Below are positions 1 to 64,000 of a stretch of 64,000 nt of DNA, piece by piece. Made by a program: the position numbers and the translations under genes. The notes under the pieces were generated by a model. The model was not told the origin of the DNA. It made no database searches and saw only the letters and a program-made list of their open reading frames with translations. Every line of letters starts with the position of its first letter. Position 1 is the first letter of the stretch. The stretch comes from Microbacterium esteraromaticum. Its GTDB lineage: Bacteria; Actinomycetota; Actinomycetes; Actinomycetales; Microbacteriaceae. The stretch is taken from NCBI RefSeq assembly GCF_014084045.1, contig NZ_CP043732.1, positions 124,001 through 188,000 on the forward strand, read 5' to 3'.

Positions 1-239
1 ACGACGAGATCGAGCTCACCGCGACCGAGTTCGAGCTGCTGCGCTTCCTGATGCGCAATGAGCGCCGGGTGCTGTCGAAGGCACAGATCCTCGACCGGGT
101 GTGGAGCTATGACTTCGGCGGCAAGTCGTCGGTGGTCGAGCTGTACATCTCGTACCTGCGCAAGAAGATCGACGCGGGCCGCACTCCCCTGCTGCACACC
201 GTGCGAGGTGTTGGCTACATGATCAAGTCGCCGCAGTAG
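1..239 (+). CDS. OmpR/PhoB-family response regulator, C-terminal part (5' end outside window)
   Basis: The reading frame is open from base 3 and enters the window without a start, so only the DNA-binding half is seen. The last ~75 residues form a winged helix typical of OmpR/PhoB regulators, with LTATEFELLRFL, a recognition helix around VVELYISYLRKKID and the end signature HTVRGVGYMI. The receiver domain with the phospho-acceptor Asp lies upstream and cannot be checked. The kinase gene starts 2 bases after its stop, so the pair is almost certainly co-transcribed. It probably controls genes for an envelope stress or a small-molecule signal; the convergent flavin electron-transfer genes are a possible but unproven target. 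Confidence 0.93.
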   Translation, partial: DEIELTATEFELLRFLMRNERRVLSKAQILDRVWSYDFGGKSSVVELYISYLRKKIDAGRTPLLHTVRGVGYMIKSPQ

Positions 240-241
240 AC

Positions 242-1750
242 ATGCTCCCCCACCCGCTGAGCCTTCAGGCGCGGCTGATGGCCGCGGTGATCGGGTTCGT
301 CTCCCTCATCCTGGTGATCGTCGCGATCATCACCAGCGCGACCCTCGGCAAGACGCTCGAGGATCGCCTGCAGGAGCAGCTCGACGCCACCTCGAAGGTC
401 ACGACGGCTCTGGTCACCGACCGCGCCCGGGTGGCTGCGCTGCGCGGCGAAGCGCTCACCGCCGAGATGGCGATCCAGGGCGGCATCGTCTCAGACGGCA
501 GCCTGCTGATGGCCGTCCTTCCGCCCGACTCCCCCGCCTCAGGGGTCGTCGCGACGCAGAACTCGAGACGAGGCCTCTCCGCGGCGGATCTGCTCGAGCT
601 CACCTCGGGCCTGCAGGGCTCCAGATCGGCGACGGTCAGCCTCTCCGATTTCGGCTCGTACCGGGTGACTGCCGACCGCACCGAGAACGACGTGGTCGTG
701 ATCACCGGCCTTCCTCGCGCCGAGGTGCAGCGAACCATGACCTCGCTGTTCACCGTGATCGCGCTCGCGACTCTCGGCGGGCTGATCCTTCTCGCGCTCA
801 CCACGGCGCTGACGATCAGCATGGGCCTGCGTCCGCTGCGCGCTGTCGCGGCGACCGCATCACGCGTCGCCGGGCAGCCCCTCGACCGCGGCGAGGTGAG
901 CATCACCGAGCGCGTGCCGGATTACGAGGCCGATCCGCGCACCGAGGTCGGCCGTGTGGGCGTGGCGCTGAACACCCTGCTCGACCACGTCGACTCCTCG
1001 CTCGCCGCCCGGCAGCGCAACGAGGAGCGCATGCGGCGTTTCGTGGCGGATGCCAGTCATGAGCTGCGCACACCGCTCGCGTCCATCCGCGGATACTCCG
1101 AGCTGTCGCTGCGTGCCCTGAAGCAGTCGCAGGACGCCCCGACCGTCGAGAACACCACGTCGGCGCTGGAGCGCATCCAGGCGCAGTCGCTGCGGATGAC
1201 GCGGCTCGTCGAGGACCTGCTGCTGCTCGCGCGGCTCGATGAGGGGGCGGAGCTGGTTCATGGCGAGGTCGACCTGTCGCAGCTGGCTGTCGAGGCCCTC
1301 GCCGACGCGCAGCCGACGGCGCCGGGCCATCACTGGAAGCTGGAGACTCCCGGCGAACCTGTCACGGTCGTCGGAGACATGGGGCGTCTGCACCAGGTGG
1401 TGGGCAACCTTCTCGCCAACGCCCGCACCCATACCCCGGAGGGGACGACCATCACCCTGGCCCTGGCCGCCACGCCTTCCGGGGCCGAGCTGCGCGTGCA
1501 CGACGACGGCCCCGGCATCGACCCCGCGGTGCGCGAGGAGCTGTTCGCCCGCTTCGCCCGCGGCGATGTGTCGCGCGCGCGGCAGACGGGCGGCACCGGG
1601 CTCGGCCTCGCGATAGCGAAGGCGATCGTCGAGGGTCACGGCGGCACCATCGCCGTCGAGAGCGCGCCCGGAGACACGACGTTCACCGTGCGCCTGCCCT
1701 CCGGCCTGCGCTCGTCGCCATCTCCGCGGCCGGAGCCGCCGGTTCAGTAG
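242..1750 (+). CDS. two-component sensor histidine kinase
   Basis: A 502-residue membrane kinase of the MprB/TcrY type. It has one membrane segment near residues 15-35, an extracytoplasmic sensor loop to about 165, a second segment near 168-192 and a HAMP linker. The phospho-acceptor is His273 in ADASHELRTPL. The ATPase domain shows the N box (VGNLLANARTHTP), G1 (DDGPGIDP) and G2 (GGTGLGLAIAKAIVEGHGG). The start is 2 bases after the partner regulator. Its stop overlaps, tail to tail, the last 7 bases of the convergent membrane flavoreductase gene. The signal sensed is unknown. Confidence 0.95.
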   Translation: MLPHPLSLQARLMAAVIGFVSLILVIVAIITSATLGKTLEDRLQEQLDATSKVTTALVTDRARVAALRGEALTAEMAIQGGIVSDGSLLMAVLPPDSPASGVVATQNSRRGLSAADLLELTSGLQGSRSATVSLSDFGSYRVTADRTENDVVVITGLPRAEVQRTMTSLFTVIALATLGGLILLALTTALTISMGLRPLRAVAATASRVAGQPLDRGEVSITERVPDYEADPRTEVGRVGVALNTLLDHVDSSLAARQRNEERMRRFVADASHELRTPLASIRGYSELSLRALKQSQDAPTVENTTSALERIQAQSLRMTRLVEDLLLLARLDEGAELVHGEVDLSQLAVEALADAQPTAPGHHWKLETPGEPVTVVGDMGRLHQVVGNLLANARTHTPEGTTITLALAATPSGAELRVHDDGPGIDPAVREELFARFARGDVSRARQTGGTGLGLAIAKAIVEGHGGTIAVESAPGDTTFTVRLPSGLRSSPSPRPEPPVQ

Positions 1751-3294
1751 CCTGCGAACGCGTCGGTGGTGACGCCTCGCGCCTTCTGCAGAGCAGGGGC
1801 CAGGTCGGCGATGAGCCGCGGCGGGCCCGAGATGTACGCATGGCGGGTCGCGAGGTCGGGCACCGCCTGCTGCAGGCCCTCGGCGTCGAGGCGGATCCCC
1901 TCCGCCCACGTCCAGTGCGCAGGCAGGTCGGCCGGCTCGTCACGGGTGAACACGATCGTGCGCGCGCCCGTCGCCGCGAGCTCGTCGCGGAACGCCAGCT
2001 CGGCCGCCTCCGATGCGACGTAGACGAGCACGACATCGCGCTCGGCGCCGGTGGCCTGCAGCTGACGCAGCTGCGACACGAACGGCGTCACCCCGATCCC
2101 GGCCGCGACCATCAGCACGGGCGCCTGGCCGCGCGGCAGCACGAAGTCGCCCCAGGTGCCGGTGACGGCGAGCACGGCGCCGGGCTCGGCCGCCTTCAGC
2201 GCACGCTTGTAGCTGGACGGATGCTTCTGATCGCCGTCCTTGTAGGCGATGCGCAGAGTGGGCAGATCGGCGGGCGCGGAGACGATGCTGAACTCGCGCC
2301 GCGTGCCGCGGGCATCCGGATTGCGGTGCGGTACCTCCAGCTCGACGTACTGCCCGGCGATGAATCGCACCCGCCCCTTCGCCCGGAAGGTGAGCTCCTG
2401 CGCAGTGGGCGTGATGAATTCCCGCTTCGTGAGCACCAGCCGCACCGATCCCCGCAGCGCGAAGGCGAAGGCGAGCAGGTTTCCGATCAGCAGGGCACGC
2501 TCCTGACCGAGCGTGAACAGCGAGCCGATCGCGATCGGCCAGCCCGCGAGCACCCCGACGAGGGCCGCCACGCTGAACTGCTGCCAGCGCCGGGGCGGCA
2601 GCGTGAGGGGCTCGGAGAGCATGAAAGCGCCCAGGAAGAGATACGGGCTCTGCGCGACCGCCGCCACCAGCGCATCACCGGCGCTGAACGGGATGCCGAA
2701 GGACTGCGCCTGAACGGCCTGGCGCACCACCGACACCGTGACGACGACGATCAGGAACACGAGCACCAGCCGCACCTTCTCGGTGCGCCACAGCACGAGC
2801 AGCCCGAACAGCGCGACGAACAGCGACAGCCACGGGGTGCCGACCCACCAGGCCGAGAACGTGCCGAGCCCGAGGACGGTCACGACGGCAGCACCGAAGG
2901 CGGCGGGGTTGAGGATGTGACGCCCGCGCCACGCGATGAGGTACTTCGACAGGCTGGCAAGCACACCGGCGAGCGCCGCGCCGCCCAGCCCTGCAGGGGT
3001 GAGCGCGGGCTGCAGCACGAAGAGCAGGATGAGTGCGGTGACCAGCGACGACTCGATGCGCCACGGCAGGTGCAGGGCACGCTGCGCCACAGCGTCGACA
3101 GCGGAGATGGCGACAGCCAGCACCGCGAAAGATGCCAGGATCTCACCGGCCGAGGGCCCCACGAGCCCTGCGAGCGAGAGTCCGAGGGCTATCACCGCCA
3201 GCGCCGCGAGGGCGAACAGCGCGAGCCGGTACATCGAGATGGCGCCGAGCACGGCGAGCACACGCTGCCGCATCGCCAGGAACGCAGTGATCAC
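1744..3294 (-). CDS. NqrB/RnfD-like membrane domain fused to FAD/NAD(P)H oxidoreductase domain
   Basis: A protein of about 516 residues. The first ~290 form many hydrophobic helices like the NqrB/RnfD membrane subunit. The rest is a ferredoxin-NADP reductase module: RREFSIVSAP matches the FAD-binding RxYS motif, VLMVAAGIGVTPF the NAD(P)-binding GxGxTP motif, and YISGPPRLI the C-terminal C/SGPP motif. It probably takes electrons from cytosolic NAD(P)H through FAD across the membrane to the flavinylated lipoprotein encoded two genes upstream. The start is taken as GTG at 3294, five bases after the apbE stop; ATG at 3273 is an alternative. The typical NqrB threonine for covalent FMN is not evident. 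Order in the operon is lipoprotein, apbE, this gene. Confidence 0.85.
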   Translation of the reverse strand: MITAFLAMRQRVLAVLGAISMYRLALFALAALAVIALGLSLAGLVGPSAGEILASFAVLAVAISAVDAVAQRALHLPWRIESSLVTALILLFVLQPALTPAGLGGAALAGVLASLSKYLIAWRGRHILNPAAFGAAVVTVLGLGTFSAWWVGTPWLSLFVALFGLLVLWRTEKVRLVLVFLIVVVTVSVVRQAVQAQSFGIPFSAGDALVAAVAQSPYLFLGAFMLSEPLTLPPRRWQQFSVAALVGVLAGWPIAIGSLFTLGQERALLIGNLLAFAFALRGSVRLVLTKREFITPTAQELTFRAKGRVRFIAGQYVELEVPHRNPDARGTRREFSIVSAPADLPTLRIAYKDGDQKHPSSYKRALKAAEPGAVLAVTGTWGDFVLPRGQAPVLMVAAGIGVTPFVSQLRQLQATGAERDVVLVYVASEAAELAFRDELAATGARTIVFTRDEPADLPAHWTWAEGIRLDAEGLQQAVPDLATRHAYISGPPRLIADLAPALQKARGVTTDAFAGY

Positions 3295-3298
3295 TGTT

Positions 3299-4252
3299 CT
3301 ACTCTTCCGTATTCTCAGCGGCCTGGCGCCGCAGGCGACTCTGCGGCGCCTCTTTCCCGATCCCGACTGCGGAGCTCGACGAGGCGGACACGGTGAACAG
3401 CTCACCGGGGAAGCCCTCAGAGCGCTCGACGCGCCCGTCGGTCGACATCCGCACCCATTCCACGCCCCACCGGTCGGCCAGTGCGGCACCGCCGTCGAAG
3501 AACAGCCCCGTGGCGGCTGCGTCTGCGTGCATGGCGTCATCCGCGAGCGCCCATGTGGCCGCCCAGGTGCGCACGGGCAGGCCGGTGCGACCGTCGAGCA
3601 CATGATGCAGCCCGTCGCCCCAGGATCGACGCGTGATCCCCGAGGCGCAGAGTGCCGCATCCGCGACCTCCACCACACCGATCGCCGAGGTCGGATCGTA
3701 CGGATGCTCGAGCGCGACCCGAGCCGCACCGCCCCGCACCCGCAGGTCGCCGCTGCCGTCGACGGTCACCCGCCCGGGAAGGTGGGCGAGGGCGTCGCAG
3801 ATGAGATCGACCAGCCGGCCCTTGCCGACCGCGCCCACGTCGATGACCGCGGGGGCGCTGAGCCCGATCGCATCGGCGTCCAGGCTCAGCAGGCGCTGCC
3901 AGTCGCCAGGAGCGGGACGTGGCGAGCCGGGCTGCAGCGTCAGCGACGCGTCGTATCCGAGCGACTCGAGCCCCGTGCCGATCAGCGGGTTCACCGCGCC
4001 GTCGGTCGCGTCGGCCAGCTCGCGGTACGCGCCGAGCATCGCATGGGCGTCGGCCGCGGCATCCCGATCCAGCGTCGCCGTCTCGCCGCCGGAGCGCAGC
4101 GACGAGACGATCGAGTCGTCTCTGAAGCGGGACCAGGTCTCATCGAACGCGGCGACGATGCTCGAGATCCGCGTGCGATCGCCCTCACCGAGCGGTGCGG
4201 AGGTCTCGACCTCCCAGCGCGTGCCGATGGCGTCGAACCGCCACGCGTGCAT
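3299..4252 (-). CDS. apbE: ApbE-family FAD:protein FMN transferase
   Basis: A 317-residue ApbE-family protein. It shows the family marks GAVGKGRLVDLICDAL (KGxxVD region), HHVLDGRTGLPV (the HxxDPxTG-like segment) and a DADAAAT-type segment late in the sequence. ApbE enzymes use FAD to attach FMN covalently to Thr or Ser of target proteins, usually outside the membrane. No signal peptide or lipobox is visible, so in this organism it may act in the cytosol or be exported in an atypical way. It sits 6 bases after the FMN-binding lipoprotein gene and directly before the membrane flavoreductase gene, so its substrate is probably the lipoprotein next door. Confidence 0.9.
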   Translation of the reverse strand: MHAWRFDAIGTRWEVETSAPLGEGDRTRISSIVAAFDETWSRFRDDSIVSSLRSGGETATLDRDAAADAHAMLGAYRELADATDGAVNPLIGTGLESLGYDASLTLQPGSPRPAPGDWQRLLSLDADAIGLSAPAVIDVGAVGKGRLVDLICDALAHLPGRVTVDGSGDLRVRGGAARVALEHPYDPTSAIGVVEVADAALCASGITRRSWGDGLHHVLDGRTGLPVRTWAATWALADDAMHADAAATGLFFDGGAALADRWGVEWVRMSTDGRVERSEGFPGELFTVSASSSSAVGIGKEAPQSRLRRQAAENTEE

Positions 4253-4258
4253 GCCTTC

Positions 4259-4702
4259 TCACTCGGCCGCGGCGGCGGCCTGCTCCTTGATCTCGGCGAG
4301 CGCCTGGTCGAAGCCGCCGCTGGTGAGCGACGACCCTGCGACGCGGTCGACGTCGAGATCGTCGAGCTTCCTGCCGACGACCTCGTCCGCGATGCCCGCG
4401 ATGAACTGCCCCTGGTAGTTCTTCGACTCGGGGGCGATCGGATCGCCGACCACCTCGACATCGGTGACCGCGTCGTCGGCGACCGTGAGGGTGACCTCGA
4501 TCGTCTCGACCGTCTCAGGGGTCTGATACGAGCCCTCGGCGGTGTAGGTGCCGTCGGCGTACGGAGCGGTGGCACCGCTCGACGAGCCGTTCGACGTCTC
4601 GCCGGTCTCGGCGTCGGCCGCGCCGGAGCATCCGGCGAGCACGAGGGCGCCGGCGATGCCGAGCAGGGCGGTTCCGGTGCGGACTGCGGGATGCGCGTTC
4701 AT
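4259..4702 (-). CDS. FMN-binding domain lipoprotein
   Basis: A lipoprotein of about 147 residues: signal peptide and lipobox LVLAGC with the acylated Cys at 25, a Ser/Gly/Thr-rich linker, then one FMN_bind domain. The flavinylation segment reads VAGSSLTSGGF where the family normally has SGAT, so the residue aligned with the modified Thr is Ser125. It should sit on the outer membrane face as the electron-accepting flavoprotein of the neighbouring reductase, modified by the adjacent ApbE. The start is placed at ATG 4702 because it leaves a normal-length signal peptide; ATG 4720 would add six residues. Confidence 0.85.
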   Translation of the reverse strand: MNAHPAVRTGTALLGIAGALVLAGCSGAADAETGETSNGSSSGATAPYADGTYTAEGSYQTPETVETIEVTLTVADDAVTDVEVVGDPIAPESKNYQGQFIAGIADEVVGRKLDDLDVDRVAGSSLTSGGFDQALAEIKEQAAAAAE

Positions 4703-4765
4703 GCGTCCAGCTTCGGGCATCCGGCTATGAGGAATCCGGATGCCCGCTATGCCTCCGGGGTGAGC

Positions 4766-5800
4766 TCAGGCGTCCCCGCCGAACATGCTCGTGACCGAGC
4801 CGTCCTCGAAGACCTGCCTGATCGCGGTGGCGAGCAGCGGTGCGATCGGGAGGATGGTGAGCCCCTCCCAGCGGCGCGACTCGGTCAGCGGGATCGTGTC
4901 CGTGATGACGACCTGGTCGATCGAGGAGTCCTGCAGGCGGTCGGATGCCGGGTCGCTGAAGACCGCGTGCGTCGCCGCGACGATCACCTTGCGGGCTCCG
5001 TTCGCCTTGAGCGCCTGGGCGGCCTTGACGATGGTTCCGCCGGTGTCGATCATGTCGTCGACGAGCAGGCAGGTGCGTCCATCGACGGTTCCGACGATCT
5101 CGTGCACCGAGACCTGGTTGGCGACCTTCGGGTCGCGGCGCTTGTGGATGATGGCGAGAGGCGCGCCGAGGCTGTCGGACCACGTGTCGGCGACACGCAC
5201 CCGGCCCATGTCGGGCGAGACGATGGTGAGGGTCTCGCGGTCGTCCGGCGTGAGGGTGCCCTCGAAGTGCTCGAGCAGCACCGGCTTGGCGAACAGGTGG
5301 TCGACCGGGCCGTCGAAGAAGCCCTGGATCTGCGCGGCGTGCAGGTCGACGCTCATGACGCGATCCGCTCCGGCGACCTTGAGCATGTCCGCGACCAGAC
5401 GGGCCGAGATCGGCTCACGGCCGCGGCCCTTCTTGTCCTGTCGGGAATAGGGATAGTACGGCGCGACGACGGTGATCCGCTTGGCCGATGCGCGCTTGGC
5501 GGCGTCGAGCATGATGAGCGTCTCCATGAGCCACTCGTTCACCGGCTCGCCGAACGACTGCACGATGAACAGATCGCAGCCGCGGATCGACACCTCGAAA
5601 CGGGCGTAGATCTCGCCGGAGGCGAAGGTGCGGTGCTCGACCGGAGCGACCTCCTGCCCCAGCGCCGCGGCGACGGCTGCAGTGAGCTCGGGATGCGAGC
5701 GTCCGCCCGCGACGACCAGCCGCTTCTTCGTCTTCGCGATCAGTCCGGGTGCGACGCCGTTCTCACGGTCGAGTGCAGCCGTCTTCTTCTTGCGCCCCAT
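4766..5800 (-). CDS. prs: ribose-phosphate diphosphokinase (PRPP synthetase)
   Basis: A 344-residue enzyme making PRPP from ribose 5-phosphate and ATP for nucleotide, His and Trp synthesis. Features seen: FASGEIYARFEVSIRG (ATP-site region), VMSVDLHAAQIQGFFDGPVD, and the PRPP-binding loop CLLVDDMIDTGGTIV. A short basic N-terminal extension (MGRKKKTAA) precedes the domain, which is common in actinobacteria. The start lies 9 bases after the expected glmU stop at 5810, giving the usual glmU-prs operon. As sequenced, the frameshifted glmU frame runs into this gene. Confidence 0.97.
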   Translation of the reverse strand: MGRKKKTAALDRENGVAPGLIAKTKKRLVVAGGRSHPELTAAVAAALGQEVAPVEHRTFASGEIYARFEVSIRGCDLFIVQSFGEPVNEWLMETLIMLDAAKRASAKRITVVAPYYPYSRQDKKGRGREPISARLVADMLKVAGADRVMSVDLHAAQIQGFFDGPVDHLFAKPVLLEHFEGTLTPDDRETLTIVSPDMGRVRVADTWSDSLGAPLAIIHKRRDPKVANQVSVHEIVGTVDGRTCLLVDDMIDTGGTIVKAAQALKANGARKVIVAATHAVFSDPASDRLQDSSIDQVVITDTIPLTESRRWEGLTILPIAPLLATAIRQVFEDGSVTSMFGGDA

Positions 5801-5809
5801 GCCAGCCGC

Positions 5810-7239
5810 CTATTCTGCTGATCGTTCCCGGGCGGCAGCATCCGCTGCCCCCGTGCCTGCTCGGTTCTTCTCGACCCACCCGTCGATGTTCCTCTGGGGG
5901 CGACGCTCATGGCCAGGGCGCCCGCGGGAACGTCCTTGCGGACGACGGCGCCGGCACCGGTCTTCGCACCGGCTCCCAGCCTAACGGGCGCGACCAGCAC
6001 CGTGTGCGAGCCGGTGTGCACCTCGTCGCCGACCACCGTGCGGTGCTTGTTCACATCGTCGTAGTTCGCCGTGATCGTGCTCGCACCGAGGTTCACGCCG
6101 CGACCGATCGTGGCGTCGCCCACATACGAGAGGTGCGGCACCTTGCTGCCTTCGCCGATCTCGGCGTTCTTGGTCTCGACGTACGCGCCGATCTTGCCGC
6201 CCGCGCCGAGCACCGTGCCAGGGCGCAGGAACGAGAACGGGCCGACGGTGGCGTTCGCGCCGATCACCGCGAGGTTGGCGTCGGTGCGCCTGACCACCGC
6301 GTCCTCGCCGACCTCGCAGTCGACCAGCGTGGTGTCGGGGCCGACGGTCGCGCCGGCCGCGATGGTCGTGGCACGCAGGATCTGGGTGTTCGGCAGGATC
6401 GTCACGTCGGAGGCGAGCGTCGCATCGTCGTCGATCCATGTCGTCTCGGGGTCGACGATCGTGACCCCCTCACGCTGCCAGTGCCGCACGATGCGCTGGT
6501 TGAGCAGGCGGCCGACGAGCGCGAGCTGCGCACGGTCGTTGACGCCGTAGGTGACCGTGACGTCGGAGACGACGGATGCGGCGACGCGGTCTCCGTCGCG
6601 ACGAAGCAGCCCGGGCACATCGGTGAGGTACATCTCGCCCTGGGCGTTGTCGACGCCGATCTCGGGCAGATAGCGGCGCAGCGTCTCGGCGCGGAACACG
6701 TACATGCCCGCATTGATCTCGCTGACCGCGGCCTCGTCGTCGGTGGCGTCCTTCTGCTCGACGATGCGGTCGACGCCGCCGTCTGCATCGCGGATCACGC
6801 GGCCGTATCCGGCGGGGTCGTCGACGACCGCCGTCATGAGCGTCGCGGGCGCGCCGGACGCGCGGTGCTCGTCGAGGAACGACGACAAGGTCGCGGCGTC
6901 GGCGAGCGGGCAGTCGCCCGAGAGCACCAGCACGTCGCCGTCGAAGTCGGCGGGCAGGGCGTCGATCGCGACCTGGACCGCGCGGCCGGTGCCGGGCACG
7001 TCATCCTGGTCGACGAAGACGGCGTCGGGGTAGTCGGCGGCGAGCGCTGAGACGACCTGGTCGCGCTCATGCCGCACGACGACCTCGATGTGCGCTGCGC
7101 CGAGCGAGCGCGCGGTGGAGAGCACATGGCCGACCAGCGGCCGCCCTGCGATCTCGTGGAGCACCTTGGGCCGCCTGGACTTCATGCGCGTGCCCTGACC
7201 TGCGGCGAGCACGATGATGGCGAGAGTGTTCTGCGTCAT
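5810..7239 (-). CDS. glmU: bifunctional UDP-GlcNAc pyrophosphorylase / GlcN-1-P acetyltransferase; apparent 1-base deletion near the 3' end
   Basis: GlmU makes UDP-GlcNAc for the cell wall. The N-terminal half has the nucleotidyltransferase signature LAAGQGTRMKSRRPKVLHEI; the C-terminal half is a left-handed beta-helix acetyltransferase ending near GALAMSVAP. At the run of five G at 5896-5900 the frame then switches to an unrelated Arg-rich tail that runs into prs. Adding one base to that run restores the usual ending (QRNIDGWVEKNR), a TAG stop at 5810-5812 and a length of about 476 residues. Both catalytic domains precede the break. The coordinates give the repaired gene. The ATG starts 1 nt after the tRNA-Gln 3' end, with no room for a normal ribosome site. 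Confidence 0.9.
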
Positions 7240-7240
7240 G

Positions 7241-7312
7241 CTCCGCCGCCAGGATTCGAACCTGAACCTCACAGCTCCAAAGGCTGTCGTGCTGCCGTTA
7301 CACCACGGCGGA
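7241..7312 (-). tRNA. tRNA-Gln (anticodon TTG)
   Basis: A cloverleaf can be drawn on the minus strand. The seven-pair acceptor stem TCCGCCG/CGGCGGA is at 7312-7306 and 7248-7242, with discriminator G at 7241, as expected for tRNA-Gln. The anticodon arm ACAGC-CTTTGGA-GCTGT carries TTG at 7280-7278, and the T arm has the GGTTCGAATC loop. No CCA is encoded. The glmU start codon begins at 7239, so the two are probably transcribed together and separated by tRNA 3' processing. Confidence 0.95.
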
Positions 7313-7434
7313 CCGCGCCGCCCGTCTGGGCACCGCCCGTCAAGTCTGCCACGTTCACCCGTGCGCTCTGAGCGTGCGCCCGCCTGTACCCTGTTCGTCA
7401 CCTGCCGGAAACACGCCCCTGCGATCATGACCGC

Positions 7435-7935
7435 ATGAGCATCGTCATCGAACGCGTCGAATCCGCGACCCCCGCCCTGGCGGCGTTCGTCGCCGCGCAC
7501 CACGCCGAGATGGAGGGCACCGCCCCGCCGGAGAGCCGGCACGCGCTGTCGTTCGACCGGCTGCTCATGCCTGGCATCCGGCTGTTCGCCGGCTACGACG
7601 ACGGGCGACCGGTCGCCACCGGCGCTCTGGCCGCGGTGGACGAAGGGCACGAGGAGCTCAAGTCGATGCGCACGGCTCCTACCTCCCGCGGGCGAGGCGT
7701 CGGCCGCGCCATGCTCGCGTTCCTCATCGACGACGCCGCCGGCCGCGGCATCGAGCGGCTCTCGCTCGAGACGGGGAGCGACGCGTTCTTCGACGCCGCA
7801 CGCGCCCTGTACGCGAGCGCCGGGTTCGTGGAGTGCGACGCCTTCGGCGGCTATCGGCCCGACCCGCACAGCGCGTTCCTGACCCTCGCCCCTGTGACGG
7901 CGGCGGCGATCGGCCGCGACCCGCAGGCACGATAA
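7435..7935 (+). CDS. GNAT-family N-acetyltransferase
   Basis: A 166-residue single-domain GNAT protein. The acetyl-CoA loop is SRGRGVGRAML (motif A, Q/RxxGxG type), followed by RLSLETGSDAFFDAARALYASAGF, the usual motif B region of small-molecule acetyltransferases. The ATG is downstream of a 122-base gap that separates it from the divergent tRNA-Gln/glmU unit; I see no distinctive element in that gap. The next gene, a MarR regulator, begins 7 bases after the stop, so they form a small operon. The substrate is unknown. Confidence 0.85.
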   Translation: MSIVIERVESATPALAAFVAAHHAEMEGTAPPESRHALSFDRLLMPGIRLFAGYDDGRPVATGALAAVDEGHEELKSMRTAPTSRGRGVGRAMLAFLIDDAAGRGIERLSLETGSDAFFDAARALYASAGFVECDAFGGYRPDPHSAFLTLAPVTAAAIGRDPQAR

Positions 7936-7942
7936 TGGAGGG

Positions 7943-8437
7943 ATGAGCGAGGCGGATGAGGTCGACCGGATCGTCGGCGCCTGGAACACCCAGCGCCCCG
8001 ATCTGGACTTCTCGCCGCTCGAGGTGCTCTCGCGCATGGACCGCCTCTCCCGTCACCTCGACCGAGCGCGACGAGACGTGTTCCGCCGCAGCGACATCGA
8101 GCCGTGGGAGTGGGACGTGCTCTCGGCTCTGCGCCGCGCGGGGGCGCCGTTCCAGCTCTCCCCCAAGCAGCTTCTGCAGCAGACGCTGGTCTCGAGCGGA
8201 ACCATGACGAACCGCATCGACCGGCTCGTCGGCCGGCGCTTCGTCCGACGCGAGGCCGACCCGCTCGACGGGCGCAGCGTGCTGGTCACCCTCACCGACG
8301 ACGGGCGGGTGCGGGTGGATGCCGCCATCACCCGTCTCGTCGATGCCGAGGCCGTGCTGCTTCAGGCCCTCCCCCGCGCCGACCGGGAGCGGCTCGCAGG
8401 GCTGCTGCGCAAACTGAGCCTGAGCTTCGACTCGTGA
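7943..8437 (+). CDS. MarR-family transcriptional regulator
   Basis: A 164-residue winged-helix regulator. The helix-turn-helix lies around LSPKQLLQQTLVSSGTMTNR, followed by the wing RREADPLDGRSVLVTLTDDG, the signature of MarR proteins. The N-terminal helix (RMDRLSRHLDRARRDVF) would form the dimer interface. It is 7 bases after the GNAT gene and 28 bases before a pseudouridine synthase gene. The ligand and targets are unknown; it may control its own small operon. Confidence 0.88.
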   Translation: MSEADEVDRIVGAWNTQRPDLDFSPLEVLSRMDRLSRHLDRARRDVFRRSDIEPWEWDVLSALRRAGAPFQLSPKQLLQQTLVSSGTMTNRIDRLVGRRFVRREADPLDGRSVLVTLTDDGRVRVDAAITRLVDAEAVLLQALPRADRERLAGLLRKLSLSFDS

Positions 8438-8465
8438 CGGGCCTGACCATGGGACGCGGTCGCTG

Positions 8466-9410
8466 ATGGCGATGGCCTCCCCGCTGCCGGTGCGAGACGG
8501 CGTCGGCGCCACGCGGCTGCACCTGCCGATGACCGGCCCCTGGCCGACGATCGGCGCGTACATGGCGGAGCGCTTCTTCCACCTCGAGCCCGAGAGGCTG
8601 CTGTCGCGCTTCGATCGCGGCGAGATCGTCGCTCGCGACGGCACTCTGCTCACGCGCTCGACGCCGCTGGGTGCCCACGAGTTCGTCTGGTACTACCGCG
8701 AGCCGCCGGTGGAGCGGGGGATCCCGTTCGAGATCGAGGTGCTGCATCAGGACCGCGACCTCGTCGTGGTGGACAAGCCTCACTTCCTGCCGACCACACC
8801 GGGCGGGAAGTACCTGCAGAACTCCTCGCTGGTGCGACTGCGCAACCTGCTCGGCATCCCCGAGCTCACCCCGATCCACCGCCTCGACAGGGCGACCGCA
8901 GGGCTGTTGATGTTCTCGACCCGGCCCCAGACGCGCGGGGCGTATCAGCTGCTGTTCGAGCGCCGGCAGGTCGAGAAGGTCTATGAGGCGGTCTCCGCGC
9001 TGCCCGACGGCTGGGATCCCGCATCGCCCGCCCTCGCAGGCGTCCCGTTCCCGATCGTCCACCGCAACCACATCGAGAAGCTGCGCGCGCACGTATGCGT
9101 GAAGGTCGACGACACCCGTGAGCCGAACTCCGAGACGCTCATCGAGCTGCTCGGCTCAGACGACCGGGTCGTGCACACGCTGCTGCGCCCGCACTCCGGC
9201 CGCATGCACCAGCTGCGCGTGCATCTGGCCTCGCTCGGCGCGGGCATCCTGAACGACGGCTTCTACCCCGACCTGCTGCCCGAGGCGCCGGACGACTTCA
9301 CCAAGCCGCTGCAGCTGCTCGCCCGCGAGCTGCGCTTCGCCGATCCGCTGAGCGGGGAGCCCCGCGAGTTCGTCACCCGACGGACTCTGCAGGAGGCCCC
9401 GCGCGGCTGA
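8466..9410 (+). CDS. RluA-family pseudouridine synthase
   Basis: A 314-residue enzyme of the RluA group, which isomerises uridine to pseudouridine in rRNA or tRNA. The catalytic Asp lies in HRLDRATAGLLMF. Supporting segments are VVVDKPHFLPTTPGG early and HSGRMHQLRVHLASLG late. No S4 domain is present. ATG 8466 is used; ATG 8472 is two codons downstream. The gene converges on metI with 35 bases between. The RNA target cannot be assigned from sequence alone. Confidence 0.9.
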   Translation: MAMASPLPVRDGVGATRLHLPMTGPWPTIGAYMAERFFHLEPERLLSRFDRGEIVARDGTLLTRSTPLGAHEFVWYYREPPVERGIPFEIEVLHQDRDLVVVDKPHFLPTTPGGKYLQNSSLVRLRNLLGIPELTPIHRLDRATAGLLMFSTRPQTRGAYQLLFERRQVEKVYEAVSALPDGWDPASPALAGVPFPIVHRNHIEKLRAHVCVKVDDTREPNSETLIELLGSDDRVVHTLLRPHSGRMHQLRVHLASLGAGILNDGFYPDLLPEAPDDFTKPLQLLARELRFADPLSGEPREFVTRRTLQEAPRG

Positions 9411-9445
9411 GCCCGCCCTGCTGCACTCGAGCCGCCCGGCTGGGC

Positions 9446-10108
9446 TCAGCGCCGCATGACGACGCGCGCCAGCTTGGTGCCGAGCAGCTGCACCAGGTGC
9501 ACGAACAGCACGATCAGGATGATCGCGGCCCACATGACCACCGGCGAGAACTGCCGGAAGCCGTAGATCTGGGCGAACGCCCCGAGACCGCCGCCGCCGA
9601 TCAGTCCGGCCATCGCCGTCATGTCGATGAGAGCCACCACCACGAACGTGTAGCCGAGGATCAGCGGGCCGAGGGACTCGGGGATGACCACGGTGAACAG
9701 GATCCGCCAGGGTCCCGCGCCCATCGCACGCGCGGCCTCGATGATGCCCGGCGGCACCGAGACGAGGTGCTGCTCGACGATGCGGGCGATCGCGAAGGAT
9801 GCCGCCAGGCCGATACCGAAGGCCCCTGCGTTGATCCCGATGCCGATCCCGAGGATCGAGCGCGACAGCGGCTGCGAGATCGCGGCGATGAAGATGACGA
9901 AGGGGATGGGCCTGAAGAAGTTGACCATCAGCTCGAGCACGCCGTTCACGGCGCGGTTCTGCAGCAGTCCGCCGCGCCGTGTGGTGTACAGACCGACGCC
10001 GATGAGCGTGCCGAGGATGCCTGCCATGATCAGCGCGAACGCCGTCATGTACAGCGTCTCGACCGCTGCCTTCCAGAACTCGGGCGCCAGTTCGATGAGA
10101 CGATCCAT
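9446..10108 (-). CDS. metI: methionine ABC transporter permease
   Basis: A 220-residue inner-membrane permease with about five hydrophobic helices and the EAA loop EAARAMGAGPWRILFTVVIPES that contacts the ATPase. It is last in the metQ-metN-metI set. Its ATG overlaps the metN stop by one base (TGATG). Together with MetN and MetQ it imports D- and L-methionine. Confidence 0.94.
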   Translation of the reverse strand: MDRLIELAPEFWKAAVETLYMTAFALIMAGILGTLIGVGLYTTRRGGLLQNRAVNGVLELMVNFFRPIPFVIFIAAISQPLSRSILGIGIGINAGAFGIGLAASFAIARIVEQHLVSVPPGIIEAARAMGAGPWRILFTVVIPESLGPLILGYTFVVVALIDMTAMAGLIGGGGLGAFAQIYGFRQFSPVVMWAAIILIVLFVHLVQLLGTKLARVVMRR

Positions 10109-11151
10109 CAGCGCACCTCCTCGTTCTCGAGCTCGGTCACGTCGGCGTGCCGACGGATGGTCTGAAGGGCGGCGTCGAGATCGGCCTCCGCTCCCCTGAT
10201 CGCCAGGGTGAGGTGCCCGAACGCCCGGCCGCGGATGTCGTTGATGCCGCCGTACACGAGCTCGAAGTCGAGCCCGGCCCTGGCGAGGTCGAGGAAGACC
10301 TGCGCCTGTGATGAGTCGCCGTCGCGGAACGAGAAGGTCACCAATCGGCCATCGTGCCGCTCGCGCAGCACGGCGCGCTCGGCAGGAGACGGGATGCCCT
10401 TGATCACCGTGCCGACGAATCGCTGCGACGCCGGGTTCTGCGGGCGCGAGAACACCTCGAACACGTCGCCCTGCTCGATCACCCGGCCGCCCTCCATGAC
10501 GGCGACCTTGGTGGCGATGGTCTGGATGACGTCCATCTCGTGCGTGATGACGACGATCGTCACGCCCTGCTCGCGGTTGACCCGGCCCAGCAGCTCGAGC
10601 ACCTCGTGGGTGGTCTGCGGGTCGAGCGCGCTGGTCGCCTCGTCTGCGAGCAGGATCGCCGGGCGCGTGGCCAGGGCGCGCGCGATGCCGACGCGCTGCT
10701 TCTGACCGCCCGAGAGCTGCTCGGGATAGGCGCGCGCCTTGTCGGAGAGACCGACGAAGCGCAGCAGCTCGCTCACTCGCTCGTCGATGTCGGCCTTCGA
10801 CCAGCCGGCGAGCTTCAAGGGGTACGCGACGTTCGCCCTGACCGTTCTCGACGAGAAGAGATTGAACTGCTGGAAGATCATGCCGATCCCGCCGCGCACG
10901 GCGCGCAGCTCGCGTTCGCGAAGGGTGGTGATGTCGACGCCGTCGACGACGATGCGGCCGTCGGTGGCCGGCTCGAGGGCGTTGATCAGCCTCACGAGCG
11001 TCGACTTGCCCGCGCCCGAGTAGCCGATGATGCCGAAGACGTCACCCTGCTCGATGTCGAGGGTGACGTCGTCGACCGCGGTCACCTCGGCGCTGTCGCG
11101 TCCGCGGCCGGGGTAGGTCTTGGTGACGCCCTGAAGGCTCACGATGGCCAT
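10108..11151 (-). CDS. metN: methionine ABC transporter ATP-binding protein
   Basis: A 347-residue ATPase: Walker A GYSGAGKSTLVRL, signature LSGGQKQRVGIARAL, Walker B ILLADEATSALD, and a C-terminal NIL domain (about residues 265-345) that binds methionine and inhibits uptake when methionine is abundant. ATG 11151 (MAIVSLQGVTKTYPG) is chosen because the ATPase fold begins there; an upstream ATG would add 22 residues of no recognisable character. It is separated from metQ by 111 bases holding a strong hairpin. Confidence 0.94.
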   Translation of the reverse strand: MAIVSLQGVTKTYPGRGRDSAEVTAVDDVTLDIEQGDVFGIIGYSGAGKSTLVRLINALEPATDGRIVVDGVDITTLRERELRAVRGGIGMIFQQFNLFSSRTVRANVAYPLKLAGWSKADIDERVSELLRFVGLSDKARAYPEQLSGGQKQRVGIARALATRPAILLADEATSALDPQTTHEVLELLGRVNREQGVTIVVITHEMDVIQTIATKVAVMEGGRVIEQGDVFEVFSRPQNPASQRFVGTVIKGIPSPAERAVLRERHDGRLVTFSFRDGDSSQAQVFLDLARAGLDFELVYGGINDIRGRAFGHLTLAIRGAEADLDAALQTIRRHADVTELENEEVR

Positions 11152-11201
11152 GGTGTGCTCCGGGATAGGGGTGGTGGATGCGTCCGGCGCCTGTGACACG
11201 G

Positions 11202-11235
11202 GAATCGGGCGGCGCACGACGGCGCCGCCCGATTC
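11202..11235 (-). terminator. hairpin between metQ and metN
   Basis: A perfect 14-bp inverted repeat (GAATCGGGCGGCGC / GCGCCGCCCGATTC) with a 6-base loop lies between metQ and metN. No T-rich tail follows on the minus strand. It probably stops part of the transcripts or protects the metQ 3' end, so more binding protein than transporter core is made. Confidence 0.6.
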
Positions 11236-11262
11236 TTCCGCGTTGAGCGCCTTTCAGCCTGA

Positions 11263-12162
11263 TCAGCCGGCGGTGTCCTCGAGGACCTTCTTCAGCGACT
11301 CCTGCAGGTCGGCCGCCGGGGTGGTCAGGGGCACCCCGGTGCCGCCGGATGCCTCGAGCAGGCCCTTCTGCACGTCCTCGTCGGTCTGGAAGATCTCGAC
11401 GAGCTTCTGGTACGTCTCGTTCTCGACGTCGTCGGCACGGGCGGCGAAGATGTTGACGTACGGCAGCGCGTTCGGGTCGGACGGGTCATCCTGGGCGATG
11501 GCGTCCTCGAAGGTGAGACCGGCGTCCTGCACGAAGTCGTTGTTGATGATGGCCGCGTCGACGTCGGGCAGCGAGGTCGGGATGACCGCCGCCTCGAGAG
11601 CGGTGACCTTCACCTTCGACTTCTCGGTGTCGATGTCGGCGATGTCGCTGACGATCGTGCCGCCGCTCTTGAGCTCGATGAGGCCGGCCGACTGCAGCAC
11701 GAGCAGGGCGCGGGCCTGGTTCGAGGCGTCGTCCGGTACGACGACGGTGCCGCCCTCCGGGATGTCCTGCACGTCGTCGTGCTTCGTGGAGTACAGACCG
11801 AGTGGGTAGATCGCCGTCGCGCCGATCGGCTGCAGGTCGCCGTCGTTGGCGGCGTTGTACTGCGCCAGGTACACGATGTGCTGGAACTGGTTGAGGTCGA
11901 GCTCGCCCGCCGCGAGCGCGGGGTTGGGCTGCTCGTACGAGCCGAAGTCGATGATCTCGACATCGATGCCCTCGGCTTCGGCGGCCTTCTCGAACGCCGC
12001 CCACTGCGGGTCGCCCTTTCCGACCACGCCGATCTTGACGACGTCGTCGGCGGCACCGTCCGATCCGGGAGCGCCTGCCTCGGAGGAGGCGCAGCCGGCG
12101 AGGCCTGTGACGAGTGCGACCGCTGCTGCGGCGGCGGCGAGGGTGGTGAAGCGGCGGGACAT
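11263..12162 (-). CDS. metQ: methionine ABC transporter substrate-binding lipoprotein (NlpA family)
   Basis: A 299-residue lipoprotein with lipobox VTGLAGC near residue 24, then a NlpA/MetQ fold: KIGVVGKGDPQWAAFEKAA, DFGSYEQPNPALAAGELDLN, FQHIVYL and a central PDDASNQARALLVLQ. It captures methionine outside the membrane for MetNI. A GAGAGGAAG ribosome site precedes the ATG. The 72 bases up to the next gene hold no SAM riboswitch that I can recognise. Confidence 0.94.
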   Translation of the reverse strand: MSRRFTTLAAAAAAVALVTGLAGCASSEAGAPGSDGAADDVVKIGVVGKGDPQWAAFEKAAEAEGIDVEIIDFGSYEQPNPALAAGELDLNQFQHIVYLAQYNAANDGDLQPIGATAIYPLGLYSTKHDDVQDIPEGGTVVVPDDASNQARALLVLQSAGLIELKSGGTIVSDIADIDTEKSKVKVTALEAAVIPTSLPDVDAAIINNDFVQDAGLTFEDAIAQDDPSDPNALPYVNIFAARADDVENETYQKLVEIFQTDEDVQKGLLEASGGTGVPLTTPAADLQESLKKVLEDTAG

Positions 12163-12234
12163 TTTCGGGTTCTTCCTCTCGTGGGGGACTCCGAAAACGT
12201 ACGCGGCGCCTGGGGTGCGCTCAGAATCGGTTCG

Positions 12235-12768
12235 TCACACAGCGTCACGCTGGGCGGTGGCCGTCATCGCGTCGAAGAAGTCGGCGACGATGCGGCGGTG
12301 CGCGGGGCTCAGGGCGGCGATCACGTCGAAGCGCCGCGCGTGCTCGCGCCCGACCGTGGCGCGCGCGGCATCACGGGTCTCCTCGGTCACCTCGATCACG
12401 AGGCTGCGGCGGTCGTCGGGGTGAGGCCGCCGCACGATGTGTCCGCCCCGCTCGAGTCGATCGAGCATCTTGGTCGTGGAGGCTGTGGAGATCCCGAGGT
12501 GGCCGGCCAGGGCGCTCGGAGTGACGGCGTACCTCTGGTGCTGCGCGGCGATCAGCATCCGCAGCGCCCTCATGTCGGTGGCGCCGAGCTTCATGTACCG
12601 CTGCGATGCCTCGCTGGTGCGCCGCTCGGCCTCGCGCCACGCCCGCATCGCGTCGAGCACCTCGAGCACGCCCTCGAGCTCGCCGGGCGCGAGGTCGGCG
12701 GTGCGCACGATCTGCTGCTCCGGGTCGTTCAGGCGCGGGTCATGCATCACCACGTGCGGCGAGGACAC
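12235..12768 (-). CDS. MarR-family regulator divergent from the carotenoid operon (CrtR-like)
   Basis: A winged-helix MarR protein of about 177 residues: helix-turn-helix ALAGHLGISTASTTKMLDRL and wing HIVRRPHPDDRRSLVIEVTEE. GTG 12768 is preferred because AGGGAG lies 5 bases upstream; ATG 12786 is an in-frame alternative. It is divergent from idi-crt across 96 bases containing a 5+5 palindrome. In Corynebacterium glutamicum a divergent MarR protein, CrtR, represses the crt operon and responds to isoprenoid pyrophosphates; the same job is inferred here from position and family, not from sequence identity. Confidence 0.85.
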   Translation of the reverse strand: MSSPHVVMHDPRLNDPEQQIVRTADLAPGELEGVLEVLDAMRAWREAERRTSEASQRYMKLGATDMRALRMLIAAQHQRYAVTPSALAGHLGISTASTTKMLDRLERGGHIVRRPHPDDRRSLVIEVTEETRDAARATVGREHARRFDVIAALSPAHRRIVADFFDAMTATAQRDAV

Positions 12769-12829
12769 CGGATCTCCCTTCCCCATGCGGTTGATTTTAC
12801 GACCATTCTGGATATTTACCCAGTTGAAA

Positions 12830-12844
12830 GCTAGCCTGTCTAGC
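12830..12844. promoter_or_regulatory. candidate MarR/CrtR operator
   Basis: GCTAG-CCTGT-CTAGC is a perfect 5-bp inverted repeat with a 5-base spacer, 20 bases before the idi start and within the AT-rich divergent promoter region. It is the clearest palindrome in the gap and so the best candidate for the neighbouring MarR protein. I could not assign -10 and -35 boxes with confidence. Confidence 0.45.
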
Positions 12845-12864
12845 GAAACACACAGGAGGACGAA

Positions 12865-13428
12865 GTGACCCACTCCCCCGAGCGCGTGATCCTTCTCGAC
12901 GACGACGGGAACCCCTGCGGCGTCGCACGGAAGGACGACGTGCACCACGAGTCGACCCCGCTGCACCTCGCCTTCTCATGCCATGTGCACGACGACGAGG
13001 GTCGGCTGCTGCTGACCAGGAGGGCGCTGAGCAAGCGCGCCTGGCCCGGCACCTGGACCAACGCCTTCTGCGGGCATCCCGGGCCGTTCGAGGCGATACC
13101 GGATGCCGTGCATCGCCGCGCCCACGACGAGCTCGGACTCGAGATCGCCGACCTGCAGCTCGAACTCGCAGACTTCCGCTACCGCGCGACAGACGCCTCC
13201 GGCGTCGTCGAGAACGAGATCTGCCCCGTCTACACCGCCCGCGCCGTCGGTGAGCCCGTGCTGAACCCCGTCGAGGCGATGGACGCGCGCTGGGTGACTC
13301 CCGTCGACCTCGCCGCGGCCCTGACCGCCGCGCCCTGGGCGTTCAGCCCCTGGCTCGTGCTGCAGGCGCAGCAGCTGTCGGCCACAGCGGGGGCGATTCT
13401 CGCCACCGCCTGGCGGAGTGTCGCATGA
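12865..13428 (+). CDS. idi: isopentenyl-diphosphate delta-isomerase, type I
   Basis: A 187-residue Nudix-fold enzyme that interconverts IPP and DMAPP. Key segments are NAFCGHPGPFE (active-site Cys), RRAHDELGLE (Nudix-like box) and VENEICPVYTA (catalytic Glu). The GTG start has AGGAGG 5 bases upstream, a near-perfect ribosome site. It is the first gene of the carotenoid operon and overlaps crtE by 4 bases, so it supplies DMAPP directly to prenyl chain synthesis. Confidence 0.96.
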   Translation: MTHSPERVILLDDDGNPCGVARKDDVHHESTPLHLAFSCHVHDDEGRLLLTRRALSKRAWPGTWTNAFCGHPGPFEAIPDAVHRRAHDELGLEIADLQLELADFRYRATDASGVVENEICPVYTARAVGEPVLNPVEAMDARWVTPVDLAAALTAAPWAFSPWLVLQAQQLSATAGAILATAWRSVA

Positions 13429-14471
13429 GACTCGAGACGGCCGTCGATCCACGGCTGGACGAGATCATCGACGGGTTCTTCACAGACCGGATAGCACGGG
13501 CCGACCGCATGGGCGGCAGGTACGGCGAGCTCTGGCGCCGAGCGGCCGATGCCACGCAGGGCGGCAAGCGCCTGCGTCCGCGCCTGCTGCTCCTGTCGCA
13601 CGAGCGGCTCGGCGGGGTGGAGGACGACTCGGCGCTGCACGCCGCCGCGGCCTTCGAGGTGCTGCACACCGCTCTGCTCATGCACGACGACGTGCTCGAC
13701 CACGACCTCGTGCGGAGGGGACAGCCCAATCTCGCCGGCCGCTTCGCGGCAGCGGCCCTCGACGACGGGCTCGACCCCCACACCGCCACCGCGTGGGGCG
13801 AGGCCTCGGCCCTGCTCGCCGGCGATCTGCTCATCAGCGGCGCGCACGTGCTCGTCGCCCGCGTCATGCATCCCGCTGCGGCCGCCCTGCACCGGGCGAT
13901 CGACGACGCCCTCATGCTGACCGCCGCCGGCGAGCACGCCGACGTCGGCTACGCGAAGGGTGTCATGCACGCCTCGCACGACGACATCCTGCAGATGATC
14001 GAGCAGAAGACGGCCGCGTACTCGTTCGCGGCTCCCCTGCGGGTCGGCGCCCTGCTGGCGGGAGCGACCGACCAGGTCGTGCAGGCGCTCGACGGGATCG
14101 GCTCGCGCCTGGGGCTGCTGTACCAGCTGCGCGACGACGCGCTGGGCGTCTTCGGCGTCGAGAGCAGCACGGGCAAGAGCGTCATCGGCGATCTGCGCGA
14201 GGGCAAGCGAACGATGCTCGTCGCCTTCGCCGAGGGCACCGCGGAATGGGAGGCCGTCCGTGCGCTCTTCGGCCAGGCGCCCCTCGATGCGGCCGACGCC
14301 GACAGGCTGCGCGCGGCGCTGCTGGCGTGCGGCGCGGTCGATCGGATGCAGCGGGTCATCGACGAGGTGCTTCGCGATGTGCTGCACGCCATCGCCGTCG
14401 CTCCGCTGCCCACCGGGCTTCGCGCCGAGCTGGCGCACATAGCCGAGAGATGCGCCGAGAGGCAGTCATGA
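13425..14471 (+). CDS. crtE: geranylgeranyl diphosphate synthase (polyprenyl synthetase)
   Basis: A 348-residue trans-prenyltransferase. The first Asp-rich motif is LLMHDDVLDHD and the second, in a variant form, YQLRDDALGVFG; QGGKRLRPRLLLL gives the diphosphate-binding GKRxRP segment. It joins IPP units to make GGPP (C20) for phytoene. It overlaps idi before it and crtB after it (ATGA), so translation is probably coupled through the operon. Confidence 0.95.
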   Translation: MRLETAVDPRLDEIIDGFFTDRIARADRMGGRYGELWRRAADATQGGKRLRPRLLLLSHERLGGVEDDSALHAAAAFEVLHTALLMHDDVLDHDLVRRGQPNLAGRFAAAALDDGLDPHTATAWGEASALLAGDLLISGAHVLVARVMHPAAAALHRAIDDALMLTAAGEHADVGYAKGVMHASHDDILQMIEQKTAAYSFAAPLRVGALLAGATDQVVQALDGIGSRLGLLYQLRDDALGVFGVESSTGKSVIGDLREGKRTMLVAFAEGTAEWEAVRALFGQAPLDAADADRLRAALLACGAVDRMQRVIDEVLRDVLHAIAVAPLPTGLRAELAHIAERCAERQS

Positions 14472-15340
14472 CGGCACCCACTGCCCTGGACCTGTACACG
14501 CGCACGGCGCACGCCGCCGCAGCACATGTCATCGGCCGCTACTCGACCTCGTTCGGGTACGCGAGCCGTCTCCTCCCCCGCGAGGTCCGCGGCGGGATAG
14601 CCGATGTGTACGCGCTCGTGCGGGTAGCCGACGAGATCGTCGACGGTCCGGCTGACGAGGCCGGTCTCGACCGGAGTCAGGTGGTCGGGATCCTCGACGA
14701 TCTCGAGAGCGACACCCTGACGGCGCTCCGAAGCGGATTCAGCGCGAACCTCGTCGTGCACGCCTTCGCGGCCACCGCACGACGCACGGGCATCGGCGAC
14801 GAGCTCGTGCGGCCGTTCTTCGAGTCGATGCGGATGGATGCCACCCCTCACCCCCGCTTCGACAGAGAGCAGTACCACCTCTACATCCACGGCTCGGCGG
14901 AGGTGGTCGGGTCGATGTGCCTGCGTGTGTTCGCCCTCGAGCATCCGGGGATGGTGATCGACGACGAGCTCGAAGAGGGCGCCCGCCGCCTGGGCGCCGC
15001 TTTCCAGAAGGTCAACTTCCTGCGCGATCTCGCCGATGACTCCGGGCGCCTCGGCCGCTCGTACATCCCTGGGCTCGACCCGCGCACGTTCACCGATCGC
15101 GAGAAGCAGGCCGTCGTCGACGAGATCGCCGGGGACCTCGCCGTCGCGCGCGCGGCCATCGAACGGCTGCCCCGCGGCTCTCGCCGGGCGACGACGGCGG
15201 CGGCGGCGCTCTTCGGCCGGCTGAACGAGCAGCTGCGCGAGACGCCGGCCTCACGCCTGCGCACGACGCGCGTGTCGGTGCCGCTGGGACGCAAACTCGG
15301 CATCCTGCTCGGGGTCGCGACCGGAAGGACGGCCGCATGA
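14468..15340 (+). CDS. crtB: phytoene synthase
   Basis: A 290-residue squalene/phytoene synthase-family enzyme condensing two GGPP to phytoene. The first Asp-rich site is VRVADEIVDG and the second GAAFQKVNFLRDLADDSGRLGR, the diagnostic family signature, ending with a GRSYIPG-type segment. ATG 14468 overlaps the crtE stop as ATGA. The preceding open frame extends far upstream but has no family support there. Confidence 0.95.
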   Translation: MTAPTALDLYTRTAHAAAAHVIGRYSTSFGYASRLLPREVRGGIADVYALVRVADEIVDGPADEAGLDRSQVVGILDDLESDTLTALRSGFSANLVVHAFAATARRTGIGDELVRPFFESMRMDATPHPRFDREQYHLYIHGSAEVVGSMCLRVFALEHPGMVIDDELEEGARRLGAAFQKVNFLRDLADDSGRLGRSYIPGLDPRTFTDREKQAVVDEIAGDLAVARAAIERLPRGSRRATTAAAALFGRLNEQLRETPASRLRTTRVSVPLGRKLGILLGVATGRTAA

Positions 15341-16902
15341 CGCGCGCCGTCGTCATCGGCGGAGGCATCTCGGGTCTCGCGACCGCCGCCCTGCTCGCCC
15401 GCGAGGGCGCGCAGGTGACGCTCGTCGAGGCGCGGAGCGAGCTCGGCGGCCGTGCCGGCAGCTGGGAGGCCGAGGGCTTCCGCTTCGACACCGGCCCGTC
15501 GTGGTACCTGATGCCAGAGGTGTTCGATCACTTCTTCCGGCTGCTGGGCACGTCGTCTGCCGAGCAGCTCGACCTCGTTCGTCTCGACCCGGCGTACCGG
15601 GTGTACTTCGAGGGCGACGAGCATCCCTTCGATCTGCCGGCCGAGGGGGCGCGGGATGCCCTGGTCGCACTCGACCCCGACGCCTCCCAGCACCTGGACC
15701 GGTACCTCGAGTCGGCGGCCGACACGTACGATCTCGCCACCTCGACGTTCCTGTACAGCACCTACGAGTCGCTGCGGCCGCTGCTCACCGCGCGCACCCT
15801 GCGGGGGCTCCCGACGCTGGCCCGGCTGCTCGCCGAGCCGCTCGACCGTCGCATCCGGCGGCACAGTCAGGACCTGCGGGTGCAGCAGGTTCTCGGCTAT
15901 CCGGCGGTGTTCCTGGGAACCTCGCCCGCCAACGCCCCGGGCATGTACCACCTGATGAGCCATCTCGATGTCGGACAGGGCGTGCTGTATCCCCGCGGCG
16001 GCTTCGCCGCCGTGATCGCCGCGATCGCCGGGCTGGCGGCTGCAGAGGGCGTCGAGATCCGCACCGGATGCCCTGCCCGCCGCATCACCGTCGACGGCGG
16101 CGCCGCCACGGGCGTGGAGGTCGAGCTCGCCGACGGCACACGTGAGCACCTGCCTGCCGACGTCGTGGTCTCGAGCGCCGATCTGCACGTCACCGAGCAG
16201 CAGCTGCTCGAACCCGAGCATCGCACCAGGTCCGATCGCTGGTGGCAGGGGCGCGACCCCGGTCCTGGCGCCGTGCTCGCGCTGCTCGGGGTGCGCGGCG
16301 AGCTGCCCGAGCTCGCCCACCACACGCTGCTGTTCACGAAGGCGTGGGAGGAGGGCTTCGACGCGATCTACGGCAGAGGTCGAGGCGGGGACGGCACGCG
16401 CATCCCCGACCCCGCATCGCTGTACGTGTGCCGCCCGAGCGCGACCGACGACGTGGCGCCCGAGGGGCACGAGAACCTGTTCGTGCTCATCCCGGTGCCC
16501 GCCGACACGTCCATCGGGGCGGGCGGAGTCGACGGCACGGGAGATGATCGGGTCGAGCGCGCGGCGGACGCCGCGATCGACCAGATCGCCGGCTGGTGCG
16601 GCATCCCGGACCTCCGCGAGCGGATCGTCGTGCGCCGCACGATCGGCCCGGCCGACTTCGAGCGCGAGTTCGGCGCGTGGCGCGGCGGGGCGCTGGGACC
16701 CGCCCACACGCTGCGGCAGAGTGCGCTCCTGCGCGGCGCGAATGTGTCGTCGAAGGTCGACGGCCTGCTCTACGCCGGCGCGACCACGATCCCGGGGATC
16801 GGTCTGCCGATGTGCCTGATCAGCGCCGAGCTCGTCGTCAAGAGACTGCGCGGCGACGTCTCGGCAGGTCCGCTGGCGGAGCCGCTGGCGGAGCCGCTGT
16901 GA
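15337..16902 (+). CDS. crtI: phytoene desaturase (lycopene-forming)
   Basis: A 521-residue FAD-dependent desaturase. The N-terminal Rossmann motif is VVIGGGISGLATAALLAREG, followed by DTGPSWYLMPEVF. The C-terminal CrtI signature region (LLYAGATTIPGIGLPMCLIS) is intact. It converts phytoene to lycopene at the membrane. Near the C terminus there is a short LAEP repeat (AGPLAEPLAEPL). It overlaps crtB before it and crtYe after it by 4 bases each. Confidence 0.96.
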   Translation: MTRAVVIGGGISGLATAALLAREGAQVTLVEARSELGGRAGSWEAEGFRFDTGPSWYLMPEVFDHFFRLLGTSSAEQLDLVRLDPAYRVYFEGDEHPFDLPAEGARDALVALDPDASQHLDRYLESAADTYDLATSTFLYSTYESLRPLLTARTLRGLPTLARLLAEPLDRRIRRHSQDLRVQQVLGYPAVFLGTSPANAPGMYHLMSHLDVGQGVLYPRGGFAAVIAAIAGLAAAEGVEIRTGCPARRITVDGGAATGVEVELADGTREHLPADVVVSSADLHVTEQQLLEPEHRTRSDRWWQGRDPGPGAVLALLGVRGELPELAHHTLLFTKAWEEGFDAIYGRGRGGDGTRIPDPASLYVCRPSATDDVAPEGHENLFVLIPVPADTSIGAGGVDGTGDDRVERAADAAIDQIAGWCGIPDLRERIVVRRTIGPADFEREFGAWRGGALGPAHTLRQSALLRGANVSSKVDGLLYAGATTIPGIGLPMCLISAELVVKRLRGDVSAGPLAEPLAEPL

Positions 16903-17231
16903 GCGCGGCATACCTGATCGCCCTGCTCGTGTCGCTCGCCGGCGTCGTGCTGCTCGACGTGCGTCATCGGCTGTTCATCGGCCGCGACCCTCGATCAGCG
17001 GGCGTCGTGCTGATCATCGGCACGGCGTTCTTCCTGCTCTGGGATCTCGCCGGCATCGGACTCGGGATCTTCTTCCGCGACGACGGGGAGTTCGCCACCG
17101 GCATCCTGCTCGCCCCCGAGCTGCCGCTCGAGGAGCCGATCTTCCTGCTGTTCCTGTGCGAGCTTACGATGGTGCTCGTGTGCGGCGCCGAGAGGGCCCT
17201 CGCCGCGCGGAGCCGGAAGGGCGACGCATGA
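16899..17231 (+). CDS. crtYe: lycopene cyclase domain protein, C50 carotenoid cyclase subunit
   Basis: A 110-residue membrane protein with three hydrophobic helices and the heterodimeric-cyclase motif ELPLEEPIFLLFLCE (PLEE catalytic segment). With CrtYf it forms the epsilon-type cyclase that closes the rings of flavuxanthin to give decaprenoxanthin-type C50 carotenoids. The GTG start overlaps the crtI stop (GTGA). Size and order match crtYe of Corynebacterium and other actinobacteria. Confidence 0.9.
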   Translation: MSAAYLIALLVSLAGVVLLDVRHRLFIGRDPRSAGVVLIIGTAFFLLWDLAGIGLGIFFRDDGEFATGILLAPELPLEEPIFLLFLCELTMVLVCGAERALAARSRKGDA

Positions 17232-17539
17232 GCTACGTGCTGCTGTGCGCGGCGTTCCTCGCCGCCGCGCTCGTGCTCGCGCTGGTCGTCCGGCGACGCG
17301 ACCGGATGCCATCGACCACTGCGCTCGCGGTGGCTGCCGGCGTGCTCGTGCTGCTCACCGCGGTGTTCGACAATGTGATGATCGCCGTAGGACTGTTCGA
17401 CTACTCGAGTGCGCACATATCGGGCATCCGGATCGGCGCGGCTCCGATCGAGGACTTCGCGTACCCGCTCGCCGCGGTGATCCTGCTTCCCGCGCTCTGG
17501 TCGCGACTGCGGAGGAAGGGAGCGGATGATGATCGGTGA
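17228..17539 (+). CDS. crtYf: lycopene cyclase domain protein, second C50 cyclase subunit
   Basis: A 103-residue membrane protein, partner of CrtYe, with three hydrophobic helices and the second conserved acidic segment APIEDFAYPLAAVILLP. ATG 17228 overlaps the previous stop and its 3' end overlaps crtEb by 14 bases. The ring type (epsilon, beta or gamma) cannot be told from sequence by eye, so decaprenoxanthin is the likely rather than certain product. Confidence 0.9.
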   Translation: MSYVLLCAAFLAAALVLALVVRRRDRMPSTTALAVAAGVLVLLTAVFDNVMIAVGLFDYSSAHISGIRIGAAPIEDFAYPLAAVILLPALWSRLRRKGADDDR

Positions 17540-18383
17540 CCTCCTCGCTGCCTCCCGCCCGCTGAGCTGGATCAACACCGCCTACCCCTTCGCCGCCGCC
17601 TATCTGCTCGTCGCGGGCGGCATCGATGCGCGCTGGGTGATCGGCACGCTGTTCTTCCTCGTGCCGTACAACCTCGCCATGTACGGGATCAACGACGTGT
17701 TCGACTATGCGTCGGATCTCGCGAACCCCCGCAAGGGCGGCGTCGAGGGGGCGCTGCTCGACCCACGCCGGCACAGGACGGTGCTCCTGGCCGCCGTGCT
17801 GAGCTGCGCGCCGTTCGTGATCGTGCTCGTCGTGCTCGGCTCACCCCTGTCATGGCTCGTGCTCGCGATCAGCCTGTTCGCCGTGATCGCCTATTCGGCG
17901 CCGCCGTTCCGGTTCAAGGAGATCCCCGTGCTCGACTCGGTCACCTCGAGCATCCACTTCGTCAGCCCCGCCGTGTTCGGCTTCGCACTCGCCGGTGGAG
18001 CCGTCACGCCCGGCCTCGTCGCACTGCTGAGCGCGTTCTTCCTGTGGGGCATCGCCAGTCACGCGTTCGGCGCCGTTCAGGACGTGGTGCCCGACCGTGA
18101 GGGCGGCATCTCGTCGATCGCGACGGCGCTGGGGGCCGCGCGCACCGTGAGAGTCGCTCTGGCGTGCTGGGCTGCGGCCGGCGTGCTGATGCTGCTCACC
18201 GGCTGGCCGGGGGCGCTCGGCGCCCTGCTCGCACTGCCCTACCTGTGGGCGGCGGCACCGTACCGCTCGGTGCCGGACGCCGACTCGGGCACGGCCAATC
18301 GCGGCTGGCGGCACTTCCTCTGGATCAACTACGCGTGCGGCTTCGTCGTCACGATGCTGCTGATCGTGTACGCGCTCGGCTGA
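17526..18383 (+). CDS. crtEb: lycopene elongase (UbiA-family prenyltransferase)
   Basis: A 285-residue integral-membrane prenyltransferase with about eight helices. The first Asp-rich motif is YGINDVFDYASDLANPRKGG and the second VQDVVPDREGGISSIATALG. It adds DMAPP-derived C5 units to both ends of lycopene to give C50 flavuxanthin. The start at 17526 has GGAGGAAGGGAG just upstream; ATG 17529 is also possible. It is the last gene of the operon and converges on the ABC-F gene 19 bases further. Confidence 0.94.
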   Translation: MMIGDLLAASRPLSWINTAYPFAAAYLLVAGGIDARWVIGTLFFLVPYNLAMYGINDVFDYASDLANPRKGGVEGALLDPRRHRTVLLAAVLSCAPFVIVLVVLGSPLSWLVLAISLFAVIAYSAPPFRFKEIPVLDSVTSSIHFVSPAVFGFALAGGAVTPGLVALLSAFFLWGIASHAFGAVQDVVPDREGGISSIATALGAARTVRVALACWAAAGVLMLLTGWPGALGALLALPYLWAAAPYRSVPDADSGTANRGWRHFLWINYACGFVVTMLLIVYALG

Positions 18384-18402
18384 GCGCGCACGATGCGGAT
18401 CG

Positions 18403-20203
18403 TCAGTCGAGCTGTTCTGTCAGCTCGAACCAGCGCAGCTCGAGCTCGTCGACCTCGTCCTGCTGAGCCTGGATCTGCTGCATCCGCTCGCCGAGGCCGG
18501 TGTAGTCGGATTGGTCGTGGTCGGCGAGCGCGTGCCGTGCCCGGTCGATCTGGTCGTTCAGCTTCTGCATCCGCCGCTCGAGCGCGGCGAGCTCCTTCTC
18601 GGCCGCGCGCCGCGCCGCGCCTTCCAGGCCGGATGCCCTCGCGGGCGTCGCCGCGGCCGACGACGACTGCGGTTCATCCTGGTCCCGCTTCTCGAGGTCG
18701 CGCAGCCGCAGATACTCGTCGATGCCGCCCGGGAGGTGCCGCAGGTGCCCGCGCAGCACGGCGTACTGCTGGTCGGTCACCCGCTCGAGGAAGTACCGAT
18801 CGTGGCTGACGACGAGCAGTGTGCCCGGCCACGAGTCGAGGAGATCCTCGATCGCCGCGAGCATGTCGGTGTCCATGTCGTTGGTGGGCTCATCGAGGAT
18901 CAGGACGTTCGGCTGGTCGAGCAGCACGAGCAGCAGCTGCAGCCGGCGCTGCTGCCCTCCCGAGAGGTCCTTGACCGGCGTCGAGAGCTGCGCCGAGGTG
19001 AAGCCGAGGCGCTCGAGCAGCTGGCCGGGCGTGAGCTCCGCCGCCTTCGAGCCGGAGCCGAAGGTGTATGAGGTGCGCAGACCGCTGATCACGGTGCGAA
19101 CCGGATCGTTCCAGTGCTGCTCGAGCTCGTCGATCCGCTGAGTGAGGGTTCGCACCTGCACGGTCTTGCCGCGCTTGACGCGTCCGCTGGTCGGCTCGAC
19201 GCTGCCGGCGACCAGGCCCAGGAGGGTGGACTTGCCTGCTCCGTTCACGCCGAGGATCCCGGTGCGCTCTCCCGGCGCGATGCGCCACTCGACATCCTTC
19301 AGAACGGTCTTCTCGCCGTATGTCACGCCGGCATCCAGCAGATCGACGACGTCTTTCCCCAGGCGCGACACGGCGAGCGACTGCAGCGAGACCGAATCGC
19401 GGATCGGGGGAACATCGGCGATGAGCGCATTCGCCGCGTCGATGCGGAACTTCGGCTTGCTCGTGCGCGCGGGTGCTCCGCGACGCAGCCAGGCGAGCTC
19501 CTTGCGGGCGAGGTTCTGCCTCTTCGCCTCGGATGCCGCGGCCATCCGGTCGCGCTCGACGCGCTGCAGGATGTACGCCGCGTAGCCGCCCTCGAAGGGC
19601 TCGACGATGCGGTCGTGCACCTCCCACGTGGCAGTGCAGATCTCGTCGAGGAACCAGCGGTCGTGCGTGACGACGAGCAGCGCGCCGGCGGTCTTCGCCC
19701 AGCGCCCCTTGAGGTGCGCGGCGAGCCACGTGATCGCCTCGACGTCGAGGTGGTTGGTGGGTTCGTCCAGCGCGATGATGTCCCAGTCGCCGACGAGGAG
19801 CCTTGCCAGCGAGACACGGCGGCGCTGCCCGCCGCTGAGGGACGCCACCGAGGCATCCCAGTCGAGATCGGAGACGAGGCCGGCGATGACATCGCGGACC
19901 TTCGCGTCTCCCGCCCACTCGTGCTCGGGGTGTCACCCACCACGGCACTGCCCACGGTGAGGCCGTCGTCGAGCGTGTCCGCCTGATCGAGCACGCCGAT
20001 CGTCGTGCCCCCGCGGACGGTCACGCGCCCCGCGTCCGGCTCCCGCCGGCCAGCCAGCATGCCGAGCAGGCTCGACTTGCCGTCGCCGTTGCGTCCGACG
20101 ATGCCGATGCGGTCGCCCTCCTCGATGCCGAGGGTGACGGAGTCGAAGACGACGCGGGTGGGGAACTCGAGGTGGAGCCCTTCGGCCCGAGAAGATGTGC
20201 CAT
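18403..20203 (-). pseudogene. ABC-F family ATPase, apparently frameshifted twice
   Basis: The two ABC domains of an ABC-F protein (ribosome-acting ATPase, no membrane part) are present but in three frames. MAHLLG starts at ATG 20203; one base seems missing in the CCC at 20186-20188, after which the frame with EGLHLEFPTRVVF and Walker A GRNGDGKSSLLGML is read. A second base seems missing in GGGG at 19927-19930, after which SLSGGQRRRVSLARLL, the linker and the whole second ABC domain are intact. Restoring both bases gives exactly 600 codons plus a stop. The C-terminal tail has a coiled coil. It may be a functional gene with sequence errors. Confidence 0.82.
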
Positions 20204-20220
20204 GTCGTATCAAGGCTAGA

Positions 20221-20258
20221 CCGCGGAGACCGGCCTGCGCGCAGGCCGGTCTCCGCGG
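20221..20258 (-). terminator. 38-base perfect palindrome, probable terminator of the siderophore-binding protein gene
   Basis: The two halves CCGCGGAGACCGGCCTGCG and CGCAGGCCGGTCTCCGCGG are exact reverse complements with no spacer. The element begins 8 bases beyond the stop of the binding-protein gene (minus strand). It lacks a T tract, as is common for GC-rich actinobacterial terminators. Confidence 0.7.
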
Positions 20259-20265
20259 GAGGGTC

Positions 20266-21282
20266 TCAGTCCTCCTGCGGGTCGACGCCGAAGTGCTCGG
20301 CGAGCGTCGTGATCACCTCGTCGGCGCCCTGGATGGACACCGACGCGAGGAACGTCGCGTCGTCGACCTCGAGCTTCTCGCCGGCGAGGCGGTCCCACAG
20401 CGGGTTCGACTGGAACTGCTCGCGCTGCGCGCGGGACGCATCTCCTTCGGCGCCCTCCGGCGCCCACGTGCTGACGAGGATCAGGCCCGAGTCGACGTCG
20501 AGGATGTTCTCGGGCGAGATGTCGACGAAGATCGACTCGGTGGTGTCGGGAGCGGACTCCGGTCGGGGCAGGCCCATGTCGGTGAGGATCTCGCCGATGA
20601 ACGAGTCGCTCGAGTACAGCCGCGCGGTGTCGCCGCCGCTGAAGCGGATCAGGGTGACCGACAGGTCGGGGTTCTCGGCGAGGATCGCCTCGCCCACAGC
20701 GGCGGCGCGCTCCTCGTAGGCGGCGACGGCCTTCTCGGCCTTCTCCTTCTTGCCCAGCGCCTCGCCGAGCAGCACGACGTTCTCCTTCCAGGTCGGGCCG
20801 GTGCTCTCACTGAACACGGTGGGCGCGATCTGCGACAGCTGCGGATAGAGCGCCTCCTGGCGCACCTTGGCCGAGATGATCAGGTCGGGCTTGAGCGCGG
20901 CGATCGCCTCGAGGTCGGGCTCGGCGATGCTGCCGACGCTGACCGAGTCCGCAGTGGCCTCGGTGACGTCGCCGAGGTAGTCGGCGAACGGCTGCTCCGC
21001 GTCCTGCCTGTAGTCGACGTAGCCGACGAGCTCCGCGTCGAGCAGCAGAGCCGCATCGGAGTAGCTCGGGTCGAGCGCGACCACGCGCTTCGGCTGCTCG
21101 GGGATCACCGTCTCCCCCATGGCGTGGGTGATCGTGACGGGGAAGTCGGCGCTCTGGGCGGAGGTCTCGGGCGACTGCGCAGGTTCGGCGGATGCCGCGC
21201 AGGCGCTGAGCGAGGCGGCGAGGGCGAGAGCGCCGGCGACGGCGGATGCGCGCCGCAGGCGTGCGGAGGCGGACGGGGTCAT
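20266..21282 (-). CDS. iron-siderophore ABC transporter substrate-binding lipoprotein
   Basis: A 338-residue lipoprotein: signal peptide and lipobox LAASLSAC near residue 28, then a two-lobe FecB/BtuF-type binding fold with QPKRVVALDPSYSDAALLLD, DLEAIAALKPDLIISAK and GADEVITTLAEHFG. It captures ferric siderophore for the divergent permease/ATPase genes. GAGGAG lies 7 bases before the ATG. Its promoter is overlapped by the iron box, so it should be repressed when iron is ample. The exact siderophore cannot be predicted. Confidence 0.92.
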   Translation of the reverse strand: MTPSASARLRRASAVAGALALAASLSACAASAEPAQSPETSAQSADFPVTITHAMGETVIPEQPKRVVALDPSYSDAALLLDAELVGYVDYRQDAEQPFADYLGDVTEATADSVSVGSIAEPDLEAIAALKPDLIISAKVRQEALYPQLSQIAPTVFSESTGPTWKENVVLLGEALGKKEKAEKAVAAYEERAAAVGEAILAENPDLSVTLIRFSGGDTARLYSSDSFIGEILTDMGLPRPESAPDTTESIFVDISPENILDVDSGLILVSTWAPEGAEGDASRAQREQFQSNPLWDRLAGEKLEVDDATFLASVSIQGADEVITTLAEHFGVDPQED

Positions 21283-21338
21283 GAAAGGACTCCTCTGAGG
21301 GGATGAAGGGAGACGCTCGACGGGACGAGCGCGATCAG

Positions 21339-21367
21339 TTTATAGGTTAGGCTTACCTTCGTGACAA
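21339..21367 (-). promoter_or_regulatory. promoter of the siderophore-binding protein gene
   Basis: On the minus strand TTGTCA (21367-21362) and TATAAA (21344-21339) are spaced by 17 bases, close to the sigma-70-type consensus. The iron box lies in the spacer and reaches the -10 box. Confidence 0.65.
21342..21360. promoter_or_regulatory. DtxR/IdeR iron box
   Basis: ATAGGTTAGGCTTACCTTC matches the 19-base DtxR/IdeR consensus (TTAGGTTAGSCTAACCTAA) at about 15 positions. It ends immediately before the GTG of the first permease gene and covers the binding-protein promoter, so one Fe-bound repressor could shut both directions. Confidence 0.85.
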
Positions 21368-22356
21368 CACGGACACCGTGGCGCGTGATGCTGCTCGGCG
21401 CTGCGGCCCTCGTCGCCGCGATGCTGCTCAGCCTCGCCGTCGGCAGCCGGGTCACCTCCCCCTCCGAACTGTTCGGCGCCCTGTTCGCGCCGACCGGCAG
21501 CGACGCCGACGTGACGATCCTCGGCCTGCGGCTGCCCCGCACCATCCTCGGCGTCGTGGTGGGCGCCTGCCTCGGCGTCGCAGGCACGCTCGCCCAGGGC
21601 CACACCCGCAATCCGGTCGCGGACCCGGGGCTGCTCGGCGTCTACCAGGGCGCGGCGCTTGCGATCGTCCTCACCACCGCGCTCGGCCTGAACCCGTCCG
21701 GCCTCGCCGAGGCGCTGTTCGCGTTCGCCGGCGCGCTCGCCGCCACCGTCCTGGTGTTCGCGCTCGCGCGCACCGCCGGCGGACGCTCCGGCACCATGGC
21801 GTTCGTGCTCTCCGGCGTCGCGATCTCCGCCCTGGCGTCCGCGCTCGTCACCGCCATCTCGCTGCTGGACCTGCGATCGCTGGACGACCTGCGCTTCTGG
21901 CAGGTCGGATCGCTCTCGATGCGCACGGGCGCGCTCGGCGTCGTGTGGCCGTTCATCGCCATCGGCCTCCTGCTGGCCGTGCTCAACGCCCGCTCGCTCA
22001 ACGCCCTCGCCCTGGGCGACGACACCGCAGCCGCCCTCGGCCAGGCGCCGTGGAAGGCGAGGACCGTGGGCATCGCCGCCATCGCGCTGCTCGCCGGAGC
22101 CGCCGTCGTGCTCGCGGGCCCGATCGCCTTCGCCGGTCTCGTGGTGCCGCACCTGGCTCGGATGCTGGTCGGGCCCGACTACCGCTGGCAGATCGCCGCC
22201 GGCGCCCTGCTCGGCGGCTCGGTGCTGCTCGTCGCCGACGTCATCGGACGCGTCGTCGCGCGGCCGGGAGAGCTGTCGGTCACGGTCGTCCTCGCCGTGG
22301 TCGGCGCGCCGCTGTTCGTGGCGATCGCGCGCTCCCGACGGACGGCGACGCTGTGA
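21361..22356 (+). CDS. iron-siderophore ABC transporter permease (FecCD family)
   Basis: A 331-residue permease with about nine hydrophobic helices and the FecCD landmarks LRLPRTILGVVVGACLGVAG, GHTRNPVADPGLLGVYQGA and GPIAFAGLVVPHLARMLVG. GTG 21361 follows the iron box directly; TAGGCT at 21348-21353 would be a -10 box for a leaderless transcript starting at the GTG, and no ribosome site is present. It overlaps the next permease gene by 4 bases (GTGA). Confidence 0.92.
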   Translation: MTTRTPWRVMLLGAAALVAAMLLSLAVGSRVTSPSELFGALFAPTGSDADVTILGLRLPRTILGVVVGACLGVAGTLAQGHTRNPVADPGLLGVYQGAALAIVLTTALGLNPSGLAEALFAFAGALAATVLVFALARTAGGRSGTMAFVLSGVAISALASALVTAISLLDLRSLDDLRFWQVGSLSMRTGALGVVWPFIAIGLLLAVLNARSLNALALGDDTAAALGQAPWKARTVGIAAIALLAGAAVVLAGPIAFAGLVVPHLARMLVGPDYRWQIAAGALLGGSVLLVADVIGRVVARPGELSVTVVLAVVGAPLFVAIARSRRTATL

Positions 22357-23531
22357 GCAGGGACGCCACGACGATCCGCGCCACGACGGGCAGCGCGACC
22401 ACCGGATCCTCCGATGCCGCCGCGGGGACCGACGGCATCGGAGCTGCGGGCACCATGGAGCGGGCCCCCCGCTCGCGGGCGCTCACGGTGCTGCGCGCCG
22501 GCGTGTTCTCTGCCCTGGTCCGACCCCGCGCGATCGCCGTGGCAGGCGGGCTGACCCTGCTCGTCCTGCTGGCCGCCGCCGTGCACCTCGCCCTGGGAAG
22601 CACTCTCATCCCGCTGGGCGACGTCCTCGCCGCAGTGTTCGGCGCCGGCGACGGCGGAACGGTGCTGATCGTCCAGGGCATCCGCCTGCCACGGGTCGCG
22701 GCCGCCCTGGCTGCGGGGCTCGCCCTCGGCATGTCGGGTGCCATCACCCAGACCATCGCCCGCAACCCGCTGGCCAGCCCGGACGTGCTCGGCGTGACCT
22801 CCGGCGCCGCGCTCGGCGCGGTCGCTGTGCTCGTGCTCTCCGGCGGTGTCTCTGGCGGCGCGGCCGGCATGGCCGCCACGGTCGCGATGCCGCTCGCGGC
22901 GCTCGGCTGCGGCCTGGTGGCGGCGACGATCACGTGCGCGCTCGGCTGGCGCGGCGGCATCGACGTGCAGCGCACGGTTCTCGCCGGCATCGGCGTGTCC
23001 TGGCTCGCGACGAGCCTGACCACCTGGCTGCTCACCCTGGGCGACGTGACCAACGCAGCCATCGCGACCACCTGGATGAGCGGCTCGCTGAACGGTCGGG
23101 AGTGGAGCGCGATCGCGCCGAGCGTGACCGGCATCGTCGTGCTGCTTGTGTGCGGTGCGCTGCTCTCGCAGGGACTGCGCCTGGCCGCGATGGACGAGCT
23201 CACCGCGACCGGACTGGGTGTGCGGCTCGGCGCCGTGCGACTCATCGCGCTCGCCGTCGCCGTGCTGCTCGCCTCGCTCGCCGCGCTCGTCGCGGGTCCG
23301 CTGTCGTTCATTGCGCTCGCCGCCCCGCAGATCGCCCGCCTCGCCGCGCGCACCCCGACGCCCTCGCCCTGGACGAGCGCATGCGTCGGAGCCCTGCTGC
23401 TGATCGTCGCCGACATCATCACCTCGCGGCTCTTCCCGATCCCCCTGCCGGCGGGGGTCGGCACCGCACTGGTCGGCGTCCCCTACCTGATCTGGCTCAT
23501 CATCAGCACCCGACGGAGGACCGCGGCATGA
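22353..23531 (+). CDS. iron-siderophore ABC transporter permease (FecCD family), second subunit
   Basis: A 392-residue FecCD permease. The first ~60 residues are Thr/Ala/Gly-rich and not part of the fold, then come about nine helices with IRLPRVAAALAAGLALGMSG, TIARNPLASPDVLGVTSG and GPLSFIALAAPQIARLAA. It pairs with the preceding permease to form the membrane channel. GTG 22353 overlaps the previous stop; a later ATG at MERAPRSRAL would trim most of the extension and is possible. The stop overlaps the ATPase start. Confidence 0.91.
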   Translation: MSRDATTIRATTGSATTGSSDAAAGTDGIGAAGTMERAPRSRALTVLRAGVFSALVRPRAIAVAGGLTLLVLLAAAVHLALGSTLIPLGDVLAAVFGAGDGGTVLIVQGIRLPRVAAALAAGLALGMSGAITQTIARNPLASPDVLGVTSGAALGAVAVLVLSGGVSGGAAGMAATVAMPLAALGCGLVAATITCALGWRGGIDVQRTVLAGIGVSWLATSLTTWLLTLGDVTNAAIATTWMSGSLNGREWSAIAPSVTGIVVLLVCGALLSQGLRLAAMDELTATGLGVRLGAVRLIALAVAVLLASLAALVAGPLSFIALAAPQIARLAARTPTPSPWTSACVGALLLIVADIITSRLFPIPLPAGVGTALVGVPYLIWLIISTRRRTAA

Positions 23532-24316
23532 CCGGCATCCGGCTCGAGGCCGTCGGCCTCACCCTCGCATACGACGGCCGCACCGTCGTCGACAGCCTCG
23601 ATCTGCAGATCCCCGCCGGCGGCATCACGGCCGTGATCGGCCCGAACGGCTGCGGGAAGTCCACTCTGCTGCGCGGGCTCGCCCGCCTGCTCCCCGCACG
23701 GTCGGGACAGGTGCTGCTCGACGGCATCCCGCTGCACGAGCTGGGCCGGCGCGACATCGCCCGCCGGGTGTCGATGCTGCCGCAGGCTCCGGTCGCGCCG
23801 GGCGGACTGACCGTGCTCGAGCTGGTGGCCCGCGGCCGGCATCCGCACCAGCGCTGGTACGACCGGTTCTCGCCCGAGGACGAGCGCATCGTCCGTGCGG
23901 CGATCGCCGCGACGGGCCTGGCGGGCTCGGAGGACAGGCTGGTGGACGAGCTGTCGGGCGGCCAGCGCCAGCGGGCATGGATCTCGATGACCCTCGCCCA
24001 GCAGACAGGCACGATGCTGCTGGACGAGCCGACCACCTACCTCGACGTGGCGCACCAGCTCGAGGTCCTGGAGCTCGTGCGCGCGCTGAACGTCGAGCAC
24101 GGCAACACCGTGGTGATGGTGCTGCACGACATCTCCCTCGCCGCGCGCTACTCGGACCGCGTCGTCGCGATGCGGGACGGCCGGGTCGTGCACGCCGGCG
24201 CCCCGGCCGATGTGATCACCCCTGACGTCCTGCGCGAGGTGTTCGGCATCCGCGCGGCACTGGTCGACGACCCCGACGGAGGCACTGCTCACGTCCTTCC
24301 GCTCGGACTGCCCTAG
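23528..24316 (+). CDS. iron-siderophore ABC transporter ATP-binding protein
   Basis: A 262-residue FepC/FhuC-type ATPase: Walker A GPNGCGKSTLLRGLARLL, Q-loop VSMLPQAP, signature DELSGGQRQRAWISMTLAQ, Walker B GTMLLDEPTTYLD and switch His in VLHDISLAARYSDR. It powers the importer formed by the two preceding permeases. The last four bases overlap the end of the convergent ferredoxin-like gene. Confidence 0.94.
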   Translation: MTGIRLEAVGLTLAYDGRTVVDSLDLQIPAGGITAVIGPNGCGKSTLLRGLARLLPARSGQVLLDGIPLHELGRRDIARRVSMLPQAPVAPGGLTVLELVARGRHPHQRWYDRFSPEDERIVRAAIAATGLAGSEDRLVDELSGGQRQRAWISMTLAQQTGTMLLDEPTTYLDVAHQLEVLELVRALNVEHGNTVVMVLHDISLAARYSDRVVAMRDGRVVHAGAPADVITPDVLREVFGIRAALVDDPDGGTAHVLPLGLP

Positions 24317-25302
24317 CCGCTCTCGCTCCCCTGCGCCGCCGGCGCCGCCGGCGCCGCGGTCGATCCCGGTGTCCGTCGCAGCGACACCAGCTCGTATGCC
24401 GCCGGCGCGCCGATGGTGCCGCCCTCGGCGCACGACGTCCTGCGGGGATCGAGCGCGACGCGCCGCACCCGCACGACCGACTCCCCAGGACCGCCCGCCA
24501 CGACGCGGACATCGGCCTCCGGCCGAGCCGGCGAGGTCAGCGCGTCGGTCGTGAGCGGAACGGCCCGCACCGCGCCGACCCGCGGCTCGTCCAGCTCCGC
24601 CCGCACGAAGTACGCGGCCGCCTGCTCTTCCGCGGGCATCCCGCACTCGCCGCGCCAGCGATCCAGCACCAGCTCCCCGGCCCGCACAGCGGCAGCCATG
24701 CGCGGCGCGTCATCGGACGTGAGCCCACCGTGGTAGTTCCCGCCAGGCAGAGTGACGACGTTCGCGGCGAAGCGGTCGCCGCCGATGTGCGTGGTCTCCC
24801 ACACCTGTCCAGGCAGCGCCGCATCCAGCCTCACCGCGACCGGACGCCCGAGACGCGCGCAGCACACGTCGCGGCGGCCGTGCGTGCACACCAGCACGAC
24901 GGGCTCGGCCGCGGCCACGGCCTCGCCGAATCCCGGAGGGGTCCCCGCGGCGAGCGCATCGAGGTCGAGCGCCGCCAGCTCGGCGAGGTCGGCCATCTCG
25001 CGCCGCTCCGCCCACCCGCGCTCGCCGCCGCGGCCGGCCACGACGACCGTGCGAAGGGTGCGTCGGCGCTCGCGCACGCGACGGATGAGCTGCACGCGCA
25101 CTCCGCGTGCCTCGGCCGATTCCAGCACGCGCCGCGTCGCCTCATCGAGGTCGTCCGGAAATCCGCGCACCGGCCACGGGCCCGCATGCTCGAGCAGCAT
25201 CCACGTCGAGATCGTCACCGGCGCAGTGGCCTGGACCGCTTCGTTCATCGCCGAGCGGATCGAGGCGCACCATTGTGCACGCTCGTCGGCCGGACTCCGC
25301 AT
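24313..25302 (-). CDS. sucrase/ferredoxin-like (Suc_Fer) family protein, thioredoxin-like [2Fe-2S] protein
   Basis: A 329-residue protein of the Suc_Fer family. Visible marks are VVLVCTHGRRDVCCARLGRPVA, giving the clustered Cys ligands of a thioredoxin-like ferredoxin, and WETTHIGGDRFAANVVTLPGG, the invariant HxGGDRFxxN segment. A C-terminal basic/acidic region ends in an Ala/Pro tail. Despite the family name there is no reason to expect sucrase activity. Its tail-to-tail overlap with the siderophore ATPase suggests a link to iron handling, for example electron supply for ferric-siderophore reduction, but this is inference. Confidence 0.82.
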   Translation of the reverse strand: MRSPADERAQWCASIRSAMNEAVQATAPVTISTWMLLEHAGPWPVRGFPDDLDEATRRVLESAEARGVRVQLIRRVRERRRTLRTVVVAGRGGERGWAERREMADLAELAALDLDALAAGTPPGFGEAVAAAEPVVLVCTHGRRDVCCARLGRPVAVRLDAALPGQVWETTHIGGDRFAANVVTLPGGNYHGGLTSDDAPRMAAAVRAGELVLDRWRGECGMPAEEQAAAYFVRAELDEPRVGAVRAVPLTTDALTSPARPEADVRVVAGGPGESVVRVRRVALDPRRTSCAEGGTIGAPAAYELVSLRRTPGSTAAPAAPAAQGSESG

Positions 25303-25348
25303 CAGATCAGCCTATGGCAGCCGTGCCGGGCAGGATGACCTGCGGTGC

Positions 25349-26740
25349 TCAGCGGATGCGGCCGCGGCGGCGCACGACGCTCTGCAGGGTGTCGCGCACC
25401 GGGGCGCCGAGCACGAGGCCGAGGGATGCCCCGGATGCCAGGGCGAGACCGACCGCGCCCGCCTGCAGCAGATCGGCGAAGCCCAGGATGAGGCCGATCG
25501 GGTCGTCCTCCGCCTCGACGATCCCCAGCAGACCGCGGTAGACGACGGACCCCGGCACCATCGGGACGATCGCGGCAGTGGTGACCGCGATCGATGGCAC
25601 GTGCAGACGATGCGCGACGAGGGTGCCGACGAAGCTCGCGATCAGGGCGCCGGCGGCACTGGCGATCGGCACGCCGAACCCGCCGGCCGCCGCAGCGCTG
25701 AACCCGCCCCAGGCGATCGCGCCGAGCACGGCCGAGACGAGTATGGTGCGCGAGGTCGCACCGTTCCACACCGCGACGGTGACCGCGATCAGCACGACGC
25801 CCGCCACCTGCATCGCCCCGGGCCCGAGCGCCGGAGGTTCGGTGGACAGCGAGAACCCGACGCCCATGCGCTGCGCGAGCGCCACCCCGCCGACGATGCC
25901 GATGACGACGCCGAGCGTGAGCAGCGCCAGGTCGAGGATGCGCCCGCCTGCCGTGAGCGCAAAGCCGTCGATCGCGTCCTGCGCGGCTCCCACCACCGAC
26001 ATCCCGGCGAGCATGAGCACGATCCCCGCCGCGACGATCACCGGGATGCTCGCCTCTTCGAACAGCGGCACCCCCTGGGTGCGCAGTGCGTTGGTCGCGG
26101 CGGCGAACGCCGTGACGACGAGGGCGCCTGCCGCCTGCGAGAAGAAGAAGGGCACATGCATCCTGGCCATCCATCGCTGCGTGAGCGCGGCACCGCACGC
26201 GGCGAGGAAGGCGATCAGCGCGGTCACCCACGAGGCGCCGTACAGCAGGCACACCCCGACGGCGAGCAGCCCCTGCGCGAGCACGATGACCGTCGGCCGG
26301 TACCGGAAGGGCATGCGCCTGATGGCATGGAAGCGCACGCGAGCCTCCGGCAGCGGGAGGCCTGCCTCGATGTCGACCACGAGCGCCTGCAGCCGCTGCA
26401 GCTTCGCGTGGTCGGGCACGGGAGCCCGCACCACCCGGATCGCCGTGAACGGCGGGTCGGATTCGCCGCCCTGGTACGAGACCGCGATGGAGTTGAAGGT
26501 GATGTCGACGTGCACCGGACGGATGCCGAGCGCCGCGGCCACGCGGGTGGCGGAGAGCACCACCTCGTTCGCCGCCGCGCCGACTGCGATGAGCGCCTCG
26601 GCGATGCGCATCGCGAGCTCGATCACGCGACGGGCGTACAGCTCGTCGACAGACAGGATCGCCTGGGTCTCCGGCCTCGACGCGGCGTCGACGCGGATCG
26701 CCTCGACCAGCCGCATCCGCCAGTTCTTCTGCGCAGCCAT
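25349..26740 (-). CDS. thrE: threonine/serine exporter family protein (ThrE type)
   Basis: A protein of about 463 residues. The N-terminal ~130 residues are soluble and typical of ThrE/YjjP (ELAMRIAEALIAVGAAANEV, VHVDITFNSIAVSY, RVVRAPVPDHAKLQRL). About ten hydrophobic helices follow, including the conserved AIVPMVPGSVVYRGL segment of the C-terminal half. ThrE proteins export Thr and Ser using the proton gradient. ATG 26740 is chosen because a GAGGA ribosome site precedes it and the upstream extension lacks family character. Confidence 0.88.
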   Translation of the reverse strand: MAAQKNWRMRLVEAIRVDAASRPETQAILSVDELYARRVIELAMRIAEALIAVGAAANEVVLSATRVAAALGIRPVHVDITFNSIAVSYQGGESDPPFTAIRVVRAPVPDHAKLQRLQALVVDIEAGLPLPEARVRFHAIRRMPFRYRPTVIVLAQGLLAVGVCLLYGASWVTALIAFLAACGAALTQRWMARMHVPFFFSQAAGALVVTAFAAATNALRTQGVPLFEEASIPVIVAAGIVLMLAGMSVVGAAQDAIDGFALTAGGRILDLALLTLGVVIGIVGGVALAQRMGVGFSLSTEPPALGPGAMQVAGVVLIAVTVAVWNGATSRTILVSAVLGAIAWGGFSAAAAGGFGVPIASAAGALIASFVGTLVAHRLHVPSIAVTTAAIVPMVPGSVVYRGLLGIVEAEDDPIGLILGFADLLQAGAVGLALASGASLGLVLGAPVRDTLQSVVRRRGRIR

Positions 26741-26779
26741 CACTCCATCCTCACAGAGACATGGCCGCCGCGCGCGAAC

Positions 26780-26808
26780 GGGCCGCACGGGATCATCCCG
26801 TACGGCCC
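26780..26808 (-). terminator. hairpin terminator of the monosaccharide transporter operon
   Basis: GGGCCGCACGGG and CCCGTACGGCCC pair with one internal mismatch around a 5-base loop (ATCAT). The element lies 19 bases past the chvE stop on the minus strand. There is no T tract. Confidence 0.65.
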
Positions 26809-26827
26809 GCCGCGGCGCAGAGCGCGA

Positions 26828-27946
26828 TTACTGGTACGACTTGACGATCTCGAGCAGGCTCGGGACGTTGGCGTACGCCTCCTCGGCGTTCTCCTTGGTG
26901 ACGATCACCGGGTCGAGCAGATACGCGGGGACGACCTTCACGCCGTTGTCGTACTGCTCGGTGTCGTTGACCTCGGCGTCATCGCCCTTCTGCAGCTGGC
27001 CGACCATCTTGATGGCCTGCTCCACGAGCAGAGTGGTGTCCTTGTTGATCGTGGAGTACTGCACGCCGTCCATGATCGACTTGACCGACTCGACCTCGGA
27101 GTCCTGCCCGGTCACGACCGGCACGGGCTTGCCCGCCTGCTGCACCGACGTGATGACCGCACGGGCCAGGGTGTCGTTGGGCGAGAGCACGCCGTCGAGC
27201 GCCGCCGAGCTGTAGGTCGAGGTGAGGATGGAGTCCATCCGACGCTGTGCGTTCTCGGCCTTCCACCCGTCGGTCGCCGTCTGTGCGATCTCGGTCTGGC
27301 CCGAGAGCACCTTCAGCGTGCCGTCGTCGATCTTCGGCTGCAGCACATCCATCGCGCCGTTGAAGAAGACGGCGGAGTTCGCGTCGTCCGGCGAGCCCGA
27401 GAAGAGCTCGATGTTGTACGGCGCCTCGTGACCCGCGTTCGCCGCCAGGCCGTCGAGCAGGGCCTGGCCCTGCAGCTGGCCGACCTTGAAGTTGTCGAAG
27501 GCGACGTAGTAGTCGACCGCCTCGGTGTTCTCGATCAGGCGGTCGTAGGCGATCACGTAGGCGCCGGCGTCCTTGGCGGCCTGCACCTGCGTGGTGAGCT
27601 GCTTGCCGTCCTTCGCACCGATGATGATGACCTTCGCGCCGCCGGTGACCATCGCCTGGATCTGGTTCTGCTGCTCGGCGACCGTGTTCGACGCGGGTGC
27701 GTACTGCACATCGGCCTTGAATCCGGCCTTCTCGAGGCCGTCGGTGAACAGCTTGCCCGCCAGCACCCAGTTCTCGCTGGTCTTGTCGGGCAGGGCGACG
27801 CCGATCGTGGCGTCTGCCGGGAAGCCGGCGGCCTCGGCGGAGTCGCCGCCGTCGGCGGGGGTGCCGCCGCGCTCGGACGAGCAGCCGGTGAGCATGAATG
27901 CGCCGGCGGCGACGATCGCTGTCGCCGTCAGGATGATCTTCTTCAT
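26828..27946 (-). CDS. chvE: multiple-monosaccharide ABC transporter substrate-binding lipoprotein (ChvE-like)
   Basis: A 372-residue lipoprotein with lipobox FMLTGC near residue 21, then a type-1 periplasmic sugar-binding fold: IGVALPDKTSENWVLAGK, AKVIIIGAKDGKQL, AYVIAYDRLIENTEAVDYYV, and VVTGQDSEVESVKSIMDGVQ, all typical of ChvE. The long ChvE-specific insert and the size agree with that family. It binds sugars such as glucose, galactose, xylose or arabinose. It is third in the operon after the ATPase and permease genes. Confidence 0.9.
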   Translation of the reverse strand: MKKIILTATAIVAAGAFMLTGCSSERGGTPADGGDSAEAAGFPADATIGVALPDKTSENWVLAGKLFTDGLEKAGFKADVQYAPASNTVAEQQNQIQAMVTGGAKVIIIGAKDGKQLTTQVQAAKDAGAYVIAYDRLIENTEAVDYYVAFDNFKVGQLQGQALLDGLAANAGHEAPYNIELFSGSPDDANSAVFFNGAMDVLQPKIDDGTLKVLSGQTEIAQTATDGWKAENAQRRMDSILTSTYSSAALDGVLSPNDTLARAVITSVQQAGKPVPVVTGQDSEVESVKSIMDGVQYSTINKDTTLLVEQAIKMVGQLQKGDDAEVNDTEQYDNGVKVVPAYLLDPVIVTKENAEEAYANVPSLLEIVKSYQ

Positions 27947-27985
27947 GTGATCTCTTTCTCTGGTGTTCTGCGGTGAGGGTGTGAG

Positions 27986-29311
27986 TTACTTCTTGCCGGA
28001 GTCGGGTGTCGTGGCGAGCGCGGGGAACGGCTCCGGTTCGCGGCGCGCGAACCGACGGGTGAGGAAGCCGATGACCGACGGGCGGCCCTGCTGCTTGTTC
28101 CACACGTCGATGCCGACCGCGACGAGCAGCACGAGGCCCTTGATCATGGCGACCACGTCGGCTCCGAAGCCGAGCAGCGCGAGCCCGTTGTTGAGGAACG
28201 CCATCACGAATCCGCCGATGATCGAGCCGATGACGGTTCCGATGCCGCCAGACACCGCCGCGCCGCCGATGAAGACCGAGGCGATGGCGTCGAGCTCCCA
28301 GCCGTTGCCGTCCTGCGGACCGGATGCCGTGGCGCGTGCCACATAGAGCATTCCGGCGAGCGAGGCGAGCACCGACATGTTCATGATCACGAAGAAGTCG
28401 ACCCAGCGGTCCTTGACGCCCGAGAGGCGTGCGGCCTGACGGTTGCCGCCGACCGCGTAGATGTGCCGGCCGAACACCGTGTTGTTCGTGATGAAGCTGT
28501 ACACGATCACGAGGACGAGGAGGATGACCCCCGACACAGGGAAGCTGGTGCCCTCGCGCCCCGTGGCGAACTGCCATCCGGCCAGCAGGATGATCACCGA
28601 GAGCAGGGCGACCTTTGTCGCGCTGACCCAGCCGGGCGCCATCTCCGAGCCCATCCGCTGCTGGGCCCGGCGGGTCCAGATCTCGTGGAAGACGATCCAT
28701 GCGACGCCGATGACGGCCAGGATCATGGTCGGCACGTTGAACGGCAGCGGCACCGCGACCTCGGGCAGGTATCCGGCGCCGATGTAGGTGAACTCCTTCG
28801 GCACCGGCACCGTCGTCGACTGGCCGATCCACTGGTTCGCGCCGCGGAAGAAGAGCATGCCGGCGAGAGTCACGATGAACGCTGGCACGCCGACGTAGGC
28901 GACCCACACGCCGTGCCAGGCGCCCACGAGCACCCCGACCCCGAGGCCGAGCAGGATCCCGCCCCACCACGGCACGTTCCACTCCGCCATCGCCTTGGCG
29001 ACGATGATGCCGGTGAACGCGGCGACCGAGCCGACCGACAGGTCGATGTGGCCCATGATGATTACCATCACCATGCCGATCGCCAGGATCAGGATGTACG
29101 AGTACTGGTTGACGACGTTGATCAGGTTGCCCGGCGAGAGGGTGAGGCCCTGGCCCTTGGCGATGAAGGTCCAGATCTGGAAGAAGATCAGGATGACGAT
29201 GAGGCTGCCGAGGATGCCGAACTGCCGCAGCGCCGAGCGGCCGCCGCCGCCGAACATCTTCCTGATGTCGCCGAGGTGGAAGCCGCGTCGCTCAGTGGTC
29301 GTTTCGCTCAT
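27986..29311 (-). CDS. mmsB: multiple-monosaccharide ABC transporter permease (GguB/MmsB type)
   Basis: A permease of about 441 residues with roughly ten hydrophobic helices. It shows [39 protein letters not shown] and [20 protein letters not shown], the RbsC/XylH-type marks. The extra segment around residues 200-260 is usual in the GguB branch. ATG 29311 overlaps the ATPase stop as ATGA. Confidence 0.91.
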
Positions 29312-30876
29312 GCCTGTGCTCTCTGGGTAGCGGAGGTCATGCTTCGCATGAGCGCCTCCGGGGTGGCCTGGTCGGAGGGGATGCAGTCGGTGACGCGTCC
29401 CTCGAAGACGGTGTAGATGCGGTCGGAGATGCCGAGCAGCTCGGGGAGCTCGCTGGAGATGACGATGACTCCCTTCCCCTGCGCCGCGAGCTCGTTGATG
29501 ATCGAGTAGATCTCGTACTTCGCCCCGACATCGATGCCTCTGGTGGGCTCGTCGAGGATCAGCAGGTCGGGGTCGGTGAACATCCACTTGGCGAGGACGA
29601 CCTTCTGCTGGTTGCCGCCCGACAGCTTGCCGACCCCCTCCTCGACCGAGGGCGTCTTGATGCGCAGCGCCTTGCGGTACCGCTCGGCGGTGGCGAACTC
29701 CTGGCGCTCGTCGACGACGCCGCGAGTCGCGATCTTCGACAGCTTCGCCGCCACGATCGAGCGCTTGATGGTGTCGAGCAGGTTGAGGCCGAGAACTTTG
29801 CGGTCCTCGCTGACGTAGGCGAGCCCGTGCTTGATCGCCGATGCCACATCGGGGAGTGCGACCTCACGACCGTCCTTGATGAGCGTTCCCGACTGGAAGA
29901 GCCCGTATGAGCGGCCGAAGATGCTCATCGCGAATTCGGTGCGACCTGCGCCCATGAGGCCGGCGATGCCCACCACCTCACCACGGCGCACCTCGATGCT
30001 GGACCCCTTCACGACCATGCGCTCGGAGACGGTGGGGTGCTGCACCCACCAGTCCCTGACCTCGAAGAACACCTCCCCGATCTCGGGTGTGCGGTCGGGG
30101 TAGCGGCTCTCGAGCGAGCGGCCGACCATGCCCTGGATGATGCGGTCCTCATTGATCTCACCGCGCGAGACGTCGAGCGTCTCGATGGTGCGGCCGTCGC
30201 GGATGATCGTGATCTCGTCGGCGATCTGCTCGATCTCGTTGAGCTTGTGACTGATGATGATCGACGTGATGCCCTTGGCCTTGAGGCCGAGGATCAGGTC
30301 GAGCAGGTGCTGCGAGTCGTTCTCGTTGAGCGCAGCCGTCGGCTCGTCGAGGATCAGCAGCTTGACGTCCTTGTTGAGCGCCTTGGCGATCTCGATGAGC
30401 TGCTGCTTTCCGACGCCGAGGTGCTTGATCGCCACGTCCGGGTCCTCGTTCAGGCCGACCCGCGCGAGCAGCTCGACTGCGCGCTGCTTCTGCGCCTGCC
30501 AGTCGATCGCACCGAACCGGCGGATCTCGTTGCCGAGGAAGATGTTCTCGGTGATGGACAGCTCGGGGATGAGCGCGAGCTCCTGGTGGATGATCACGAT
30601 GCCGGCGCTCTCGCTGGCCGCGATGTCCTTGAAGCGCTGCTCTTCGCCGTACAGCACGATGTCGCCGTCGTAGGTGCCGAACGGGTACACCCCGGAGAGG
30701 ACCTTCATCAGCGTGGACTTGCCCGCGCCGTTCTCGCCGCAGATGGCGTGCACCTCGGCGGTGCGCACGGTGATCGAGACGTCGGAGAGCGCTTTGACGC
30801 CAGGGAACTCCTTCGTGATGCGCCGCATCTCAAGGATCGGGCCTGCGACGCTCGGCAGCGTTGTCGTTATGCTCAC
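29308..30876 (-). CDS. mmsA: multiple-monosaccharide ABC transporter ATP-binding protein (GguA/MmsA type)
   Basis: A 522-residue protein with two ABC domains. The first has [35 protein letters not shown] and [12 protein letters not shown]; the second has [30 protein letters not shown] and [19 protein letters not shown], with the degenerate second Walker A usual for sugar ABC ATPases. GTG 30876 is chosen because GAGGAAG lies just upstream. A LacI-type operator lies 31 bases before the start. Confidence 0.92.
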
Positions 30877-30907
30877 GGATCTTCCTCGACACGAGTGGCG
30901 GTGACAC

Positions 30908-30925
30908 AATGTGACCGTTCACATT
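30908..30925. promoter_or_regulatory. LacI-family operator upstream of mmsA
   Basis: AATGTGA-CCGT-TCACATT is a perfect 7-bp inverted repeat. A near-copy lies before the lacI-family gene (32016-32031), so this pair defines a likely site ATGTGACCGTWCACAT for the neighbouring regulator. Confidence 0.75.
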
Positions 30926-30986
30926 GGCTAACTCATGATGCGCCGCGATCGACGGGCTGTCAAGTGCCCTTCGGTGATTCGCGATC

Positions 30987-32000
30987 TCAGCGTGATGAAG
31001 CGGACTCGCGCACCCGCAGCTCGGGCTCGAGCGCACCGAAGACCGGCAGCGTCTCACCGCGGATCTCGGCGAGCAGCATCGCCACCGCGCGACGCCCCAC
31101 CTCGTGGAAGTCCTGGTGCACGGTCGTCAGCGTGGGCCAGACATGCGCCGCGACGGGCACGTCGTCGAAGCCGGCGACGCTGACGTCCTCCGGCACCCGC
31201 ACCCCTGAGTCCCTGAAGCCGTGCATGAGCCCGATCGCCATGAGGTCGTTCGCCGCGAACACGGCCGTGAAGTCCACCCGTCGCGACAGCTCGCGACCGG
31301 CGAAGTAGCCGAAGTCCGCCGTCCAGTCCCCCCGTATCGGCGGGAAGGTCGGGAGATCGGCATCCCTCAGCGCCTCCAGATAGCCGCGCATCCGTGACTC
31401 CGCCTCGATCCAGTCCTGAGGGCCGGCGAGATGCAGGATCTCGGAATGCCCCAGCGAGATCATGTGCTCGGTGACCATCCGCGCCCCGTGCACCTGGTCG
31501 GCCGCGAGCGTCACGCCATCCGAACCCGAGGCGGTCTGCAGGCTGACGAACGGCACGGACGCCGCCATGCCCCGAAGCACGTTGAACACCCTGACCTGCG
31601 GCGCCAGCACGACGATTCCGTCGACGTGCTCGCGGCCGAGCTGACGCACGGCGGTCCCGATCGCCTCGGGAGTCGTGTCGGTGAGGTTCAGGGTCGAGAC
31701 CGAGTACCCCTCGGCCCGCGCCGCCTCCTCGATGGCGGCGATCGCCGAGGTCGGTCCGAACTCGCCGACCGTCGCCGACAGGATGCCGAGGGTGTTCGAC
31801 CTGCTGGTGACGAGCGCCCTCGCCGCGAGATTCGGCCGGTAGTCGAGCACGGATATGGCATCGAGCACCTTCGCCTTCGTCTCGGGCCTGATGCTCGGAT
31901 GGTCGTTCAGCACGCGCGACACGGTCTGATGCGACACCCCGGCGAGCCGCGCGACGTCGCGGATGCTCGGTGTCCTGGCACGCTCGGAGGCAGCGTTCAT
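30987..32000 (-). CDS. LacI-family transcriptional regulator of the monosaccharide transporter
   Basis: A 337-residue regulator. The N-terminal helix-turn-helix reads SIRDVARLAGVSHQTVSRVL with hinge-helix region RPNLAARALVTSRS, followed by a sugar-binding core (LAADQVHGARMVTEHMISLGH, AVFAANDLMAIGLMHGFRD, EDVSVAGFDDVPVAAHVWP). It is encoded just upstream of mmsA-mmsB-chvE on the same strand, and matching palindromes precede both units. It should repress the transporter and itself until a sugar binds. Confidence 0.93.
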   Translation of the reverse strand: MNAASERARTPSIRDVARLAGVSHQTVSRVLNDHPSIRPETKAKVLDAISVLDYRPNLAARALVTSRSNTLGILSATVGEFGPTSAIAAIEEAARAEGYSVSTLNLTDTTPEAIGTAVRQLGREHVDGIVVLAPQVRVFNVLRGMAASVPFVSLQTASGSDGVTLAADQVHGARMVTEHMISLGHSEILHLAGPQDWIEAESRMRGYLEALRDADLPTFPPIRGDWTADFGYFAGRELSRRVDFTAVFAANDLMAIGLMHGFRDSGVRVPEDVSVAGFDDVPVAAHVWPTLTTVHQDFHEVGRRAVAMLLAEIRGETLPVFGALEPELRVRESASSR

Positions 32001-32015
32001 GGCATGCCTCCTCGC

Positions 32016-32031
32016 ATGTGTACGGTCACAT
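32016..32031. promoter_or_regulatory. LacI-family operator upstream of its own gene
   Basis: ATGTGTACGGTCACAT reads ATGTGACCGTACACAT on the minus strand, one base different from the operator at 30908-30925 in the shared 16 bases. It ends 15 bases before the regulator start, which suggests autorepression. Confidence 0.72.
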
Positions 32032-32069
32032 CGTCTGCCCCATCATGACATGCAGGGTCCTGCGGCGCA

Positions 32070-32993
32070 TCAGAAGATGACGCGAGCGCCCGGCACGGGG
32101 CCATGCACGTGCAGCGCGTGGCGCCCGGTGTCGCGGAGCTGATCCTGCACCGAGCGGGCTTGCTCGGGCCCGTCGCAGAGCAGAGCGATGGTCGGGCCCG
32201 ATCCCGAGACGAGACCGCCCAGGGCTCCGAAACGGATGCCGTCCACGAGGGTGGCGGCGAGATCGGGGCGGTCGACGACCGCGGCCGCCTCGAGATCGTT
32301 CAGCAGTGCAGGCGCGAGATCCCGTGCCTCACCGGCCCGCAGCGCCTGCAGCACGGGCAGCGGCACGTCGAGCGACATCGGCGGATCGTCGGCGACGGCG
32401 CCCTCCTGCGCGCGCAGCAGATCGAGCTGCCCGTACACCTCGGGCGTCGAGAGTCCCTGCTCGCTGAGGACGAGCACCCAGTCGAATCGTCCACGAGCGA
32501 GAGCGGGCGTGAGCTCGTCGCCGCGCCCCGCGCCGACCGCGGTGCCGCCGTGCAGCGCGAAGGGCACATCGGCACCGAGTCGCGCGGCGAGCTCGTGCAG
32601 TCGATGCTGCCCGAGCTCGGTCCCCCACAGCGCATCGCAGGCGACCAGCGCTGCGGCGGCGTCTGCCGAGCCTCCGCCCATGCCGCCGGCCACCGGCACG
32701 CCCTTGCGGATGCGCAGGTGCACCCCCGCATCCACCCCCGCCGCCTGTGCGAGCAGCTTGGCCGCCCGCATCGCCAGATTGCGATCGTCGAGAGGCACGC
32801 CTGTGACGTCGACGTCCCCCTCGACCTCGAGGCTGAACCCGTCGGCGAGGGTCGCGTAGACGTCCTCGTACAGCGACACCGCCTGGAAGACCGTGGCGAG
32901 CGAGTGATAGCCGTCATCGTGCCTTGGTCCGACCCCCAGATAGACGTTGATCTTGCCCGGGGCCCGCACGTGCACGGAGCGCGGCGTCATCAC
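32070..32993 (-). CDS. ispE: 4-diphosphocytidyl-2-C-methyl-D-erythritol kinase
   Basis: A 307-residue GHMP kinase of the MEP pathway, phosphorylating CDP-ME on the way to IPP and DMAPP. Marks are VRAPGKINVYLGVGPRHDDG (substrate site) and the ATP loop VAGGMGGGSADAAAAL, with GGLVSGSGPTIALL near the C terminus. It feeds the same isoprenoid pool used by the crt operon. ATG 32993 overlaps the preceding aldo/keto reductase stop by 4 bases; ATG 32990 is adjacent. Confidence 0.95.
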   Translation of the reverse strand: MMTPRSVHVRAPGKINVYLGVGPRHDDGYHSLATVFQAVSLYEDVYATLADGFSLEVEGDVDVTGVPLDDRNLAMRAAKLLAQAAGVDAGVHLRIRKGVPVAGGMGGGSADAAAALVACDALWGTELGQHRLHELAARLGADVPFALHGGTAVGAGRGDELTPALARGRFDWVLVLSEQGLSTPEVYGQLDLLRAQEGAVADDPPMSLDVPLPVLQALRAGEARDLAPALLNDLEAAAVVDRPDLAATLVDGIRFGALGGLVSGSGPTIALLCDGPEQARSVQDQLRDTGRHALHVHGPVPGARVIF

Positions 32994-34054
32994 AGCTCCG
33001 ACGAGACGGACCAGAGATTGACGTCGATGCCGTGCGCGAGTGCGTCGATGGCCGTGAGCTCGTCATCGTCGAATTCCGGCCCATCCACCGCGGCGATGTT
33101 CTCGTCGATCTGCTCGGGGCGCGAGGCGCCGATGAGCGCCGATACGACGACCGGGTCGCGCAGGGTCCACTGCAGCGCCATCTGCGCAAGCGTCTGGCCG
33201 CGGTCGGCCGCGATGTCGTTGAGGCCGCGCAGCACCGCGAGGCCCTCCTCGGAGAGCGGCCGATCGGGCAGCGACCCGCGCTTCTGCGCGCGCTGCGCGG
33301 TGCCGTCGCCGAGATACTTGCCCGTCAGCAGCCCCTGCGCGAGCGGCGTGAAGGCGATAGCGCCCATACCGGCCGATCGGAGGGTGTCGGTCAGGCCGTC
33401 CTCGATCCAGCGGTTGAGGACGGAGTACGAGGGCTGGTGGATCACCAGAGGCGTGCCGAGGTCGCGTGCCACCGCGAGCGCGGCCTCGGTGCGCTCAGCG
33501 CTGTATGACGAGATGCCGACGTAGAGTGCCTTGCCCTGCCGCACGAGCGTGTCGAGCGCGCCGACCGTCTCCTCCACCGGCGTCACGGGATCGACCCGGT
33601 GCGAGTAGAAGATGTCGACGTAGTCGAGGCCCATCCGGGTGAGTGACTGCTCGGCGCTGGCGAGGATGTACTTGCGGCTGCCCAGGTCGCCGTATGGGCC
33701 CGGCCACATGTCCCAGCCGGCCTTCGACGAGATGACCAGCTCGTCGCGGTACGGTGCGAGGTCCTCTGACAGGATGCGGCCGAAGTTCTTCTCGGCTGAG
33801 CCGTAGGGCGGACCGTAGTTGTTCGCGAGGTCGAAGTGCGTGATTCCGCTGTCGAAGGCATGCCACAGCAGGGCGCGCTGCGAGTCGAGCGGGATGTTGT
33901 CGCCGAAGTTCCACCACAGACCGAGCGAGATCGGCGGAAGATAGAGCCCGCTCGTGCCGACCTGACGGTACGGGAAGCGCTGGTAGCGATCCGGTGCCGC
34001 GACATACGGCCGGTGGATCTCGGGGACATCGGGGCGGAAGCGCGGTTCGGTCAC
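32990..34054 (-). CDS. mgrA: aldo/keto reductase (YghZ/MgrA type, L-glyceraldehyde 3-phosphate reductase-like)
   Basis: A 354-residue NADPH-dependent reductase of the AKR14/YghZ type. It has the catalytic Asp/Tyr segment FDLANNYGPPYGSAEKNFG, the Lys segment VISSKAGWDMWPGPYGDLGS, YSHRVDPVTPVEETVGAL and the cofactor region SALIGASRPEQIDEN. Members reduce methylglyoxal and L-glyceraldehyde 3-phosphate. It lies between rsmA (4 bases away) and ispE (overlapping), genes that are often direct neighbours in actinobacteria, so it may be an insertion into a housekeeping operon. Confidence 0.85.
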   Translation of the reverse strand: MTEPRFRPDVPEIHRPYVAAPDRYQRFPYRQVGTSGLYLPPISLGLWWNFGDNIPLDSQRALLWHAFDSGITHFDLANNYGPPYGSAEKNFGRILSEDLAPYRDELVISSKAGWDMWPGPYGDLGSRKYILASAEQSLTRMGLDYVDIFYSHRVDPVTPVEETVGALDTLVRQGKALYVGISSYSAERTEAALAVARDLGTPLVIHQPSYSVLNRWIEDGLTDTLRSAGMGAIAFTPLAQGLLTGKYLGDGTAQRAQKRGSLPDRPLSEEGLAVLRGLNDIAADRGQTLAQMALQWTLRDPVVVSALIGASRPEQIDENIAAVDGPEFDDDELTAIDALAHGIDVNLWSVSSEL

Positions 34055-34058
34055 GCTG

Positions 34059-34925
34059 TCAGGCTATCGGCCCCGGCGCCGGATCGTGCTGGACGAGCGC
34101 GATGCGGTGGTAGTCGTCGACCGTGAGATCCTCGCCGCGCGCCGTGGGGGCGACACCGGCGGCCTCGAGCACCTCGGATGCCGCTGCCGACCCTCCGTAC
34201 AGTCCGGAGAGCGCCTGACGGAGCATCTTGCGGCGCTGATTGAATGCGGCGTCCACGATCTCGAAGGTGCGCCGACGCTCGTCGTCGTCGCCGCGAGGCG
34301 TCTCGTCGCGCTCGAAGCCGACCAGCAGACTGTCGACGTTCGGCACGGGCCAGAACACCTGACGCGACACGGTGCCGCACAGACGCCACGGTCCGTACCA
34401 GGCCGCCTTCACACTGGGGGCGCCGTAGATCTTCGAGCCCGGCTTCGCGGCGAGGCGCTCGGCGACCTCTGCCTGCACCATCACCACGCCGCGCTGCAGA
34501 TGTGCGAACGTCTCGAGGAAATGCAGCAGCACCGGCACCGAGACGTTGTACGGCAGATTGGCGACGAGCACCGTGGGCCGGCCAGGCAGCTCGGTGACGC
34601 GCATGGCATCGGCATCCACCACCGTCAGCATGCCGTCGGCCACGCCGCGCTCCCGCGCCGTCTGCGGCAGCCGCTCGGCGAGGCGATGGTCGATCTCGAC
34701 CGCGGTGACCGACGCTCCGGCCTCGAGGATCGCGAGGGTCAGCGAACCGAGGCCAGGTCCGATCTCGACGACCCGCTCCCCCGGCTGCACGGCCGCCGCG
34801 TGCACGATCTTGCGCACCGTGTTCGCGTCGACGACGAAGTTCTGGCCCAGCTTCTTCGTGGGTGTGACGTCGAGCTCGGCGGCAAGACGGCGGATCTCGG
34901 TGGCGCCGAGCAGGGAGACGGTCAT
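34059..34925 (-). CDS. rsmA: 16S rRNA (adenine1518/1519-N6,N6)-dimethyltransferase
   Basis: A 288-residue KsgA-type enzyme. Marks are TPTKKLGQNFVVDANTVRKI, the SAM site VVEIGPGLGSLTLAIL, and the catalytic NLPYNV motif in VLVANLPYNVSVP, with NQRRKMLRQALSGL near the C terminus. It dimethylates two adenines at the 3' end of 16S rRNA. ATG 34925 is preferred; ATG 34943 would add six residues. It is the first gene of the rsmA-AKR-ispE unit and divergent from the MFS gene. Confidence 0.95.
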   Translation of the reverse strand: MTVSLLGATEIRRLAAELDVTPTKKLGQNFVVDANTVRKIVHAAAVQPGERVVEIGPGLGSLTLAILEAGASVTAVEIDHRLAERLPQTARERGVADGMLTVVDADAMRVTELPGRPTVLVANLPYNVSVPVLLHFLETFAHLQRGVVMVQAEVAERLAAKPGSKIYGAPSVKAAWYGPWRLCGTVSRQVFWPVPNVDSLLVGFERDETPRGDDDERRRTFEIVDAAFNQRRKMLRQALSGLYGGSAAASEVLEAAGVAPTARGEDLTVDDYHRIALVQHDPAPGPIA

Positions 34926-34969
34926 GCCCCCATTCTCGCGCATCCCGCCGCGCCCCTAAGATCGAGCGG

Positions 34970-36241
34970 GTGACCGCACTCGGAGAGCTCATCGCACCGC
35001 GCCGCCTCGGCCGCGATTTCCGCTGGCTGATGTCGGCCGCGTGGACGAGCAACATCGGCGACGGCATCGCTCTCGCCGCCTCGCCTCTGCTGATCGCCTC
35101 GATGACGTCGTCTCCCGTGCTCGTCGCCTCTGGCGCGATGCTGCAGTTCCTGCCGTGGCTGCTGTTCGGTCTGCACGCGGGGGCGATCGCTGACCGCGTG
35201 GAGAGGAGGATGCTCGTGATGCTCGCCCACGGCATCCGGGCCCTCGTCGTCGCCGCGCTCGTCGTCTTCCTCGTGACGGGCATGGCGAACATCGCGATCG
35301 TGCTCATCGTGTCGTTCCTCTACGGAACGGCCGAGGTGTTCGCCGACACGAGCACGAGCACGCTGCTGCCGATGATGGTGAAGCCCGCCGATCTCGGCGT
35401 CGGCAACGCCCGCCTGCAGGCCGGGTTCCTCGTCGCCAATCAGCTGGCGGGTCCGCCGCTGGGTGCCTTCCTGTTCGCGCTCGGGTCGTTCTGGCCTTTC
35501 CTCGCGCAGGTGCTCGCGGTGACTCTGGGACTCATCCTCGTGTCGCGGATCGCCAGGCAGCCGGTGCCGCCGAGGTCGGGCGCGTCAGAGGCCGCCGAGA
35601 AGCGTCCCGTGCACACCGAGATCGGCGAGGGCCTTCGCTGGGCGTGGCACAACAAGCCGGTGCGCACCCTGATCGTGATCATCCTCGCGTTCAACGTCAC
35701 CTGGGCCGCACCGTGGGGGATCCTGGTGCTCTACGCGACGGAGCACCTCGGGATGGGACCGGTGGGGTTCGGAGCCCTGACCACGGCATCGGCGATCGGG
35801 GGCCTCGCCGGCACCATGAGCTTCGGGTGGCTCGAACGGCATGTGTCGTTCGCGACCATCATGAAGGTGTGCCTCACGCTGGAGGTGCTCATGCACCTCG
35901 CGTTCGCACTCACCACCGACGGTGTCGTGGCGCTGGTGATCATGTTCGGCTTCGGGGCGTACGCGTTCGTGTGGGGCACCATCTCGACCACCGTGCGTCA
36001 GCGTCTCGTGCCCCACGACCTGCAGGGCCGGGTGGGCTCGGTGAACATGGTCGGCGTGTTCGGCGGCATGGTGCTCGGCCAGGCGCTCGGCGGGCTCATC
36101 GCGCAGGCATGGGGGCTGACGGCGCCGTGGTGGTTCGCGTTCGCCGGATCCGCGCTCACCCTGCTGCTGATGTGGCGGCAGATCTCGCACATCGCCGCTG
36201 CGAAGCCGGCCCTCGACGAGGGCGCCGAGCAGGCTGAGTAG
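34970..36241 (+). CDS. MFS transporter (EntS-like exporter group)
   Basis: A 423-residue major-facilitator protein with about twelve hydrophobic helices. ADRVERRMLVM is the loop 2-3 motif, and the layout (AAWTSNIGDGIALAASPLLIAS at the start, VNMVGVFGGMVLGQALGGL later) matches the MFS_3/EntS exporters. The GTG start is 44 bases from the divergent rsmA start. The substrate is unknown; a drug or siderophore exporter is plausible. Confidence 0.85.
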   Translation: MTALGELIAPRRLGRDFRWLMSAAWTSNIGDGIALAASPLLIASMTSSPVLVASGAMLQFLPWLLFGLHAGAIADRVERRMLVMLAHGIRALVVAALVVFLVTGMANIAIVLIVSFLYGTAEVFADTSTSTLLPMMVKPADLGVGNARLQAGFLVANQLAGPPLGAFLFALGSFWPFLAQVLAVTLGLILVSRIARQPVPPRSGASEAAEKRPVHTEIGEGLRWAWHNKPVRTLIVIILAFNVTWAAPWGILVLYATEHLGMGPVGFGALTTASAIGGLAGTMSFGWLERHVSFATIMKVCLTLEVLMHLAFALTTDGVVALVIMFGFGAYAFVWGTISTTVRQRLVPHDLQGRVGSVNMVGVFGGMVLGQALGGLIAQAWGLTAPWWFAFAGSALTLLLMWRQISHIAAAKPALDEGAEQAE

Positions 36242-36246
36242 GCCCG

Positions 36247-36831
36247 TCACCGACGCGCGAGACGGGCATCCAGCCCGCTCCGCACCGCCGGCCACTCGTG
36301 AGGAAGGATCGAGTACACAGCGGTGTCGCGCAGCGACCCGTCGGGCATGAAGCGGTGATTGCGCAGGATGCCGTCGAGCTTGGCCCCGAGCCGCTCGATC
36401 GCGGCGCGGGACTGCCTGTTGTGGAAGTGGGTCATGAGCGACACGGCGATCGCATCGCAGGCGTCGAAGGCGTGCGCCAGCATCAGTCGCTTCATGGCGG
36501 GGTTCACCTCGCTGCGCTGCGCGGTCGTGCCGATCCAGGTGTAGCCGATCTCGACGCGGCGGTTCGGCTGATCGATGCTGCAGAACGTCGTCATGCCCAC
36601 GACCTCTCCGCTCTGCAGCCGGCGCACGGCGAAGGGGTTCATGACACCGGCATCGCGCAACGCGAGACGCCGGTCGATCTCGGCGGGCACCGCGTCTGCA
36701 TCCGGAACCGACGTGTACCAGGCGTAGTCGAGCGTCCTCGCAGCGCGGCTCAGGTCGTCCGCGTGCTCGTGGCCGAGCGGCTCAAGCCGCACGAACTCGT
36801 CTGCCAGGGTGATCTCGTCGAGGAAGCGCAC
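36247..36831 (-). CDS. GNAT acetyltransferase (RimJ/RimL-like)
   Basis: A 194-residue acetyltransferase of the RimJ/RimL type: VRLEPLGHEHADDLSRAA at the start, RVEIGYTWIGTTAQRSEVNPAMK in the cofactor region and FHNRQSRAAIERLGAKLDGILR near the end. The canonical Q/RxxGxG loop is replaced by TTAQRSEVN, as is usual in this subgroup. It converges on the MFS gene with 5 bases between. The substrate could be a protein N terminus or an amino group of a small molecule. Confidence 0.85.
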   Translation of the reverse strand: MRFLDEITLADEFVRLEPLGHEHADDLSRAARTLDYAWYTSVPDADAVPAEIDRRLALRDAGVMNPFAVRRLQSGEVVGMTTFCSIDQPNRRVEIGYTWIGTTAQRSEVNPAMKRLMLAHAFDACDAIAVSLMTHFHNRQSRAAIERLGAKLDGILRNHRFMPDGSLRDTAVYSILPHEWPAVRSGLDARLARR

Positions 36832-36883
36832 CTGTTCAGGCTACGGGACGCGGGCCGCACGCCCCGCCCCCGATGAGCTACGA

Positions 36884-36917
36884 CGCCCCTGCTCATTTGC
36901 GTAACTGAGCAGGGGCG
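36884..36917. repeat. 34-base palindromic element
   Basis: CGCCCCTGCTCA and TGAGCAGGGGCG are a perfect 12-bp inverted repeat around TTTGCGTAAC, itself nearly palindromic. The element lies between the tatD 3' end and the GNAT gene start. It could terminate tatD transcription or be one copy of a dispersed palindromic repeat; there is no T tract. Confidence 0.6.
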
Positions 36918-36968
36918 CGGTAGCCGGACAGGGGCGGGAACGCACAGATCGCGCGACCGCACACGGGG

Positions 36969-37844
36969 TCAGGCGAACGAGCCGTACACCGCGAGCGTGT
37001 TGGCTGCGAGCCGGGCGCACAGCTCGTCGACGTCGACGTCGAGCTCGGCGGCCATGAAGCGCACCGTGATCGGCACGAGGTAGGGGGCGTTCGGGCGACC
37101 GCGCAGGGGCACGGGCGTGAGGAAGGGGGCGTCGGTCTCGACCAGGATGCGATCGAGCGGCGTGACGGCGAGCGCATCGCGCAGGTTCTGCGCGTTCTTG
37201 AAGGTGACGTTGCCTGCGAACGAGAGCCAGTATCCGGCATCCGCCGCGATCCGAGCCATCTGATCGTCGCCCGAGAAGCAGTGGAACACGGTCTTCTCGG
37301 GGGCGCCGACGCGCCGGAGCGTCTCGAGCACGTCGTCGTGGGCGTCGCGGTCGTGGATCTGCATGGCGATGCCGTGCTTCTTCGCCAGCGCGATGTGCGC
37401 CTCGAACGACTCGTGCTGCGCAGGCCGTCCCGTCTCGTCGGTGCGGAAGTAGTCGAGGCCGGTCTCGCCTATCGCGCGGGTGCGCGGATGCGCCGCCAGC
37501 TCGTCGATCACCGTGATCGCCTCGCCGAGGCGCCCTTGGGCGGCATACGTGGGCGCGTCGTTGGGGTGGATCGCGACGGCGGCGAGCACCCGAGGGTCGG
37601 ATGCCGCGGCCTCGACCGCCCAGCGGGACGACTCGATGTCACCCGACGCCTGCACCACTCCGGCGATGCCGACCTCCGCCGCGCGGTCGAGCTGCTCCTT
37701 CAGCGACAGGGGCTCCACACCGTCGGTGATCTCCAGGTGCGCGTGGTTGTCGTAGACCGCGACGCTCAGCGGCTCGGGAGCCGCCGGGTAACGCAGGTCC
37801 TTGCGTCCCTTCGCGTCTCGGCGCTGCACGTAGGTGTCTGCCAT
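36969..37844 (-). CDS. tatD: TatD-family metal-dependent hydrolase
   Basis: A 291-residue TIM-barrel hydrolase. Metal ligands are seen in YDNHAHLEI (HxH), AIGETGLDYFR (Glu), MQIHDRDAHDDVL and FHCFSGD (His), and VETDAPFLTPVPLRG (Asp). TatD proteins act as 3'-5' exonucleases or D-aminoacyl hydrolases. The start ATG 37844 is 8 bases downstream of the metG stop; this metG-tatD order, followed further on by rsmA and ispE, is typical of actinobacteria. A longer open frame upstream has no family support. Confidence 0.92.
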   Translation of the reverse strand: MADTYVQRRDAKGRKDLRYPAAPEPLSVAVYDNHAHLEITDGVEPLSLKEQLDRAAEVGIAGVVQASGDIESSRWAVEAAASDPRVLAAVAIHPNDAPTYAAQGRLGEAITVIDELAAHPRTRAIGETGLDYFRTDETGRPAQHESFEAHIALAKKHGIAMQIHDRDAHDDVLETLRRVGAPEKTVFHCFSGDDQMARIAADAGYWLSFAGNVTFKNAQNLRDALAVTPLDRILVETDAPFLTPVPLRGRPNAPYLVPITVRFMAAELDVDVDELCARLAANTLAVYGSFA

Positions 37845-37852
37845 ATGTCGTG

Positions 37853-39430
37853 TTACGCCGTCTGCTCCACGCGCGGGAACAGCGGAGCGAGGGTCGAGAC
37901 AGTCGTGCCGGGCTTCAGCGCACCCCAGGTGCCGGCGTCGCGGATCGGCTGCGCAGTGAGCTCGCCGAGCGAGGCCTCGACGCCCAGGGCGTCCCACAGC
38001 TTCGCGGTCGACTGCGGCATGACCGGCGAGAGCAGCACGGCCAGGGCGCGCAAGCCCTCAGCGCAGGTGTACAGCACGGTGCCGAGGCGCTCACGCTGCT
38101 CCTCGTCGCGAGCCAGAGCCCACGGCTCGTTCTCGGTGATGTAGAGATTGAGGTCGTCGACGATCGTCCAGATCGCGTCGATCGCCTCGTCGATGCGGAA
38201 GTGCTCGATGGCCGCGTCGGCTGCGGCGGTGGCATCCGCCACCTTCTTCTGCACCACGAGATCGCGTTCGGTGTACTCGGCCGGCGCGGGCACGACTCCG
38301 TCGAAGTACTTCTGGATCATCGCGATCGTGCGCGAGGCCAGGTTACCGAAGCCGTTCGCGAGCTCGGCCTGGTACCGGGCCGAGAGGTCCTCCCACGAGA
38401 ACGAGCCGTCCTGGCCGAACGCGATCGCGGAGAGGAAGTAGAAGCGGTAGGCGTCCGAGCCGAAGACGTCGGTGATCTCGGTCGGCGCGATGCCGGTGAG
38501 CTTCGACTTCGACATCTTCTCGCCGCCGACCAGCAGCCAGCCGTGCGCGAAGACGCCCTTGGGCACGTCGAGGCCTGCGGCCATCAGCAGCGCCGGCCAG
38601 ATCACGGCGTGGAAGCGCAGGATGTCCTTGCCGACCACGTGGTACGCCGGCCAGCGTCGGTCGAAGGTCGCGTCGTCCTCGCCGTAGCCGACGGCGGTGG
38701 CGTAGTTGAGCAGCGCGTCCACCCACACGTAGATGACGTGCGACTCGTCCCACGGCAGCGGGATGCCCCAGTCGAACGTCGACCGTGAGATCGACAGGTC
38801 CTTCAGACCCTGGCTGACGAAGGAGACGACCTCGTTGCGCGCCGAATCAGGGCGCACGAAGTCGGGCTCGGTCCTGTACAGCTCGAGCAGGCGGTCCTGG
38901 AACTCGCTCAGCTTGAAGAAGTAGTTCTTCTCCTGCAGCAGCTCGAGCGGCTTCGAGTGGATCGCACAGACCTTCAGCCCTTCGAAGGGCCCGGTGCCGT
39001 CGACGATCTCGGATTCGGGCTTGAACTCCTCGCAGCCCACGCAGTACAGCGCCTCGTACTCGCCCGCGTAGATGTAGCCGGCGTCGTACAGCTTCTGGAA
39101 GAACACCTGAACGTTCTTCTCGTGCCGCTCCTGCGTGGTGCGGATGAAGTCGTCGTTGGCGACGTCGAGCGTCTTCAGCAGCGGGAACCAGCTCTCGCCC
39201 ACCAGCTTGTCGACCCACTCCTGCGGGGTGACGTTGTTCGCCGCGGCGGCGCGCAGCATCTTCTGGCCGTGCTCGTCGGTTCCGGTGAGCATCCAGGTGT
39301 CGTCACCTGCCTGGCGGTGCCAGCGCGACAGGGTGTCGACGGCCACCGTCGTGTACCCGTGACCGATGTGCGGCACGTCGGACGGGTAGTAGATGGGCGT
39401 GGTGATGTAGAAGGACTCGCCTGCGGGCAT
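37853..39430 (-). CDS. metG: methionyl-tRNA synthetase
   Basis: A 525-residue class I synthetase. It has the PHIGHGYT form of HIGH, LTGTDEHGQK, a Zn knuckle begun by CVGCEEF, the anticodon-binding helical domain, and KMSKS in GGEKMSKSKLTG. There is no C-terminal EMAP domain, as in the shorter actinobacterial enzymes. It charges tRNA-Met. The 104 bases upstream hold no feature I can recognise. Confidence 0.96.
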   Translation of the reverse strand: MPAGESFYITTPIYYPSDVPHIGHGYTTVAVDTLSRWHRQAGDDTWMLTGTDEHGQKMLRAAAANNVTPQEWVDKLVGESWFPLLKTLDVANDDFIRTTQERHEKNVQVFFQKLYDAGYIYAGEYEALYCVGCEEFKPESEIVDGTGPFEGLKVCAIHSKPLELLQEKNYFFKLSEFQDRLLELYRTEPDFVRPDSARNEVVSFVSQGLKDLSISRSTFDWGIPLPWDESHVIYVWVDALLNYATAVGYGEDDATFDRRWPAYHVVGKDILRFHAVIWPALLMAAGLDVPKGVFAHGWLLVGGEKMSKSKLTGIAPTEITDVFGSDAYRFYFLSAIAFGQDGSFSWEDLSARYQAELANGFGNLASRTIAMIQKYFDGVVPAPAEYTERDLVVQKKVADATAAADAAIEHFRIDEAIDAIWTIVDDLNLYITENEPWALARDEEQRERLGTVLYTCAEGLRALAVLLSPVMPQSTAKLWDALGVEASLGELTAQPIRDAGTWGALKPGTTVSTLAPLFPRVEQTA

Positions 39431-39534
39431 GGGATCGATTCTAGGCGGGAACGGCGGGGCGTTCCGATTCGTGACCTGGCTTGCGGCCCTCGTTGCGGAC
39501 CGGACGGGATGATGGTGCGGAGTGAGTGTGCGAG

Positions 39535-40860
39535 TCAGGTACGGACGGCGGTCAGAGAGGCATGCGGACGGGTGCTGGGCTCGTCGGGAGTGCGACCGCG
39601 ACGCTCGACGGCGGTGAGGGTGAGGCCCGCGTCCACGAGGAGGGGTGCCAGGGCATCCGGAGTCCAGAAGTAGGCGGTCGTGACGGCGTGGTCGAACGGC
39701 TCGCCAGGGGTGCCGTCGAAGAAGCCGATCAGGATGCTGCCACCGGGAGCGACCACGCGGGCGAACTCCGCGAGGATCCCGGGGAGCTGCTCCGGCGGCG
39801 TGTGGATCAGCGAGTACCAGGCCAGGATCCCGCCGAGCGACGCGTCCGCCAGCGGGAGCGCGGCGAACGAGCCGTGGTGGAACTCGAGATCCGGATGCTT
39901 CTCGCGGGCGTGCCCGATGAACTGCTCCGAGAGGTCGACGCCCAGCACGTCGCGACCGCCGTCATGCAGGAACCGCGTCCACAGACCGGGCCCGCATCCG
40001 GCATCCAGCAGTCGTCCCGGTGTCGCATCGCGCCAGGCCGCGATGAGCGCACGATCACGGGCATCCGTCTGGGCGATGTCGCCGAGCAGCGCGACGTACT
40101 CTGCGGCCCGCGCGTCGTACGCGGCGCCGATCGCCTCGGTCACGCGCCGGCTGCGCCGGCTGCCGGCGAGGACATCAGGTGACGACGCGGCGACGTGGTG
40201 CCGTCGCGGTGTGGTGCGATCGGCGGGGGACGCGTCGATCAGCTGCGGATGATCGAAGTCGGAGTTGTCCACGACGAAGTCGGCCCGTTCCCAGGGTCTC
40301 GCGGCAGCGAAGTAGAGCCGTTGGCCGCCGACGTACCGTCGCATCGACGGATGCTCGGGATCGGGATGACTGCCGTCGCGGATCGCCATCCGCGACGCGG
40401 TGACCGCGAAGGGCACGTGCAGGTGGATCGAGGCGTCCCAGTGGGAAGCGAGCTCATCGCGAAGCAGGAACATGCCCTCCACCAGGACCAGTGCGGCCGG
40501 ATCGGCGTGCAGCGTGTCGCCGACGATCGGCTCATCCGCGCGGGCGTCGTACGCGACCGGCCGGTAATGGCCGTCACCGCCGCGCTGGAGCGGCTCCAGC
40601 ACATCTCGCCGGAGCGCCGGGTAGTCGTAGGTGTCTTCCCAGAAGCCGAGCTCGGAGTGCCGACCGCGGGCGTGACGGATCCGCGAGGGGTTGAGGAAGT
40701 CGTCGGCGTGGATGATGATCACGGGCCGATCGACGATGTGCGCAGCGAGGTTCGCCGCGAAGCGCGTCTTGCCGCTGCCGTCGACACCGTCGATCGCGAC
40801 GAGCCGGCCCGTCGCTGCGGCCTCGGTCACCGCTGTCGCGAGGTCGGGCCAGAACGTCAC
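39535..40860 (-). CDS. uridine kinase-like P-loop domain fused to SAM-dependent methyltransferase domain
   Basis: A 441-residue two-domain protein. Residues ~1-205 are a P-loop kinase of the uridine-kinase kind: Walker A VAIDGVDGSGKTRFAANL, then IHADDFLNPSRIRHARG and FVVDNSDFDHPQLI. Residues ~240-441 are a class I methyltransferase: RLLDAGCGPGLWTRFL, DVLGVDLSEQFIGHAREKHP and WYSLIHTPPEQLP. The ~35-residue Arg/Ser-rich linker is not part of either fold. GTG 40860 overlaps the rsmI stop (GTGA). The fusion may be real, or due to one missing base in the G run at 40225-40229, after which the kinase would stop within 20 codons. Confidence 0.75.
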   Translation of the reverse strand: MTFWPDLATAVTEAAATGRLVAIDGVDGSGKTRFAANLAAHIVDRPVIIIHADDFLNPSRIRHARGRHSELGFWEDTYDYPALRRDVLEPLQRGGDGHYRPVAYDARADEPIVGDTLHADPAALVLVEGMFLLRDELASHWDASIHLHVPFAVTASRMAIRDGSHPDPEHPSMRRYVGGQRLYFAAARPWERADFVVDNSDFDHPQLIDASPADRTTPRRHHVAASSPDVLAGSRRSRRVTEAIGAAYDARAAEYVALLGDIAQTDARDRALIAAWRDATPGRLLDAGCGPGLWTRFLHDGGRDVLGVDLSEQFIGHAREKHPDLEFHHGSFAALPLADASLGGILAWYSLIHTPPEQLPGILAEFARVVAPGGSILIGFFDGTPGEPFDHAVTTAYFWTPDALAPLLVDAGLTLTAVERRGRTPDEPSTRPHASLTAVRT

Positions 40861-41678
40861 GCGGTCCTCGCCGCGAGCGCGGCCTGGTACAGATCCCGGG
40901 AGCGCAGACCGGTCGCCGCAGCGACCTCGGCGCACGCGTCCTTGAGTCGGGTTCCGGATGCCACGAGGGCCTGCACCTGGGCGAGCGCGTCGTCAGCGGA
41001 GACGGAGGCAGGGGCGGCGCCCTCGACGACGACGACGATCTCACCCTTCACGCCGTTCTCGGCCCATGCGACGAGCTCGGATGCCGTGCCGCGGCGCACC
41101 TCCTCGTACAGCTTGGTCAGCTCGCGGCACACGGCGATCCGGCGGTCCGCGCCGAACACGGCGCCCATGTCGGCGAGGGAGGATGCGAGTCTCGACGGCG
41201 ACTCGAAGAACACCATCGTGCGCGGCTCCGATGCGAGCGCGGACAGCACCGACCTGCGCTCCCCCGGCTTGCGCGGCAGGAAGCCCTCGAATGCGAACCG
41301 GTCGGTGGGGAGCCCTGAGATCGCGAGCGCCATGAGCACCGCACTCGGCCCGGGGATCGCGGTGACGGTCACGCCGCGCTCGACCGCCGCGGCGACGACG
41401 CCGTACCCGGGGTCGCTCACCGCAGGCATCCCGGCGTCGCTCACGAGCACGACGTCATGCTGCTCGGCGAGCTCGGCGAGCTCGGCTGCCCTGTGCTTCT
41501 CGTTGTGGTCGTGCAGCGCGATCAGGCGCGGACGATTCTCGATCTTCAGCGCCTGCAGCAGTCGCTGGGTGGTGCGGGTGTCCTCTGCGGCGACGAGCTC
41601 GGCGTTCTCGAGCACCTCGACGAGTCTCCGCGACGCGTCAGCCAGGTTGCCGATCGGAGTCGCCGCGAGGATGATCAT
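40857..41678 (-). CDS. rsmI: 16S rRNA (cytidine1402-2'-O)-methyltransferase
   Basis: A 273-residue SAM-dependent tetrapyrrole-methylase-fold enzyme. Marks are MIILAATPIGNLADAS, VAAEDTRTTQRLL, VSDAGMPAVSDPGYGVV (the SDAGxPxxSDPG signature) and IPGPSAVLMALAISGLPTDRF. It methylates C1402 in the ribosomal P site with RsmH. It is divergent from the protein mannosyltransferase gene across 60 bases, a common actinobacterial arrangement. Confidence 0.95.
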   Translation of the reverse strand: MIILAATPIGNLADASRRLVEVLENAELVAAEDTRTTQRLLQALKIENRPRLIALHDHNEKHRAAELAELAEQHDVVLVSDAGMPAVSDPGYGVVAAAVERGVTVTAIPGPSAVLMALAISGLPTDRFAFEGFLPRKPGERRSVLSALASEPRTMVFFESPSRLASSLADMGAVFGADRRIAVCRELTKLYEEVRRGTASELVAWAENGVKGEIVVVVEGAAPASVSADDALAQVQALVASGTRLKDACAEVAAATGLRSRDLYQAALAARTA

Positions 41679-41738
41679 CCGACCAGCTTATGCGGGCACC
41701 GTCACCCCGATCCGAAGCGGATTGCCTAGGCTGATCTG

Positions 41739-43310
41739 GTGACCCTGCCCGCGCCCCCGATGCCGCCGCGCGCCACGACGCGATGGGAGAGGCTGGCCGC
41801 ATGGGGCGTCGCAGACGCCGCCCGCTCACGTGTTCTGGCGTGGCTGGCACCGCTGTTCGTCACGATGCTGGCGGCCGCGCTGCGGCTCACGAACCTCGCG
41901 CATCCGCACGAGATCATGTTCGACGAGACCTACTACGTCAAGGACGCATGGTCGCTGTGGAACCTCGGCTACGAGGGGAAGTGGGGCGAGGGCGCCGATG
42001 CCGAGCTTCCGCGGGGCGACGACTCGGCCATGCAGACGGCCGGATCGTACGTGGTGCACCCGCCGCTCGGGAAGTGGATCATCGGCATCGGCATGGCGCT
42101 CATGGGTCCCGGCTCCAGCGCGGGCTGGCGACTGACCACCGCGATCCTCGGGTCGCTGAGCGTGCTCGTGCTCTATCTCGTCGCCCTGCACCTGACCCGC
42201 TCACGGGTGTTCGCGACGATCGCGGGCGGCCTGCTCGCGATCGACGGGCTGGGCATCGTGATGAGCCGCATCGCCCTGCTCGACGGCGTGCTCACCTTCT
42301 TCGTCCTGCTCGGCTTCCTGTTCGTGCTGCTCGATCGCGATCGCTCGCTGCCGCTGCTCGACGAGCGGATCACCGCTCTGCGTCGATCGGATGCCGACGA
42401 CGCGCCCGTTCAGCTGATCGGCCCGGTGCTGTGGTCGCGGCCCTGGCTCGTCGCAGCCGGAGCGGCGCTCGGAGCCGCATCGGCGGTGAAGTGGTCTGGA
42501 CTGTACGCGCTCGCGGTGTTCGGACTGTACGCCGTGGTCACGGACGCCCTGGCGCGGCGCCGTGCGGGCGTCCCGCTCTGGCCGACGGATGCAGTGCTGC
42601 GACAGGGGCCGGTGTCATTCGTCCTGATGGTGGGTCCGGCCATGCTCGCGTACCTCCTGTCGTGGACGGGCTGGCTGATCACGGCCGGTGGATACGGTCG
42701 CGGAGTCGATGCCCATCCGCTGGTGGCGCTGTGGAAGTACCACGAGTCGATGTACGGATTCCACATCGGTCTGTCCAGCGCCCACGCGTACGCGAGCCCT
42801 GCCTGGCAGTGGCCGCTGCTGCTGCGGCCGACGGCGATGTGGGTCGGCTCCGATCCGACGGGCTGCGGCATCGATCACTGCATCGCGGTGATCTCGTCTG
42901 TTCCGAACCCGCTGATCTGGTACGGCGGAGTGGCCGCTGCGGTCTATCTTCTGTACCGGTTCGTGCGGGGGCTCATCGAGCGCCGTCCGCTCGGTCCGAC
43001 CTACACGGTCGCGCTCGTGGGTCTCATCGCGACCTATGTTCCCTGGCTGCTCGTTCCGAATCGCACGATCTTCCAGTTCTACACGGTGGTCATGGTGCCG
43101 TTCCTCATCCTCGCCCTGGCGGTGGCGCTGAGAGAACTCGCGGGCCGCCGCAGCGATCCGCTGCACCGCCGCACGGCCGGGCAGCGCACGGTCGCGGTGT
43201 ACCTCGTCGTCGTCGTGCTGGTCTCGGCGTTCTTCTACCCGGTGTGGACGGGCATGAGCGTGCCGTACCCGTTCTGGCTCATCCACAACTGGCTGCCTGG
43301 CTGGATCTGA
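41739..43310 (+). CDS. dolichyl-phosphate-mannose--protein mannosyltransferase (PMT, GT39)
   Basis: A 523-residue membrane glycosyltransferase with about eleven hydrophobic helices. The catalytic acidic pair is in IMFDETYYVKDAWSLWNLGY, followed by HPPLGKWIIGIGMALMG and WYGGVAAAVYLLYRF further on. It transfers mannose from polyprenyl-phosphate-mannose to secreted proteins. GTG 41739 is used. The gene is followed 2 bases later by a small gene of unknown function. Confidence 0.92.
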   Translation: MTLPAPPMPPRATTRWERLAAWGVADAARSRVLAWLAPLFVTMLAAALRLTNLAHPHEIMFDETYYVKDAWSLWNLGYEGKWGEGADAELPRGDDSAMQTAGSYVVHPPLGKWIIGIGMALMGPGSSAGWRLTTAILGSLSVLVLYLVALHLTRSRVFATIAGGLLAIDGLGIVMSRIALLDGVLTFFVLLGFLFVLLDRDRSLPLLDERITALRRSDADDAPVQLIGPVLWSRPWLVAAGAALGAASAVKWSGLYALAVFGLYAVVTDALARRRAGVPLWPTDAVLRQGPVSFVLMVGPAMLAYLLSWTGWLITAGGYGRGVDAHPLVALWKYHESMYGFHIGLSSAHAYASPAWQWPLLLRPTAMWVGSDPTGCGIDHCIAVISSVPNPLIWYGGVAAAVYLLYRFVRGLIERRPLGPTYTVALVGLIATYVPWLLVPNRTIFQFYTVVMVPFLILALAVALRELAGRRSDPLHRRTAGQRTVAVYLVVVVLVSAFFYPVWTGMSVPYPFWLIHNWLPGWI

Positions 43311-43312
43311 GC

Positions 43313-43531
43313 ATGCCCTCACCGCACGGGTTCGAATACGACGTCCGAGGCGACGACGTCGTGATCATGCATCACGGAGTCCGCGCGGCGACCCTCCGCG
43401 GAGCGAAGGCGGCGGAATTCCTGTCTCGCGTCGAGACCCAGGATCCGCAGCTGCTGATGGCGCGCCTCACCGGAGACTACCGCCGCGGCAACGAGCGCGC
43501 CGCACGCCGGCATCCGCGCAACGCGGGCTGA
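43313..43531 (+). CDS. small hypothetical protein
   Basis: A 72-residue protein starting 2 bases after the mannosyltransferase stop. It reads MPSPHGFEYDVRGDDVVIMH at the start and has a basic Arg-rich tail (DYRRGNERAARRHPRNAG). I do not recognise a family. Support is its tight coupling to the upstream gene, a compact amphipathic composition, and its end one base before the convergent DUF808 gene. No signal peptide or membrane helix is seen. Confidence 0.6.
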   Translation: MPSPHGFEYDVRGDDVVIMHHGVRAATLRGAKAAEFLSRVETQDPQLLMARLTGDYRRGNERAARRHPRNAG

Positions 43532-43532
43532 C

Positions 43533-44459
43533 TCAGGCCACCGACTCCGGCGCCGGGTGATCTGCTCGATGGGCCTCGTCGAAGGTCGGGCGCTTGCCCA
43601 TCAGCTTGCCGATGAGCAGCACGACGCCCACGACGATGAGGCCGATGAGCATGCCCGCGACGGCCGACACGGCCGTGTTCCCGAGCCACACGACGAAGCC
43701 GCCGAGAGAGGCGAGCAGCTCGTCCACTCCATGCAGGAGGTCGGCCGGCGCATGCCAGCCGACCTCGCCGAGGTTCACCACGACGAGATGGCCGCCGACC
43801 CACAGCATCGCGACCGTGCCGACGACGCTGATGACACGGAACACGGCTGGCATCGACCGCACGATCCTGGTGCCCGTGTGCCGCACGTTGCGCACCGGGT
43901 TCTTGGCCATCCGCAGCCCGATGTCATCGAGCTTGACGAGCAGAGCCACCGCCCCGTACACGACTCCCGTCATGAGCAGCGCGATGACCGCGAGCACGCC
44001 GAGCGTCTCCCAGATGCCCAGGTCCGGGTCGAGGCTCGCGAGCGAGATCAGCATGATCTCGGTGGACAGGATCAGGTCGGTGCGGATCGCGCCCCAGATC
44101 AGGCGCTTCTCGTCCCGCGCGCCTTCGTCGGCATGCCCGTGGCCGAACCCGAACCACTCCAGCACCTTCTCGGCGCCCTCGAAGCAGAGATACGTCCCGC
44201 CGATGATCAGCAGGTAGGGCAGCACCCACGGCGCGAACGCGGTCAGCAGCAGCGCGATGGGGATGATGATGAGGAACTTGTTCGCGATCGATCCGAGCGC
44301 GATCTTGCCCACCACCGGCAGTTCGCGCGCGGGCGTGAGCCCCTGCACGTACTGCGGGGTGACGGCCGCATCGTCGATGACGACACCGGCCGCCTTGGCC
44401 GACGCCTTCATGGCGGCGCTCAGGATGTCATCGACGACCGCCAGCAGACCAACCGACAT
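43533..44459 (-). CDS. DUF808 family inner-membrane protein (YedI-like)
   Basis: A 308-residue membrane protein. The start SVGLLAVVDDILSAAMKASAKAAGVVIDDAAV and the segment GTYLCFEGAEKVLEWF are diagnostic of DUF808. About six to seven hydrophobic helices follow. Function is unknown. It is convergent with the preceding unit and 49 bases after the amino-acid permease gene on the same strand. Confidence 0.9.
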   Translation of the reverse strand: MSVGLLAVVDDILSAAMKASAKAAGVVIDDAAVTPQYVQGLTPARELPVVGKIALGSIANKFLIIIPIALLLTAFAPWVLPYLLIIGGTYLCFEGAEKVLEWFGFGHGHADEGARDEKRLIWGAIRTDLILSTEIMLISLASLDPDLGIWETLGVLAVIALLMTGVVYGAVALLVKLDDIGLRMAKNPVRNVRHTGTRIVRSMPAVFRVISVVGTVAMLWVGGHLVVVNLGEVGWHAPADLLHGVDELLASLGGFVVWLGNTAVSAVAGMLIGLIVVGVVLLIGKLMGKRPTFDEAHRADHPAPESVA

Positions 44460-44508
44460 GCGTATTCCCTCCCCGGCGCGCCCGGTGTGCGCGCTCAGGC
44501 CTGCAAGA

Positions 44509-45918
44509 CTACTGGGCCGACGAGTCGTCGAGGTGCTTGATCACGCCGTGGCGCGAACGCGCCCTGGTGAGACGGGCGAGTCCCAGCAGCGCGGCCGTGA
44601 GCGCCAGCGTCAGCAGCAGCTGGGTGCGCGCCGCCGGGTCGGTCATCGCAAGGGCGACGATCACGCCGAGCAGCACGAGGGCCGCCCACGACAGCCAGGG
44701 GAAGCCCCACATGCGCATCGGAAGCGCGTCCCCTTCGCGATCGGCACGACGGCGCAGGATGATCTGCGAGATCACCGTCGCGGTCCAGATGACGAGCACG
44801 GTCGATCCGACGATGTTCAGCAGCAGTCCGAGCACCGTCTCGGGGAACGCCCAGTTCAGCGCGACCGTGACGAAGCCGAAGGCGACCGATGCCAGGACGG
44901 CGACGTAGGGCACGCCCTTGTCGCTGGTGCGCGCGGCCGCCTGGGGTGCGAGCCCCCGCTCGCCGAGCGAGTATGCCATGCGCGATGCGCCGTAGATGTT
45001 CGCGTTCATGGCCGACAGCAGGGCGATGATGACGATCAGCGACATGACGAGATCGACGCCAGGGATGCGGAGGGTGGCGAGCACAGCAGAGAACGGCCCC
45101 TCGAGCACCGCGGGCGAGTTCCACGGCAGCACCGTCACGATCACGAAGATCGACCCCAGGTAGAAGACGAGGATGCGGACCATGACCTCGCGCACGATGC
45201 GCTTGATGTTGTGTGCCGGGTCGTCGGACTCGGCGGCGGCGATCGCGACGACCTCGGTGCCGCCGAACGCGAAGACGACGACGAGCAGGGCCGCGGCGAC
45301 GCCGGCGATGCCGTGCGGGGCGAACCCGTCGTGCGCGACGAGGTTGCCGATGCCGGTCGCGGGAACACCCGGGATGACGCCGAGGATCGCGCAGGCGCCG
45401 ACGACCAGGAACGCGATGATCGCGAACACCTTGATGGCGGCGAACCAGAACTCGAAGCGTCCATAGTTGCGCACGCCGAACAGGTTCACCGCGGTCAGCG
45501 CGGCGACGAAGATCAGCACCCACAGCCATGCCGGGATGCCTGGCACCCACCCCTCGATGATCCCCGCGGCTCCGGTGGCCTCGGCGGCGATCACGACGAC
45601 GAGCTGGATCCAGTACAGCCATCCGACCGCGCTGCCGGCGCTGCGACCCATCGCGCGCTGCGCGAACGAGCTGAACGCGCCGGAACTGGGTCGGGCGGCG
45701 ACCATCTCGGCGAGCATCGCCATCACGAGGATGACCACGGTGCCTGCGATGAGGTACGAGATCAGCACGGCGGGTCCGGCGATGCCGATGGCCTGGCCGG
45801 AGCCGACGAACAGACCCGCGCCGATCGCGCCGCCGAGACCCATCATCGAGATCTGCCGACGGGTGAGCCCCGGGTGCAGACCCTTCGTGGTCGTCGTCGT
45901 CAGTGGCACCTCAGCCAT
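44509..45918 (-). CDS. amino acid permease (APC superfamily)
   Basis: A 469-residue transporter with about twelve helices. The N-terminal LTRRQISMMGLGGAIGAGLF is the conserved helix 1 region of the amino-acid transporter family. FAFGGTEVVAIAAAESDDP and NANIYGASRMAYSLGERGLAP are the helix 6-8 signatures of the AnsP/ProY/GABA permease group. ATG 45918 has GAGGAGG just upstream. The substrate is probably a neutral amino acid, asparagine, proline or GABA. Confidence 0.88.
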   Translation of the reverse strand: MAEVPLTTTTTKGLHPGLTRRQISMMGLGGAIGAGLFVGSGQAIGIAGPAVLISYLIAGTVVILVMAMLAEMVAARPSSGAFSSFAQRAMGRSAGSAVGWLYWIQLVVVIAAEATGAAGIIEGWVPGIPAWLWVLIFVAALTAVNLFGVRNYGRFEFWFAAIKVFAIIAFLVVGACAILGVIPGVPATGIGNLVAHDGFAPHGIAGVAAALLVVVFAFGGTEVVAIAAAESDDPAHNIKRIVREVMVRILVFYLGSIFVIVTVLPWNSPAVLEGPFSAVLATLRIPGVDLVMSLIVIIALLSAMNANIYGASRMAYSLGERGLAPQAAARTSDKGVPYVAVLASVAFGFVTVALNWAFPETVLGLLLNIVGSTVLVIWTATVISQIILRRRADREGDALPMRMWGFPWLSWAALVLLGVIVALAMTDPAARTQLLLTLALTAALLGLARLTRARSRHGVIKHLDDSSAQ

Positions 45919-45973
45919 GGCGGACCTCCTCGTCCGGTCGGGGATGCGCCGCATGCGCGCCATCCGAAGCGCA

Positions 45974-46003
45974 ACACTAGATCGCGGACCCGCTCACATG
46001 CAA
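45974..46003 (-). promoter_or_regulatory. probable promoter of the amino acid permease gene
   Basis: On the minus strand TTGCAT (46003-45998) and TAGTGT (45979-45974) are spaced by 18 bases and would give a leader of about 50 bases. The surrounding 168-base gap holds nothing else I can recognise. Confidence 0.4.
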
Positions 46004-46086
46004 AGTGCCGCGCGAACAGCACGCACCGTGCGCGCTGAGGCAGGACTGCACCCGATCCCGGTGATCAGAATGCACAATCCGGAGCG

Positions 46087-47862
46087 TCAGCGGGCGGATG
46101 TCAGCTCGTCGGGGCTGCGGGTGGGCAGCCGGCAGGCCAGATCTCGGCAGTCGTAGGCCACACCGTCGAGTTCGTCCTTGCCCTCGAAGAGAGAGAACCC
46201 GGCATCCGCGAAGGCCCGAGCCTGGGAGGGAGTGACGATCGCGACCACATCGGCCTCGACGGCGCGTGCCGCTTCTGCGAGCGCACCACCGTGGGAGGCG
46301 ACGACGACGACCTGACGCGAAGGGCCGGCAAGCGCCGAGCACAGCCGCAGCAGCGCGCCGTAGGCGAGCGGGTGCTGCAGCGCGCGTTCCGTCAAGGGGG
46401 CGCAGAGCGACACGGCCCGCTCTCGATGCTCGTCACCCGCGCCGAGCAGCCAGGCGGTGAGATGCGCGGACGCCAGCGACGCCGGGCCCGACGGAAGGTC
46501 GCCGTCGCCGTCGTCTCCCGCCGAGGCGAGACCCTGCGCCGCCATCACCGGGTCGTCGACGATCGGCTCGGCGAGCACAGCGAGCGCGCGTGTCGCCCAT
46601 GACGCCTCGCCGGTCGCCAGAGCGAGCGCGAACAGCCCGTCGGCGAGCAGGCCGATGTCGGCGGCGGTCGCGACGGCCGCCGCCGCTGCGCCGTCCAGCG
46701 AGGAGCGCACGAGCGCCCCCGTCGCCGACCGGTTGACGCGCAGCACGTGCTCGGCCGCGCCCTCGGCGGCCGCCAGCCAGTCCCGCTCTCCCAGCCGCGC
46801 CCCCGCGCGGGCGAGAGCGCCGATCGCGAGGCCGTTCCATCCGGTGAGCACCTTCCCGTCGACCGCGGGAGGGTCGAGGGAAGCCCGCGCAGCGGCATCC
46901 GCCCGGTAGTAGCCGCCTTCGCTTCGCTCCCCGTCGATCCACGACTCGGAGTCCTGCGCGGCGGCGAATGCGCCGCCCGCACGGCGCAGGACGCCGAGCA
47001 GGAACCCGGCGATGTCGCGCGCGATGTCGTCGCGTCCGGCGGCGAGCGCGACATCCATCAACTGGGCGTTGTCGATCAGCATCCGCTCGTAGTGCGGCAC
47101 CGTCCAGTCGGCCTGGGTCGCGTACCGGAAGAACCCGCCGTCGACGCCGTCCCGCAGTTCGGAAGCGGCCATCGCATCGAGGGCGCGCCGAGCGACAGCA
47201 GCGCCCTCCGCAAGCGGATGCTGCAGGAACCGCAATGTGGTCGCCATCGGGAACTTCGGCGCCCCGCCGAACCCGCCGTGACGGTGATCTTCGCGCTGCA
47301 GGATGGCCGCCGCGGCCGCGCGTATCGCGTCGGCGTCCGGCAGCCCTCCGGTTCCGGCGCCCGCCGCCTGTCGCAGCGCGTCGGCGACGGCACCAGCCGA
47401 CTCGTCGACCTCGGTGCGCCGGTCGGTCCACGCCTCGGTCACGGCCGTGAGCACGTCGCGGAATGACGGCGATCCTCCCCGTGCCTGAGGAGGGAAGTAG
47501 GTGCCGGCGTAGAAGGTGCGCCCGGAGGGGGTGGCGAAGACCGTCAGCGGCCAGCCGAGGCTGCGGGTGAACGCGGAGGCTGCGGCCATGAAGGCCGCAT
47601 CGACGTCAGGATGCTCTTCGCGGTCGATCTTCACCGCCACGAAGCCGGCGTTGATCTGCGCGGCGGTGACCGCGTCGTCGAACGATTCGCGCGCCATGAC
47701 GTGGCACCAGTGACACGTCGAGTACCCGATCGAGATGAGCAGCGGCACATCGCGGCGCCGCGCCTCGGCGAACGCGGCCTCACCCCACGGGTACCAGTCG
47801 ACGGGGTTGTCGGCGTGCGCCCGCAGGTACGGGCTGAGCGTGTCGGCGAGCCGGTTCGTCAT
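46087..47862 (-). CDS. thioredoxin domain-containing protein (YyaL/SSP411 family, DUF255)
   Basis: A 591-residue protein. The N terminus [32 protein letters not shown] start is diagnostic of the YyaL family, followed by a thioredoxin-like domain with CxxC in STCHWCHVM (residues ~49-57). The rest is an (alpha/alpha)6-type barrel, with [15 protein letters not shown] and [14 protein letters not shown]. The biochemical role is not established. It is divergent from the F420-0-type transporter across 207 bases. Confidence 0.9.
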
Positions 47863-47936
47863 GGCTCCACGCTACGCCGGGGCTGGGTGCCGTTGGTCGT
47901 TGACCCGAGGCAGATCGAAGATCGCACAGTCGGCTG

Positions 47937-47965
47937 TTGCGCCGCCTGCGGTGCGCTCTTAGAAT
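47937..47965 (+). promoter_or_regulatory. promoter of the putative F420-0 transporter cassette
   Basis: TTGCGC (47937-47942) and TAGAAT (47960-47965) are spaced by exactly 17 bases. Transcription would start near 47972, leaving a leader of about 98 bases before the first gene. Confidence 0.6.
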
Positions 47966-47971
47966 CGGACC

Positions 47972-48069
47972 ATCGCCGGTTCGTCTAGCCGGCTTTGAGA
48001 GCCTGGATCTGGGTTCGACGCACGCGGCAATTCTGCCGCCCCCGCTGTCATCCACCATCCGGAGTCCTC
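47972..48069 (+). promoter_or_regulatory. structured 5' leader of the putative F420-0 transporter mRNA
   Basis: The leader can form at least two hairpins: GCCGG/CCGGC with a 9-base loop at about 47975-47993, and GCGGCA-ATTC-TGCCGC at about 48025-48040. It ends with GGAG at 48061-48064, five bases before the ATG. No cobalamin box, SAM or other riboswitch motif that I know is present. It may be a plain leader or an undescribed regulatory RNA. Confidence 0.35.
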
Positions 48070-49056
48070 ATGCGCGTTCGCCGCTCTCTCTTCTCTGCCT
48101 CTCTCGTCGTCCTTGCCGCCGCCGTCGCCGGATGCGCTTCGACGCCGGCCACTCCCGCGTCAGCAGACGCTGACGACGCTCGGAGCGGCTATCCCCTGAC
48201 GCTCGACAACTGCGGTTTCGACCTCTCCGTCGCCGGGCCCCCGCAGCGCATCGTCGCCATCAAGTCCTCGACCATCGAACTCCTGCTCTCCCTCGGCGTC
48301 GGCGATCGCATCGTCGCACAGGCGTTCTCGGATGGTCCGCTGCCTGACGCCCTCCGCGATGATGCGAAGGGCATCGAGACCCTGTCCGAGAAGGTTCCCT
48401 CGCAGGAGGCGACGCTCGCGCTCGAACCCGACATGGTGTTCGCCGGATGGGAATCCAACCTCACTGCCGAGGGAGCGGGCGACCGAGCCGCGCTGGCCGA
48501 ACTGGGAGTCGCCTCATACGTGTCACCGGCAGCGTGCACCGGAGACGGCTACGCGCCTGCACCGCTCACCTTCGACAGTGTCTTCGACTCGATCAGCGAG
48601 GCCGGTCGGATCTTCGACGCCGAGGAGGCCGCCGCCGATCTCGTCGAGGAGCAGCGCGATCAGCTCGCCGCCCTCACGCCTGACGATCGCTCATTGACGG
48701 CGGTGTGGTACTCCTCGGGCCGCGACACACCCTTCGTCGGGGCAGGCACAGGCGCACCCCAGATGATCATGTCGGCAGCAGGGCTCAAGAACATCTTCGG
48801 CGATGTCGGGGACAGCTGGACGTCGGCGTCCTGGGAGGCGGTGGCGGCCCAAGACCCGGATGTCATCGTGCTGGTGGATTCCGCGTGGAACACGGCGGAA
48901 TCCAAGATCGAGCTGCTGCGGAGCAACCCGCTCACGCAGCAGCTGACTGCGGTGCGCGATGCTCGATTCCTCGTCGTGGACTTCCCTGCCACGGAAGCCG
49001 GCGTGCGCAACGTGTCGGCCGTCGCGTCGCTCATCGACCAGCTCGCCTCGTCATGA
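48070..49056 (+). CDS. ABC transporter substrate-binding lipoprotein, putative F420-0 transporter family
   Basis: A 328-residue lipoprotein with lipobox AAAVAGC near residue 21 and a BtuF/FecB-type fold. YPLTLDNCGFDLSV, RIVAIKSSTIELLLSLGVGD, SEKVPSQEATLALEPDMVFAG, SYVSPAACTGDGY and IVLVDSAWNTAESKIELL closely match the family described as a putative F420-0 periplasmic component (TIGR03868, from memory). That function was proposed from co-occurrence with cofE and F420-dependent enzymes and is not, to my knowledge, proven. A corrinoid or siderophore ligand remains possible. ATG 48070 has GGAG five bases upstream. Confidence 0.85.
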   Translation: MRVRRSLFSASLVVLAAAVAGCASTPATPASADADDARSGYPLTLDNCGFDLSVAGPPQRIVAIKSSTIELLLSLGVGDRIVAQAFSDGPLPDALRDDAKGIETLSEKVPSQEATLALEPDMVFAGWESNLTAEGAGDRAALAELGVASYVSPAACTGDGYAPAPLTFDSVFDSISEAGRIFDAEEAAADLVEEQRDQLAALTPDDRSLTAVWYSSGRDTPFVGAGTGAPQMIMSAAGLKNIFGDVGDSWTSASWEAVAAQDPDVIVLVDSAWNTAESKIELLRSNPLTQQLTAVRDARFLVVDFPATEAGVRNVSAVASLIDQLASS

Positions 49057-50099
49057 CGGTCGCCACGGCGAAGCGACCGGTCTGGGGCGCGCAGGACGTC
49101 GCACGGGCGCCACTGACGGGCGCCCTTCTCCTCGCCGGCATCACGCTGTCCGTTGTGGCGGCCAGCACCATAGGGACAGCGGACATCGCCCCGCAGGACG
49201 TGGTGCGCAGCATCCTCACCCGCCTCGGAATCGGGTACAGCGCTCTGACTCCGCTTCAGGAAGGCATCATCTGGCAGCTGCGACTCCCCCGTATCGTGAC
49301 CGCTGCTGTCGTCGGAGCCGGTCTGGCCGTATGCGGAGTGGTGATGCAGGCGCTCACCAGGAACCCCCTGGCCGATCCGTACCTGCTCGGGCTGTCATCC
49401 GGTGCCTCTGTCGGAGCTGTTGCGGTGCTCGTGCTCGGCATCGGCGTCCACGTACCGGCGGCCGCCTTCGTCGGCGCCCTCGCAGCGCTCGGGGCGACCT
49501 TGGCGCTTGCTCGACTCGGCGGGAGACTGTCCCCGTCGACGACTGTGCTGGCGGGGCTCGCGGTATCGGCCGTCGGAAGCGCCCTCACCAGTCTGTTCAT
49601 CCTCCTCCATGCGACCGGCGACAGCTACCGCGAGATACTCAACTGGCTGCTGGGGTCGCTCGCGGGCTCGTCATGGAGCTCTGTCGGAATAGCGACGATC
49701 GCGCTCGTCATCGCGGGAGCGCCGCTGCTCGCGAGTGGGCGCGTGCTCGATGCCTTCGCACTCGGCGACTCCGGCGCGGCGGCGCTCGGCATACCCGTCG
49801 CGAGGGTTCGCACGGCCCTTCTCGTGGTCACGGCCGTGCTCACCGGTGCCCTGGTATCGGTGAGCGGGTCGATCGGGTTCGTCGGCCTCATCCTGCCCCA
49901 TGCAGTGCGGCTGGTCGTGGGCGGGATGCACCGGAGGCTGCTGCCTCTGTCAGCCCTCGCCGGCGCGCTCTTCCTGATGTGGGCCGACACCCTTGCGAGG
50001 ACGGTGCTCGATCCGCGGGAGATTCCGGTGGGAATCGTCACCGCGCTCATCGGCGGCCCCGTCTTCGCATATCTGCTCGCCCGGAGGCGGTCCGCATGA
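49053..50099 (+). CDS. ABC transporter permease, putative F420-0 transporter family
   Basis: A 348-residue FecCD/BtuC-type permease with about nine to ten helices. Marks are LRLPRIVTAAVVGAGLAVCG, LTRNPLADPYLLGLSSGASV, ILNWLLGSLAGSSW and GSIGFVGLILPHAVRLVVGG. The start overlaps the stop of the binding protein (ATGA) and its stop overlaps the ATPase start, so the three are one operon. It is the permease partner (TIGR03869-type, from memory) in the proposed F420-0 cassette. Confidence 0.88.
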   Translation: MTVATAKRPVWGAQDVARAPLTGALLLAGITLSVVAASTIGTADIAPQDVVRSILTRLGIGYSALTPLQEGIIWQLRLPRIVTAAVVGAGLAVCGVVMQALTRNPLADPYLLGLSSGASVGAVAVLVLGIGVHVPAAAFVGALAALGATLALARLGGRLSPSTTVLAGLAVSAVGSALTSLFILLHATGDSYREILNWLLGSLAGSSWSSVGIATIALVIAGAPLLASGRVLDAFALGDSGAAALGIPVARVRTALLVVTAVLTGALVSVSGSIGFVGLILPHAVRLVVGGMHRRLLPLSALAGALFLMWADTLARTVLDPREIPVGIVTALIGGPVFAYLLARRRSA

Positions 50100-50938
50100 G
50101 CACTCCCCCGGTCGACGTCCACGAGGCGCCGAGGAGGTCGACGGCCGGGACCGGCCTGACCGTGCGCGGAGCGCGCGCCCGGCGCGACGGCGCAGACGTG
50201 CTGGACGACGCAGATCTGCACGCGCCTTCCGGGCGGATCACCGCGCTCATCGGCCCCAACGGCGCGGGAAAGAGCACGCTCCTGCATGCGATGGCGGGCA
50301 CGATTCCCGCCACCTTCGTCGAACTCACCCATGAGGCGGCCGACCTTCTCGGCATGCCACGTCGATCTCGGGCACGGACGGTCGCCTTCGTCGAGCAGGA
50401 GCCGGCCACGCCCGACAGCATCCGCGTGCATGACCTCGTCACCCTCGGGCGGCTGCCGCATGACGGCATGTGGGCTGGTGCGGATCACATGCATGCGGCG
50501 GTACGACGCGGGTTGCACCTCGCGGAGGCGAAGGAGCTGGCCGGGCGCGCGTATGAGTCGCTGTCCGGAGGTGAGAAGCAACGGGCCCAGCTGGCGCGCG
50601 CGCTCGCTCAGGAGCCCCGGCTGCTGTTGCTGGATGAGCCGACGAACCATCTCGATATCCGCGCACAGCTCAGCACTCTCGCTCTCCTGCGGCGCCTCGC
50701 GAGCGAGGGGGTCACCGTGGTCGCGGCGCTGCACGACCTCAGCCTCGCCGCCGCGCATGCCGACCATGTGGTGGTGATGGCCGGAGGTCGTGTCGTCTGC
50801 GAAGGAACGCCTCAGGACGTGCTGACCCCCTCGCTCCTGCACGAGGTCTGGGGCGTGCACGCCGATGTGCTGGTGAACCCGACGACCGGCCAGGTGGTGC
50901 TTGCGACGTCCCTGGCGGGTGCGGCCGCCCCGCGCTGA
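50096..50938 (+). CDS. ABC transporter ATP-binding protein, putative F420-0 transporter family
   Basis: A 280-residue ATPase: Walker [18 protein letters not shown]-loop VAFVEQEPATPDS, signature SLSGGEKQRAQLARALAQEP, Walker B LLLLDEPTNHLDIRAQ and switch His in ALHDLSLAAAHAD. It has an N-terminal extension of ~20 residues. It ends 22 bases before the convergent M24-type gene. It should power the two preceding components. Confidence 0.9.
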   Translation: MSTPPVDVHEAPRRSTAGTGLTVRGARARRDGADVLDDADLHAPSGRITALIGPNGAGKSTLLHAMAGTIPATFVELTHEAADLLGMPRRSRARTVAFVEQEPATPDSIRVHDLVTLGRLPHDGMWAGADHMHAAVRRGLHLAEAKELAGRAYESLSGGEKQRAQLARALAQEPRLLLLDEPTNHLDIRAQLSTLALLRRLASEGVTVVAALHDLSLAAAHADHVVVMAGGRVVCEGTPQDVLTPSLLHEVWGVHADVLVNPTTGQVVLATSLAGAAAPR

Positions 50939-50960
50939 GTCATCTCGTGTGCGGCGCCGT

Positions 50961-52256
50961 TCAGAGATCGATCCAGGCCCACTCCTCCGTCCACGGCACG
51001 CGGGACATCGCGACGGCAGGCCCCGATTCCTGCACGACGAACGTGTCGGAGAAGTTCACGCTGAAACCGGCGGCGGGATCGTACAGCCCCGGCTCGACGG
51101 AGAAGCACATCCCGGGCTCCAGCACCGTGTCGTCACCGAGCGCGAGCCACGGCGGCTGATGGCGTTCCGGTCCCTGCCCATGCGCAGGGCGATGATAGAT
51201 CAGCTCCGCCATGCCCTCTGCGATCTGGAAGCGGTGGATGCGCTCAGCGACCTCACCACATGCGACTCCGGCGCGGAGCTCTTCCTGTTGCAGCAGGCAG
51301 GAGTCCCGCACGACCTGCCACACCCGCTCCATGTGCGGCGTGCGCTCCTGGAAGAGATAGGGCCGGTAGCACTCACCGCCATACCCACCGACCTGCAGCA
51401 CTCCGGACACCTGCAGGACGGTGTCAGCGGTGATCGCCGCGAAGCGGAACTGGTTGGGATGGGGATACCCCGTCACCGCTCCGGCGCGCACCCAGGCGAG
51501 GTCGATCACCACGCCGACGCCGCGATGGGGTCGGCCGTCGAGCTCAAGATCCGGGACGATCCGCTTGGTGGCGAAATCGATCATCGACATCCGCAGGTCG
51601 AAGTCCGTCATCGGGCCCTCTTCGAGCAATCGCTGCCGCGCGTAGGCATGCACCTCGTCGAAGTAGGTGTAGGTGCGCTTGATGAGCGCCAGTTCCTCCG
51701 GTGTCTTGTGCATGCGCATCTCCGTGCACACAGAAGACACGTCGTGGAGGGGCCCGCCCAGTATCCGTGCGGCCGCCATGGCACGCTCGCCGGCGGGCAT
51801 GCGGTCGATTCCGACCACGTGCCCCGCGACGCGCCCCGAATCCCTCATCCCACCGAGCGCCATCTCCCACAGATCCACCGCGGGACCCCTCGACGCATGG
51901 CCGAGATGCGGGAACTGCCCCGCCACGTGCGGATAATCGAAGTACTCCAGTCCGTCGCCGAACCACCACTCGTGCACCAGATCACGGTCGAGCGTCGGAT
52001 AGAACCAGTAGGGCGCCTCTTGGCCGGCGCTGAGGAGCGCGTAAAGGGGTCGTTCGGTCGTCGCCGCCCAGAGCCCCGTGAAGTACACGATGTTCCACGG
52101 ATCGGTCAGCAGCACCGAGTTGATCCCGCGCTCAGCGAGCGTCTCGAGCAGGTCCGCAGCCCGCTGCTCATTCCATGCCCTGGGCAACCTGGTGAACTCC
52201 GCAGGCTGATACGAGGATTCGGGCGTCAGCAGCCGGATGGACTCGGCGAGGTTCAC
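50961..52256 (-). CDS. M24-fold (creatinase/aminopeptidase P-like) hydrolase with degenerate metal site
   Basis: A 431-residue protein with the creatinase N-terminal domain (NSVLLTDPWNIVYFTGLWA) and a C-terminal pita-bread fold. By motif alignment the five usual metal ligands read Ser284, Glu295, His359, Glu388 and Ser403, so only the His in PAHGQGPERH and the Glu in FSVEPGLYD are kept. That resembles metal-free creatinase more than an Xaa-Pro peptidase. The GTG start overlaps the S9 peptidase stop (GTGA); it is the last gene of the peptide operon. No signal peptide, so cytosolic. It may cleave a C-N bond in an imported compound; the substrate is unknown. Confidence 0.8.
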   Translation of the reverse strand: MNLAESIRLLTPESSYQPAEFTRLPRAWNEQRAADLLETLAERGINSVLLTDPWNIVYFTGLWAATTERPLYALLSAGQEAPYWFYPTLDRDLVHEWWFGDGLEYFDYPHVAGQFPHLGHASRGPAVDLWEMALGGMRDSGRVAGHVVGIDRMPAGERAMAAARILGGPLHDVSSVCTEMRMHKTPEELALIKRTYTYFDEVHAYARQRLLEEGPMTDFDLRMSMIDFATKRIVPDLELDGRPHRGVGVVIDLAWVRAGAVTGYPHPNQFRFAAITADTVLQVSGVLQVGGYGGECYRPYLFQERTPHMERVWQVVRDSCLLQQEELRAGVACGEVAERIHRFQIAEGMAELIYHRPAHGQGPERHQPPWLALGDDTVLEPGMCFSVEPGLYDPAAGFSVNFSDTFVVQESGPAVAMSRVPWTEEWAWIDL

Positions 52257-54223
52257 AGCGCGTCTACCCCCAGATGCTCGGTGAAGTAACGGGCTTTCGC
52301 CATGCCCAGATAGATGCCGTGCTCGCCGGTGAAGTGATGAGGCTGCTCGTTGACGGGGAGGAAATCGAACGGCTTGCCTGCCCGAACGAGCGCCTCGGTG
52401 AATTGCAGTGATGCGGAGAACGGCACGTTGACATCGGATGTCCCGTGCACGATGAGCAATCGGCCGCGCAGTCGATCCACCATCGCGTGCAGGTCGAGGC
52501 GGTCATAGCCGTCGAGGTTTCCCTCGAGCGGCCCCATCACGCATTCGATGGGGCCGGGACCGTTGCCTTCGCGCATCTCGTAGACGCCGTTCACCGCGAC
52601 GCCGACATGGTAGACATCCGGCGCCTCGAGCAGCGCCCGCGCCGTGTAGTACCCGCCGTAGGATCTGCCGTACACGCCGACGCGGGAGAGATCGAGGTAC
52701 GGTCGCGTGGCGGCGAGACCCCGCAGCGCGGCGACATGGTCGGGGATCACGGTGTCCGCGAAGTTCCGGTACGCCCAGTCGTGGAACGGCTTCGAGCGCT
52801 CGGGGGTACCTCGTCCATCGACCATGACGACGGCGAATCCGAGCTGCGCGAGGGCATGAGATTGCACGGCGTTGGCATCGTCGAGCTCCGTCGGGACGAA
52901 GGCACTGTTCGGCCCGGCGTAGATGGACTCGATGACCGGATAGCTCCTCCCGGGGTCGAAGTCCGCCGGCAGGTAGAGGTGGCCGTGCAGCATGGTCTCG
53001 CCGTCGTCCGCGAGCACCGTGAACTCCTCCGGCGCAGTCCACGCGCTCAGCGCTCCTTCATCGCCCGCGGCGAGTCTGGCCACCGTCGTGCCGTCCGCAC
53101 GACGCAGATCCGATGCGGGGACGCGCGTCATGCTGGCGTGCGTGTCCACGAACACGGAGGCATCCGGTGAGAAGTGGGCGCGATGCGTCCCCGGCTCGGT
53201 GGTGAGCTGCTCGAAGCCACCGGATCCATCCAGGCGCGCACGGCACACATGCGTGTCGTACGGGCGCTCGCGATCCGAGTGGGCCTCGAAGTACACCCAG
53301 CCGCCGGGCTCATCGACGGCGGCGAGCCTGGTCACCGCGAAGTCACCCGAGGTGAGCTGGCCGATGGGAGCCCCCTCCATGTCGTGAAGGTGCAGATGGG
53401 CCCATTCGCCGCGTTCCGCGAGCCAGATGTGACCGGTTCCGCTGGGAAGCAGAGTGCACGACATCCCCTTCTCCCAGTACGAGACCCAGGTGCTCACCTC
53501 CTGCTCGAACACCGTACGCGTCGCGCCCGTCTCGGGGTCGACCGCCATCAGGGTGAACGGCTTCTTGTATCGATTCGTCTTGATGAAATACGCCTCGCGA
53601 CCATCCGGACTCCAGCCGAGCGGTCGCAGGTCCTGCTCGGGTTCAGGACCGCTGTCGACGGTGACGACTCGACGACTGATGCGGTGGACGATGTGCAGAG
53701 TCGTCGACTCCACGGAACCGCCGACCCGCCCGGCGGGGAAGAACTCCACCTCCTCGTTGGGCTTCAGCCAGTGGACCACCGGGAATCGCTCCATCTCGCG
53801 GGTGTCCACCCGCCTGGCGAGCAGGCGGAGACCGTCCGGCGACCACCGGGCATCCTTCACCTCCCATCGGTGATCAGGAGCACCGTCGTCGGTGAGCGGG
53901 CTCAGGCGGTCATCGATCGCCCACCGCAGCGCCAGGTCGTCTCCGACCTCTGTGGCGAAGTACCGTCCCCCCGGCTCGGGGGCCTCGAACACCGGAGGAC
54001 GCCCGATCTTGAAGGCAGAACGCAGACGTCGTCCGAGCGGCACGTCGCTGGGCGGCATCGTCCTCATCGGCTGTCGTTCGCCGGTCGCGCAGTCGACGAC
54101 CTGCAGGGCGCCGTCCGCATGGAATGCGACCCGTCCGCGGCTCCAGACCGGTGCGATCCGCCCGCCGGTCACCGTGCCGGCGAACTCGAGCAGGCTGCGG
54201 TAGCGCTCTTGGCGAGTGGTCAT
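52253..54223 (-). CDS. S9 family (prolyl oligopeptidase/DPP IV-like) peptidase
   Basis: A 656-residue two-domain serine peptidase. The N-terminal ~400 residues are beta-propeller-like (repeated DARWSPDG, LGWSPDG, AHFSPDAS segments). The C-terminal alpha/beta hydrolase has Ser521 in VYGRSYGGYY, Asp597 in IVHGTSDVNVPF and His629 or His630 in NEQPHHFTGEH. There is no signal peptide, so it acts inside the cell on short, often proline-containing peptides. GAGGAG precedes the ATG. It lies between the gamma-glutamyltransferase-like and M24-type genes. Confidence 0.9.
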   Translation of the reverse strand: MTTRQERYRSLLEFAGTVTGGRIAPVWSRGRVAFHADGALQVVDCATGERQPMRTMPPSDVPLGRRLRSAFKIGRPPVFEAPEPGGRYFATEVGDDLALRWAIDDRLSPLTDDGAPDHRWEVKDARWSPDGLRLLARRVDTREMERFPVVHWLKPNEEVEFFPAGRVGGSVESTTLHIVHRISRRVVTVDSGPEPEQDLRPLGWSPDGREAYFIKTNRYKKPFTLMAVDPETGATRTVFEQEVSTWVSYWEKGMSCTLLPSGTGHIWLAERGEWAHLHLHDMEGAPIGQLTSGDFAVTRLAAVDEPGGWVYFEAHSDRERPYDTHVCRARLDGSGGFEQLTTEPGTHRAHFSPDASVFVDTHASMTRVPASDLRRADGTTVARLAAGDEGALSAWTAPEEFTVLADDGETMLHGHLYLPADFDPGRSYPVIESIYAGPNSAFVPTELDDANAVQSHALAQLGFAVVMVDGRGTPERSKPFHDWAYRNFADTVIPDHVAALRGLAATRPYLDLSRVGVYGRSYGGYYTARALLEAPDVYHVGVAVNGVYEMREGNGPGPIECVMGPLEGNLDGYDRLDLHAMVDRLRGRLLIVHGTSDVNVPFSASLQFTEALVRAGKPFDFLPVNEQPHHFTGEHGIYLGMAKARYFTEHLGVDAL

Positions 54224-54275
54224 CTTTACTCCTCTGCTCTGGCACTTCGACGTGCCGTCTGACTATGCCGCCGGC

Positions 54276-55925
54276 TCAGAACCCGGCGGACTTCCCTTCC
54301 CGGCGCGACCCCGAGGCGCCGTTGAGGCGCCCGTCCGGGCCACGCCAGCACATCTCGAACGACCCCATGTGCCAATCGGACAGGCCGAGTGGACGCACCC
54401 GAACTCCCATGGCAGCCAGGCCGGCGACGAACTCCGGCGAGACCCGGCTCTCCATCGCCATCGTGTAGTGATCGTCCAAGGGCATCGTGAGCGGGCGCGC
54501 CTCGGCCTCATCCGGATCGAGCCCGAAGTCGAGGATCCCCGACAGGACCTGCGGCATGGTGGCCTCGACCTTCCCGGGCGTGCCGAGGGCGAGCCACGGC
54601 TCTCCTCCCCTCAACACCATCGTGTTCCCCATCACGGTGCGCACGTCACCGCCGCCGGTGTACCAGCCGCTGATGTTCTGAATGGGGTCGAGGCTGGTGT
54701 CGGTGAGCGATCCGGTCATGGGAACGCCGCCGACCACCTCACCGGGGATGCCGCTTCCCGAGAGGGTGGTCATGGCCTGCACCCAGTCACCCTGCGCGTC
54801 GACGATGCTGATCTCGCAGCTGTCCGTGCCCGGCGTCGTCGCCAGCTCCATGTGGCGCGGGTGTCGGGAAGTGAGCTCCAGATGGGCGGTGAGGTCGACA
54901 CGCGGGCGTGATCGCTCGATGATGCGGGCGACGTGTGCGTGATACTCCGGGTCGGCGATCGCCTCGCTGGGATCCTCGAAGCAGCGCGGATCATTGAGAT
55001 GGCCGAGATCGACGCGAACGCGACGCAGCGCATGCCCCAGGTAGTAGCAGGCCATCGGGTCCTCACTGTAGTGGCCGAGCTCCTGGACCCCGAGCTGCTC
55101 GAGCACACCGAGCACGAAGGCGAGTGAGACGGCCTGGATCTGGGGCGCGGCCAGAGAGGCGACCTCGTGACCGCGGTGACGGAAGATCCGCGCGGGCGAC
55201 CAGCGCGGTGCGTTCGCGTTCAGGTCCTCGAGCCTCACCGCCCACCCCATGGCATTGCCGCGACGGACGAACGCTCGTGCCCATCCGCCGCTGAGGAAGT
55301 GATCGGGGCCCTCGTCTGCGAGCGCCGACAGGGTCGCCGCAAGCTCCGGCTGACGCCACGTCTCTCCCACCTGCGGAAGGCGCCCATCGGGCGTGAAGTG
55401 CGACCGCCCCGATGGCGAGTGCTGGAAGTAGGCCAAGGTCGTGGCCATGACGTAGTGTTCGAACGATGTGACGCGGTGCCCTTCCTCCGCCAGCATCGCT
55501 GCGGGCGCGACCAACCGCGCCCACGGAAGCGTCGCCCCCTGTTCCCAGCATGTCTTCATGGCAGGCATGAACCCGGGGACGACCGCGTTCGCGCCGGGAG
55601 GATGGGCCGAGTATGTGCCGGCCACCACGGGAAGCGGGCGGAACGGGGCCAGTCCTGGCACCAGGCGTCCCGGGCTGTTGAGCTGGCGCACCTTCCCGGA
55701 ACGCCGCTCATAGTGGAGCACCGTCACGGTGCCCGCATGGTTGGTGAGCTCCTGCGACACCGTGGCCTGCACCATACAGGCGCCGATCAGGGCGTCGATG
55801 GCGTTGCCACCCTCCCGGAGGATGTCCAGCGCGGCATCGGTGACCAGCGGATGCTGGGTCGACACCATCGCGGAGTCGCCGTAGGCGACGGCCTTGCGGC
55901 CCACCGTTCCGGGAGGGTGGTACAT
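54276..55925 (-). CDS. gamma-glutamyltransferase-family Ntn hydrolase with Ser at the nucleophile position
   Basis: A 549-residue GGT-family protein. HPLVTDAALDILREGGNAIDA near the start and GDVRTVMGNTMVLRGGEPWLALGTPG-type segments near the end are typical. The autocleavage site reads PGTDSCEISIVDAQGD; aligned to TTHxSVVD of classical GGT, the catalytic Thr is replaced by Ser369, with Cys370 next to it. Classical GGT is exported; here there is no signal peptide, so it should act on imported gamma-glutamyl or other amide compounds in the cytosol. It starts 25 bases after the peptide-binding protein gene. The reaction is not certain: acylase or amidase activity is also possible. Confidence 0.85.
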   Translation of the reverse strand: MYHPPGTVGRKAVAYGDSAMVSTQHPLVTDAALDILREGGNAIDALIGACMVQATVSQELTNHAGTVTVLHYERRSGKVRQLNSPGRLVPGLAPFRPLPVVAGTYSAHPPGANAVVPGFMPAMKTCWEQGATLPWARLVAPAAMLAEEGHRVTSFEHYVMATTLAYFQHSPSGRSHFTPDGRLPQVGETWRQPELAATLSALADEGPDHFLSGGWARAFVRRGNAMGWAVRLEDLNANAPRWSPARIFRHRGHEVASLAAPQIQAVSLAFVLGVLEQLGVQELGHYSEDPMACYYLGHALRRVRVDLGHLNDPRCFEDPSEAIADPEYHAHVARIIERSRPRVDLTAHLELTSRHPRHMELATTPGTDSCEISIVDAQGDWVQAMTTLSGSGIPGEVVGGVPMTGSLTDTSLDPIQNISGWYTGGGDVRTVMGNTMVLRGGEPWLALGTPGKVEATMPQVLSGILDFGLDPDEAEARPLTMPLDDHYTMAMESRVSPEFVAGLAAMGVRVRPLGLSDWHMGSFEMCWRGPDGRLNGASGSRREGKSAGF

Positions 55926-55950
55926 GACGCTCTCTTCGCTCAGATCCGGG

Positions 55951-57567
55951 TCAGGACTTCGGAGGACCGAGCTTGCTCCAGTCGAGGATCACGACCTCGC
56001 CCGGGTGCAGGAACCCGTCGAGCCCGCTCAGATCGGCCCGGATGGCGTCCGTGTACTTCACCTGGACCAGCGTCGCCGTCGGCATGTCGTCGGCGATCAT
56101 GCGCTGCGCCTTCGTGTAGAACGGAGTGCGCTCGGACTGCTCATTGGCCGCGGCCGCGTCACGGAACACCGCGTCGAGTTCCTCGTTGCAGTACCCGGTC
56201 GCATTGCCGAAGACGGCATTCTGGTTGTTGTCACAGGTGTAGCGACGGTAGAGGCCGATTGCCGGGTCCGCACCAGACGAGATGTTGATCGTGTAGGTGT
56301 CGAAGTTGTGCTCGGCGAACACCTCCTTGCGGAACACCTCCGCGTCGTCGGCGATCACCTTCACATCGATGCCGATCGCCTTCCAGTTGTCTGCGATGAC
56401 TTCCGCGACCTTGTCGCCGCCGGGCTCAGCCGTCTCGTAGCGATGGGTCAGGGAGAAGCGGATGCCATCGGCACCGCGCGGGTACCCGGCGGCATCGAGA
56501 GCGGCTTCCGCCGCTTCGGGATCGTAGGGCAGCTCCTTCTCGTAGTCGACTTCGCCGGAGTTCGCCCAGTGCCCGTCGGGAAGCGGTGCCCGGCCCGGGG
56601 GGAAGTACCCTCCATAGACGCTCTTCGAGATGAACTCGCGGTTGATCGCCTGGAACAGCGCCTTGCGCACCTCCGGTTTGGCGAGGATCTCGTTGCGTGT
56701 GTTGAACGGGAACATCTTCATCGATGTCGACGCGCGCCCCACGTCCAAGCGGATGTTGTCGTCGTCCTCGAGCTGGAGAATCGATTCATACGTCACGTCA
56801 TAGGAGTTGATGTACTGAATGTCCCCCTTCTTCAGCGCAAGGGCTCGGGCAGACGGTTCGCCCATGACCGTGAACACCACGTTCTCGTACCCGGGCTTGT
56901 CGCCCCAGTAGTCCTCGTTGCGCACCAGGGTGATCCGGTTGTTCTCCCACGACTTGAACTTGAACGGCCCCGTTCCGATGGGTGCCCTGTTGGCAGGGTT
57001 CTCGAGCAGGTCGGTGCCTTCGTAGATGTGCTTCGGGATGACCGTGAACGACATCGAGTTCAGCATCGCGAGGAAGGCACCGGCCGGAGAATTGAGCACG
57101 ACGTCCACCGTGTGCTCGTCGACCTCCTTGGCCTCCTTGATCATGTCTTTGAGGGCTGCCGTCTGTGCGTTCACGCCGAGGCCCTCGGTGAGGCTGAACA
57201 CCACGTCTGCAGCGGTGAAGGGCTCGCCGTCGTGCCACTTCACACCCTTGCGCAGGTGGAAGCGGTGAGTCACCTCGTCAAGCAGCTCCCACGACTCGGC
57301 GAGTTGCGGCTCGAGTTCGCGGTCGCGGTTCACTGTGACGAGTGACTCCTCCATCGCCAGTCCGACGAGCCCGACCTGCACGTCGCCGAGGAACAGTCGC
57401 ATGAGGTGAGGCGGCTCTGCACTCATCCCCACCACGAACGTGCTGTCGCTCGCGCTGCCGCGGTTTCCCGAGCCGCTCGGCGAGCAGCCTGTCACCGCCA
57501 AGGCCGCGATCATCGCGGCGGCGCCGGCGAGAAGCAGCCTCTGCCTCAGCCGTCCTATCCGTTTCAT
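55951..57567 (-). CDS. oligopeptide-type ABC transporter substrate-binding lipoprotein (SBP family 5)
   Basis: A 538-residue lipoprotein: lipobox LAVTGC near residue 28, then the family 5 signature LAESWELLDEVTHRFHLRKGVKWHDGEPFTA-type region, GTGPFKFKSWENNRITLVRN and DYWGDKPGY. This family binds peptides, nickel or other solutes in a large cleft. It is encoded fifth in the operon, after the two ATPases, and should deliver ligand to the permeases encoded before it. An AAGGTGA ribosome site precedes the ATG. The 90 bases before it may hold a separate promoter, but I see none clearly. Confidence 0.9.
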   Translation of the reverse strand: MKRIGRLRQRLLLAGAAAMIAALAVTGCSPSGSGNRGSASDSTFVVGMSAEPPHLMRLFLGDVQVGLVGLAMEESLVTVNRDRELEPQLAESWELLDEVTHRFHLRKGVKWHDGEPFTAADVVFSLTEGLGVNAQTAALKDMIKEAKEVDEHTVDVVLNSPAGAFLAMLNSMSFTVIPKHIYEGTDLLENPANRAPIGTGPFKFKSWENNRITLVRNEDYWGDKPGYENVVFTVMGEPSARALALKKGDIQYINSYDVTYESILQLEDDDNIRLDVGRASTSMKMFPFNTRNEILAKPEVRKALFQAINREFISKSVYGGYFPPGRAPLPDGHWANSGEVDYEKELPYDPEAAEAALDAAGYPRGADGIRFSLTHRYETAEPGGDKVAEVIADNWKAIGIDVKVIADDAEVFRKEVFAEHNFDTYTINISSGADPAIGLYRRYTCDNNQNAVFGNATGYCNEELDAVFRDAAAANEQSERTPFYTKAQRMIADDMPTATLVQVKYTDAIRADLSGLDGFLHPGEVVILDWSKLGPPKS

Positions 57568-57657
57568 GTCGTTGTCACCTTTCTCTCCTTGTCATTCCTG
57601 CTGCACGGGCGCAGCCGTCCTCCAGGTCTCCTTCGATCCGGTGACGGATGTCCGTGA

Positions 57658-58518
57658 TCATCCTTCTTCGTGCTCCGGCTCGGAATTCTCGTCGACGAAC
57701 CACGCCGGCGGCTCCAGCTTCGGAGTGGACTTGAGAAGGGTCTGCGTGTACTCGTTCTGCGGGCTCAGGAAGATGTCGCCGACACTGCCCGCCTCGACGA
57801 TGTCGCCGCGGAACATGACGACGGCACGGTCTGCCAGTGCTCGAACGACCGAGAGGTCGTGCGTGATGAACAGGATCCCCATGCGCCGCGTGTGCTGCAG
57901 AGTCCGGATCAGTTCGATGATCTGCACCCGCACTGAGACGTCGAGCGCCGAGGTCGGTTCATCGGCGACGAGGTACTCAGGCTCGTAGAGCAGGGCGCGG
58001 GCGATCGCCACGCGCTGCTGCTGTCCGCCGCTGAGCTCGTGCGGATACCGTCGCAGGTAATCCGAGGCCGGCGAGATGCCGACTTCCTCCAGCGCCTCTG
58101 CTGCCCTCCTCTGCGACGCAGCCCGGCCGACGCCTGCCTGGCGAGCGGCGTAGCCGAGGATCGACCCGACGGTCCTCTTCGGGTTGAGGGACGCGGCCGG
58201 GCTCTGGAACACCATCTGGACGGTGCGACCGAAACCAGGGCGCAGCCTCCGACGACCCGACCGCGTGACACCGCCGATCCTGACCTCCCCGGAGTCCGGG
58301 CGCTGCAAGCCCACCATGACGCGCCCCAGCGTGCTCTTGCCGCTGCCGCTTTCGCCGACCAGTCCGACGATCTCGCCGCGTCCGATGCTGAGCGAGATGC
58401 CGTTCGCTGCGACGACACGGTTCCGTCCGCCACGCCCGGTCTTGAACTCCACTCGGACCTCATGCAGGTCGAGCCGGCTGGCCTCCGCTGCATCCTGCCG
58501 TGCCTCGTTCGTCGTCAT
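57658..58518 (-). CDS. oligopeptide-type ABC transporter ATP-binding protein (DppF-like)
   Basis: A 286-residue ATPase: Walker A LVGESGSGKSTLGRVMVGLQ, Q-loop MVFQSPAASLNPKRTVG, signature HELSGGQQQRVAIARALLYEP and Walker B LVADEPTSALD, with the C-terminal oligopeptide/dipeptide segment SPQNEYTQTLL. ATG 58518 overlaps the previous ATPase stop (ATGA). It pairs with the DppD-like protein. Confidence 0.9.
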   Translation of the reverse strand: MTTNEARQDAAEASRLDLHEVRVEFKTGRGGRNRVVAANGISLSIGRGEIVGLVGESGSGKSTLGRVMVGLQRPDSGEVRIGGVTRSGRRRLRPGFGRTVQMVFQSPAASLNPKRTVGSILGYAARQAGVGRAASQRRAAEALEEVGISPASDYLRRYPHELSGGQQQRVAIARALLYEPEYLVADEPTSALDVSVRVQIIELIRTLQHTRRMGILFITHDLSVVRALADRAVVMFRGDIVEAGSVGDIFLSPQNEYTQTLLKSTPKLEPPAWFVDENSEPEHEEG

Positions 58519-59336
58519 CGCTCTCCCTCCGCGGCGATCGGCGCGTCGTAGATGGCTCGCATGGCGCGCATGAGCGACCGCGTGTAGTCGTGCTGCGGTC
58601 GCCACAGGATGTCCTCGGTAGCGCCGTTCTCGACGAGATCGCCCTGGTACATCACGTACATCCGGCTGCAGACCTGCCCGATCGCGGCGAGATCGTGAGA
58701 GACGAGCAGCACAGCGACGTCCTCTTCGTGTGCGAGCCGCTTGAGCAGGCGAAGCACCTGGTCCTGGATCGTGACGTCGAGCGCCGTCGTCGGCTCGTCG
58801 GCGATGATGAGGCCCGGGTTCTTCGCCAGCGCGCATGCGATGATCACACGCTGCTTCATTCCGCCGCTGAGCTGGTGGGGGTACAGCCGGCTGAAGTCGC
58901 TCGTACCCGGCAACCCGACGGACTCCAGCAGCTCGAAGACGCTGCGGGTCCCGTCAACGATGGCCTCCGCTATCTGCTCGCCGACGCGCATCGTGGGGTT
59001 CAGATGCGCGTTCGGATCCTGGAAGACGTACGAGAGGTCGGTGCGCAGCGCCTGTCGGCGCGCGCCGGTGTCCGCACCGACCAGTTCCCTCGACATGAGC
59101 TTCACGCTGCCGCTCACCTCAGGGCGAAGCCCGGGTGCGAGCAGTCCTGCAACAGCCCGTGTGAGCATCGTCTTACCGGATCCGGACTCGCCGACCAGGC
59201 CGACCACCTCACCGCGCCGCAGCATCAACGACGCATCGCGCACGGTCTGCACGCGTCCGGCGCCGAAGGGGTTGATGCTGACATCCAGGGAGTCCACCGA
59301 GAGCACGACCTCGTGATGTTCGGCTGCCGCGTTCAC
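58515..59336 (-). CDS. oligopeptide-type ABC transporter ATP-binding protein (DppD-like)
   Basis: A 273-residue ATPase: Walker A LVGESGSGKTMLTRAVAGLL, Q-loop YVFQDPNAHLNPTMRVG, signature HQLSGGMKQRVIIACALAKNP and Walker B LIIADEPTTALD. The last part, RPQHDYTRSLMRAM, is the family C-terminal segment, though it lacks the Cys-rich Fe-S motif of classical DppD. GTG 59336 overlaps the permease stop. Confidence 0.9.
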   Translation of the reverse strand: MNAAAEHHEVVLSVDSLDVSINPFGAGRVQTVRDASLMLRRGEVVGLVGESGSGKTMLTRAVAGLLAPGLRPEVSGSVKLMSRELVGADTGARRQALRTDLSYVFQDPNAHLNPTMRVGEQIAEAIVDGTRSVFELLESVGLPGTSDFSRLYPHQLSGGMKQRVIIACALAKNPGLIIADEPTTALDVTIQDQVLRLLKRLAHEEDVAVLLVSHDLAAIGQVCSRMYVMYQGDLVENGATEDILWRPQHDYTRSLMRAMRAIYDAPIAAEGER

Positions 59337-60187
59337 AGCGCTCTCCTTCCCGCGCTACCACGATTTCCTGCGGCGTCGCCGATCACGTTGAAGCACAGCA
59401 CCATGATCGCGATGCATATGCCGGCGGGGATGCTGAACCACCACGCGTCCGCCAGGTACGGCTGCGCACGACGCAGCACGGCACCCCAGCTGGCCGTCGT
59501 CGGATCGCCGAGGCCGAGGAAGCTCAGTCCGGCTTCCAGGAGCATTCCGCGCCCCACGTCGAGCGCGGCCTGCACAGCTGCCGCCGGGATGACCAGGGGG
59601 AAGATCTCGAGAAGGATGATCCGCCACGACGGCGTTGCAGAGATGCGGGCGGCGTCGACGAACTCCGATGATCGCAGGGCGAGGAACTGCCCCCGCACGA
59701 TCCTCGCGGACTGCGGCCAGATCGCGAGGATCACAGCCACCGCCGTGAGGGTGGAGTCCCTGCCGATCACGGCGACAATCACCAGGGCGATGAGCATCGC
59801 CGGCATGATCTGGAACACCTCGGCGATGCGCATCAGGATGTTGTCCACGGCGCCGCCGACGTACCCCGCTATCCCGCCCACGAGCAGACCGACCACAAGG
59901 GACCCCAGCCCGGCGGCGATGCCGATGAAGAGCGAGACCCGAGCTCCGTAGACGATCTGCGAGAAGAGATCTTTGCCCACGTCGTCCGTGCCCAACCAGT
60001 GCGATGCCGATGGAGGCTCGAGGATGTCGTTCGAGATCGCGAACGGATCGATGGGGGCGATGACGGGTGCGAGCAGCGCAGCGAGCGCGAAGAGCCCGAC
60101 AGTGATGATGGCGCCGATGGTGAGCGCGTTCGGCCTGTTCCTGCGCACCTTGCGGGCTGCTCTCTGAACCACGATGGCCTCGGTCAT
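59333..60187 (-). CDS. oligopeptide-type ABC transporter permease (DppC-like)
   Basis: A 284-residue permease with about six hydrophobic helices. The N-terminal domain APIDPFAISNDILEPPSASHWLGTDDVGKDLFS and the loop DAARISATPSWRIILLEIFP are the DppC/OppC marks. It overlaps the DppB-like gene before it (60184-60187) and the DppD-like gene after it. Confidence 0.9.
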   Translation of the reverse strand: MTEAIVVQRAARKVRRNRPNALTIGAIITVGLFALAALLAPVIAPIDPFAISNDILEPPSASHWLGTDDVGKDLFSQIVYGARVSLFIGIAAGLGSLVVGLLVGGIAGYVGGAVDNILMRIAEVFQIMPAMLIALVIVAVIGRDSTLTAVAVILAIWPQSARIVRGQFLALRSSEFVDAARISATPSWRIILLEIFPLVIPAAAVQAALDVGRGMLLEAGLSFLGLGDPTTASWGAVLRRAQPYLADAWWFSIPAGICIAIMVLCFNVIGDAAGNRGSAGRRAL

Positions 60188-61158
60188 AGCGACGTCGCCT
60201 CCCTGACTTTCGGATCGATTACGCCGTAGACGATGTCGGTGATGACGTTGACGACGAGCGTCACGACGGCCACGACCACGACGACTCCGAGCACCACCGC
60301 GGTGTCACGACGAGTGACCGAGTCGTACAGCAGCGTGCCCATTCCCGGCCAGCCGAACACCTTCTCGACCAGGACGGAGCCGCCGATCATGGTGCCGAAG
60401 GTGTACCCGAAGACCGTCACGACGGGAAGCAGCGAGTTGCGCACGACGTGCCGGCGAACGATGCGGGAGCGCGTCATGCCCTTCGAGACCGCGGTCAGCA
60501 CGAAGCCGGAGTTCAGCACGCCTCCCGCGCTTGCGCGCGTCATCCGGATCATCAGGGCGGTCTCCGGCACAGCCATCGCCGCTGCGGGCAGCAGAAGATG
60601 CGAAAGCACATCCAGCGCCTGCTCGAATGGAGTGCCCTGGAACCCGATGGTCGTCATGCCCTGTGTGGGCAGCCAGCCGAGGCTGATGGCGAAGACCATC
60701 ACCCCGAGCAGAGCCAGCCAGAAGGTCGGAATGCTGAAGGCGACGAGCGCGAGGACGTTGATCGCCGTGTCGACGAAGCGCTTGCGCGTGGTCGCGGCCC
60801 ACAGGCCGAGCGGCAGGCCGATGGTCAGAGAGAGGATGCTCGCCGCGACGACGAGGATCACCGTGGCGCCGAGGTGGTCGACCACCAGCGGCAGCACCGC
60901 TTCGCGGTTCGCGAAGGAGAAGCCGAGATCGCCGCGTGCGACGCTCCAGAGGTAGTTCAGGTACTGCACGATGAACGGCTTGTCGATTCCCAGCTCAGCG
61001 CGACGTTGCGCCAGGTACTCCTCGGATGCCGGGTAGTCGCCGATGGTCGCCGTGACGATGTCGCCGGGTGCGAGCGATACCAGGATGAACGTGAGCGTCA
61101 CGACCCCCCAGAGCAGAGGGACGACGTACAGGATGCGGCGGAGGATCGCCAAGAGCAT
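60184..61158 (-). CDS. oligopeptide-type ABC transporter permease (DppB-like)
   Basis: A 324-residue permease, first gene of the minus-strand operon. The start MLLAILRRILYVVPLLWGVV and the region RRAELGIDKPFIVQYLNYLW are typical of DppB/OppB; the EAA loop reads TAVSKGMTRSRIVRRHVVRNSLLP. It has about six hydrophobic helices. It is divergent from the GntR gene across 314 bases. Confidence 0.9.
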   Translation of the reverse strand: MLLAILRRILYVVPLLWGVVTLTFILVSLAPGDIVTATIGDYPASEEYLAQRRAELGIDKPFIVQYLNYLWSVARGDLGFSFANREAVLPLVVDHLGATVILVVAASILSLTIGLPLGLWAATTRKRFVDTAINVLALVAFSIPTFWLALLGVMVFAISLGWLPTQGMTTIGFQGTPFEQALDVLSHLLLPAAAMAVPETALMIRMTRASAGGVLNSGFVLTAVSKGMTRSRIVRRHVVRNSLLPVVTVFGYTFGTMIGGSVLVEKVFGWPGMGTLLYDSVTRRDTAVVLGVVVVVAVVTLVVNVITDIVYGVIDPKVREATSL

Positions 61159-61472
61159 TTTCCGTCACCCCTTCGTTGGTGGTTCGGACGGAGTGGTTAC
61201 CTCGGACAGGTCGGACTCCTTTCGGCCGCACCCGATCGGGACGGACACGTCGGATTCGCATCAGATCTGATCGGGTGAATTGGTCTGTGACATGTAGCAT
61301 GTAGCATGTAGTAGGTCGAGTCAATACCCTCGAGAAGAATGAGGGACTCGAGGTGCAGAGACGTCTATGCTCGGCGTCTCACCCGCCTCGGGAGATACTG
61401 GCGGTCACAAACCTGCTGCTGTGGGGCCGAGCGTCCTGAGCAGTCAGAGCCCACAAGGAGATCGGGGACACC
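61159..61472. promoter_or_regulatory. divergent promoter region between the peptide operon and the GntR/F420 operon
   Basis: No gene is seen in these 314 bases. The centre holds an AT-richer patch with three tandem CATGTAG copies (61291-61311). On the minus strand TTGACT (61324-61319) is a good -35 box reading into the repeats; on the plus strand TTGGTC (61280-61285) with TAGCAT (61302-61307) is a weaker promoter. This layout suits control of both operons by the GntR protein. Confidence 0.5.
61291..61311. repeat. three tandem CATGTAG repeats, candidate GntR operator
   Basis: Exact 7-base copies begin at 61291, 61298 and 61305. CATG is itself palindromic, so neighbouring copies form CATG-TAG-CATG, a possible binding unit for a dimeric GntR protein. 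It overlaps candidate promoter boxes for both directions. Confidence 0.6.
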
Positions 61473-62183
61473 ATGTCACAGACGAATTCGCTCGGCGACG
61501 CGGCGGAGAGCGGCGCGGGGCTGCATGCCATCGGCCAGCGACCGTCCCGCACGCAAGAGGTCTTCGAGGCTCTGCAGCTCGCCATCGCCCGACGCGACCT
61601 GGCGCCGGGAAGCCTTCATTCCGCAGCGGAGCTCGCGGAGACCTTTGGTGTGTCCAGGACGCCGGTTCGAGAAGCGCTGATCGACCTCGCCTCACGGGGG
61701 ATCATCCGATTCGAGCGGAACCGGGGAGTTCGAATCCTGCGCTCGACGGCCGACGACCTGCGCGAGATCTTCGAGTTGCGCCATCTCCTCGAGGTGCATG
61801 CCGCTCGAGTGGCGGCGACCTCGATGAGCGAAGGAGACATCGCTCGGCTGCGCGCCGCTTTCGAGGCGCTCGAGAAGGCCGGCGATGAGAAGGACGACCG
61901 CAGCTACTGGGCAGCAGACCGCACCTTCCACCACATGATCCTGCATGCGGCGGGCAACGAGCGCCTGACGAACATCATCGGCATTCTCCGTGAGTCGATC
62001 CTGGTCCCCGGAGCGACCAGCGCCGGCAGAACCCGCTCGCTCACGCAGATCACCGATGAGCACCGAGTGATCCTCAGCGGCATCGCATCAGGCGACCCGG
62101 ATCAGGCCGCTGAGGCCATGCGCGTGCATCTGCAGAACACCGCCGAGAATCTCATCTCGCAGGAAGAGGACGCCGAGCGCTGA
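61473..62183 (+). CDS. GntR-family (FadR/FCD-type) transcriptional regulator
   Basis: A 236-residue regulator: winged helix SAAELAETFGVSRTPVREALIDLASRG (residues ~50-75), then a helical FCD ligand domain. The metal-binding Asp/His set is visible in AADRTFHHMIL, DEHRVIL and AMRVHLQN. AAGGAG precedes the ATG. It begins an operon with the pgl-like, FGD-like and cofE genes and is divergent from the peptide operon, so it probably couples the two. The ligand is likely an organic acid or a breakdown product of the imported compound. Confidence 0.92.
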   Translation: MSQTNSLGDAAESGAGLHAIGQRPSRTQEVFEALQLAIARRDLAPGSLHSAAELAETFGVSRTPVREALIDLASRGIIRFERNRGVRILRSTADDLREIFELRHLLEVHAARVAATSMSEGDIARLRAAFEALEKAGDEKDDRSYWAADRTFHHMILHAAGNERLTNIIGILRESILVPGATSAGRTRSLTQITDEHRVILSGIASGDPDQAAEAMRVHLQNTAENLISQEEDAER

Positions 62184-62205
62184 CGCCGGCCGAGCAGGAG
62201 GTAGC

Positions 62206-62925
62206 ATGCCCGAATACGTGGAACTGACCGATTCCGCCGCGGTCGCAGACGACGCCGCGATGCGCACAGTGACAGCGCTGCGGGACGCGATCGCGGAGCG
62301 AGGGAGCGCGACGTGGGTGCTGGCCGGCGGCTCCTCCCCCGCCGCCGCGTACCGGATCATCGCCGCCGAGCATTCGGACGCGCTCGACTGGGCGCGCGTG
62401 AGTGTTCTCATGGGCGACGAGCGAGTCGTCCCTCACGACCATGCCGATTCGAACTGGGGCCAGTTGAGCCCGCTCCTCACGGCGAGCCCTCGCGTCGGGG
62501 CGATCCACGGGATCGCTCCCGATACGTCACTCGATCCGCAGTCGTCCGCGACCGAGTACGGCCGACGCATCGAGGCGCAGCTCCAGCCGCTGCGATTCGA
62601 CGTCGTCTGGCTCGGGGTGGGTGAAGACGGCCATACCCTGTCACTGTTCCCCGGGCAGGAACCCGTCTGGAACTCGCCCTCACTGGTCACCGCCGTGACC
62701 GACTCCCCGAAGCCGCCAGCCGAGCGCATCACGCTGACCCTCGCAGCGCTCGACCATGCGCAAATGGTCCTCGTCTTCGCCACCGGCGCGGGCAAGCGCG
62801 ATGCACTGAGTCGCGCTCGAGCGGGAGAAGACCTGCCGATCGCGGTCGCCTCGGCACGCGCCGAGGCCGCCGGCGCGCGCGTCGCCTGGCTGTACGACGA
62901 TGATGCCCGTGACCGCCGGCGCTGA
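62206..62925 (+). CDS. pgl: 6-phosphogluconolactonase-like protein
   Basis: A 239-residue protein of the Pgl/NagB-like fold: VLAGGSSPAAAYRII, VLMGDERVVPHDHADSNWG and the diagnostic WLGVGEDGHTLSLFPGQEPV. Pgl hydrolyses the lactone made by glucose-6-phosphate dehydrogenases. AGGAGG lies 4-5 bases before the ATG. Its 3' end overlaps the FGD-like gene by 26 bases, which fits an enzyme pair of F420-dependent sugar oxidation followed by lactone opening. Confidence 0.88.
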   Translation: MPEYVELTDSAAVADDAAMRTVTALRDAIAERGSATWVLAGGSSPAAAYRIIAAEHSDALDWARVSVLMGDERVVPHDHADSNWGQLSPLLTASPRVGAIHGIAPDTSLDPQSSATEYGRRIEAQLQPLRFDVVWLGVGEDGHTLSLFPGQEPVWNSPSLVTAVTDSPKPPAERITLTLAALDHAQMVLVFATGAGKRDALSRARAGEDLPIAVASARAEAAGARVAWLYDDDARDRRR

Positions 62926-63913
62926 GATCACCATCGGCTTCGCGCCGATGCTCCAGCAGTTCCGTCCGGACGACGCGATCCGTCACTCCGTGGAAGCGGC
63001 TGAGTCGGGGTTCGGAGGGATCGTCCTGAGCGACCACTTCCAGCCGTGGCTGCCGCAGCAGGGCAACGCGTCGTACATGTGGAGCGTGATGGGAGCCCTC
63101 GGGCAGCAGGTCTCGGTTCCCCTGCTGGGCGTGACGACCCCCGGTTACCGCAGTCACCCTGCCGTGACCGCCCAAGCAGCCGCGACGATCGCCGTGCTGT
63201 ACCCCGGACGCTTTCAGCTTGGACTCGGATCGGGCCAGTCGCTGAACGAGCACATCGTCGGAGAGTACTGGCCGCCAGCGAACGAACGAGTCGAGCGACT
63301 GTTCGAGTCGGTCGAGCTCGTGCGAAAGCTGCTCGGCTCCACCAGACGAGATGTCAGACACGACGGCGAGCACTTCCGTCTCGAGCCGGCGCGACTCTGG
63401 ACACTGCCGGACGAGCCGCCTCCCGTCGTCGTGGCGACGTCTGGCCCGGTGGCCGCGCGAAGGGCCGGCCGCGTCGCCGATGGCATCATCACGGTGCAGA
63501 GTCCGCCCGACCGGCTGCAGTTGATGCTGGACCGTTTCGAGACCGGGGTCGCGGAGTCGGCGACCTCGGGCCCGAAGCGGCGGATGATCCAGCTCCACGT
63601 CTCCTGGGCCCACACCCGCGACCTCGCCCTCGAGCATGCGAGGGAGGAGTGGGCCCACGGCGGTCTGCGCTTCCCGACCGCGGACATCCGCTCTCCCTAC
63701 GATTTCGCCATGATGACCAAGCATGTGGAGGACGCGGATCTCGCCGACCGCATGCTGATCTCATCCGAGCCCGAAGAGCATCGCGAGCACATCCAGCGCT
63801 ACGTGGATCTCGGGTTCGATCATGTGTACGTCCACAACGTAGGCCGCAACCAATCGGAGTTCATCCAGATGTACGCCACCCATGTGCTTCCCGAGATCGG
63901 CCGTCGCCGATGA
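62900..63913 (+). CDS. LLM-class F420-dependent oxidoreductase, glucose-6-phosphate dehydrogenase-like
   Basis: A 337-residue TIM-barrel flavin/F420 enzyme close to FGD1. It keeps LSDHFQPW (His46, Trp50, equal to His40 and Trp44 of FGD1), the TxxxxRSHPAVTAQAAATIAVLYPGR-like region and the C-terminal Arg of ADRMLISSEPEEH. Three important differences are seen: FGD1 Glu109 is Gln113 here (GSGQSLNE), and the phosphate-binding Lys198 and Lys259 have no obvious equivalents. It probably uses F420, but the substrate may be a non-phosphorylated sugar or alcohol. ATG 62900 is used; ATG 62903 and GTG 62909 are alternatives. The stop overlaps the cofE start. Confidence 0.85.
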   Translation: MMPVTAGAEITIGFAPMLQQFRPDDAIRHSVEAAESGFGGIVLSDHFQPWLPQQGNASYMWSVMGALGQQVSVPLLGVTTPGYRSHPAVTAQAAATIAVLYPGRFQLGLGSGQSLNEHIVGEYWPPANERVERLFESVELVRKLLGSTRRDVRHDGEHFRLEPARLWTLPDEPPPVVVATSGPVAARRAGRVADGIITVQSPPDRLQLMLDRFETGVAESATSGPKRRMIQLHVSWAHTRDLALEHAREEWAHGGLRFPTADIRSPYDFAMMTKHVEDADLADRMLISSEPEEHREHIQRYVDLGFDHVYVHNVGRNQSEFIQMYATHVLPEIGRRR

Positions 63914-64000
63914 TCACCGTCTGGCCGCTGCAGGGCATCCCGGAAGTCCGAGCGGGAGACGACCTGGTCGAGCTGGTACTGGCGGCAGCCGGCGGCTCCC
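63910..64000 (+). CDS. cofE: coenzyme F420-0:L-glutamate ligase (CofE/FbiB), N-terminal part; 3' end outside window
   Basis: Only 30 residues are inside the window. MITVWPLQGIPEVRAGDDLV matches the conserved N terminus of CofE/FbiB, which adds the gamma-linked glutamate tail to F420-0. ATG 63910 overlaps the FGD-like stop (ATGA), which supports translation from here. It cannot be told whether the protein carries the C-terminal nitroreductase-like domain of FbiB. Confidence 0.75.
   Translation, partial: MITVWPLQGIPEVRAGDDLVELVLAAAGGS

Follow-up and report, generated by a model that had tools for sequence, protein, structure and literature searches.

Coenzyme F420 is usually regarded as either made by a cell or absent from it. 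The closest described relative of the locus presented here is a three-gene ABC cassette, recognized by the models TIGR03868, TIGR03869 and TIGR03873, which Selengut and Haft reportedly proposed in 2010 as a transporter of F420-0, the compound into which CofC and CofD convert FO. To our knowledge, a measured ligand is known for no member of this family. BtuFCD, the vitamin B12 importer, also takes the precursor cobinamide and offers a model for an importer with two cargoes, and 4mlz is a periplasmic binding protein of Jonesia denitrificans whose title names no function. Among the matches listed by a literature search, made mostly outside subscription journals, an F420-0 transporter, FO uptake and F420 salvage were not treated, and in the accessible part of a 2021 FEMS review the words "uptake", "salvage" and "auxotroph" do not appear. 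According to the available portions of two papers, FO was found in the culture supernatant of one producer (PMC11104420), and yeast carrying CofC, CofD and FbiB produced F420 from FO in the medium, an importer being named nowhere in that portion of the text (PMC10949242). If FO or F420-0 is imported, deazaflavins would circulate as vitamins within communities, F420 users would be overlooked by gene surveys that score the full pathway, and production strains could be loaded with F420 or a precursor through a named importer.

Results and discussion

The cassette and the F420 genes of the window

The window, that is, the whole stretch of 64,000 nucleotides of Microbacterium esteraromaticum that was analysed, carries such a cassette (Table 1). 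A first-pass annotation had assigned it to the proposed F420-0 importer type, and the family models agree: the substrate-binding lipoprotein (SBP) and the permease scored above their cut-offs and, although the ATPase missed its own, TIGR03873 was its top family among 191. Because of this low ATPase score, the assignment rests on the SBP, the permease and the gene order. TIGR03869 matches seven places in the genome and only the cassette permease exceeds the cut-off; ATGA overlaps join the SBP to the permease gene and the latter to the ATPase gene. The SBP has a signal sequence with ...VAGC, and its Cys22 hardly varied across 24 aligned sequences. Unlike BtuFCD, the cassette has F420 genes as its genomic partners and stays under the equivalog cut-offs of BtuF (35.7 vs 234 bits) and BtuC (260.4 vs 461 bits), as it does under those of EitA (128.2 vs 640 bits) and IsdE (19.5 vs 298.65 bits).

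Table 1. Features of the cassette and its surroundings (window positions)
Feature	Position	Strand	Evidence
Substrate-binding lipoprotein (SBP)	48070..49056	+	TIGR03868, 447.5 bits, above cut-off 392.4
FecCD/BtuC-type permease	49053..50099	+	TIGR03869, 460.2 bits, above cut-off 437.35
Cassette ATPase	50096..50938	+	TIGR03873, 309 bits, under cut-off 372.4
Peptide-import and hydrolase operon, eight genes	50961..61158	-	family matches
GntR/FCD regulator, divergent from the peptide operon, just upstream of pgl; candidate member of the F420 unit	61473..62183	+	PF07729, PF00392
pgl (6-phosphogluconolactonase), first in the pgl-LLM-cofE unit	62206..62925	+	TIGR01198, 175.6 bits, cut-off 124.45
F420-dependent sugar-6-phosphate/glucose-6-phosphate dehydrogenase, LLM family	62900..63913	+	TIGR03557, 293.3 bits, cut-off 210.4
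cofE (F420-0:gamma-glutamyl ligase), start in window	63910..64000, on to genome position C1:188680	+	TIGR01916, 225.7 bits, cut-off 180.65

The FGD-like oxidoreductase, the pgl-like gene and the start of cofE noted in the same annotation were all recovered by family models. The pgl and dehydrogenase genes share 26 bases, and the cofE ATG overlaps the stop of the preceding gene (TIGR01916 match, L008:1910-2677). Set against FGD and FSD, the LLM-family protein passes TIGR03557, yet it misses the FGD equivalog TIGR03554 (182.3 bits vs a cut-off of 420); it shares 42% identity with the Thermomicrobium F420-dependent G6PD. A true FGD (617.7 bits) lies 13 kb beyond the window, and the accessible part of PMC6279831 states that Micrococcales, e.g. 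Microbacterium spp., carry FGD as well as FSD. Three proteins of the genome exceed the TIGR03557 cut-off, which, as a mark of F420 use, is also passed by one protein in two of four cofE-less genomes of the genus; the PF04075 reductase, tried as another such sign, had no match in this genome.

The genome itself (G000), a single contig of 3.37 Mb and 99.98% complete, retains cofE, the cassette and the true FGD. Searched in full, it gave 0 matches to cofD (two models), cofC, cofG and cofH, a result that favours salvage; within the genus, the cofG/cofH models were positive in G063, G077, G153 and G185, and those of cofC and cofD both in G090. The locus thus resembles the proposed F420-0 transporter systems in its actinobacterial three-gene cassette, its cofE, its F420-dependent enzymes and the early pathway genes that were not found, and it differs from them in its low-scoring ATPase and in the eight-gene operon that parts the cassette from cofE. 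Salvage of an F420 precursor by this bacterium, which apparently cannot make F420 and so probably depends on such a supply, is well supported. Since cofC and cofD were not found, F420-0 is our best guess for the cargo here, to judge from the gene complement.

Distribution of the cassette in the order

In a sample of 218 genomes of the order, the cassette was present in 56 and absent from 162. A cofE match occurred in all 56 carriers (above cut-off in 55, G056 being the exception) vs 81 of the 162 non-carriers. FO synthase showed the opposite distribution: cofG/cofH were found in one carrier (G178) vs 42 of the 81 non-carriers with cofE, and the two models, run separately, matched the identical 45 genomes. 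Scores above the cofD cut-off were obtained in 31 carriers, every one of which had cofC (30 above cut-off; G081 at 97 vs 105 bits), and cofC was found in none of the remaining 25, where the top score was 38.8 bits. Altogether, 30 of the 56 carriers combined cofC, cofD and cofE without FO synthase, a pattern not shared by G000, and 25, G000 included, had cofE without cofC or cofD. The association tests are only partly corrected for kinship; by genus, carriers with and without FO synthase were spread over 1 and 13 genera and non-carriers over 16 and 9 (p = 0.0007).

The cassette lies less than 20 kb from cofE in 46 of the 56 carriers (about 0.6 expected for 4 Mb genomes); G056, where cofE is 2.3 Mb distant, is a weak member of the family (294 bits). 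Of the 31 carriers with cofD, 21 have it no more than about 21 kb from the cassette (judged in G090 by the contig bearing permease and ATPase) and 10 have cofC-cofD elsewhere in the genome. In at least nine carriers cofD comes immediately after the ATPase gene in the same orientation, with 18-62 bases between match ends. A second set of 50 named carriers, at least five of them also in the first, had cofD in 44 and cofG in 6 (including Microbacterium sp. 2FI, a congener of G000), and cofG without cofD in none. Among the ten genomes of this genus in the sample, four had the full pathway without the cassette, four had none of these genes, G090 had the cassette with cofC, cofD and cofE without FO synthase, and G000 the cassette with cofE.

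The first-pass annotation took the family to be marked by the lack of all genes preceding cofE and to carry F420-0. The 30 carriers with cofC, cofD and cofE do not bear this out, and the F420-0 transporter proposal leaves cofC and cofD in 31 of the 56 carriers unexplained. The annotation's suggestion that the cell may import tail-less F420 and complete it with CofE is supported as regards salvage, with cofE, FGD and cassette present and the early genes not found, and is unsupported as regards F420-0 as the cargo of the whole family.

The proposed cargo of the cassette

Because those 30 carriers keep cofC, cofD and cofE without FO synthase, FO is what they lack; on gene content they must depend on outside FO, and the 25 carriers with cofE only would need F420-0. 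In view of the relatives that share this importer, FO seems often to be what is taken up, a compound one step before that of the earlier proposal, and "F420-0 importer" looks too narrow as a family name. The cassette is, in our judgement, rather likely to serve deazaflavin salvage by importing the head part of F420, as FO where cofC and cofD are kept and as F420-0 where only cofE is. Beside the observed gene content, linkage and missing early-pathway matches stands a scheme whose direction of transport, ligand and reactions we infer. An extracellular deazaflavin would be captured by the lipoprotein and moved inward by the FecCD-type permease and the ATPase. Across the family the importer would thereby take the place of FO synthase. 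Where cofC and cofD are present, the cell would take in FO and complete F420 by CofC, CofD and CofE; in carriers without them, such as G000, F420-0 would enter and CofE would add only the glutamate tail. Two F420-dependent sugar-phosphate dehydrogenases would then reduce the F420; one of them shares an operon with pgl, whose product would clear the lactone formed. This reading assumes a single transporter for FO and the charged F420-0. It is about an even call whether FO is the usual cargo of the family, the cassette replacing FO synthase; many carriers, including Agromyces and Microbacterium species, would therefore be FO auxotrophs sharing FO as a vitamin, and F420-0 import in genomes such as G000 would be a further trimming.

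A sharper form of this explanation, to which we give somewhat less than even credence, is that the family holds two specificities, one for FO in the lineages with cofC and cofD and one for F420-0 that arose repeatedly after cofC/cofD loss. In a comparison of 100 SBPs (29 from cofE-only genomes and 71 others), the five columns that best separated the gene contents (278, 282, 271, 162 and 157) all fell in two segments after predicted strands 148-151 and 265-270, with 157, 162 and 271 in predicted loops and 278 and 282 in the predicted helix after the second loop. By topology, both segments would face the cleft in this fold. Position 278 was His or Lys in 22 of the 29 and Ser, Asp, Ala or Gln in 65 of the 71, and in seven independent contrasts the mean numbers for and against the trait were 3.9:0.2 for column 271, 3.5:0 for 278 and 5.4:0.1 for 282; column 106 displayed no association with gene content (1.5:0.7). 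However, these columns and letters were selected after inspecting the data, the median sign-test p stayed above 0.05 for all seven columns tested (lowest for column 282, at 0.0625), and the window SBP has a mixed pattern (Ser271, Ser278, Leu282). The window groups with G090 in the SBP+permease tree (SH-aLRT 95, inside a set at 96), with nine other Microbacterium rows in the SBP-only tree (support 81/79) and with G155 in the permease-only tree (support 88); from these positions, cofC and cofD were likely lost within the genus.

It is unlikely that the cassette takes F420-0 only, FO diffusing into the cofC/cofD carriers and the cassette acting as a second, parallel source of cofactor. The NCBIfam name (model type 'hypoth_equivalog') and the 25 cofE-only carriers agree with such a cargo. 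Entry of FO may be possible without the cassette, since 12 of the 54 non-carriers having cofE and cofD lack cofG/cofH and yeast used external FO (PMC10949242, available portion). A conserved transporter was sought beside cofD-cofE in these 12 genomes; 14 clusters were obtained, some of them overlapping frames, and the four representatives scanned were a WhiB regulator, a glycosyltransferase, a DUF5719 protein and one without a match. An importer of F420-0 alone would nevertheless make cofC and cofD dispensable beside the cassette, yet 31 of the 56 carriers keep both, and the importer operon often continues with cofD.

Import of glutamate-tailed F420, with CofE merely lengthening the tail, would suit the cofE-only genomes equally well as F420-0, but it leaves the same retention of cofC and cofD in 31 of 56 unexplained, and we consider it improbable. 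That the cassette is an ordinary heme, siderophore or corrinoid importer, near F420 genes by chance, is hardly credible: its fold is common to BtuF, HmuT and CeuE and its permease family is FecCD, yet cofE accompanies it in every carrier and mostly at short range, the curated models of such importers score far under cut-off, and 0 Rfam families, the cobalamin riboswitch included, reached the gathering score in 44000-64000, so that a corrinoid importer under riboswitch control was dropped.

The eight-gene operon between cassette and pgl

As the first-pass annotation described, the F420 set is split around an eight-gene peptide-import and hydrolase operon, which encodes M24 and S9 peptidases, a gamma-glutamyltransferase homologue, an SBP_bac_5 binding protein, two ATPases and two permeases. 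This operon is outside the salvage system: the interval adjoining the cassette is taken up by cofD, cofC and FGD in several other Microbacterium. The gamma-glutamyltransferase homologue had pointed to a role in shortening the glutamate tail of F420, a link that we dropped; by eye, this protein has no signal sequence, and its catalytic motif is altered with respect to what we take to be the usual one. Relatives of the M24 and S9 genes were not found in the other stretches retrieved, and those stretches contained OppA-type relatives in G071 and G211 and distant gamma-glutamyltransferases in Agromyces.

Results and discussion

The genome under study, that of Microbacterium esteraromaticum (G000), is a single contig of 3,367,524 bases with a completeness of 99.98%. 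As proposed in the first-pass annotation, a putative F420-0 transporter cassette and a set of F420 genes lie split around an eight-gene operon, an arrangement seen here in family matches and gene order and summarized in the table. The three cassette genes are joined through ATGA overlaps. Divergent from them, positions 46087-47862 encode a 591-residue DUF255 (thioredoxin-like DsbH) protein. Two more neighbouring FecCD-type permease genes (21508-22344 and 22668-23516; G000:C1:145508-147516) probably belong to another importer of this class.

Features of the F420 locus in the window
Feature	Coordinates	Remarks
Binding lipoprotein (SBP) of the cassette	48070-49056	Over the TIGR03868 curated cut-off
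FecCD permease of the cassette	49053-50099	Over the TIGR03869 curated cut-off
ATPase of the cassette	50096-50938	Best family, putative F420-0 transporter ATPase; score below its cut-off
Eight-gene peptide-import/hydrolase operon		Minus strand; separates the cassette from pgl, the luciferase-like gene and cofE
GntR/FCD regulator gene		Also between the cassette and pgl
pgl	62206-62925	Far side of the peptide operon from the cassette
Luciferase-like F420 enzyme gene	62900-63913	Far side of the peptide operon from the cassette
cofE	starts 63910	Far side of the peptide operon from the cassette

The whole-genome search for early F420 genes, which the annotation had set as a test, left cofC (TIGR03552, 0.001), cofD (PF01933, E 0.01; TIGR01819, 1e-5), cofG (TIGR03550, 1e-10) and cofH (TIGR03551, 1e-20) unmatched in G000. 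One negative profile search is weak, since the PF01933 search missed the YvcK expected in Bacillus subtilis. The cofD, cofC and cofG models did recover targets in genomes of the same genus, and cofG and cofH, searched apart, matched one identical set of 45 among the 218 genomes. Salvage by G000 is strongly indicated, and on gene content F420-0 is our best guess for the cargo. A third G000 protein (G000:C1:557319-558260, 232 bits) exceeds the cut-off of TIGR03557, a family of luciferase-like F420 enzymes; such a match alone does not prove F420 use, because the cofE-less Microbacterium genomes G103 and G164 also have one each over the cut-off (242 and 234 bits).

The sample of the order comprised 218 genomes, each at least 95% complete, 72 of which matched TIGR03868 at 1e-40. 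Genomes scoring at least 290 bits, a threshold set at the gap between 294.3 and 227.7, were taken as carriers. They number 56, and 53 exceed the curated cut-off; the others are G211, G191 and G056, the last a doubtful carrier excluded from the SBP column and contrast analysis. All 56 carriers matched cofE at 1e-20 (55 over its cut-off), versus 81 of 162 non-carriers (Fisher p 4e-14, kinship ignored), and in 46 of them no more than 20 kb separate cofE from the SBP gene. FO synthase (cofG/cofH) was found in one carrier (G178), versus 42 of the 81 non-carriers with cofE (p 2e-11, kinship likewise ignored). Counted by genera among genomes with cofD and cofE, those with and without FO synthase were 1 and 13 for carriers versus 16 and 9 for non-carriers (p 0.0007).

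The annotation had described the family as an importer present where the genes before cofE are missing, which held for FO synthase, absent in 55 of 56 carriers, but not for cofC and cofD, found together in 31. In these 31, cofD is always over the cut-off and cofC in 30 (joined pieces counted), G081 reaching 97 of 105 bits; in the other 25 carriers TIGR03552 found no cofC (top score 38.8 bits). FO synthase was unmatched in 30 of the 31. In the established pathway CofC and CofD convert FO into F420-0, so that with imported F420-0 both would be without evident use. There is reportedly a founding proposal of the F420-0 transporter family; F420-0 as cargo of the whole family is doubtful, and for most carriers of cofC and cofD their gene content suggests FO as the better fit. 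Among the matches listed in literature searches, with most subscription journals outside their scope, no publication makes this point.

In 21 of the 31 carriers, about 21 kb at most separate cofD from the cassette. In nine it comes immediately after the ATPase gene in the same orientation (18-62 bases between match ends), as it apparently does in G120, G144 and G157, where the ATPase match is fragmentary; it precedes the SBP gene in G018 and G141 (by 333 and 173 bases, respectively) and is on the opposite strand in G090 and G155. Ten carriers have a distant cofC-cofD pair, and six of these were compared (L078, L079, L080, L094, L095 and L096). Their cofDs scored 169-195 bits to one linked cofD, versus 326-744 for linked cofDs, and may therefore have been separately acquired.

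The importer most likely carries a deazaflavin into the cell, and the genes still encoded would determine whether FO or F420-0 is usable. FO in the medium is reported to suffice for F420 in yeast with CofC, CofD and FbiB (PMC10949242), and at least one bacterium is said to have FO in its supernatant (PMC11104420). The yeast result also shows FO entering, at a high concentration (72 mg/L), a cell for which no importer is named (PMC10949242), and FO synthase was unmatched in 12 of the 54 non-carriers that have both cofD and cofE. The importance of the cassette may therefore be confined to low FO, or FO may take another route entirely. By gene content these 12 genomes (L081-L092; G001, G004, G014, G029, G087, G113, G130, G138, G150, G192, G202 and G212) are candidate further FO auxotrophs. 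In G177 (L098; G177:C3, ~88956-90391), G079 and G092, a short gene that resembles cofD but is divergent (79-83 bits to TIGR01819) lies next to cofE, and the FO synthase models had no match; G052 and G066 have a cofD-like gene (67 and 79 bits to TIGR01819) with cofE unmatched.

We also examined 50 named carriers, drawn from the best 80 of 440 relatives by similarity to the window SBP and sharing at least five genomes with the order sample; cofD was found in 44, cofG in six and cofG without cofD in none. Those with cofG are Microbacterium sp. 2FI, three Promicromonospora, one Cellulomonas and Myceligenerans pegani; those lacking cofD are Microbacterium bovistercoris, Microbacterium sp. MAH-37, a Salinibacterium MAG, Sediminihabitans luteus, a Micrococcales MAG and Pseudactinotalea suaedae.

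The ten Microbacterium genomes of the order sample form a series. G063, G077, G153 and G185 have the complete pathway and no cassette, the sole SBP relative in G063 scoring 204 bits; G090 has the cassette with cofC, cofD and cofE, FO synthase being unmatched; G000 has the cassette and cofE; in G034, G103, G164 and G195 none of cassette, cofE, cofD and FO synthase was found. The exchange of FO synthase for importer is not strict, since Microbacterium sp. 2FI (L160, outside the sample) has the cassette plus cofG and cofD together. Four loci from other named Microbacterium (L122, L126, L133 and L135) show the cassette followed by cofD-cofC-FGD-cofE and a luciferase-like gene over about 7 kb, FGD being F420-dependent glucose-6-phosphate dehydrogenase, and M. 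bovistercoris and MAH-37 the order cassette-FGD-cofE; in the window, the same interval is taken up by the peptide operon. The SBP plus permease tree placed G000 beside G090 (SH-aLRT 95) within a set (96) otherwise with linked cofC/cofD, a placement less clear in single-gene trees.

We aligned 100 SBPs, 29 of them from genomes with cassette and cofE but neither cofC nor cofD. The five columns best separating the two gene contents (278, 282, 271, 162 and 157) fall in two segments, each preceded by a predicted strand (148-151 and 265-270); three sit in loops and the other two in the helix that comes after the second of these loops. By topology, both segments would face the cleft of the fold. In seven independent contrasts column changes mostly went with the gene-content trait, the columns having been chosen after looking and none of the seven tested reaching a median p of 0.05. 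The window SBP shows a mixed pattern at the separating columns, which are a lead towards putative determinants of specificity.

Twenty Agromyces-type loci (L137:15435-16889, L121, L139, L170, L058 and L118 among them, L118 and L137 being one genome) carry a gamma-glutamyltransferase gene on the far side of the cassette, adjoining FGD in most. It could be a neighbour fixed in the genus, or its product could shorten the gamma-glutamyl tail of F420 outside the cell ahead of import; an apparent signal sequence was present in all five starts inspected and a TTH motif in six that were inspected.
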